From: Oscillospiraceae bacterium
GTDB lineage: Bacteria > Bacillota > Clostridia > Oscillospirales > Oscillospiraceae
Length of the DNA: 32,598 nucleotides
NCBI GenBank assembly: GCA_017461585.1
Contig: JAFTYM010000020.1
Span: forward strand, 1 to 32,598
Direction of reading: 5' to 3'
Under the pieces are notes generated by a model, which made no database searches, was not told the DNA's origin, and was given only the letters and a program-made list of their open reading frames with translations. Below, piece after piece: positions 1-32,598 of this stretch; positions within the stretch are counted from its first letter, which is position 1; each line of letters begins with the position of its first letter. The position numbers were made by a program, and so were the translations under genes.

Positions 1-80
1 AGCGCTTTTCTGCCTCGTTTACGAACAAAATCTATCTTTTTAAGTGCAAGCAGTTTTGCCAATATAAATTCGTGATAGAA

Positions 81-187
81 TCAATTTACAAAAATCCGCC
101 AATACTGGTATGTATTGGCGGATTTTTTAAGTTGCATTATAGCCGAATAGATAAAGGCAAACCTTATGTTTTCTTGTCGGGTACACC
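81..187 (-). repeat. Structured 3'-end repeat, copy 1, with terminator hairpin
   Basis: A ~107-bp block that recurs nearly identically at 6429-6536. It contains a 16-bp perfect stem (90-105 with 112-127, loop TGGTAT) and a second block (about 140-187) that can form a weaker nested hairpin around AAGG/CCTT and CCGA/TCGG. On the minus strand the hairpin is followed by a T-run, so it should act as an intrinsic terminator for the anti-sigma gene, whose stop lies 17 bp away. The plus strand also has a T-run after the stem, so it may work in both directions. The order and spacing relative to the upstream stop codon are kept in both copies. Confidence 0.85.
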
Positions 188-203
188 ATAAGGGTGCTGT
201 TTT

Positions 204-1109
204 TTATATATATTCTTTTATCTCTTTTCGTATGCGTATCACGTTATACACCAGAAGCAGCACGCAGTAAAGAAGAAGTGTCACCAGCAGAATAAGCTCA
301 AAATCTCTTGTCATTGTGTATGACACGCCACTTAAACCGCATATAGCAATGTGGCTTAGAATGTAAGAAAGAGGAAACAGAATTGCTCTCTCCAGCCCGA
401 TTTTGACACGGGCTTTTTTTCTGAAAACAAGCCACAGCACCCCCAGCACCGCAAACAGAACCAAAGCGGTAAACAGATAATAATTCAGCGCCAACCTCGG
501 CTGGGTTATAACTCCGCCGTTTGTGATTGGCTCTCCGTAAATGCACACGTCCTCCTCACCGTTATTCTGCGTGTAGTATATGGTCATTTGCGGCATTCCT
601 ACTGTAGGATAGGCTGTTAATGTTTTATTTTCCGTATCTTCATTGGTCCACTGCAAAAGTCGTGATGTCCACGCCTCAACAAAGTAATATTTCCCCTCTC
701 CATTTTCCGGAGACGGCATACTCTCATAACTACATGCCGCAACATCCTCCCGGAATGTGAGCAGAACACCGCCATCACCTGTTTCCGTTACCGTTATCAA
801 ATCATCCGTATACTCAAAATGTATGGGCTTTGTGATGTACGAAAAGGCAACAACCGCTATGGCAAGCACCATTATAACCGACAGAACCACCGTCTGTATT
901 CGTTTCATCACAAGCTTTTTTCTTATACCCGCAAGAGGCACAGCATCGCAGGCTGTCTGTATTATTTCAGGTTTGTTTATCATTTCAAGCTCTTTTCTGC
1001 ATTCATCGCAGCCTTTCAGGTGCCCCTCAACAAACGCTTTTGTATCCTCGCTGACCATACTTTCCGCGTACAGCGGCAATACATCACGAATAATATTACA
1101 CTCATTCAT
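204..1109 (-). CDS. Zinc-binding anti-sigma factor, four-TM membrane protein
   Basis: The N-terminus carries a ZAS/zf-HC2 zinc-binding motif (C4, H30-x3-C34-x2-C37 counting from MNEC), the domain that grips ECF sigma factors in the cytoplasm. A first membrane helix follows (about residues 70-90), then a ~100-residue extracytoplasmic region. Three further hydrophobic segments lie towards the C-terminus, more than the single helix of simple anti-sigma factors. The start at 1109 is chosen because its ATG overlaps the sigma-gene stop (ATGAATGA) and has an AGGAGAG site 8 bases upstream; a slightly earlier in-frame start at 1118 is less likely. The overlap implies translational coupling with its sigma partner. 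The sensed signal is unknown. 301 residues. Confidence 0.87.
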   Translation of the reverse strand: MNECNIIRDVLPLYAESMVSEDTKAFVEGHLKGCDECRKELEMINKPEIIQTACDAVPLAGIRKKLVMKRIQTVVLSVIMVLAIAVVAFSYITKPIHFEYTDDLITVTETGDGGVLLTFREDVAACSYESMPSPENGEGKYYFVEAWTSRLLQWTNEDTENKTLTAYPTVGMPQMTIYYTQNNGEEDVCIYGEPITNGGVITQPRLALNYYLFTALVLFAVLGVLWLVFRKKARVKIGLERAILFPLSYILSHIAICGLSGVSYTMTRDFELILLVTLLLYCVLLLVYNVIRIRKEIKEYI

Positions 1110-1602
1110 CACTATCACTCTCCTCTATCTTCGACCTTATCATATTCTTTGCACGGTGGTAGGTAACGCATGCCCAGTTTTCTGTTTTGCCGAATATATT
1201 TCCGATTTGCTTAAAGCTCAGGTCACCAAATACACGCCACATAAAAACCTCTTTATACGGTTCGGGTATTTTGTGAAGCTCACGCCTTATGCGCATGGCC
1301 TCATCCCGCTGTACAGTCTTTTCCTCGAGGTGCACATCCGACGGAAGCCTTGTCAATTCCTCATCTTCCGTACTGATCGTTTTGCCGCTTTTTCTCAGGT
1401 ATGTATAGTAGCAGTTTTTTGCTATCTGGCAGAGCCACACGCGTATATCGCAATCCCCGCGAAAGCGCTTTATCGCTTGCATTGATTTAAAAAAAGTCTC
1501 GCAGGTTATCTCTTCTGCAACGCTCTCATCGCCGGAAAGCCTGAGAATATACTTATACACAGCACCATAATAATCCCGGTATATTTTCTCAAACTCAGTC
1601 AT
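1102..1602 (-). CDS. ECF-type RNA polymerase sigma factor
   Basis: A 166-residue sigma-70-family protein of ECF size. Region 2 is visible in the first ~75 residues (YRDYYGAVYKYILRLSGDES with the downstream AEEITCETFFK block). Region 4 is a C-terminal helix-turn-helix (IPEPYKEVFMWRVFGDLSFK through ENWACVTYHRAKNMI). The start at 1602 is preferred over an ATG at 1620 because the intervening codons are the ribosome binding site itself (GGGAGGTGG). It overlaps the downstream anti-sigma gene by 8 bp, the standard arrangement for a sigma/anti-sigma switch. A TGTAAT-N16-CGTC element 25 bp upstream resembles ECF promoters and suggests autoregulation. The regulon cannot be deduced from this window. Confidence 0.93.
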   Translation of the reverse strand: MTEFEKIYRDYYGAVYKYILRLSGDESVAEEITCETFFKSMQAIKRFRGDCDIRVWLCQIAKNCYYTYLRKSGKTISTEDEELTRLPSDVHLEEKTVQRDEAMRIRRELHKIPEPYKEVFMWRVFGDLSFKQIGNIFGKTENWACVTYHRAKNMIRSKIEESDSDE

Positions 1603-1626
1603 CCTACCACCTCCCTTCATATATAA

Positions 1627-1652
1627 GACGCCGTAAACGTAAAAACATTACA
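1627..1652 (-). promoter_or_regulatory. Candidate ECF-type autoregulatory promoter
   Basis: Read on the minus strand: TGTAAT (1652-1647), a 16-bp spacer, then CGTC (1630-1627). The spacing and CGTC -10 resemble promoters of SigW/SigM-type ECF sigma factors (TGAAAC-N16-CGTC class). It sits directly upstream of the ECF sigma gene. The -35 departs from the usual AAC core (TAAT here), so this is a plausible rather than certain call. An extended -10 (TGATATAAT, -10 at 1675-1670) farther upstream could provide a housekeeping promoter. Confidence 0.5.
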
Positions 1653-1754
1653 AAATTTTTTGATTTTTCATTATATCACAAAACAGCGCAGTTATCTGTG
1701 CTTTTCGCCAAAGGTTTTTCCGCTTTAAAACAGTAAATTATTATAATTCCATGA

Positions 1755-1783
1755 TTGACAATCGCTTTTCATTTTGATATATT
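1755..1783 (+). promoter_or_regulatory. Housekeeping promoter of the T-box operon
   Basis: TTGACA at 1755-1760 and TATATT at 1778-1783 are separated by exactly 17 bp. Transcription would start near 1790, just before the T-box leader. Confidence 0.85.
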
Positions 1784-1789
1784 ATTATT

Positions 1790-2064
1790 CACTAATATTG
1801 TTTAATGCGTTGAAGAAACTATGCTTCATATCTTACGTTTCAGAGAGTCGGCGGCTGGTGTGAGCCGATGCAGAGGGTATGAATGCAGTCTCATTTCTGA
1901 GCAGGAATTCCTAAAGCAATCGCTGTTAAGAGTTCCCGGAGGCCCCGTTACCATGGCTTAAGGCTTTATGAGCCGGATTTCTTGAGTGGCTGTAAAAACA
2001 GCAACCAGGGTGGTACCGCGGAATTGATTTTCGTCCCTGAGGTCTTTTGACCTCGGGGTTTTTT
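1790..2064 (+). promoter_or_regulatory. T-box riboswitch leader, probable leucine (CUC) specifier
   Basis: The diagnostic T-box sequence AGGGTGGTACCGCGG lies at 2007-2021. A terminator follows at 2035-2058 (CCCTGAGGTC, loop TTTT, GACCTCGGGG) with a T-run; the preceding CGTCCC can instead pair with the T-box to form the antiterminator. Stem I has the usual CAGAGAG element and apical GGCTGGTGTGAGCC loop (about 1840-1868). The best-placed specifier is CTC at 1890-1892, followed by a purine and a TTTCTGAGC segment as in other T-boxes. The TGGT bulge would pair with an ACCA tRNA end, consistent with a discriminator-A tRNA such as tRNA-Leu and inconsistent with Cys (TGC is the other triplet nearby). 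The T-box call is near certain; leucine specificity is moderately supported. Confidence 0.93.
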
Positions 2065-2089
2065 ATTTTATCGTAAAAGGAGCAGGAAC

Positions 2090-3499
2090 ATGAGAAACGT
2101 AAAGATCACTGATATGACACTCAGACAGTGTGCAAACTCTGCAGAGGCAGCACTCAGCTTTAAGGAAAAGCTGGAGATAGCCAAAGCGCTTGACAAGATG
2201 AAGGTTGACTATATCGAGGCAGCCCCCCTTGTCAACATCAAGACCGACGCGCTTCTTATGCGTACAATATCCACAACCGTTGAAAACTGCGGTGTTTCAA
2301 TGCCCGTAGGATACACAGCAGAAGAGGTTGACACAGCCTGGGCGGCAATTTCCAAGGCAAAAAAGCCCCGTCTGCACGTTATCGTTCCCCTCTCCACAGT
2401 TCAGATGGAATATGTCTGCCGCAAAAAACCTGCAGCAGTTTTAGAGATGATAAAGGAACTGGTCACACGCTGCAAATCATACTGCGACGATATCGACTTC
2501 ACAGCAGATGACGCTTCCCGTGCAGAGCCTGACTTTTTAAAGCAGGCCATCGAGATCGCCATATCCTGCGGCGCTTCCACCGTCACCATCAGCGATACGG
2601 CAGGCTCTATGCTGCCCGATGAGTTCGGCGCATTTATCCGCGGACTTGAAGAGAGCATTCCTGCTCTGCAGAACGTAAATGTAGCCGCTCAATGTCTCAA
2701 TGAGCTTAACATGGCAGCTGCATGTGCCGTTACTGCAGTTGGCTCAGGCGCAGTTGAGATAAAAGCAATCGCAACAGGCGACTCTACCGCAACTGTTTCC
2801 GATATTGCACGCATCATCCGTCTCCGCGGCGAAGATTTCGGCATTTGCTGCGGCATCAACATGATGGAAATCAACCGTCTCACCACACAGATAGAGTGGC
2901 TCACCCGCTCCAAGAAAGGCTCTTCTCCCTTTGACACAGGTATCTCCACAGCACAAGGCAGCGACTTTGTTTTAAACAGCTACGACAACATTGATGCCGT
3001 CAGCAAGGCTGCACTCCAGTTGGGTTACGAGCTGTCTGATGACGACCTGAACAAAGTTTTTGAATCCTTTAAAAACGTCGCCGACAAGAAAGAAGTCTCC
3101 GCGCGAGAGCTTGATGCTATCATCGCAAGCGTTGCTCTGCAGGTACCGCCCACATATCGCCTTGTGAGCTATGTCATAAACAGCGGCAACATAATCAGCG
3201 CAACCGCAAGCCTTGTCCTTGAAAAGGACGGCAAGGAGCTTCGCGGTCTTTGCGCAGGCGATGGCTCTATCGACTCTGCATTCCTTGCTATCGAGCAGAT
3301 AATCGGCACACACTACGAGCTGGACGACTTCCAGATTCAAGCCGTTACAGAAGGCCGAGAGGCTGTAGGTACTGCCGTTGTAAAGCTTCGCTCAAACGGC
3401 AAGCTCTATTCAGGCCGCGGTATTTCCACCGATATTATCGGCGCTTCCATCCACGCATACATCAACGCACTTAACAAAATCGTTTACGAGGAGAACTGA
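2090..3499 (+). CDS. LeuA-like (isopropylmalate/citramalate synthase family) protein with lost metal ligands
   Basis: A 469-residue member of the HMGL-like TIM-barrel family with a C-terminal LeuA-type allosteric domain (about 355-468). Family landmarks are clear: an N-terminal DMTLR block, KLEIAKALDKMKVDYIEA, FTADDASRAEPDFL and ISDTAGSMLPDEF. The catalytic centre is altered. The usual LRDGxQ is LRQCAN (Asp to Gln at 13). The HxHND metal motif reads QCLNE (Gln201 and Leu203 replace both His). The conserved GERxGN loop is absent, and the His of the SxxH strand is Gln105. It may therefore be a pseudo-enzyme, a leucine-binding regulator or an enzyme with changed chemistry. AAAGGAG precedes the start. 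It is first in a two-gene unit controlled by the T-box; the next gene starts 2 bp after its stop. Confidence 0.85.
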   Translation: MRNVKITDMTLRQCANSAEAALSFKEKLEIAKALDKMKVDYIEAAPLVNIKTDALLMRTISTTVENCGVSMPVGYTAEEVDTAWAAISKAKKPRLHVIVPLSTVQMEYVCRKKPAAVLEMIKELVTRCKSYCDDIDFTADDASRAEPDFLKQAIEIAISCGASTVTISDTAGSMLPDEFGAFIRGLEESIPALQNVNVAAQCLNELNMAAACAVTAVGSGAVEIKAIATGDSTATVSDIARIIRLRGEDFGICCGINMMEINRLTTQIEWLTRSKKGSSPFDTGISTAQGSDFVLNSYDNIDAVSKAALQLGYELSDDDLNKVFESFKNVADKKEVSARELDAIIASVALQVPPTYRLVSYVINSGNIISATASLVLEKDGKELRGLCAGDGSIDSAFLAIEQIIGTHYELDDFQIQAVTEGREAVGTAVVKLRSNGKLYSGRGISTDIIGASIHAYINALNKIVYEEN

Positions 3500-3501
3500 G
3501 T

Positions 3502-6015
3502 ATGAAACTGTCATTTTCAATCAAAGGCTGGTCCGGTCATACCTGGTCAGATTTCTGCGATCTGGCTATTGAAATGGAGTTTCAGGGCATAGAGCTCCAC
3601 AATATACACGATACAGATTTCACTGCAAAGGGCGGACCTTTCCACGCACACGCTGCAGCCGCAACCATCCGCGGCCTGCAGGAGAAAAAGCTCTCCATCC
3701 CCTGTATCGACTCTATCTGCGACATCGCAGACGACTCAAACTTTGACTACAACTGCAGCGAAATCGCTGCCTGCATTGAAACCGCAAAGGTTTTTAAGAT
3801 CCCCCATATACGCATCCATGCAGGCGCAGGCGAGGTTTCTGACAAGATGATGGAGTGCCTTGCAAAATCCGTTGCGTTGGCTGAAGAAGCAGGCGTAACA
3901 CTGTTTATTGAGACTTACGGAATTTTTGCAGACACAGCAAAGCTGCGCGATGTTCTGAACAGCTTTGCCTGCGACAATCTGGCAGCGCTGTGGGATATGC
4001 ACCACACCTACCGTCTCGCAGGCGAAAATGCAGACGTCACCATCCAAAACCTGGGTGCATATATAAAGCACGTTCATTTAAAAGACTCTGAGGTCATAGA
4101 CGGAAGTGTAGAATATTGCCTCATCGGCGAGGGCACGCTGCCCATTGCCGACATGATGAACGCTCTGCGCTCTGTAAACTACGACGGCTTCATCTCCCTT
4201 GAGTGGGACCCCATGTGGATGCCCGACATCAGTGATATCGACATCATCCTTCCCCACTACGTCAACTATATGAATCGCTACAGCGACCCTTCAAAATCCC
4301 GCTCCGTCCTCTACGACAACGCACGCGGAACCGGCAAATACCCATGGAAAAAGGAACTCATCATCGAAAAGACCTTCTCTCAGGTTCTTGACAAAATGGT
4401 CGAAGAGTTCCCTGACCAGTACGCTTTCAAGTTCACAACGCTGGACTACACCAGAACTTACTCCCAGTTCCGCGACGATGTTGATGAATTTGCCCGCACA
4501 CTCATCGCTCTCGGTGTAAAGCCCCGTGACAAGGTTGCGATCTGGGCAACAAATGTCCCTGCATGGTTTATCTCCTTCTGGGCAACCACAAAAATCGGTG
4601 CAATCCTCGTCACCGTTAACACAGCATACAAGATCCACGAAGCTGAGTATCTGTTCCGCCAGTCCGATACACACACGCTCATCATGATAGACGGCTACAG
4701 AGACTCCAACTACTCTCAGATCGTCGCCGAGATCTGCCCCGAGTTGGAAAACCATACCCCCGGAAAGCCTCTCCACGCCAAGAGACTGCCTTTCCTGCGC
4801 AACGTAATTACAGTCGGCTTCCGCCAGAAAGGCTGTCTCACATGGGAAGACTCCCTCCAGCTTGCTCATCAGGTTCCTGTCGAGGAAGTTTACCGCAGAG
4901 CAGCCGCCGTTGATATCCACGACGTCTGCAACATGCAGTACACTTCAGGTACAACAGGCTTTCCCAAAGGCGTTATGCTGACCCATTACAACGTTGTAAA
5001 TAACGGCAAAGCGATTGGCGACTGCATGGATCTCTCCACCGCAGACCGCATGATGATTCAGGTACCCATGTTCCATTGCTTCGGCATGGTTCTGGCTATG
5101 ACCGCATCCATGACCCACGGAACAAGCCTGTACCCCATCCCCTATTTCTCGCCAAAATCCTCTCTCGCCTGCGTAAACAGCGAGAAGATAACCGCATTCC
5201 ACGGCGTTCCCACTATGTTCATCGCCATGCTCGAGCATGAGGACTTTGAAAAGACTGATTTCTCATACATCCGCACAGGTATCATGGCAGGATCTCCCTG
5301 TCCCATCAAGGTCATGGAAGACGTTCTTGACAAGATGAACATGAAGGAGATCTGCATCACCTACGGTCAGACAGAGGCATCTCCTGCAACAACCATGAGT
5401 AAAACCACCGACACTATTGAAACACGTGTCAACACGGTCGGCGGCGCTATCTTCGGTGTTGAGTGTAAGATAGTTGACCCTGAGACCGGTGAAGAGCTGG
5501 GCGATAACATGGACGGCGAATTCTGCGCCCGTGGCTACAACATCATGAAGGGTTATTACAAGATGCCCGAGGCAACCTCAAAGGCGATCGACCGCGACGG
5601 CTGGCTCCACACAGGCGACCTCTGCCGCAGACTTCCTGACGGCACATTTAAGGTCACAGGCCGTCTTAAGGATATGATCATCCGCGGCGGTGAAAATATC
5701 TACCCCAAGGAAATAGAAGACTTCCTGTACACCCACCCCAAAGTCTCCGACGTTCAGGTCATCGGTGTTCCCGATGAGCAGTACGGAGAAGAGATCATGG
5801 CGTGCATCATTCCCAAAGAGGGCGAAACCGTTACTGCAGCTGAGCTGAAGGAATACAGCATGGCACGCATTGCAAAGCACAAAGTACCCAGATACTTTGA
5901 CTTTGTCGATTCATTCCCCATGAATGCCGCAGGCAAGATCTTGAAGTACAAAATGCGCGAGGATGCAGTTAAAAAACTGAACCTCCAGAAAGCAGACGAA
6001 ATTGTAACCGCATAA
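3502..6015 (+). CDS. Fusion: sugar-isomerase-type TIM barrel + acyl-CoA synthetase
   Basis: An 837-residue two-part enzyme. Residues 1-255 form an AP-endonuclease-2/xylose-isomerase-like barrel with the expected metal ligands (E137 in ETYG, D165 in WDMHH, H190/H192 in HVHLKD, E234 in LEWDP), so this half looks catalytically competent. Residues ~285-830 are an ANL-family AMP-forming acyl-CoA synthetase: P-loop YTSGTTGFPKG (480-490), ITYGQTEASP, GWLHTGDL, the hinge GRLKDMIIRGGENIYPKEIE, and the C-terminal catalytic lysine in AAGKILKYKMR. The ligase would convert a carboxylic acid to its CoA thioester via an acyl-adenylate. The substrate is unknown. Co-transcription with the LeuA-like gene suggests a shared small acid or CoA ester related to leucine metabolism. 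The fusion is unusual; both halves are in one uninterrupted frame. Confidence 0.9.
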   Translation: MKLSFSIKGWSGHTWSDFCDLAIEMEFQGIELHNIHDTDFTAKGGPFHAHAAAATIRGLQEKKLSIPCIDSICDIADDSNFDYNCSEIAACIETAKVFKIPHIRIHAGAGEVSDKMMECLAKSVALAEEAGVTLFIETYGIFADTAKLRDVLNSFACDNLAALWDMHHTYRLAGENADVTIQNLGAYIKHVHLKDSEVIDGSVEYCLIGEGTLPIADMMNALRSVNYDGFISLEWDPMWMPDISDIDIILPHYVNYMNRYSDPSKSRSVLYDNARGTGKYPWKKELIIEKTFSQVLDKMVEEFPDQYAFKFTTLDYTRTYSQFRDDVDEFARTLIALGVKPRDKVAIWATNVPAWFISFWATTKIGAILVTVNTAYKIHEAEYLFRQSDTHTLIMIDGYRDSNYSQIVAEICPELENHTPGKPLHAKRLPFLRNVITVGFRQKGCLTWEDSLQLAHQVPVEEVYRRAAAVDIHDVCNMQYTSGTTGFPKGVMLTHYNVVNNGKAIGDCMDLSTADRMMIQVPMFHCFGMVLAMTASMTHGTSLYPIPYFSPKSSLACVNSEKITAFHGVPTMFIAMLEHEDFEKTDFSYIRTGIMAGSPCPIKVMEDVLDKMNMKEICITYGQTEASPATTMSKTTDTIETRVNTVGGAIFGVECKIVDPETGEELGDNMDGEFCARGYNIMKGYYKMPEATSKAIDRDGWLHTGDLCRRLPDGTFKVTGRLKDMIIRGGENIYPKEIEDFLYTHPKVSDVQVIGVPDEQYGEEIMACIIPKEGETVTAAELKEYSMARIAKHKVPRYFDFVDSFPMNAAGKILKYKMREDAVKKLNLQKADEIVTA

Positions 6016-6020
6016 AGCAA

Positions 6021-6055
6021 AAGAGCCTCAACACTATGTTTGAGGCTCTTTTTTG
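6021..6055 (+). terminator. Intrinsic terminator of the LeuA-like/acyl-CoA ligase operon
   Basis: An 11-bp stem AAGAGCCTCAA (6021-6031) pairs with TTGAGGCTCTT (6040-6050), followed by a T-run, 6 bp after the stop codon. Confidence 0.93.
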
Positions 6056-6089
6056 TCGAAATACGTCGGCAAAAAATCTGAAAAAGGTC

Positions 6090-6118
6090 TTGCATTGGCG
6101 CTTTCCTTGTGATATAAT
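6090..6118 (+). promoter_or_regulatory. Promoter of the tRNA-Met/tRNA-Trp unit
   Basis: TTGCAT (6090-6095), a 17-bp spacer and a perfect TATAAT (6113-6118), 40 bp before the first tRNA. Confidence 0.85.
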
Positions 6119-6157
6119 TTCTCTGTTGTCGGCTAAAGCGCCGCGCAGCGCCTATGC

Positions 6158-6234
6158 GGGCCTTTAGCTCAGTTGGTTAGAGCTCCCGGCTCATAACCGG
6201 ATGGTCCTGGGTTCGAGTCCCCGAAGGCCCACCA
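6158..6234 (+). tRNA. tRNA-Met (CAT anticodon)
   Basis: A full cloverleaf of 77 nt with encoded CCA. The acceptor GGGCCTT/AAGGCCC is perfect, the D-stem is GCTC/GAGC, the anticodon loop is CTCATAA and the T-loop is TTCGAGT. Two stem positions are mismatched: the first pair of the anticodon stem (CCCGG with CCGGA, C-A) and one T-stem pair (CTGGG with CCCCG, T-C). The acceptor begins with a G-C pair, so it is not an initiator tRNA. A CAT anticodon could also belong to tRNA-Ile2 (lysidine-modified), but the body resembles elongator Met. Confidence 0.93.
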
Positions 6235-6238
6235 ACAT

Positions 6239-6314
6239 AGGGATTTAGCTCAGCTGGTAGAGCAGCGGTCTCCAAAACCGCGTGCCGTGAGTTCGAATCT
6301 TACAACCCCTGCCA
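6239..6314 (+). tRNA. tRNA-Trp (CCA anticodon)
   Basis: A 76-nt cloverleaf with encoded CCA, 4 bp after tRNA-Met. The anticodon loop is TCTCCAAAA (anticodon CCA) with stem GCGGT/ACCGC, and the discriminator is G as expected for Trp. One acceptor pair is mismatched (AGGGATT against AACCCCT, A-C at the fifth pair) and the T-stem holds a G-T pair. Co-transcribed with the upstream tRNA. Confidence 0.93.
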
Positions 6315-6357
6315 AAAATCGACAAGTTTCGCGTGAAACTTGTCGATTTTTATTTTT
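6314..6357 (+). terminator. Intrinsic terminator after the tRNA pair
   Basis: A 17-bp perfect stem (6314-6330 with 6335-6351, loop GCGT) followed by TATTTTTT. It begins at the last base of the tRNA-Trp CCA. Confidence 0.92.
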
Positions 6358-6377
6358 TACTATTAACTAATAACGCC

Positions 6378-6429
6378 GTGTCGTCAGAGACGACACATGG
6401 CAATATATCATAATGAATTATGATATATT
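6378..6429. repeat. Two short inverted repeats next to repeat copy 2
   Basis: GTGTCGTC/GACGACAC (6378-6385 with 6389-6396) and a 12-bp AT-rich palindrome (6402-6413 with 6418-6429) lie side by side between the tRNA terminator and the structured repeat. No gene is visible here. Their role is unknown; the second could add to termination of the long leftward operon. Confidence 0.6.
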
Positions 6430-6536
6430 CAATTTACAAAAATCCGCCAATACTGGTATGTATTGGCGGATTCTTTTAGTTCGTTTATAGCCGAATAGAT
6501 AAAGGCAAAACCTTATGTTTTCTTATCGGGTACACC
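6429..6536 (-). repeat. Structured 3'-end repeat, copy 2, with terminator hairpin
   Basis: Near-identical to 81-187, with only a few substitutions or one-base indels. The stem AATCCGCCAATAC/GTATTGGCGGATT (6441-6453 with 6460-6472, loop TGGTAT) is followed on the minus strand by a T-run, 22 bp beyond the stop of the TIR gene. It therefore terminates the ~25-kb operon. Same orientation relative to the upstream gene as copy 1. Confidence 0.85.
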
Positions 6537-6558
6537 CTTTATGGCGGGCCGTTTCTTT

Positions 6559-7635
6559 TTATTTCTCTCCGGTCTTCAAAGAAAAATTATCGGGATCATA
6601 TTTTGTCGCTCTCTCAAGAATTCGCTGGAAACGCTCTATCTTCTTTCTGACCTTTACAGAGTCCATGGTTATCTGCTCATTGTTTTTGTTTTGAGACTTA
6701 AACTGATGAGTGTCGCAGTATATCTGCACCAAAAGCTCATTATCCTGAATAAGATAATCCTCTTCCAGCCACGCAGGGTCAATGTATTCATTGCTCTTCT
6801 CTATGTAATATACCTCTATACCCTGCTTGTGCTGATAGTCCATCTGTGCAACTGCGCTCTCCAGGCCGTTGTCCTCAAGGACAAAAACACGCTGTATTAC
6901 TGCGCCGCCTGCCACTATTGCAGCCTGCTTTTTAAGGTATTCAATAGTAAAATTGTCCTGCCAATAATCACTTACCGCAGTTATTGCCTTAATGCTCTTT
7001 TTGGTAAACTCAATTCCCGAAACGCCAAAGGTGTCCTCTGCGTGAGGATTTGTCCAGTTGGTGCCCTCAAAAAACTCTTCATTTTCCGACAGGAAATCGT
7101 TTATCTTCATACACGCCCACTTTTTAAAGTAATCGTGCTCAACGCCCAGCAGTTTTTTGCGGATATTCTCCAGCGTCTCATAAATGTAGTCGTCACTTGG
7201 CTGGGAATTAAGGTTTTTCAGCAATCTTTCAAAAACCGCATCGAAATACTCCATGGAGCAATCTATGCCGTTCTCTTCAGACAGGGCAGCAATGTCCTCA
7301 GGGAGGTTTTTACCGTCAGGCATTTTAAAGCCGTTTATAAAGATTGGGATGATATTCTTATTACTCTCCAGCGCCAGCTTAATTTCATGACGCAAAAGGT
7401 CATCTTCATCGCTGCATCTGTCAAGACCGCCGTCGGGTATGAGCAGTACAAAATCCTCACACTCGTTTACGGCTTTTGAAATATTCTTTTTAAAACCGCC
7501 CGAAAACAGAGACTCGAAATCAAGAAATACGGAATATCCCTTTTCTTTCAGCTTCTCATAAAAAACTCTCGCATGTGCATCCGATCCGTTTCGTCGGTAG
7601 CTTATAAAAATCTGATATGGCAGCTGTCTTTGCAT
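6559..7635 (-). CDS. TIR-domain protein with uncharacterised C-terminal domain
   Basis: 358 residues. The N-terminus is a TIR domain (about 7-135): YQIFISYRR strand, GYSVFLDFESLFSGG BB-loop, DFVLLIPDGG, and LLRHEIKLAL with E84 at the position of the catalytic glutamate of TIR NAD hydrolases. Such domains cleave NAD+ and can release cyclic ADP-ribose isomers or deplete NAD+. The C-terminal ~200 residues are alpha/beta (IVAGGAVIQRVFVLED, GIEVYYIE, LLVQIYCDTHQF) and I do not recognise the family with confidence. It is the last gene of the operon, 12 bp after luxS, with a GGGGTG ribosome binding site. It could be an effector or a signal-producing enzyme. Confidence 0.88.
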   Translation of the reverse strand: MQRQLPYQIFISYRRNGSDAHARVFYEKLKEKGYSVFLDFESLFSGGFKKNISKAVNECEDFVLLIPDGGLDRCSDEDDLLRHEIKLALESNKNIIPIFINGFKMPDGKNLPEDIAALSEENGIDCSMEYFDAVFERLLKNLNSQPSDDYIYETLENIRKKLLGVEHDYFKKWACMKINDFLSENEEFFEGTNWTNPHAEDTFGVSGIEFTKKSIKAITAVSDYWQDNFTIEYLKKQAAIVAGGAVIQRVFVLEDNGLESAVAQMDYQHKQGIEVYYIEKSNEYIDPAWLEEDYLIQDNELLVQIYCDTHQFKSQNKNNEQITMDSVKVRKKIERFQRILERATKYDPDNFSLKTGEK

Positions 7636-7647
7636 ATCTTCACCCCA

Positions 7648-8109
7648 TCACTCTTTATATTTCATGTTCTCCGGTGTCCAGTTTTCAATAACTTTCAGCA
7701 TCTCCGCAGCCTCTCTTTTTGCTGCATCAAGATCGTGCTCCAGATAGTTGCCGCACTCTCTCTGTTTTGCCCCGGGAACTTCGCCCTCAAACTTCGCAAT
7801 AAAGGAAAACGCGTTTTTAACAAGACTTATCACTTCTGCTTTGCTTACAGTATCGCGCACAAGGAGATAAAACCCTGTTCTGCAGCCCATAGGTCCAACA
7901 TAAATCACACGGTCACTATAGCTTCCGTTTCGTGCGTACGTGGCAAAAATGTGCTCTATGGTGTGCATCGCTCCGTTGGAAAGATAGTCTCCCTTGTTGG
8001 GCACTTTCATTCTCAGATCGTAAGTAACAACATCTCCGTCGATTCTGGAAACATATATACCTCTTTCCAAAACGTCATGATTTATGGTAAAGCTTGCTAT
8101 TGTTTTCAT
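7648..8109 (-). CDS. luxS: S-ribosylhomocysteine lyase (LuxS family)
   Basis: 153 residues with the LuxS metal motif HTIEH (H49, E52, H53), the catalytic cysteine in GPMGCRTGFYL (C76) and the third metal ligand in ECGNYLEHDL (C119). LuxS splits S-ribosylhomocysteine into homocysteine and DPD, the precursor of autoinducer-2, in the activated methyl cycle. All key residues are present, so activity is likely. The start at 8109 has AAGGAG 7 bases upstream. An alternative start at 8127 would overlap the RyR gene stop as ATGA and add six residues. Its place inside an operon of TIR, RyR and AAA proteins, rather than beside methionine-cycle genes, is unusual. Confidence 0.93.
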   Translation of the reverse strand: MKTIASFTINHDVLERGIYVSRIDGDVVTYDLRMKVPNKGDYLSNGAMHTIEHIFATYARNGSYSDRVIYVGPMGCRTGFYLLVRDTVSKAEVISLVKNAFSFIAKFEGEVPGAKQRECGNYLEHDLDAAKREAAEMLKVIENWTPENMKYKE

Positions 8110-8123
8110 TTGAGTCTCCTTGG

Positions 8124-8405
8124 TCATGCTTTTTCGATTCTGTATCCCAATGCCATTATCAGCTTCAGAGTTCCCATAGCCGTATTGCGGTCATAGTCCT
8201 TTTCACTCTCCGGAAGCTCATTATATGGCACCATACAGGGCGTGGTCTTTTTCTCGCTGTCCTGCTTTTCGCCATACGTCCAGCCCTCTGCAATACGCCC
8301 CTGTGCCCATACCTCATGGACATTTTCTGCTATTTTCTCCGTCAGCGCCACAAGCTCCTCAGGAAGTTCGATATGGTCTGTGTTAAAAGGTTTTGGTGTA
8401 TACAT
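8124..8405 (-). CDS. Stand-alone RyR domain protein
   Basis: 93 residues, almost entirely one RyR (ryanodine receptor repeat) domain: LVALTEKIAENVHEVWAQ, GWTYGEKQDSEKKTTPCMVPY, LPESEKDYDRNTAMGTLK and a final LGYRIEK. The W, GW-YG, P-C-VPY and YDRNT-A-TLK positions match the family closely. Bacterial RyR domains are thought to bind small, possibly nucleotide-derived ligands, by analogy and gene context. A second RyR domain is fused to the TrkA-like protein in the same operon. The start has AGGAGG upstream. Downstream it touches luxS (ATGA overlap possible), implying coupled translation. Confidence 0.9.
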   Translation of the reverse strand: MYTPKPFNTDHIELPEELVALTEKIAENVHEVWAQGRIAEGWTYGEKQDSEKKTTPCMVPYNELPESEKDYDRNTAMGTLKLIMALGYRIEKA

Positions 8406-8423
8406 TCTGTTCCTCCTGTCTGC

Positions 8424-9494
8424 TTACGCGTCAAACGCAGACTTTACAAGTTCTGCAAAAACCCGCACTTTTTCTTCAAGGGGCGGATTTTTGCCGTCAA
8501 ACCACTCCTGTCTGCACAGGTAATAGTCACACTCGTCATTGAGCTCTGTGTCATCAATGAGAAACGGCATTATTTTTATTCCGTCACGAAGTCTGGAAAA
8601 AGCCTTGTCTATTTCATTCAAAACATGAGGTGAATTAATAGAATCACGGCTTATCAATACAACAAACACCTTTGCCGCTCTTATTGCGGCAACTATCTGT
8701 TTTGCAAAAGAGCCCTCTGTCATATTTCGTGTGGCTATCCATGTGGAAACGCCTCTTTTGCCAAGCTCATCTGCCAAAAGATCGGCTGCATGCTGATCTT
8801 TTGTGGAATAGCTGATAAACACATCGTGGCTTTCCTTTTTGTTATGAACATCGTATTTGCACTTTGTGTCCAACACTTTAAGTTCTGCGCTGTCATATCC
8901 GATGACTTTTGGAAAATCACCGATACTCAGCTTGTCGGAATACACGGCATACAGAGACACCTCAGGAAAATATACAGACTTTTTCGCCGCTTTTACATTA
9001 AATTCATTCATGAATTCAACTGTATTCATCTCATGGATCTTCATAAGCTCCGCAGGAAACATGTTTCTGTAAAATTCCTGTGTAAACGCAATAACCTCTG
9101 TGCGTATTACGACTTCATCCCCGGCGATCTTTTTTATCCGGGCACTTATATAATCTGCCAGCTCAAGTACAACCGCAGACCCGAAGCCGCCGAAAGTCGT
9201 GGTGATAAATCTCAATTCAGCCTCATCTGTGTCAAAAAAATCATCTACCACGTCGGGGAATTCTCCCTTGTAAAGGCTGTGTCTGAACATATCTCTGCCG
9301 AGAGCGCGCAAACAACCTGTTCCGTAAGGGTAGTTTTCAAACAGAACCCGCTCATCACTATCGTCAAACTCGTGATTTTCCCGCTTATCGCTGTCAACAT
9401 ATAAAAATCTGACACCGTCGCTGTCTGAAAATCTCACAAATTCTTTCAGAGCACGGCATCCAACACCGCCGACTCCTATATAACACTTTTTCAC
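8424..9494 (-). CDS. Tubulin/FtsZ-like domain fused to a C-terminal TIR domain
   Basis: 356 residues, GTG start with AAGGAG upstream. Residues 1-~215 look like a divergent tubulin/FtsZ-superfamily nucleotide-binding domain: an N-terminal strand and glycine loop (YIGVGGVG, 5-12), FLYVDSD (30-36, like the T3 region) and TTTFGGFGSAVV (98-109) at the place of the tubulin signature GGGTGSG, with the final GTGSG degenerated. Residues 224-~315 are a TIR domain (DVFISYSTKD, GVSTWIATRNMTEGS, AKVFVVLISRDSINS) with E294 in LNEIDKAF at the catalytic-glutamate position. It lies between the ClpB/FtsH hybrid and the RyR gene. A filament-forming or GTP-sensing scaffold carrying a NAD-cleaving domain is the obvious reading, but it is inferred. 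Confidence 0.85.
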   Translation of the reverse strand: MKKCYIGVGGVGCRALKEFVRFSDSDGVRFLYVDSDKRENHEFDDSDERVLFENYPYGTGCLRALGRDMFRHSLYKGEFPDVVDDFFDTDEAELRFITTTFGGFGSAVVLELADYISARIKKIAGDEVVIRTEVIAFTQEFYRNMFPAELMKIHEMNTVEFMNEFNVKAAKKSVYFPEVSLYAVYSDKLSIGDFPKVIGYDSAELKVLDTKCKYDVHNKKESHDVFISYSTKDQHAADLLADELGKRGVSTWIATRNMTEGSFAKQIVAAIRAAKVFVVLISRDSINSPHVLNEIDKAFSRLRDGIKIMPFLIDDTELNDECDYYLCRQEWFDGKNPPLEEKVRVFAELVKSAFDA

Positions 9495-9506
9495 AAAAAC
9501 AGCTCC

Positions 9507-12500
9507 TTATACCTTTTGTGATAAAACTGCATCTATCTCTTTTCCGTTTAAGTGGTTTTTCTTCATAAGCTCACTGACCAGCGCATCTATAACGGCTTTG
9601 TTCTCCGATATAAGTGCGATGGCGCGTTTCATCTCTTCATCCAGCATCTTGTTTACAGCATCTCTAACCTGAACAGAAAGCTCGCCTGAGCGCGCGTTCT
9701 GAGGATCAATTACAGCAAGACCAAATGCCTCATCCATGCCGTATGTACAGATAATGTGCTGGGCTGTACGTGTGGCAGCCTCCAGATCACCGCCGGCGCC
9801 TGTGGATATTCCTTCTTTTTCTCCGTAATAGACTATTTCAGAGGCTCTTCCGCCCAAAGATGTGCGGATTTTTGCAAGGAGCTCATCTTTTGTATAGATT
9901 GCTTTACCCTCGTTGTCGGCGTGCTGCATATAACCGCCGTGGTCACCTCTTGCAACGATTGTGAGATAAGTGGGGCACTCTCCGCTGTGCCAGCAGATAA
10001 AGGCATGTCCTGCCTCGTGGCGCGCAACTCTCTCCAGCTGCGAAATATCCCACGCTTTTTCCTCTCCGCTGTTAAATGTCTCGAAGGCATCCTCTAAAAT
10101 CTCGTCTGTCACTTTAAGCTCTCCGCTTCTTATGGCGGTTCTGAGCGCAAGCTCCATTACGGACTCCAGCTCTGCAAGGCTCATGCCCGTGGAGCGCATG
10201 GCGATATTGTCGATTTCGCTCTCAGAGACAGCAAATGCTTCGTTTTTCGCCATCTGCATCTTTATATATTTTGTGCGGCCGTCGCGGTCAGGCAGATCAA
10301 TGTGAACTCTTCTGTCAAATCTTCGCATAAGGGCGGGATCCAGACTCTTGGCCTTTCCCGGCTCTACATCAAAGTTTGTGGCAGCAAGTACAAACACAGG
10401 CTTGGAGGGGTCGTTTTTAAATCCGTCTATCTCTGTTAAAAATGCAGTCAGCGTCTCTTCGCTTCCTGCGCCGTGGTCGCCGCCGCGGCGTTCTTTTGCT
10501 ATCGCGTCTATCTCGTCAATAAACAGGATTGCAGGTGCATACTTGCGGGCTGTGCGGAAAAGCTCGTGCACTCTGTCTGCGCCCTCGCCCACAAATTTCT
10601 TTAAAAACTGGTTGCCTTCCGCTGCGATGAATGTTACATCAGACTCGCTTGCCATAGCTTTTGCAAGCATGGTCTTACCGGTTCCCGGAGGTCCGTATAA
10701 TAGAACACCTTTCGGTGCTTTTACACCTGTTCCCAAAAACTTCTTCGGATTTTTAAGATATTCAACGAAATACTGCAGTTCCTTTTTTGCATCATCAGCG
10801 CCGATGATGTCATCGAACTTCACATTGGGTTTGGACACTCCGCTGAGCACGTTCTGTCCGTCCTCCGGATCTACTGCAACGCTCATTTCAAAGTCAAAAA
10901 GCTTTATAACAGCAGTTTTTCCCTCATCTGTCAGATACTGTGCAGTCTCAAAGGACACAAGCTTATTTGCTTTTGCCAGCATATTCATGCTTCTCTGCTG
11001 ATGAATATTGTCGCAGACCTGAGCTATCTTCTCTGCGCCGTCCTCCGCGTTGATAACACCGCGCACACCCAGCTTTGTATAAGACAGCAAAACTTCATCG
11101 CCAAAGGGTGTATCTCCGTTCTGTACAAGATAAACGGGGATGTCCCGGTAGTTCTCACGAACAAATTTAAAGAAGTCTCTTGAAGGAGAATTAACGTCCT
11201 CAAGATTTAAGTATCCTCTGTCTGCCGTTTCGCCAAACAGAGGATCAATAACGATCATCTGAATATCGTACTTAGACAGCACTTCTTTTCCCTCTGCAAC
11301 AGTCTGCACAGCGGTCACATGCTGTTTCTCTCCTGCCTTAAGCTCTTCTCCAAACAGAAGGACCTGATGAGTCTCGGTGTTTTCAAACAATGCACGGATC
11401 TCGGCATTTTCCGGAAGCTCAACGGTCATGGATATTTTATCCAGACCGCTTATACCGCCAAAACCATTTTTATCGGTAACAAGTCTGAAAAGCTCAAACA
11501 ATTCATCATCAAAAAATGTTTCCGCACGGCTTCTGACGGTTCTCGCATCTGCTGCACCGCCCTCTGCAAACAGCAGCGCGGTGAACACCTTTTCGTCTAT
11601 ATCAACATCAATGCCTATCTCATTTTCAAAGTTCTCAGCATGGCGCAAAACCTCACGTTTTGCAATATCCCGCAGATTGTGAGATGCCATTCTGTTGAAC
11701 ATTACCACATTGCCCGATGCAAAGCGCGAGCAAATTGCAGCAGGAAAATAAGGCACGCCCGTCTCTGGATTTACGTCGTTCTGCAGCGCTTTAAGTATGA
11801 CCTTTCTGGAAACACCGGAAAAATCTCCGCTCTCGCTGTTTTCATAAAGCTGTCTGCCTGCGTTTGTGGTAAAAATAAGTATTGCCTGAGAGAAGGATAC
11901 CTCTGCGTCGGTATAGTTATCCCTCAGTCTGCCTGCGTCGAGCAGCTGCAGGAACAGGTGGATAACATTGATATGCGCTTTCTCTATTTCATCAAAAAGC
12001 AGAACACAGCAGGGATTTTTCTCAACAAAAGAGGTTACGTTGCCTGCTTTTCCGTTTTTATATACTTTATCAGAACCGCAAAATTCAATATTCGCTTCTT
12101 TATCTGCGTATTCGCTCATGTCAAACCGCATAAACGGTCTTCCAAGCGCCTCTGCAGCCTTTTCCGCCAGGAATGTCTTTCCTACACCCGGAGGTCCTGC
12201 AAAAAGGAAAGTTGCGCCCGGACGCACTCGGGACTTATCTGTCATCGCCAGCATTTCTGCCTGGAAAAATCCCGTAGCAAAAGTGCTTACGGCATTATCC
12301 TGTCCAAACACGCTGCCAAGAAGCCCGGTTCTGATCTCTTTCACTTTCAAAACCAGCGTTTCTAACCATGTTTTTGCGTTTTCAGGCTTAGGCTCTTCAG
12401 CATGAGAAGCGACTTCAAACAAATCTTCGTCAATGTCTACGCCGTATTCAGAAATATAGTCAATCGGCATTATCGGATCTTCTTCCGGCACATTTCCGTT

Positions 12501-12890
12501 ATTGACGATCACCTTTATCGTCCCGGAAGGATCTGCAAAAATACACTCTACAACGTCAGACAACGTAATCATATCTCCGTTACGGGCAGCCACTTTGTTT
12601 TTGGCTGCCATCAAGATCTTCTGCATGTAAATTTTATCTGCAAGTCCTGCCACGGGATGTGCTCTGATATGTTTCATCAGAACATTGCGCATAACAGAAA
12701 GAGATATGCCTGTTCCGCGGATAAGCTTTACAAAAGAAGAGTCCTGTCCCATATCTCCGTATTTTTCTACATGATCAATGGTAACGACCATTATTTTTTC
12801 TGCCGTTGCATAAGAATCGCTTCCGTCGCCTACTGACGCTGCGTTTTCCAATATCATTTTCAGCAGATTACTGTTTACGATTTCTTTCAT
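9507..12890 (-). CDS. Hybrid ClpB-like AAA+ / receiver-like / FtsH AAA+ zinc protease
   Basis: 1127 residues. An N-terminal helical segment (1-130) is loosely Clp-N-like. A Clp/Hsp100-type AAA+ module follows with Walker A GPPGVGKT (232-239) and Walker B LLFDEIEKAH (297-306). Residues ~506-635 resemble a receiver fold (IQMIVIDP, IPVYLVQNGD, LGVRGVIN) but lack clear phospho-acceptor chemistry. The C-terminal half is FtsH-like: Walker A GPPGTGKT (733-740), Walker B LFIDEIDA, arginine-finger region ALMRRFDR, then an M41 protease with HEAGH (958-962) and third zinc ligand D1035 in the GGDLEAAT segment. FtsH's N-terminal membrane helices are absent, so it is probably soluble. It likely unfolds and degrades specific proteins, possibly the tubulin-like partners. 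It starts 20 bp after the TrkA-RyR gene. Confidence 0.92.
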   Translation of the reverse strand: MKEIVNSNLLKMILENAASVGDGSDSYATAEKIMVVTIDHVEKYGDMGQDSSFVKLIRGTGISLSVMRNVLMKHIRAHPVAGLADKIYMQKILMAAKNKVAARNGDMITLSDVVECIFADPSGTIKVIVNNGNVPEEDPIMPIDYISEYGVDIDEDLFEVASHAEEPKPENAKTWLETLVLKVKEIRTGLLGSVFGQDNAVSTFATGFFQAEMLAMTDKSRVRPGATFLFAGPPGVGKTFLAEKAAEALGRPFMRFDMSEYADKEANIEFCGSDKVYKNGKAGNVTSFVEKNPCCVLLFDEIEKAHINVIHLFLQLLDAGRLRDNYTDAEVSFSQAILIFTTNAGRQLYENSESGDFSGVSRKVILKALQNDVNPETGVPYFPAAICSRFASGNVVMFNRMASHNLRDIAKREVLRHAENFENEIGIDVDIDEKVFTALLFAEGGAADARTVRSRAETFFDDELFELFRLVTDKNGFGGISGLDKISMTVELPENAEIRALFENTETHQVLLFGEELKAGEKQHVTAVQTVAEGKEVLSKYDIQMIVIDPLFGETADRGYLNLEDVNSPSRDFFKFVRENYRDIPVYLVQNGDTPFGDEVLLSYTKLGVRGVINAEDGAEKIAQVCDNIHQQRSMNMLAKANKLVSFETAQYLTDEGKTAVIKLFDFEMSVAVDPEDGQNVLSGVSKPNVKFDDIIGADDAKKELQYFVEYLKNPKKFLGTGVKAPKGVLLYGPPGTGKTMLAKAMASESDVTFIAAEGNQFLKKFVGEGADRVHELFRTARKYAPAILFIDEIDAIAKERRGGDHGAGSEETLTAFLTEIDGFKNDPSKPVFVLAATNFDVEPGKAKSLDPALMRRFDRRVHIDLPDRDGRTKYIKMQMAKNEAFAVSESEIDNIAMRSTGMSLAELESVMELALRTAIRSGELKVTDEILEDAFETFNSGEEKAWDISQLERVARHEAGHAFICWHSGECPTYLTIVARGDHGGYMQHADNEGKAIYTKDELLAKIRTSLGGRASEIVYYGEKEGISTGAGGDLEAATRTAQHIICTYGMDEAFGLAVIDPQNARSGELSVQVRDAVNKMLDEEMKRAIALISENKAVIDALVSELMKKNHLNGKEIDAVLSQKV

Positions 12891-12909
12891 AAAATGCTCT
12901 CCTGTTCAG

Positions 12910-14715
12910 TTACGCTTTTCCGACTCGTCTGTCTTTATCCAAATCCTCATCTGTCAGGCGATGTGTCGGCACCATATTGTGATGCATCTTTCCCAGTTCG
13001 TTTCTGCTTGAAGAGTCATCGGATCCGCTGTATACAAATCCTTCAGATCTCATATATGCAAACCAGCGGCAATGCTCAAGGTCTTCTATCGCCTTGTTTC
13101 TCTTTTTCTCTTCCTCGGTCATCTCTTCTTCAGGCTTGTCTATAAACTGCAGGTTGCAATGGATGCGAGCCTTCTTGTGCAGCGCCGTTGCCACAGAGGA
13201 GCGGTAGTTATACTCAATGTCCCAAAACTCCTCTTCTTTGGCGTTGTCCCAAGCCATGTGGCATTTGAGCGCAGCATCTTCAACCTCTGAATCAATGATG
13301 ACCTTTTCCGTGTAAGAGGAGTCTATATCGCCGATAAATCTGATATCATACGTCTGATTCTTATGGTTTTTGATGCCCTCAAGTGCAGCTCTCTCCTCGC
13401 TGCTGTGGACCACAGCAACAATTACAGGCTTGATTCGAAGTCTCTCAAATCGCATACGCAGATCGGCAGCGACTCTGACGTTGTCCTCATCTGTGCCTAA
13501 TGCGACAAATACATAAGTCGCATCCTTAAGTTCCATTATCTTTTCTGCAAAATCATGTGTATTTGCATCAATATCCGAATGCACTTTTATCTCATAGTGC
13601 GGATGACCTTCAGCGATAACTCCCTGATTTTCCTTTTCAATCATCTCAGGTGCCAGATAAGCAACCCGGGATTCTGCATTTTTGTCCTTGTCAAATGCGG
13701 TGATCTTCAGCTTATAATCCACCATCTGACCGTACCAGGACAACGCTCTGAGCATTGTTGTGCCGTACTGTCCCAAGCCTACGATAACTGCAGAAATACA
13801 CTTTGTGCCGCTTTCGTCAGCCTTGGCGCTGTCAAACAGCAGATGACCTTCGTCATACAGAAGGCGGCTGATAAGGGAGTGTATCTCGTCAATACGGCGA
13901 ACAGTCATTTTTCCTCTGGGCGTAGACGCAAGGACAAGCTCGCTTTCTGTAGCGGTGGAGAAGAGATAGAGCATGGTATTCTCTCTGTCTTTATGCTCTG
14001 CTATAAGCTTAAGTGTCTGTCGGAGGTTTTCCGTCTCATTGCCTCCCACTACGAAAAACCACGTCTTTTTTGTGAGCTTATCCAATCTGAATCTGATTGA
14101 AAGAATATCTTTTTTAAAGCATATTGCGTCTATTTCCGCAGCCTGCTCAATAAGCTCTTTTTCGGTTTCGGATTCTGCCTCGTTTACACCTGCAAACACA
14201 AGCAGCACATCCGGATTGTTCTTACGCAGATCTTTTGCCAGCGCAACAGATCTCTCGTTGATTTCGGAAAATATGTAAGTTTCCTTGTTTCTGCGAACAA
14301 AATACCTGATGTATGCGTTGACATCCTTAAAGAAGGACAGAACAACACCAAAGGTAAAGAACGGAGCTGCCACCATGATTACCAGCGTATATGTCAGATA
14401 AACGGTGTTGAAAACATTGCCGCCTGCAGCAACTGTCTCCATAAAGAAGGAATAGTCTCCGTCCAAAGTGAATGATCTGAGCACGCTGTAAAGAGACACC
14501 AAAACCGCCTGCGGTCCTCTAAAGCTCGTTGCGGACGCATTGTAATAGTATGGCATATACAGAAAAAATGCAGATACAGCCACACCTATGAACAAAATAT
14601 TGAAACTGCGCAGCAGCTTATGGCGCTTGATCTTGTTCTTCTCACAGTAAATAACCGCAAAAATCGCCGCAGCCAATATTACTACGGAAATGATAAACTG
14701 TACTGTCCAACTCAT
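12910..14715 (-). CDS. Membrane TrkA/RCK-like protein with C-terminal RyR domain
   Basis: 601 residues from the ATG at 14715, with AAGGAG 8 bases upstream; a GTG one codon earlier is possible. Three membrane helices lie in the first ~130 residues. Two Rossmann-type modules follow: one at about 145-260 without a clear dinucleotide loop, and one at 305-470 with VIVGLGQYGT (GxGxxG, 314-319) as in TrkA-N/RCK domains that bind NAD(H) or nucleotides and gate ion transport. Residues ~540-600 form an RyR domain (DLEHCRWFAYMRSEGFVYSG, KMHHNMVPTHRL). No selectivity filter is evident, so it may be a receptor or channel-like protein rather than a potassium channel. It could couple a nucleotide signal made by the TIR proteins to the membrane. 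Confidence 0.87.
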   Translation of the reverse strand: MSWTVQFIISVVILAAAIFAVIYCEKNKIKRHKLLRSFNILFIGVAVSAFFLYMPYYYNASATSFRGPQAVLVSLYSVLRSFTLDGDYSFFMETVAAGGNVFNTVYLTYTLVIMVAAPFFTFGVVLSFFKDVNAYIRYFVRRNKETYIFSEINERSVALAKDLRKNNPDVLLVFAGVNEAESETEKELIEQAAEIDAICFKKDILSIRFRLDKLTKKTWFFVVGGNETENLRQTLKLIAEHKDRENTMLYLFSTATESELVLASTPRGKMTVRRIDEIHSLISRLLYDEGHLLFDSAKADESGTKCISAVIVGLGQYGTTMLRALSWYGQMVDYKLKITAFDKDKNAESRVAYLAPEMIEKENQGVIAEGHPHYEIKVHSDIDANTHDFAEKIMELKDATYVFVALGTDEDNVRVAADLRMRFERLRIKPVIVAVVHSSEERAALEGIKNHKNQTYDIRFIGDIDSSYTEKVIIDSEVEDAALKCHMAWDNAKEEEFWDIEYNYRSSVATALHKKARIHCNLQFIDKPEEEMTEEEKKRNKAIEDLEHCRWFAYMRSEGFVYSGSDDSSSRNELGKMHHNMVPTHRLTDEDLDKDRRVGKA

Positions 14716-14762
14716 CACATCGTCTCCTTACATCGTGTAATTCTGAGTTTAAACGTTTAATC

Positions 14763-16010
14763 TCAATTGTTCCACAGGCTCTTTACTATCTTTTCAAGCT
14801 CTGCCTGTGATTTATCGTGTATGCTCTCAACAAGACGGATGCCCATATCCTGTGCGCGCTGTCTCAAGTGTTTTGAGAACGGGCTGTCAGGATCCAGAGC
14901 CTCTGCAACAAGTACCTTTTTAACATACTTTCCACCGAAGCGTGATGCCACAGTATTAAGCTTGTACAGCTCTTCCATCTCAATTCGTCCGTTCTTACAT
15001 GAGACGAAAACAGGAACCATGCCTTTCATCATAACTACGTCTACTTCATTTTCTGTGTTTGCCTCGTTGGGGTTTTCATTGAGTTCTCCGTCCCAATCGA
15101 TGTAAACACCGTTCATAACGTCGTTATATACGGGCGTTTCGCCGTCTTTTACCGCCAGCGCCGTCACAAAAATCTTCATTTCCAGCGCCAGCCCTGCTTT
15201 TGTAAGACAGCGCTTCATCTGCATATTCTTGTATCGGATCTTGATCGTCTGTCCGTCGTAGCTGTATTCTCTCAGAATGCCCGCATCATACAGACCTCTG
15301 ACAATAGCTCCGATAGACACAAATTTTCCGCCGCCGGACTCTACAATATTTTCAACTGCCGCAGCAGATGCAATGGTGGTAAGCACATCTTCACGGGGAT
15401 CTCTCACAGACTCTGCAGCAGCAAAAACAGCTATCTGTGTGTTCCACAGCCGTACATCCTTTTTGCAGATCTCCCATATAGCGTTGATTTCGTCATAAAA
15501 CTCATTATCAACATCCCAATAATAGGTTCCCTGAGGCTTGTCCTCTTCAGACAGCACAGAGCCGCCGTAAATATGTATGTTTTCCGCTACAGACAGCTCG
15601 GTAACTTCCTTTTCGATAGTTGTGCCGTCCATGTCACAATCAATTATCTTATTGTTTCTGATGTTGAATTTGTGCATCTGGAGCTTTTTGTCCTTATAGC
15701 GCTCATAGACAATTCCCGCAGCCACAAGGCTCAGCTCCTCACCGCCAGTAAGGCCGATGAAGCAATCGTCATACATCTCGATAACTCTTGTCAATTCCTC
15801 GACTATATCGCCAAGGCTGTTTCTGTTAATTGTTCTGCAGGTAAATTCCACATCGTGTCCGCGATTTTTAAGCATCTCTTTATAGATTTCCGCATATTTT
15901 CTCATGGTCTTGTACTTGTTTCCCAAAAGGACAACGCGATCGGGCACATTTGTCAGGCATGCGCAGATATTTTCTGTTGATGTTTCGTCAAAGAATTCAA
16001 TAAATGTCAT
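14763..16010 (-). CDS. CARF-nuclease protein, Card1/Can2-like (DUF1887 family)
   Basis: 415 residues. The N-terminal ~150 residues are a CARF-type Rossmann fold (DRVVLLGNKYKTMRKYAEIY; the ligand-loop-like CFIGLTGGEELSLVAAG at 83-99). A winged-helix-like linker lies at ~220-270. The C-terminal ~130 residues are a PD-(D/E)xK nuclease fold with NEVDVV (E322, D324) and VSCKNG (K339). The residue usually Glu before CK is Ser337, which may weaken or alter nuclease activity. Card1/Can2 proteins are nucleases activated by cyclic oligoadenylate in type III CRISPR immunity, but no CRISPR or cas gene is visible here. An activating signal could instead come from the TIR or other enzymes of the operon. 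A hairpin at 16034-16064 separates it from the lipoprotein gene. Confidence 0.85.
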   Translation of the reverse strand: MTFIEFFDETSTENICACLTNVPDRVVLLGNKYKTMRKYAEIYKEMLKNRGHDVEFTCRTINRNSLGDIVEELTRVIEMYDDCFIGLTGGEELSLVAAGIVYERYKDKKLQMHKFNIRNNKIIDCDMDGTTIEKEVTELSVAENIHIYGGSVLSEEDKPQGTYYWDVDNEFYDEINAIWEICKKDVRLWNTQIAVFAAAESVRDPREDVLTTIASAAAVENIVESGGGKFVSIGAIVRGLYDAGILREYSYDGQTIKIRYKNMQMKRCLTKAGLALEMKIFVTALAVKDGETPVYNDVMNGVYIDWDGELNENPNEANTENEVDVVMMKGMVPVFVSCKNGRIEMEELYKLNTVASRFGGKYVKKVLVAEALDPDSPFSKHLRQRAQDMGIRLVESIHDKSQAELEKIVKSLWNN

Positions 16011-16033
16011 GATCTCACCCTTTGCAATTCTGC

Positions 16034-16064
16034 ACTAAAAGGCGACCGCAGGTCGCCTTTTAGT
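16034..16064 (-). terminator. Intra-operon hairpin (possible partial terminator or processing site)
   Basis: A 14-bp perfect stem ACTAAAAGGCGACC/GGTCGCCTTTTAGT with a 3-base loop, in the gap between the lipoprotein and CARF-nuclease genes. The U-run sits inside the 3' arm and none follows the stem, so termination may be partial. Confidence 0.6.
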
Positions 16065-16067
16065 TGT

Positions 16068-16409
16068 TTATTTCTGTTTTTCAAATACGAGAGTTTCGCC
16101 GTCGGCTGTAAGCAGAAGGTTACCCTTTTCAAAGTCGTATGTGTACTCAACTTCTGTCTCAAGACCAAGTGTATTGACGGTGATGACAAGCTTGCCGTCC
16201 TCGGCTGTATATGTCATATCCACATCAATACCCAGAACAGTGGTCATTGTTCCTGTTCCGTCTTCGTTAAACACAAACTTATCCTCTGATACAACGCCTA
16301 ATACCGTATACTGTCTTGTCCATGTGCCCACAAGCTTTCCTGCTCCGCAGGATGTCAGAACACAGACGAGCATAAGGACAGCAAGTATAATTGAAACCGC
16401 TTTTTTCAT
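16068..16409 (-). CDS. Small secreted lipoprotein
   Basis: 113 residues. A lysine-led hydrophobic signal ends in the lipobox LTSC (C21), predicting cleavage and lipid anchoring to the outer face of the membrane. The mature part is a short beta-rich domain (KLVGTWTRQYTV, FVFNEDGTGTMTT, MTYTAEDGKLVITVN, LLLTADGETLVFEK) resembling the DUF5640-like/lipocalin-type lipoprotein domains common in gut Firmicutes. GGAGG lies upstream. It starts 15 bp after the very large upstream gene. Nothing in the sequence tells its partner; the topology suggests it works on the outside with the vWA or large membrane protein. Confidence 0.85.
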   Translation of the reverse strand: MKKAVSIILAVLMLVCVLTSCGAGKLVGTWTRQYTVLGVVSEDKFVFNEDGTGTMTTVLGIDVDMTYTAEDGKLVITVNTLGLETEVEYTYDFEKGNLLLTADGETLVFEKQK

Positions 16410-16424
16410 TTCATTTCCTCCGAC

Positions 16425-19400
16425 TTAAAATTTGAAATAAATTGTAATAACGCGCATAGTCTCATCGGGAGCATAGCGATAGCTGGTCTGGACTATCTTT
16501 TTGTTTGCCTTTGCCGCTTCTTTAATAACGGCATAGCAATCCGTACTGTCGCGGCACAGCTTATCAAAAGCCTCACGGTAAACCGCATCTCCCGTGCACT
16601 TGATGCTGAATTCCTCAGCTCCGCGCTTTGCAGCAAGGACAGCTATCTCCTTGATTTTCTTGATATCATAGCTGTCAATAACTGCGTTGTTGTGATAGTG
16701 ATAGTTGCACTTTGTGGCGGTGCAGACAGGCATTTCTGTGGGACACCAGTTGAAAATTCTTGTTCTCAGCATTTCCTCTGTTGTTACGCAGAAATAGTTA
16801 TAGCTCATTTCATTTCTCTTGACAGCCTGAATGGTGTTGGAGAAATCATCCCATGTTGCATCGAGATAGTAATACTCTCCGTCAGCCTTCAGGATATTCC
16901 ATGCGTGAGCTGTAACCTCGCCGTTTTCATCTTTCTTGAGCATGTCGCCTACACAGTAGCCGCACTCAATGCCGTATTTCTGCAGCAGGAACTGAACAGC
17001 CTTTGCATAGCCTGCGCAAACGGCTTTTTTGTTGATAAACACACCGCAAATGGTTCTGAGCCAGTCATGTTCCGTCTCTCCGATACCTGTTTTCTCCTGT
17101 CTTTCAAGGGCGATTGTATCGTAGTCGATGACTTTAATGATATTTGTGTGAACGCGAAGAGCCACATCATATGCGCTCATACTATCTGTGATACCCTCGG
17201 TAAACTGAGGCAGCGCAGCATCTATCTTTGCCATAAGCTGCTGTTTTTCCGCCTCGTCCATGCAGTAGATGAGGTTTACTTTGCTTCCCTGCATGGAGAA
17301 GTTTTTGTACTGGAACAGCTCAGGTCTGTCATAGCTTATAGCACGGGACACAGCCTGTACATCGTCAAAAGATGCAAAGCCTGCGTCAAAAGACACCTCA
17401 TACTTTTCGATAGCCTCACACATGCGTGTATATGTAGACTTCTGAGGCTCGGGCAGTCTTTCATAGAAGAACCGTACTGTCTCGCCGCCGGTCTCTCGGT
17501 CCGGCTTGTCGGGAATATAATCGTCACCGAGATCCAGCTTTCTGGGCGTATCGTCGAAATCATCGCTGCTGCCGCCGCCCTGGTTTTCAAGGACATAGCG
17601 GAAGGGATTATTTCTGAACTGAGGATTTTTAAGAAGCTCACGAACGAGCTTTCTGTATCCTGTTCCGGAAACAAGATTATTGCTCTCATAATAACCGACG
17701 CGCTTTTCAGCAAGGGCGTCCATTCCCAAAAATCGCAGGTACTGGACCGCAACAAGTGCAATATGTCCTTCCGCCAGCTCTTCGGGAAGATTCGGCACAT
17801 GCTTAAGCTGCCATGTATGCGTCAGCTGTCTTACAAGAAGTTCGGAAATTCCCGCTGCGGGGATATCTCTTTCAACATGAGCCTTTTTCTTATCGGGATC
17901 GATATAGCCCTTAAGCGCCACATCTCCGCCTCGTCTTAAGATCTTGCTGTCTGCTTTTATCGTATTGAGTATCTTTACGGTAGACTCAAAGCAGATCTCA
18001 TAATCCTCTTCCACGGTGATGCCGTAAGTGTTTTCAAGGAACAGCTTTGCGTTGTTAAGATGGTTTTTCAGCGCACGCTTGTTATTGCCCACTATCTGCT
18101 GTGCATATTCGCGGCACATCATGCGGCCGTCATCCAGCTGGACGATATTCTCGCCCTTTACAAATCTCTTGCCGCAGAAATCACAAACTGTGTACTCAAC
18201 AAGCTCTTCAAGGTCAACATAGTTAAGCTCGTACTTATCATCACCGAGAACTTTTGCAAGGCCATGCATTGCCTTAAAGTCAAAGCACGCAGGCTCACCC
18301 TCTCCGCCGAAGTGGAGGTAGTTCTTCTTGATAGTTATCTTTGAGTCATCAAATGTATTGTACCAGTCAAGATACTCAAGAACAGGCGCAAACAGCTGAT
18401 GCAGAGGATCGTCTCCGGAGGATGTGAGCGTCGAGATAACGCCGAGATCTGTGCTGCAATCTTCAATTATGAGAAGCTCGATCTCATTTTCCTGCTCACG
18501 TTTTCCTGTGAGAGTGATCTGCGGATAGAGGTTTATAATATCGCTGCAGCCCGTCTCATCGCCAAGGGCCTTGTTTTTAAGCACAGGCACAACTGCAAGA
18601 CACTCTGACACATAGGGGAACATGGATTTCAGTATCTCGCCTACCATAACAGATGCCAAAAACGCTGTCTTATCCGCATTTTCGCCAAAGCTGCCGCCGA
18701 TGCGTATGGACAGGACGGATGCGCCGTTATTATCCACATAACCGCCGTGCTTTATGACCTGCTCGGATGTAAATGTGGGGTTTTTCAAAGCGCCGTATCT
18801 GCGGTAACAGGAAATCGCATATACCTGATCTTTAATGCTGATATATTTATTTGTCTTGGGGTTACAGTCCAGAGTGTGCGGATCCACAACATAGTAGCCG
18901 TCTGTCACGACTTCCATAGGTGCCTTATACGCCGCAATAGTGACCTCGTTTACGGTTACACCTTCGAAGCCGCGGTTAAGCTGCACTCTCTTAACAGGAG
19001 ACAGCATCTGAATGCTTTCAGGAGCATCATCCACAACGTATCTGCGCGTCTGGATGTATTCGTACGCTTCATCGTTTTTGCCGCCCGTGGCAAGCTTTGC
19101 ATGGATAACGCCGTTTGCGGCATCAATAGCGCTGATGTGGTACAGGTCACCGTTATACAGCAGGTTCTGTTCGGGGATATACTTCTGTGTAAGGCGTTCT
19201 TTTGCAAGGGGCAGCGCATAAATTCTGTTGCCGTGGTAAATGCGGACAAGATTGCGTCCCTCAAGGAGATCGTAAAGCTTGCCCTGTTTACGCAGGTGTA
19301 TTCTGTTTTCCAGCTTATAGATGCCGTTTTCGTCAAAATCGCGCTCTGTGGAGTATTCAAAGTAGGAATAGAACAGGCTGCTGTCTGTTCCGTTTATGCC

Positions 19401-21620
19401 GAAGTACTTTAAAAGTGCGACCATAACAGCGTTTGCGTTTCCGCCTGCCGCAACAGCTGCAAGCTCAGGATCTCCGCCTGCGATGATAAACAGCTCCTCC
19501 TCGGAAATACCGCCGGAGTTTGCCTTTACCAGAATTCTCAGCGCTACGTCACGGCTTAAGCCCTCACGCATGGGGATTCTGATTATCTGTCTGCCCTGCC
19601 ACAGGTCTGCAATGTTTGCAGCATAGAAGTCTCTCAACATGTAGGGACGAGAGATAATATTTATAAGTGTGGGCTTATCGCCGGCAAGACGCGCATAGCG
19701 TCTTATTGCATCGGGCAGATTGTTTAAGGGATCAAAGGCAATGATCGCAGAATACTTATCGGGATTGTAAAAGTATTTGTTGACCCTTATATTGTCCTTG
19801 GTCAGAGCAAAGGGAAGCTTTGCGCTGTTGGACACGGCAGACTCTATCATGTTGTTATAGGGCAGCGCGTTATTGGGGAACACGGAGATATGCGAGACGC
19901 CCTTTGAGCGGCAGAGCATTATCATGTTCATGATAAGACCGAGCTCTTCGTCTGTATGTACAAACTGAGCTATCTTGGACTTGCCCTCATCGTCTTTTAC
20001 ACCCTCGTGGTTATAACAGCTGATGATAGTGTCAGGTGTTATCTGCATACAGTCTGTTGTCTCAAAATCAACAGAGAGCAGATTTTTCAGAACCTTGTCA
20101 AGTCCGGGTATCATGCTGTCATCAAAGCAGACATACTTGATGGGTCTGAAGATAAATCTTGATTTGAAGCCGATATTTCGTCCGCTGTTTTTTGCTATTA
20201 CAGCATTTGTCTTTGCAATATGCTGGAAACGTGTGTTCATCAGGGACATAAGGGGTGCATGAAGAGTCAGCGTCTCAACCGTGTCAACAAAGACAATGGT
20301 GTTGATTTGCTGGATAAATTCCTTATGCTTCATCTCAAAATCAGAAGAGCAGATATAGTCAGGTGTTGTAATGAGCACGCTGTGATCATCAATGGAGGAT
20401 TTTTCCGCACCTGTTTTTGTACTGCTGACCTTGAGAATTCCCCAAATGGGAGAGTCGTAATCGTTCACTTTTGCTCCGACGCCTTTGCAGTAAAGGCTGG
20501 AGATATTGGAAAGACCTTCGTATATATAATCATAAGTGGCTTCTATCTGCTCGTCACCGTTGCAGACAAAGACGATGTTCTCACCACGAGCCAGAATCAT
20601 GCTTATATATCTGATAAAGTACATTCCGAATTCAGAGAAGAAGCCGCCCTCGATAACAAGGTTCTTCTCCTTTGAAAGCTGATCCAGACAGTTTATAAAC
20701 AGCGCTTTCTGAAGCTTGGGATTGCGCGAATCCTTCTCCATCGCCTGTCCGACCAGCACCGCCGCAGAGTCGCTCTCTGCTGCGATATCCATTGCCGTAT
20801 CCTTTTCGGGCATTTCGATATTGCAGAGATATCTGTCTGAATAATATTTTCTGCACTCTTTGTCAATCGCCGCAATATCAACGGACAGTTCGGTTGTATT
20901 TCCGAGGTTGTCATTCAAAACTTCGGGGCACTCTTTTTCCACAAGCTCAATTCCCGCCAGGAAGAAATACATATCCCAAAGCACTAAAAGTGTGATTACG
21001 GGATAGATGTAGCCTGCGCCATGGAAGTCCAGAAGGAAATCGTAGGGGATCCAGCTCGCATCGGAAAGGGCAGGTATCTGGAAGAAAATGAATGTGAGGA
21101 TATAAAGTGCAGAGAGCAGCAGGTTGAAGTGTTTGAGAATGCGTCCCACGAGGAACCATGTCTCATTGTGGAAAAAGCGAATAACAGCTCTCTCCGCCTT
21201 CTGCTTCCAGTTAAATTCACCGTCTTTCTTTGCGGGCATGACAAGATTTTTCTTTTTAAGCCCTGCACGAACAAGCTTCTGCAGCAGCAGGTAGAGAAAA
21301 CCTATAGCTGCGTTTATAAGAATTGTAGTGAATACGGTGATGTAATACTGTGTGCGTGTGGAAATGGCGATTTTCGAAGCAAGCCATTGCACTATTCTCC
21401 ATGAGGCTATCCATTGATAGAGATCCTCCAGCAGCGAAAGTGCCACCGTTGCCGCAATGGCATAGACCACGCAGTAGACTAAAACTCGAAAATATTTGTA
21501 GCTTATTCCTTTTTTCTTATCCTTTTTGCGGGCAGACCAGTTTAAAAGGAACGGCAGCACCGCAAGGAACACAGAGGCAAGCAGCACAAGTATTTTCAAC
21601 AGCATTTTTAAAAATTCCAT
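16425..21620 (-). CDS. Giant membrane protein: degenerate helicase-like, LIM/DA1-like and transglutaminase-like domains
   Basis: 1731 residues. Residues 1-~225 hold about five membrane helices. Residues ~300-680 resemble a SF2 helicase with lost motifs: no Walker A lysine at EGGFFSEFGMYF, ITTPD at 417-421, FVDTVE at 444-449 in place of DExH, and a second lobe ending with RRYARLAGDKPTLINI. A treble-clef/LIM-like zinc knuckle follows (C1146-x2-C1149, C1169, with Tyr at the expected fourth position), then a DA1-like region (RQLTHTWQLKHVPNLPEELAEG) whose HExxH-type motif is degraded. Residues ~1475-1600 are a transglutaminase-like/papain-fold domain with an intact C1535-H1572-D1587 triad (AVCAGYA, AHAWN, LDATWDD). 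The last domain could crosslink, deamidate or cleave proteins. The rest may be scaffolding. AGGAGG precedes the start, 16 bp after the previous gene. Confidence 0.8.
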   Translation of the reverse strand: MEFLKMLLKILVLLASVFLAVLPFLLNWSARKKDKKKGISYKYFRVLVYCVVYAIAATVALSLLEDLYQWIASWRIVQWLASKIAISTRTQYYITVFTTILINAAIGFLYLLLQKLVRAGLKKKNLVMPAKKDGEFNWKQKAERAVIRFFHNETWFLVGRILKHFNLLLSALYILTFIFFQIPALSDASWIPYDFLLDFHGAGYIYPVITLLVLWDMYFFLAGIELVEKECPEVLNDNLGNTTELSVDIAAIDKECRKYYSDRYLCNIEMPEKDTAMDIAAESDSAAVLVGQAMEKDSRNPKLQKALFINCLDQLSKEKNLVIEGGFFSEFGMYFIRYISMILARGENIVFVCNGDEQIEATYDYIYEGLSNISSLYCKGVGAKVNDYDSPIWGILKVSSTKTGAEKSSIDDHSVLITTPDYICSSDFEMKHKEFIQQINTIVFVDTVETLTLHAPLMSLMNTRFQHIAKTNAVIAKNSGRNIGFKSRFIFRPIKYVCFDDSMIPGLDKVLKNLLSVDFETTDCMQITPDTIISCYNHEGVKDDEGKSKIAQFVHTDEELGLIMNMIMLCRSKGVSHISVFPNNALPYNNMIESAVSNSAKLPFALTKDNIRVNKYFYNPDKYSAIIAFDPLNNLPDAIRRYARLAGDKPTLINIISRPYMLRDFYAANIADLWQGRQIIRIPMREGLSRDVALRILVKANSGGISEEELFIIAGGDPELAAVAAGGNANAVMVALLKYFGINGTDSSLFYSYFEYSTERDFDENGIYKLENRIHLRKQGKLYDLLEGRNLVRIYHGNRIYALPLAKERLTQKYIPEQNLLYNGDLYHISAIDAANGVIHAKLATGGKNDEAYEYIQTRRYVVDDAPESIQMLSPVKRVQLNRGFEGVTVNEVTIAAYKAPMEVVTDGYYVVDPHTLDCNPKTNKYISIKDQVYAISCYRRYGALKNPTFTSEQVIKHGGYVDNNGASVLSIRIGGSFGENADKTAFLASVMVGEILKSMFPYVSECLAVVPVLKNKALGDETGCSDIINLYPQITLTGKREQENEIELLIIEDCSTDLGVISTLTSSGDDPLHQLFAPVLEYLDWYNTFDDSKITIKKNYLHFGGEGEPACFDFKAMHGLAKVLGDDKYELNYVDLEELVEYTVCDFCGKRFVKGENIVQLDDGRMMCREYAQQIVGNNKRALKNHLNNAKLFLENTYGITVEEDYEICFESTVKILNTIKADSKILRRGGDVALKGYIDPDKKKAHVERDIPAAGISELLVRQLTHTWQLKHVPNLPEELAEGHIALVAVQYLRFLGMDALAEKRVGYYESNNLVSGTGYRKLVRELLKNPQFRNNPFRYVLENQGGGSSDDFDDTPRKLDLGDDYIPDKPDRETGGETVRFFYERLPEPQKSTYTRMCEAIEKYEVSFDAGFASFDDVQAVSRAISYDRPELFQYKNFSMQGSKVNLIYCMDEAEKQQLMAKIDAALPQFTEGITDSMSAYDVALRVHTNIIKVIDYDTIALERQEKTGIGETEHDWLRTICGVFINKKAVCAGYAKAVQFLLQKYGIECGYCVGDMLKKDENGEVTAHAWNILKADGEYYYLDATWDDFSNTIQAVKRNEMSYNYFCVTTEEMLRTRIFNWCPTEMPVCTATKCNYHYHNNAVIDSYDIKKIKEIAVLAAKRGAEEFSIKCTGDAVYREAFDKLCRDSTDCYAVIKEAAKANKKIVQTSYRYAPDETMRVITIYFKF

Positions 21621-21636
21621 GCTCTAACCTCCTTTG

Positions 21637-23907
21637 TTAATTCTCGTAAAGTGTATTCAGCTCTTCGCCAGTGATAATAGAGTAGAACGCACGGTTTCTG
21701 TCTCCGCTGCAGAAAGCGGAACCAAAATCGATTTCCTTGGGATCTACCTCAACCGTGGAGCCGCGAAGATCGCTGCTGCACTGAAGATCCTCAAGGATAT
21801 TTCCGATAGCTCCAGCGTAAGCCTTCTGCTTAAATGCATGGTGCTCCAGCTTTGCTCTGGCGATCTCGCAGCAGTCCCTGTAAAACTCCACATCTGTAAC
21901 ATACTCATACATCCAGCGAAGCTGAGGGATGCAGGACGAGAGCATCTTATCGTACTTTTGTGTTGCATCATCGTTTTCAGCTAAAATCTGCTGAGATCTG
22001 TCTTTAAATTCTTTCCATACCTTAAGATATTTTCTCTTCTGCAGTTCCCGCAGTATGAAATACACCAACGTAAGAAGTCCCAGCGGTATCAGGACGGAGA
22101 AAACGGTGGTAAGTACGGAAGTGAGATCGTCAAACAGAGCGTCCCATTGCAGGACAAAGTAGGGTGTGTATAAAACAAGTACAGCACCTAAAAGCACAAA
22201 GAATATTATCTTAATTCTTCTGAGACTCTCTGTAATCTCATCCACCTTGTTTATGAGCCAGTTACAGGGCTCTTCAACATCTGTGAGTGATACTGCACGG
22301 CTGGCGTAAAACTCAAAATAATCACGCTGAGCATTTGAATAGCCGTTAACCGCAGCATCATGTGCTACCTTGCTTGATCTCTCCTCGGGAACTCTTGTCT
22401 CAGAGTAGTTTATAACAGCAGGTACCGGATCGTAATCTACCTCAGGTATGCTGATGTCACGCTTTTTCAAAAGCGCAGGATCATTATCTGCAGATCTTCC
22501 GGCATAGTTTGATAGCACCTGAGACACGTGGGCTTTAAGAGCATCAAGATACTTGAGATGCACAAGTCTCAGCTCCTGTGCCTTCTGTTTATATTCTTCA
22601 GGCTTGGTCGTCTTTCTGGGAATAAAGCTCAGAACGGACTCGCCTGATGTTTTTTCACTTTTAGCGGGGTCAAAAAGCGTATAGCCGTTTAAGAAAACAG
22701 AGGAATCAACTCTCTGGATACGGCTCTCTTTACGCACGCGCTTGTCTTTTTTCTTCTTTTTCTTTTTCTCGTCGTCCTTCTTCTCTTCCTCAACATTTAC
22801 AAGGACAGCCTTTGTGAGGGGATTACCAAACTCATCAAGGCCAAATCTCTCGCTGTCAAGGCTGTAAAGGGTAGGCGCAAGACCCACATCGGAATACTTT
22901 TGGCTCATGTCTTCGGTGACACGATAAGCCTTGTTAAAAATTCTCAGCTTTTTTTGAAGAAGTTCTGTTACGGCAGCCCAGTTGATAGGTCTGAATCTTC
23001 TGCCTACCTGCTCATCAAAGGCATCAGCCTTAACCGTAACGCTCTTTTCTCTTATGCATTGAAGCAGGAACAGGTCAAGCTCTACAACGCGTTTTGCGCG
23101 CATTTCGCCCGTCTGCGCCTCTGCATATCTGTTGGTTATGAAAGAGGTTATATGTACCTCTCTTTTGTCAAGTTCCTCGTGCTTTACGACCTTGTCGTAA
23201 AACGCATCAACATATTTTTCTATCTCAATGGAATCAATAACGTGAATCGAATTATGGCAAAGCTCTTCATAGAGGACATTTATCTCGTCCTCGTAGGTAC
23301 TCATAAGATCCTTTACCAGCATTTCACGGACATTTGCCGTAAATCCGTCGGCAATAGTCTGCATTACCGCTTCCTCTGTAAGCTCCGCCTTATTTTCAGC
23401 GCGCTTTATCCCTTCTGCAAGGGAGACAAGGCTGCTCTCCTCGGGCATGCCCATCATATCCCACACATATTTGCGCAGAAGTCCCTTGTCCGCGGTATCG
23501 TTAGGTTCTTTGTTCTCTTCAAAAATAACAAGAACAGAGTTTGCTTTTCTGCCCACCGCTTCCAGTTCAGACACGAGAGTGTCACGGATATAGTGGCGCA
23601 GCAGCATGTGCATGACCTGGGTGCACGCACTTCTCGCTCTGTGCTCATCAAGAGACAGAGACGCATACTGACGGAAGGCAATCATATCCACATAGAGAAT
23701 GAGATTAAAATTGTTGGTAACATCCTGATAGCTGTCGATTATCTCACCCATACTGCGTATACAGCCTTTAAAGCCGCTTTCCGGATCCATCCATTGGTCC
23801 AAGGGGCAATCTAAGGTGATGAGATCGCGCACTTCTCTCGGAATGTCAAATACCTCATCAAAAATATTCAGTTCCTGTTTGGATGTATTTATAAAAAATG
23901 TGTGCAT
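21637..23907 (-). CDS. Uncharacterised two-TM protein between tubulin-like and giant membrane genes
   Basis: 756 residues from the ATG at 23907, which has AGGAAGGTG upstream; an extension to 23973 is possible but has no good site and would read through the hairpin. I do not recognise the family. A charged, largely helical N-terminal part (1-~560) includes a lysine/glutamate-rich low-complexity stretch near residues 395-415. Two membrane helices follow at about 566-586 and 598-619. The C-terminus is a ~135-residue cytoplasmic helical tail. Both long ends are probably cytoplasmic. Its position directly after the tubulin-like gene and before the giant membrane protein suggests an adaptor anchoring a tubulin-like assembly to the membrane, which is inference only. 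Confidence 0.75.
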   Translation of the reverse strand: MHTFFINTSKQELNIFDEVFDIPREVRDLITLDCPLDQWMDPESGFKGCIRSMGEIIDSYQDVTNNFNLILYVDMIAFRQYASLSLDEHRARSACTQVMHMLLRHYIRDTLVSELEAVGRKANSVLVIFEENKEPNDTADKGLLRKYVWDMMGMPEESSLVSLAEGIKRAENKAELTEEAVMQTIADGFTANVREMLVKDLMSTYEDEINVLYEELCHNSIHVIDSIEIEKYVDAFYDKVVKHEELDKREVHITSFITNRYAEAQTGEMRAKRVVELDLFLLQCIREKSVTVKADAFDEQVGRRFRPINWAAVTELLQKKLRIFNKAYRVTEDMSQKYSDVGLAPTLYSLDSERFGLDEFGNPLTKAVLVNVEEEKKDDEKKKKKKKDKRVRKESRIQRVDSSVFLNGYTLFDPAKSEKTSGESVLSFIPRKTTKPEEYKQKAQELRLVHLKYLDALKAHVSQVLSNYAGRSADNDPALLKKRDISIPEVDYDPVPAVINYSETRVPEERSSKVAHDAAVNGYSNAQRDYFEFYASRAVSLTDVEEPCNWLINKVDEITESLRRIKIIFFVLLGAVLVLYTPYFVLQWDALFDDLTSVLTTVFSVLIPLGLLTLVYFILRELQKRKYLKVWKEFKDRSQQILAENDDATQKYDKMLSSCIPQLRWMYEYVTDVEFYRDCCEIARAKLEHHAFKQKAYAGAIGNILEDLQCSSDLRGSTVEVDPKEIDFGSAFCSGDRNRAFYSIITGEELNTLYEN

Positions 23908-23928
23908 AATGACACCTTCCTTACGGTC

Positions 23929-23962
23929 CGCCGGGCAGAGAGCTTTCACCCTCTGTCCGGCG
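23929..23962 (-). other. Intra-operon hairpin after the tubulin-like gene
   Basis: A 12-bp stem with one G-T pair (CGCCGGGCAGAG at 23929-23940 with CTCTGTCCGGCG at 23951-23962) in the 66-bp gap. No T-run follows on the minus strand, so it looks more like an RNA-stability or processing element than a terminator. Confidence 0.6.
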
Positions 23963-23973
23963 CTATTTCGCAA

Positions 23974-26900
23974 TTAGTTAGACCATGCTTCCTTCCAATG
24001 TCTGATAAGGTCGATATCCTTGTCCTTCATTGTAGATGCATTGTAGATACGCTGGCACAGTTCATAAGCCTTCTGCTTTACCTTAGCTTCTTCGCCGCGC
24101 TCATATTTGTTTTCAATAAGCTTCTGGAGCAGCTTTTCAAGAGATTGGATAAGCATTGCTGTAACGTCTGTGTCGTGCTTGGGGCACTTGTGGTAACGTA
24201 CAATAACTGTTACTGCGTTGTTATCCTGTGCAGATGCAAGTCCGCCCTCAATGTTCTTGCCGCCCTTGCCGTCAGCTACGGACTTGCCGCGAAGCAGCTC
24301 TGTGTTCTCGTAGCTTACGATCTCCTCACACTCCTGCTCAAACTTCTTTGCAAGACGGGAAGCCATAAGAACAAAGGAACCGTCCAGCTTAAGTGCAGCG
24401 ACAAGCTGGTCTACGTCTACCTTGCCGACTTCCTTGCCCTTAAACTTGATAACTTCGTTTTCGATATATTCGCCTGTAACGGTCTTTCTTGTTCTTGCAA
24501 CCTGATACTTGCCGCTCTTGCTCAGAGAGATCATACCATATGCCAGAGCAAGCCAGAACAGGCGGTAGAACTTCTCATCCTCTGCTCTCTGCTTTTCGGG
24601 TGTGATATAAGGCAGGAAGAGATGCCATGTCTTGTCCAGATGAGGTGTGTGGATAAGCTCAGCATCGTTGCCCTTGCCTGCTTCGAGAACCATCTGGTCA
24701 ACTGCCTCACGGTAGCATGTGTAGTATTCGCCGCCGTTAAGCTCGTTGAACTTGGGAATATAGCCTGCCTGGATGCCGTATACCGCACGGTAGCAATCCA
24801 GCTCGTTCTTCTTGTAAGCAATATTTTCCTGAGAGGATACGTTGATGCCGAGGATAGCGCCCAGCTCTGCGCACTTTTCGCCGACAATGGGGTTGAAGCC
24901 CCAGAATGTCTTGCGCTTTTTGATGGGCATAAATGTGCTTGTCTCGTAATCGCCGTAGTCAGCCTCGCTGCCGTCGTACTCATGGTTGTCCTCAGGCTGC
25001 TCATCATCGCTGATAAGGAAGGGGGCGCCCATTCTCATAAGATCCTCTACGAGAGTCTGCATTGCGGCAACATGACGCTGATGCTTGGAGTCATCCTCAA
25101 TAACTTCACCTGTGGATACGTCAATATTGAGAGTATCAGACTCCTGCTTGTTCTCCAGGATCGCAGCCTCTTCCTTTGCAAAAGCAATATCAGCGCTCTT
25201 GCAAACAGCTGTGTAAATATCGAGATCAACATCGTCTTTGTTCTTCTTGAGGATAAGCTCCTGATATGCCTTTACGACCTCTGTGAAGAACGTTACAACA
25301 ACGCTGTTGTCAACATAGCTTGCATTTGCGGGAGTTGTGGGACTCTCCTGAGCACAGAACTTACCGTACAGCGCTTTGACGATAATAGCGTTGATACTGT
25401 GATCGCTTGTGCCTGTGTTGAAGTTAAGGCTGTTGTAAAGTGTCTCCTTCTCCTCACCGGAAGCGCAGATATACAGAACCTTCTGTACATTCTCAGAATT
25501 CTTGCGAACGTTTTCTGCAACAGACTCTTTCAGAGTGTTGGAAACCTTTACCAGATCCTTGAAGAACTGCTCGATCTGCTCAATAAGATTTGTAAGTCTC
25601 TCCTGCATCTTGATAGCAAGATTGTACTTAACAATGGAGATGGCATAAGTGCGGCACAGCTCTACCTGACCGGCATTGTGCTGAACATACAGGCTCTTGA
25701 ACTCCTTGAAGCCCTTATCCTTCTTCTGTCCGCGCTTCATGCTCTCAAGGTATTCAATGGGAGTATCCTCTGCGGCTCTTGTCTTTGTATTGTCAAATTC
25801 GATCTTTGCATCTTCGTTCTTGTAGCCCTTCTCAGCGCGGCTGCGGTGAGCGGACACAACAATGTCTGCCTTGACCTCATCCAGTCTGTTCTTGAGCTTG
25901 TAGAGGAGATATCTTACAGCGATGGGGTGAACAAAATAATCCTGATTGTTGTTGTCTTTCTTGGAGAGCAGACCGTAAACAGAAGTTGTATCGGTCATGT
26001 TTACGTCGCCCATGCTTGTGGAGAAGATCTGGTCCAGCAGAGTGTCAACAATTCCGTCAACGCTCTCTTCCATGTCATTGATAAATCTTGTTACCTTCTT
26101 CTCTGTGTTTGTAACTGTGTTTTTAAGAGTTTCTACAGTTTCGCCTGTTGCGTCTGCCCAGTCTCTCTTCAGTCTCAGCTTGCTGAGGCTGCCGGGATCC
26201 TCGGTGTCGATAGTGGTTGCGATAAGTGCATCGAGATTTTCCATAAAATCTTCGATCTTATCTGTATAATTTACAACGTTGCCGTCCTCGCTCTCCATGA
26301 GCTCTTCGTTTTTAACATCGGTTGCAATGTTGAGGAACAGTCTGTCGCTGCCCGCCTTATCACCGCTCTTGGAGGACAGAGTCTCAAACATACGGATGTA
26401 CTCGTTAACGGGATTGAGCTTCTTGCTGACAACTACACCGTCTGCCTCTTTATCCTCTTCCTTCTTCTGCTTTTTGGCGATCTCATCATCAATACGTCTC
26501 CAGCCTGTGGAGATAGCATCCTGAGAAGCTCTAAGTGCACAGTAACGAACGATATCCTCTGTGGGGTAGATAGCCTTTGCTGTACCGCAGGAACCGAACA
26601 CGGGCTCTGAGCTCTTCTGGAAGCGCTTGAACAGGTTATCCTCTTCGGAGTACAGGTCGTCGTGCATGGGGGCATACATCTGCATGTATACAAGTCTTGC
26701 AACTACCTGCTCATACTGCTCGATCTCCTGCAGAACAGATCCTCCCTCGGAGATATCATCGATGAAGAATGCGTAGTCATAAACGGGAGTTCCGTCAGGC
26801 TGGTTCTTCTCGCTGTCGAACAGATTGTCGATCCTTACAGGAAGCAGAGAGGACGCGTTTGCCTTTGTCTTGATCTTTGTGATAGCGTTGAGTTCGCGGA

Positions 26901-27531
26901 TAGCACCGTATGCGTTTGCATAGAGGCTTGCGCGCTCTGTATCGTCTTCACGAATATCCTTAACTGTGTTTACAAAAACATCGGGCAGTACGAAAATGCC
27001 GCGGATGGTGATGCTGCACTTACGCTTTGCAAAATAATTTCTTACCCACAGAGCTGCCTGAATGAACATACCGGAGCCTGTGCCGCCCGCCAGAGAGGAA
27101 ACGATCATAACGCGGATCTTTGCATCATCGCGCTTGTCAAACAGTCTGTTGATAAATGCCTCAAGCTCATGGATGGAGCGGTCCTCGATAATATCCATAA
27201 AAGCAAGTCTGGACTTGGGTCTCATCTGAGAAGCGCCGTCCTTCATGCTCTCCTTCAGAAGACTGGGAGACTCAGGCATCCAGTCGCGTACACCTTTGTG
27301 GGCATACATCTTGAGATAGTCTTCAACTTTTCTGTCCTTACTTGTTGCAACAACAGGAATACCTACGCCGGATCCCTTGATCTTGTTCTGGTCGTTCTCG
27401 TTTGTATCCAGAACCGTGCAGCAGATATTTCCATCGTTGACTTTGATCTTTCTCTTTTTAAGGTCATTGGCAACATTGTTTACGATTCGGCTGCCTGTGC
27501 CGCCAAGACCCAGCAATAATGTTTGTGCCAT
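23974..27531 (-). CDS. Large tubulin/FtsZ-superfamily protein (Tubulin_2-like)
   Basis: 1185 residues. The N-terminal nucleotide-binding region has the glycine loop GLGGTGSR (8-15), VLDTNEND (40-47) and the tubulin signature loop SLAGGTGSGMF (146-156), intact and close to GGGTGSG. This matches the Tubulin-like family of large bacterial homologues. It is about three times longer than FtsZ. The remaining ~900 residues are mostly helical and charged, with no other domain I recognise and no membrane helix. It probably binds GTP and may polymerise. It lies between the vWA gene and the two-TM protein; large tubulin-like proteins adjacent to vWA proteins suggest a membrane-linked assembly. GGGAGG lies upstream, 19 bp after the vWA gene. 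Confidence 0.88.
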   Translation of the reverse strand: MAQTLLLGLGGTGSRIVNNVANDLKKRKIKVNDGNICCTVLDTNENDQNKIKGSGVGIPVVATSKDRKVEDYLKMYAHKGVRDWMPESPSLLKESMKDGASQMRPKSRLAFMDIIEDRSIHELEAFINRLFDKRDDAKIRVMIVSSLAGGTGSGMFIQAALWVRNYFAKRKCSITIRGIFVLPDVFVNTVKDIREDDTERASLYANAYGAIRELNAITKIKTKANASSLLPVRIDNLFDSEKNQPDGTPVYDYAFFIDDISEGGSVLQEIEQYEQVVARLVYMQMYAPMHDDLYSEEDNLFKRFQKSSEPVFGSCGTAKAIYPTEDIVRYCALRASQDAISTGWRRIDDEIAKKQKKEEDKEADGVVVSKKLNPVNEYIRMFETLSSKSGDKAGSDRLFLNIATDVKNEELMESEDGNVVNYTDKIEDFMENLDALIATTIDTEDPGSLSKLRLKRDWADATGETVETLKNTVTNTEKKVTRFINDMEESVDGIVDTLLDQIFSTSMGDVNMTDTTSVYGLLSKKDNNNQDYFVHPIAVRYLLYKLKNRLDEVKADIVVSAHRSRAEKGYKNEDAKIEFDNTKTRAAEDTPIEYLESMKRGQKKDKGFKEFKSLYVQHNAGQVELCRTYAISIVKYNLAIKMQERLTNLIEQIEQFFKDLVKVSNTLKESVAENVRKNSENVQKVLYICASGEEKETLYNSLNFNTGTSDHSINAIIVKALYGKFCAQESPTTPANASYVDNSVVVTFFTEVVKAYQELILKKNKDDVDLDIYTAVCKSADIAFAKEEAAILENKQESDTLNIDVSTGEVIEDDSKHQRHVAAMQTLVEDLMRMGAPFLISDDEQPEDNHEYDGSEADYGDYETSTFMPIKKRKTFWGFNPIVGEKCAELGAILGINVSSQENIAYKKNELDCYRAVYGIQAGYIPKFNELNGGEYYTCYREAVDQMVLEAGKGNDAELIHTPHLDKTWHLFLPYITPEKQRAEDEKFYRLFWLALAYGMISLSKSGKYQVARTRKTVTGEYIENEVIKFKGKEVGKVDVDQLVAALKLDGSFVLMASRLAKKFEQECEEIVSYENTELLRGKSVADGKGGKNIEGGLASAQDNNAVTVIVRYHKCPKHDTDVTAMLIQSLEKLLQKLIENKYERGEEAKVKQKAYELCQRIYNASTMKDKDIDLIRHWKEAWSN

Positions 27532-27550
27532 TTTCTAAATTTCCTCCCAA

Positions 27551-30166
27551 TCAAGCATTTGTAGATTTCAATGCGTAGCAGAATACCGTCGCACTGTCAA
27601 TAACTTCCATTTGTTTACTTGCAGAAACTTTTTCATAAGTAATATCTGCACGGACGCAATAATAAGAATCGCTGCTCTGCGAAACCGTTCTCTTCTGAGA
27701 GTCCATAACCGTTGTGGGCAGGATTTCCTTGATTTCAAGCTCACCGTTATCCATGCAATATCTCACCACGTCTATGGGCATCTCGATATTTATAAGTCTG
27801 GACTTGGGTATGACCTCACCGCAGAACCACGGAAACGCCTCATTGCATATTACCTTGCCTCGCTTAGCCGCCGTAAAGCTAAGTCCGTTCACATTGACTG
27901 TAAGCTCCTTGAACGGATTCCAAAGGTTTTTGAATTTATTATACTGTGCCAAAGGAATTTCACGCAGCTCAAGGCTGTGGGTTTTATCGCGTCTGTTTCG
28001 CATGACGCTGCCAATATACATGGATGTATTCGGCGCGAAACGCGCTTTTGTAAAGTATCTTACTATATAGGCGATTATTGCCGCCAAAACAAGAACCTCA
28101 ACAAAGAGAGGCAGGATAACATATAAAATCAGATATTTCAGCGGAGCTCCAACAACAGGAATTGCCTCTGATGCGTCTCCTGTGGGATGTGATAATGTCA
28201 CCACAACATCCTCGCCGCTGGTGCCGAAATAATTTATCCAGTTGATCCACCAGCTGCCGAATGTTATCTCATTCGCCTCATCTGAATACGGAACACACTT
28301 TATGGTACCGTCGTCATCAATTGTGATGATGGTTTTCAGGTCCGCATGCTCCTCGTTAAGAGAAACCGTAAAGCTGCCCTCAACCTCAGACTTTGTCATT
28401 CTTGTTCCGTCTTTGGTGATATAGAACGATGCGCCCTTGTCGTTGCCGTAAAACTCATTCTTGCGTATCTCTCCGTCATTGCCGAGAGAGGTGATACCGT
28501 ATTCCGCAGTAAGAACTGCGTATGTAGCTGTTGCAGAAGAGCCATCGATATCACATGTAACGGCGACCTCGAACATACCGCTCATAGAATCGTTATCCGA
28601 ATAGTTTGGTGTAAAAATGATTTTACCGTCATCGGTATACTCTGTAGTACCGCTGTTGCCGTTTGGAGACACGCTGATTTCTGCGCCCAAACCTTTTACT
28701 GTATTCGGATCTGTGACGGGTACACCGTCTGCCAGAACGGTAAATACGATGCGAAGCTGTCTGTTCATAGGCAGATCGTCCAGCTTAACACTTTTAACGC
28801 CATCCTCATATTCTGCCTCAAGAGTATAGCGTATGGCTTTTTCCTGAGGAGTGAAGTGTATCTCAACCTCGATAGGGTTGAAGCCGCCAATGTTAACAGA
28901 TGCTTTGATCTCTGTTTCCGTTTGATTCAGTGAGTACTCGGAAATACTCATATCCTCACCGGAGCTGGACTCCTTCATCTGATTGCCTTCATAAATAGAG
29001 ATCTCAGAGCTTGTCCCCTTCGGCAGCATAGACATATCGATCTTGTTGTCAGTACCCGCCTCATAGAGCTCATAGCTGATGCTGATGTTATCCTCCGCAT
29101 GGGCGTTGTTCAGATCGAAATAGTTTTCAACAGGCTCTCCGTTGCATGTAATGGTCAAGCGAAGCTCCAACGCAGGCTCATACATAACAACGAAATTATT
29201 TTTTGAAACAGGCTTATCAAAGGTTATCTCATATCCGCCTGCAGTAATATTCTTATCCCCGTTGTTTATAAGAAAGGTGCTTCCTATAAGCGACTTGTCA
29301 GTTTTCCAGCCCGACACCTCGGGGTATTGAATATTTACCGCACGGTCAATAACAAGACTTCCGCCCTCTTCATATTTGACGCTCTGTACTTTTGCGTCCG
29401 TCTCCTGCATAAGAACAGCAATATTGGAAAGAGGCACCGCAGAATTTACTCTTATGGTCTTGTCGTCAACCATAGTTATATCCTTGCCGGACAGACGCGT
29501 TCTTCCCGAAACTCTGTCTGCGATCTCAGACATAACGTCAACGATCTCAATTCCGTTGGGATCTTCAACATAAAGTCCCTTATCAATGTTTTCTTTTGGC
29601 TTTGTGGCAGAAGAACCTATAGCCATATAAGTGATCTGAGGCTTTGTGCCGTTCGGCATGGTCATATCACAATAATCAAGAAGGTCATTGGTGAGTTCGC
29701 TTTCGGAAACGCCCATTTCACCGTCTGTAATTACAACGAGCCAATACTGAGTATTTTCATCGTCATCGTGGACACTTGCCAACGCATTAAAGCCAATATC
29801 AATAGCATAATATGCCGTTCCGTCATTGTCAGTATGGGCACGTATCGTATCAACAGAGCCCTGAATTCCGCCGTTTGACAGATCTACCTCCACAGGCTGT
29901 GCATAAGGATCTTCAATTACATCACTCATGTATGTAATAAACAGCTGATCCTCGCTGTTTAAAAGACCGCAGAATGCCTGCATCGCATAACTGGCATAAG
30001 CCCAGTTCTTTCCGCTTTCATAAGAGATCATACTTCCGGAGTCATCATAGACAACGGAAACTATTTTTCTCACATACAGCGATTGTGCAGATGCATACAT
30101 CGGAATAGCCGCAGCTACACCGAAAAACAGAACAAGCGCCATCAGAAATGTTAAAACCCTTCTCAT
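27551..30166 (-). CDS. von Willebrand factor A domain membrane protein
   Basis: 871 residues. A signal peptide (about 1-27, ending ASA) is followed at once by a vWA domain with an intact MIDAS: D41-x-S43-x-S45 (DDSGS), the threonine in DNDGTAYYA and the aspartate in VVITDGEMG. The middle (~230-660) is beta-rich and extracellular, like Ig/adhesion-type repeats. One membrane helix at ~678-705 precedes a ~165-residue cytoplasmic tail. A metal-dependent ligand-binding domain outside and a tail inside suit a surface sensor or scaffold. The tail would contact the tubulin-like protein encoded next. GGGGG-type ribosome binding site; 18 bp after the XRE gene. Confidence 0.9.
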   Translation of the reverse strand: MRRVLTFLMALVLFFGVAAAIPMYASAQSLYVRKIVSVVYDDSGSMISYESGKNWAYASYAMQAFCGLLNSEDQLFITYMSDVIEDPYAQPVEVDLSNGGIQGSVDTIRAHTDNDGTAYYAIDIGFNALASVHDDDENTQYWLVVITDGEMGVSESELTNDLLDYCDMTMPNGTKPQITYMAIGSSATKPKENIDKGLYVEDPNGIEIVDVMSEIADRVSGRTRLSGKDITMVDDKTIRVNSAVPLSNIAVLMQETDAKVQSVKYEEGGSLVIDRAVNIQYPEVSGWKTDKSLIGSTFLINNGDKNITAGGYEITFDKPVSKNNFVVMYEPALELRLTITCNGEPVENYFDLNNAHAEDNISISYELYEAGTDNKIDMSMLPKGTSSEISIYEGNQMKESSSGEDMSISEYSLNQTETEIKASVNIGGFNPIEVEIHFTPQEKAIRYTLEAEYEDGVKSVKLDDLPMNRQLRIVFTVLADGVPVTDPNTVKGLGAEISVSPNGNSGTTEYTDDGKIIFTPNYSDNDSMSGMFEVAVTCDIDGSSATATYAVLTAEYGITSLGNDGEIRKNEFYGNDKGASFYITKDGTRMTKSEVEGSFTVSLNEEHADLKTIITIDDDGTIKCVPYSDEANEITFGSWWINWINYFGTSGEDVVVTLSHPTGDASEAIPVVGAPLKYLILYVILPLFVEVLVLAAIIAYIVRYFTKARFAPNTSMYIGSVMRNRRDKTHSLELREIPLAQYNKFKNLWNPFKELTVNVNGLSFTAAKRGKVICNEAFPWFCGEVIPKSRLINIEMPIDVVRYCMDNGELEIKEILPTTVMDSQKRTVSQSSDSYYCVRADITYEKVSASKQMEVIDSATVFCYALKSTNA

Positions 30167-30184
30167 CTTTTTCCCCCTCTGTCT

Positions 30185-30472
30185 CTACATTTCCGCGTCG
30201 CGCTGCTGCATGATTATGCTCTCAAAATCATCGGTATATATATCAAGAGCTTTGAGCAGAAGTGCAGTCTCGTCATTCTTATCGAACAGGAGAACCAAAG
30301 ACAGAAAAGTATTCCATGTCATTTTGCGTTTTTTTGCCTCTATCTGCATAACGCTGTGTCTGCTGCTGCCGATTATCTGAGCCAGACCTTCCTGTGTAAG
30401 TTTTAGTTTTTTTCTTAAAACCGGTAGATTCTCCGTCATATTATCTATCAGCTTTTCCCTGATATCAGACAT
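30185..30472 (-). CDS. XRE-family helix-turn-helix DNA-binding protein
   Basis: 95 residues. Residues ~14-65 form a Cro/C1-type HTH (LPVLRKKLKLTQEGLAQIIG, SSRHSVMQIEAKKRKMTWNT), followed by a short acidic helical tail. AGGAG lies upstream. As the only recognisable DNA-binding protein in the operon, it is the natural candidate to bind the 10-bp repeat array around the operon promoter, an inference from position. It is preceded by a hairpin at 30498-30521. Confidence 0.92.
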   Translation of the reverse strand: MSDIREKLIDNMTENLPVLRKKLKLTQEGLAQIIGSSRHSVMQIEAKKRKMTWNTFLSLVLLFDKNDETALLLKALDIYTDDFESIIMQQRDAEM

Positions 30473-30497
30473 AATACAACTCCTATTATACAGTGAC

Positions 30498-30521
30498 GAG
30501 CCTCAGTATTAGCTGAGGCTC
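30498..30521 (-). other. Intra-operon hairpin between YbjN-like and XRE genes
   Basis: A 9-bp stem GAGCCTCAG/CTGAGGCTC with loop TATTAG. No T-run follows on the minus strand, so it is not a good terminator. It may set mRNA stability or partly uncouple the YbjN-like genes from the rest. Confidence 0.6.
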
Positions 30522-30534
30522 TGTTGTTAAAAAT

Positions 30535-31002
30535 TTATTCCTCGAGGAACTTTTCAATGGACATAAAGCCCTTGTTAAGAGCAAAGAATTTATCATTATA
30601 CTTGTCAATGATAAAGCATGTAAAATCGATCATATATTCGATGATCTCGCGGCTTACCTCGCTGTCATGGAACGACTGAACCATTCTGAAAGAGACTTTG
30701 CCGTCTGAGATGTCATAATCAAAGCTGCCATCTGTGAGACCGTAGTTTGCATGGCAGGCTGCGATAGCACCGTCTATACGCTTATCCTCTGACATATCAA
30801 AAGGCAAAGCAGAGAGCAATCTCAGAAGCTGACGCTCTATGTCAGCAAAAATAATGAACTGTATAGGAAGATCTTCGCCGGTTACACGGAAGTGAACCAA
30901 CAACTCTTCCTCTGCTTTTTCATAATTCCAATTGCGTGCATCAAGTGCTTCACACAAAGCATCATAAACTTTTTTTGCTCGATCCATTTTTACATCAGAC
31001 AT
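30535..31002 (-). CDS. YbjN-like protein, second of a tandem pair
   Basis: 155 residues, YbjN-family type (single alpha/beta domain similar to type III secretion chaperones). Visible blocks are GEDLPIQFIIFADIERQLLRL, LPFDMSEDKR and GSFDYDISDGKVSFRMVQSF. It shares the same block order and many identities with the next gene upstream, so the two arose by duplication. AGGAGG overlaps the stop codon of its paralogue, 14 bp before the start, indicating coupled translation. YbjN proteins elsewhere affect motility, stress or secretion, but their biochemical role is unclear. No enzymatic residues are evident. Confidence 0.82.
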   Translation of the reverse strand: MSDVKMDRAKKVYDALCEALDARNWNYEKAEEELLVHFRVTGEDLPIQFIIFADIERQLLRLLSALPFDMSEDKRIDGAIAACHANYGLTDGSFDYDISDGKVSFRMVQSFHDSEVSREIIEYMIDFTCFIIDKYNDKFFALNKGFMSIEKFLEE

Positions 31003-31016
31003 TAGACTCTACCTCC

Positions 31017-31490
31017 TTAAGCTTCACTTTCCAAAAACTGTTCCAGAGAGATCATTCCCTTTGAAACCATGAGGAATTTATCATTATAGCTGTCAATTGT
31101 TGCGCATGAGACGAAAATTAGATATTTTATAGTCTCAAAACCGAGAGCGATGTCCCTGAAGCTGTTTGTCATGCGGAAAAATACTTTTCCGTCCAGAACA
31201 TTATAGTCAAAGCATCCGTCAACCAATTTGTTGTTGATTACAGATACAACAACAGCAAAGTCAAGACGCTTATCCTCAGGCACAGTAAAAGGCATCTGAG
31301 AAAAAAGCTGCAGCAGCTGCATATCCACATCACATCTGATGATAAGATCCATGGGCAAATCTTCTCCCTGTGCGCTGCATTCAATTCTGAGATCGGACTC
31401 ATCCTGGCTGTACTTCCAGTCAAGCTTATCGAGAGCATTGCAGATCTGGACAAAGGCATCGGCCGCGCTCAGTTTTTTACGTTCATCCAT
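31017..31490 (-). CDS. YbjN-like protein, first gene of the long operon
   Basis: 157 residues, paralogue of the following gene: GEDLPMDLIIRCDVDMQLLQL, MPFTVPEDKR and GCFDYNVLDGKVFFRMTNSF line up with it position for position. An AAGGAG site precedes the ATG. The promoter -10 (31552-31557) lies about 60 bp upstream and transcription should begin near 31545. Being first, it should be produced in excess over distal genes. Its role may be as a chaperone-like binder for a protein partner of the operon, but nothing in the sequence proves that. Confidence 0.82.
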   Translation of the reverse strand: MDERKKLSAADAFVQICNALDKLDWKYSQDESDLRIECSAQGEDLPMDLIIRCDVDMQLLQLFSQMPFTVPEDKRLDFAVVVSVINNKLVDGCFDYNVLDGKVFFRMTNSFRDIALGFETIKYLIFVSCATIDSYNDKFLMVSKGMISLEQFLESEA

Positions 31491-31533
31491 TTTAAAGTCT
31501 CCTTTATAATGTAATTAAAATACTATGTAAAAA

Positions 31534-31624
31534 TTTTGTAGCAATATCAGTATTATGTAATATTTTGCAACATTTGTCAATATATTTTACGACAAAATGC
31601 AGCAATTTGCGACATTTTGCAGCA
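31534..31624 (-). promoter_or_regulatory. Operator-like array of 10-bp repeats around the operon promoter
   Basis: Six copies of a TTTTGCRRCA-like unit (plus-strand reading). Four are contiguous, with exact 10-bp spacing: TTTTACGACA (31585-31594), AAATGCAGCA (31595-31604), ATTTGCGACA (31605-31614) and TTTTGCAGCA (31615-31624). One, TTTTGCAACA, lies in the -35/-10 spacer (31563-31572), 22 bp from the array. One, TTTTGTAGCA, lies just past the -10 (31534-31543). The period equals a helical turn, suggesting cooperative binding on one DNA face. Confidence 0.75.
31552..31580 (-). promoter_or_regulatory. Promoter of the ~25-kb operon
   Basis: On the minus strand, TTGACA (31580-31575), a 17-bp spacer and CATAAT (31557-31552). 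Start of transcription near 31545. No other convincing promoter or terminator is seen before 6536. Confidence 0.85.
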
Positions 31625-31666
31625 GATTAGTATTCTGATAGACAAATGCACACAAAATGTTAAAAA

Positions 31667-31695
31667 AACCTTCGGAGAACTTATCTCCGAAGGTT
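31667..31695 (-). terminator. Intrinsic terminator of the DUF3267 gene
   Basis: A 12-bp perfect stem AACCTTCGGAGA/TCTCCGAAGGTT with a 5-base loop, followed on the minus strand by a run of Ts, right after the gene's stop. It insulates the long operon from upstream transcription. Confidence 0.93.
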
Positions 31696-31700
31696 GAATC

Positions 31701-32285
31701 TTAAATATCTTCTTTAGAATACACGCGCATGCTGACGCCACTGTCTCGGACAAGTATGTCCTTGGGAAATTTTGAAAACTTAAAGGTTACATATAGGTCA
31801 CCTGCAGCGCCTGATAGATTTGTGATCTGAATTATATATAACACCCAAAACCATTCTGCAGGAATGACAGCATTTACAATAGCAATAACAACGCCCCAAA
31901 GCACAACAGGCGCAAGAGCAACAAAGATATAACTCTTTTTATCATAACAGTCATCGCTGCCGGCAAAAGCATACATTCCCGTAAAACCATACCTGACCTT
32001 TTTAGTGCCACAAAGCTTCATTGCGATACCGTGAACAAGCTCATGCAGCACCATATAGACAATAATTAAAACAAGAAGCGCAATAAATCTGACAGCATAC
32101 GCACCAAGACCATGGCTCATATCAAATAGTGTTACAATCGAAATGTGGAAATGCATAGGTACAGCAAGCACAACAGCAATCAGAACAGCTATTACATTGA
32201 TAAGTATCATCATTTTCTTATCTTTTTGCAGATCAACAGAGAATATCTCACTGTAGTCATCAGGAAGAGTGTTATATGCTCTCAT
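31701..32285 (-). CDS. DUF3267 putative membrane metalloprotease
   Basis: 194 residues with four membrane helices. The second conserved helix contains HELVHG (an HExxH zinc motif within the membrane), and a later NLSGAAGDLY segment supplies the usual distal acidic motif of DUF3267 proteins, which resemble site-2-type intramembrane proteases. The function is not established for the family. The start at 32285 is chosen because GAGGTG lies 7 bases upstream; a GTG three codons earlier is an alternative. It has its own promoter and terminator, so it is a single-gene unit separate from the operon downstream. Confidence 0.9.
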   Translation of the reverse strand: MRAYNTLPDDYSEIFSVDLQKDKKMMILINVIAVLIAVVLAVPMHFHISIVTLFDMSHGLGAYAVRFIALLVLIIVYMVLHELVHGIAMKLCGTKKVRYGFTGMYAFAGSDDCYDKKSYIFVALAPVVLWGVVIAIVNAVIPAEWFWVLYIIQITNLSGAAGDLYVTFKFSKFPKDILVRDSGVSMRVYSKEDI

Positions 32286-32303
32286 GTTATTCACCTCAGC
32301 TTA

Positions 32304-32332
32304 ATTATATTCCGTCTAAAAGAAATGTACAA
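32304..32332 (-). promoter_or_regulatory. Promoter of the DUF3267 gene
   Basis: On the minus strand, TTGTAC (32332-32327), a 17-bp spacer and TATAAT (32309-32304), about 19 bp before the start codon. Confidence 0.8.
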
Positions 32333-32343
32333 GAGAATAAAAA

Positions 32344-32369
32344 AAGAGCAAGTCTTACGACTTGCTCTT
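32344..32369 (-). terminator. Terminator of the rRNA/tRNA operon
   Basis: An 11-bp stem AAGAGCAAGTC/GACTTGCTCTT with loop TTAC. On the minus strand it is followed by a long T-run and begins at the tRNA CCA end. Confidence 0.93.
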
Positions 32370-32444
32370 GGCTCCTCCAGTTGGACTCGAACCAACGACA
32401 CCGCGGTTAACAGCCGCGTGCTCTACCGACTGAGCTATGGAGGA
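32369..32444 (-). tRNA. tRNA-Asn (GTT anticodon)
   Basis: A 76-nt cloverleaf on the minus strand with encoded CCA, all stems perfectly paired: TCCTCCA/TGGAGGA acceptor, GCTC/GAGC, CGCGG/CCGCG, GTTGG/CCAAC. The anticodon loop is CTGTTAA and the discriminator G fits Asn. It follows 5S rRNA in the same transcript. Confidence 0.97.
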
Positions 32445-32450
32445 ATGTCG

Positions 32451-32479
32451 ACAGAGGCTGACACAAGTTCAGCCTCTGT
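32451..32479 (-). other. Hairpin between 5S rRNA and tRNA-Asn (probable processing site)
   Basis: An 11-bp perfect stem ACAGAGGCTGA/TCAGCCTCTGT with a 7-base loop, directly at the 5S 3' end. It has no T-run, so it probably guides RNase processing of the rRNA transcript. Confidence 0.65.
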
Positions 32480-32594
<115 letters not shown>

Positions 32595-32598
32595 CTAT

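Follow-up and report, generated by a model that had tools for sequence, protein, structure and literature searches.

FtsZ-like-1/vWA operons were described by Makarova and Koonin in 2010 and predicted to act in membrane remodelling. They combine an FtsZ-like domain with a GTP loop and a long helical remainder, an adjoining vWA gene, transmembrane partners and a patchy spread, and most of their other genes have no recognisable domain (PMC2875224). Kaur et al. (2020) described GAP1-N2 GTPase-centric conflict systems with tubulin, in which tubulin and a membrane vWA protein occur in Firmicutes and Actinobacteria with a predicted conflict role (PMC7159879). Beyond these 2010 and 2020 predictions, no assigned job for FtsZ-like-1 tubulins was found in the literature searched. 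Two further groups were compared: the YprA/MrfA/DrmA helicases of DISARM, ARMADA and Druantia, which have an SF2 core (PMC12458937), and RyDEP, a cADPR-cleaving phage RyR enzyme with four reported contact residues (PMC13232231). Comparisons with these four papers refer to the passages drawn on here.

The window, that is, the whole 32,598-nt stretch analysed, shares the listed traits of the FtsZ-like-1 operons, including the GGGTG(S/T)G-type loop (Tubulin_2) and a vWA gene in the operon. It differs in its fourth core gene, which reads as a dead helicase plus peptidase, and in its nucleotide-signal cassette. Compared with the Firmicutes version of GAP1-N2, it has one full-length tubulin and one vWA, not two each; as for the zinc-ribbon GTPase, no GTPase family appeared among the Pfam matches listed for the 15 proteins (for Clp-FtsH, 25 of 48 families). 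Since the vWA/FtsZ-like-1 pairing was already published (PMC2875224), the earlier statement that the assembly is not characterised is limited, within the literature searched, to the fourth protein and to the way the genes are combined.

A conserved four-gene core with an exchangeable cassette

The window carries 15 co-directional genes on the minus strand between 6559 and 31490 (Table 1). In transcription order, the intergenic gaps are 14, 62, 18, 19, 0, 16, 15, 57, 44, 19, 12, 18, -4 and 12 bases; with none above 62 bases, the preliminary description of fifteen same-strand genes with short gaps was borne out. Its clear promoter is a candidate: TTGACA-17-CATAAT lies at 31580-31552, ahead of the first gene, and such sites are no commoner in the window than in shuffles (21 vs 23.2; 31 vs 24.9). 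The single strong terminator at the end was not confirmed: there is an internal hairpin between genes 8 and 9 (14 pairs running into TTTT, -24.5 kcal/mol), and the hairpin 3' of the last gene is part of a repeat that matches the genome 93 times.

Table 1. Features of the window, in transcription order
Feature	Position	Strand	Evidence
YbjN-like protein 1, first gene	31017..31490	-	Pfam YbjN E 0.005, below cut-off
YbjN-like protein 2	30535..31002	-	Pfam YbjN 3e-6
XRE-type HTH regulator	30185..30472	-	Pfam HTH_19 1e-5, below cut-off
Core gene 1: vWA protein	27551..30166	-	MIDAS DDSGS; hydrophobic anchor at start and near end
Core gene 2: FtsZ-like-1 tubulin (Tubulin_2)	23974..27531	-	Pfam 1e-52
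Core gene 3: alpha/beta N domain + coiled coil, two TM helices	21637..23973	-	structure model
Core gene 4, HelTG: ~5 TM, dead SF2 helicase fold (predicted), zinc ribbon, degenerate zinc-peptidase-like + transglutaminase-like domains	16425..21620	-	
Small lipoprotein (DUF5640)	16068..16409	-	Pfam 3e-9
Terminator-like hairpin, core/cassette border	16034..16064		between genes 8 and 9
CARF4-PD-(D/E)xK nuclease (Card1/Can2-like)	14763..16010	-	PADLOC 3e-34; Pfam Card1_endonuc 3e-5, below cut-off
TrkRyR: 3 TM, TrkA_N-like region, C-terminal RyR-like domain	12910..14718	-	Pfam TrkA_N 4e-5
Clp-type AAA + FtsH AAA + M41 peptidase fusion, no TM	9507..12890	-	AAA_2, FtsH AAA, Peptidase_M41 (HMM)
Tubulin-like N-terminus (weak) fused to TIR	8424..9494	-	TIR_2 1e-18
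Stand-alone RyR domain, 93 aa	8124..8405	-	Pfam RyR 7e-37
LuxS	7648..8127	-	Pfam 2.5e-52
TIR protein, last gene	6559..7635	-	TIR_2 2e-10

The row consists of a conserved four-gene core (vWA, FtsZ-like-1 tubulin, two-TM coiled-coil protein and the 1731-aa HelTG) and an exchangeable cassette, and is not one conserved 15-gene system. Among 79 loci retrieved via the tubulin, 64 of 67 testable ones had vWA upstream of it, and 60 of 63 had the fourth gene on its downstream side; of the three loci where HelTG was missed, two belong to Bacteroidetes (L142, L145). Throughout, cut-offs for strong matches were set after inspection of the lists. This order recurs across several phyla. The core was found in named Bacillaceae (Neobacillus, Sutcliffiella) and in uncultured gut bacteria, and is patchy within one family (13/400). 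A scan of genome contigs with a single tubulin sequence as query gave no match. PADLOC (2023) matched neither the tubulin, the third protein and HelTG (vWA was outside the scan) nor three HelTG relatives. The refuting condition of the preliminary description, homologues scattered with no conservation of neighbourhood, does not apply to the core, in which vWA, tubulin and the fourth gene stay in order. The full 15-gene set, however, was present in none of the loci seen, many of which are truncated at 10 kb or by the edge of a contig: the CARF gene follows the core in two others (L096, 46%; L103, 41%), and no other core seen had a full-length Clp-FtsH protein next to it. The assembly as one unit, a single 15-gene system, was rejected on this ground.

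Several small bordering genes recur. L101 has two YbjN-like homologues ahead of its core and L097 has one, the HTH gene has a 68% identical counterpart in the equivalent position at L090, and the DUF5640 lipoprotein gene also follows HelTG in L088, L090, L091, L096 and G372.

The core proteins and the predicted HelTG fold

Judging by sequence, the metal site of the vWA protein is intact and the tubulin retains its GTP loop. The MIDAS motif DDSGS was invariant in 14/14 homologues and the GGTG.G loop in 7/7. As for the vWA assignment of the preliminary description, Pfam VWA misses the window protein but matches 3/14 homologues. Hydrophobic stretches lie at 4-22 and 680-698 of the vWA protein, and the TM helices of the third core protein at 589-607 and 623-641. 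The model of the third protein (pLDDT 77) gave no match standing out in a fold search.

About five N-terminal hydrophobic helices predict a membrane-anchored HelTG. From its structure model (pTM 0.43), the body is predicted to be an SF2 helicase fold without ATPase motifs. The closest solved structure to the model was MrfA, an SF2 helicase, in an alignment spanning residues 13-892 of the model at rmsd 12.7. With 55 HelTG relatives in local mode, hhalign also aligned the family to MrfA (E 7e-4); it gave no helicase match with the 14 closest rows, nor with the 55 rows in global mode, and neither Pfam searched on HelTG nor the DUF1998/MZB model searched in 7 genomes gave a HelTG match to such families. 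Motifs I, II and VI were absent from the relatives (0/62, 0/62 and 0/61 rows). Compared with the YprA/MrfA/DrmA helicases, with which it would have the SF2 core and a fold nearest MrfA in common, HelTG has lost the ATPase motifs, is predicted to be membrane-anchored and is fused to peptidase-type domains. In the text of PMC12458937 drawn on, tubulin, vWA and transglutaminase have no occurrence, and no DISARM or Druantia model was among the PADLOC matches for the 8 of 15 proteins scanned with a library older than ARMADA.

Most HelTG relatives seen have a zinc-peptidase-type end. In the window's clade, the zinc-peptidase-like domain lacks HExxH and is fused to a transglutaminase-like domain, whose core was detected by HMM. 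The tree places this swap in one event, so it provides no repeated evidence. HelTG as a membrane-anchored, ATPase-dead SF2 helicase with a zinc-peptidase-like domain was not found in the literature searched.

The putative nucleotide-signal cassette

The domain mix given in the preliminary description was largely recovered (TIR_2 twice, LuxS, AAA with FtsH and M41, TrkA_N, CARF4-PDDEXK, transglutaminase and Tubulin_2), with one YbjN and the HTH below cut-off, and its nucleotide-signal vocabulary fits the cassette through the RyR contact residues, the CARF nuclease and the TIR domains. The clear RyR domain turned out to be the separate 93-aa gene, which shares 4 bases with the beginning of LuxS; the C-terminus of the TrkA protein is a divergent member, with a Pfam match in 1/3 homologues (E 0.03).

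In TrkRyR, H77, W80, H107 and D124 were invariant in 5/5 sequences and correspond to the four cADPR-contact positions reported for RyDEP, according to an hhalign alignment with the stand-alone RyR (E 0.002, probability 13%). Both proteins have the same distance of 17 between the third and fourth residues, whereas the two histidines are 30 apart in TrkRyR and 25 in RyDEP (PMC13232231). Unlike RyDEP, TrkRyR is bacterially encoded and joined to TM and TrkA-like parts. The stand-alone RyR keeps three of the four residues, with T at the second His; another stand-alone RyR adjoins TrkRyR in G372 (9e-34). TrkRyR is enriched in genomes carrying the core tubulin. In G022 and G115 the two are on separate contigs, so adjacency is not visible there. 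A TIR gene lies within 1 kb of TrkRyR in 4/22 places, counted with a TIR profile whose five source proteins are among those it recovers.

For the TIR fusion, the N-terminus scored 24.6 bits against Tubulin_2, below the 27-bit cut-off, and E 0.01-0.04 with the core-tubulin profile. TIR proteins near other cores have the TIR domain alone in common with those of the window. The TIR proteins match the ThsB models of Thoeris weakly, and NCBIfam ThcB4 scored 34.5 bits vs a 220 cut-off; in a Thoeris comparison TrkRyR would be a new effector.

By PADLOC, the CARF protein has the CARF4-PDDEXK architecture in common with Card1/Can2; it gave nothing against PDB sequences at E 0.01. In contrast to a type III CRISPR ancillary nuclease, no Cas10 was found in 9 genomes (positive control 5/14; own genome 79% complete), so the CARF ligand is without a known source. 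The Clp-FtsH N-half was found in 3/200 family genomes, the own genome included; in the other two, a YbjN gene adjoins it, and one also has TIR and TrkRyR on that contig. No second LuxS copy was found in the same 79% complete genome, and LuxS was not found in 10/15 genomes; it directly follows the transglutaminase gene in L148 and is near one in L154.

Competing readings of the locus

With a probability of about 0.5, we read the locus as an envelope-spanning four-protein machine joined by a variable cassette of effectors and sensors; its most likely role would be to defend against invading DNA or to deal with envelope stress. The vWA protein would face outward and sense an envelope event, the tubulin would assemble at the membrane driven by GTP, and the dead helicase would be a docking platform for nucleic acid or protein rather than a motor. 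The peptidase end of HelTG would be the output, as a zinc peptidase in most relatives seen and a transglutaminase-like cysteine peptidase in the window clade. In the cassette, TIR may make an ADP-ribose-type signal that RyR domains bind or remove, the TrkA-RyR membrane protein may be receptor or effector, and the CARF nuclease and Clp-FtsH may provide nuclease or protease output. Counting against this reading are the published membrane-remodelling view, the PADLOC result for the core, the peptidase swap having occurred once, the HelTG misses in Bacteroidetes, the negative MZB and hhalign results and low pTM of HelTG, the Cas10 result, the 4/22 TIR-TrkRyR proximity and the separate contigs in G022 and G115. 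A bolder version, which we put forward tentatively as a whole, is a widespread unnamed immune machine in which an outward-facing vWA sensor, a tubulin filament at the membrane and a coiled-coil adaptor work with a motor-less MrfA-like nucleic-acid detector firing its own peptidase, zinc replaced by cysteine peptidase in one clade, and bacterial RyR domains both receive the ADP-ribose signals made by TIR, in TrkRyR, and switch them off.

It is quite possible that the island is instead a stack of independent systems (the core, a TIR-RyR cassette, the CARF nuclease, and Clp-FtsH with YbjN), each acting alone. A hairpin at the downstream core border in the window, L090, L095, L111 and G372 agrees with this, as do stretches without the core: TrkRyR without the core tubulin in G385, G125 and G313, TrkRyR next to TIR but lacking that tubulin in G302 and G163, and YbjN with Clp-FtsH in G163 and G095. 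The enrichment of TrkRyR with the core tubulin argues against a stack, as do the CARF gene placed right after the core in three loci, at gaps of 30-57 bases, and the short gaps throughout the window. Those short gaps, the single strand and the RyR-LuxS overlap would also suit one integrated 15-gene pathway, as first proposed, which the internal hairpin and the absence of the full set from loci seen with limited flanks make very unlikely. A physiological membrane-remodelling or vesicle machine with incidental immune-type neighbours follows the published prediction (PMC2875224) and the TM stretches in vWA, the third protein and HelTG; we consider it rather unlikely, given the patchy presence in one family, the unusual remodelling parts (dead helicase fold, zinc ribbon, peptidase end) and the recurrence of TrkRyR and CARF as neighbours.

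Under the machine-plus-cassette reading, the usual fourth partner of these tubulins, read as a dead defence-type helicase fold with a peptidase, offers a concrete, testable mechanism. A TrkA-RyR protein with the four RyDEP contact residues suggests bacterial RyR receptors in their own TIR signalling, an idea that bears on why animal ryanodine receptors have the same domain.

Regarding mobility, a 115-bp direct repeat (73-187, 6421-6536) was considered as att sites of a site-specific island and rejected, since its 93 genome matches show it to be dispersed. In an empty-site comparison, the left flank gene was present in G141 and G372 with different neighbours and no tRNAs there. Plasmids yielded four distant tubulin matches, and HelTG matched 8 phage records, all covering the transglutaminase part only.

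The gene array and its transcription signals

Fifteen minus-strand genes run from 31490 to 6559 with intergenic gaps of -4 to 62 bases; the preliminary description had likewise given fifteen genes on one strand with short gaps. The count requires the stand-alone RyR gene, the array's clearest RyR domain. Its further claim of one promoter and one terminator is unestablished, because the promoter-like sites were at shuffle level without excess (21 against 23.2 and 31 against 24.9 expected), a hairpin lies inside the array, and the hairpin that follows gene 15 lies within a dispersed repeat with 93 genome matches. Terminator-like sites numbered 27 and 25 against 14.6 and 13.4 expected from shuffles. 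The core's downstream border carried a hairpin in relatives' loci L090, L095 (without a T run) and L111 and in genome G372, and was without a strong hairpin in L088, L091, L096, L097 and L103.

Features of the window and of relatives' loci (L-numbers)
Feature	Position	Strand	Description
Genes 1-3		minus	YbjN-like, YbjN-like, XRE regulator
Genes 4-7		minus	vWA, Tubulin_2, TM/coiled-coil protein, HelTG (1731 aa)
Genes 8-9		minus	small lipoprotein, CARF4-PDDEXK nuclease
Genes 10-12		minus	TrkRyR (TrkA-type membrane protein, RyR-like end), Clp-FtsH fusion protease, tubulin-like/TIR protein
Genes 13-15		minus	stand-alone RyR domain, LuxS, TIR protein
Stand-alone RyR gene	8124-8405	minus	93 aa; Pfam RyR 7e-37
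Promoter-like site	31580-31552		ahead of first gene
Internal hairpin	16034-16064		between lipoprotein and CARF genes; 14 pairs into TTTT, -24.5 kcal/mol
Repeat	73-187, 6415-6560		~115 bases with hairpin; many of the 93 matches at contig ends
T-box leader, then two-gene operon	1801-6015	plus	second gene by eye resembles a sugar-isomerase-type barrel fused to acyl-CoA ligase
tRNA-Asn	32369-32595		after 5S rRNA
Tubulin frames	L100:5608-15730		four successive; two overlap, perhaps one broken gene
Tubulin frames	L102:1175-7629		two
RyR-ended protein	L211:9823-11532		phmmer 4e-11; HD-type motif by eye; directly 3' of TrkRyR gene
YbjN + Clp-FtsH pair	L206:217-18118, L208:12565-16473
LuxS	L148:21061-21531		48 bases after the system's separate transglutaminase gene
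LuxS	L154:22491-22802		~1.7 kb after the system's separate transglutaminase gene

Spread and order of the core

The tubulin was present in 11 of 150 family genomes in the first search (E 1e-3). The alignment-based search resulted in strong matches (E < 1e-100) in 13 of 400 family genomes and 21 at 1e-10, and in 10 of 398 phylum genomes at 1e-10, the window's own and G066 counted. From the named-genome scan we took 79 tubulin loci, the best 79 of 195 relatives, and counted order where the flank sufficed: 64 of 67 loci had vWA upstream at a distance of at most 1.8 kb (exceptions L100, L145 and L152), and a HelTG relative lay downstream in 60 of 63 (exceptions L139, L142 and L145). Three of these exceptions, L142, L145 and L152, come from MAGs with a Bacteroidetes or Saprospiraceae label. 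Records with all three genes include Neobacillus, Sutcliffiella, Alteribacter, Faecalicatena, Humibacter and Naasia. The third-gene profile matched only close relatives plus L115 and L130; since the tubulin-to-HelTG space is constant (1.8-2.6 kb), we infer a diverged third gene elsewhere.

Four loci, those of the window, L091, L096 and L111, have a tRNA-Asn upstream of their core; in the window and L096 a DUF3267 gene (59% identical) lies between the two. G060, of the window's own genus, has the HExxH type of system and the window the fused-transglutaminase type, which suggests transfer.

TrkRyR and its RyR-like end

TrkRyR and the core share one stretch in the window, L088, L095, L097, L098 (the same contig as G052's), L111, G372, G213 and L159 (the same as G060's), further in L126, L127 and L150, and in L155 by a short cut-off piece; in G022 and G115, TrkRyR and tubulin are on separate contigs. 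TrkRyR was found at E 1e-3 in 25 of 400 family genomes and strongly in 8, six of which are among the 13 strong-tubulin genomes (hypergeometric P 9e-9); leaving out three query genomes, the overlap was 3 of 5 (P 1e-4). The literature searched, which covered few subscription journals, gave no link between TrkRyR and the core.

The TrkRyR C-terminus keeps H77, W80, H107 and D124 in all five rows. According to a preprint (PMC13232231), the phage cADPR-cleaving enzyme RyDEP makes contacts through H75, W78, H100 and D117; the last two contact residues are 17 apart in both proteins; the histidines are 30 apart in TrkRyR and 25 in RyDEP. T replaces the second histidine both in the stand-alone RyR and in its counterpart from G372, which adjoins TrkRyR. 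The TrkRyR end aligned weakly with the stand-alone RyR (hhalign E 0.002, probability 13%), and Pfam RyR matched it at E 0.03, in single members alone.

Function and cassette neighbours

The architecture and conservation of the system are established. Its patchy spread, defence-type helicase fold, nucleotide-signal neighbours and CARF nuclease suggest a probable role in defence. The likeliest mechanism, at about even odds, is that the dead helicase of HelTG would act as detector and its peptidase as output; membrane remodelling, an older proposal, may apply instead. No description of HelTG as a helicase was found in the literature searched, which includes papers on FtsZ-like-1 (PMC2875224), conflict systems (PMC7159879), tubulin evolution (PMC9871819) and YprA (PMC12458937).

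Of 22 TrkRyR places, 4 had a TIR gene no more than 1 kb away and 5 had one no more than 6 kb away, by a profile partly built from the same proteins. Loci L096 and L103 also carry a CARF gene after their core, and Cas10 was not found in any of the nine genomes searched, theirs included. Clp-FtsH (N-half search) occurred in 3 of 200 family genomes, the window's own counted; each of the other two has a YbjN gene ahead of Clp-FtsH, which is split over two frames in G095. The L206 contig, which is without the core, has a TIR-TPR protein two genes ahead of a TrkRyR relative. The LuxS genes by the transglutaminase gene in L148 and L154 may reflect chance or a link.
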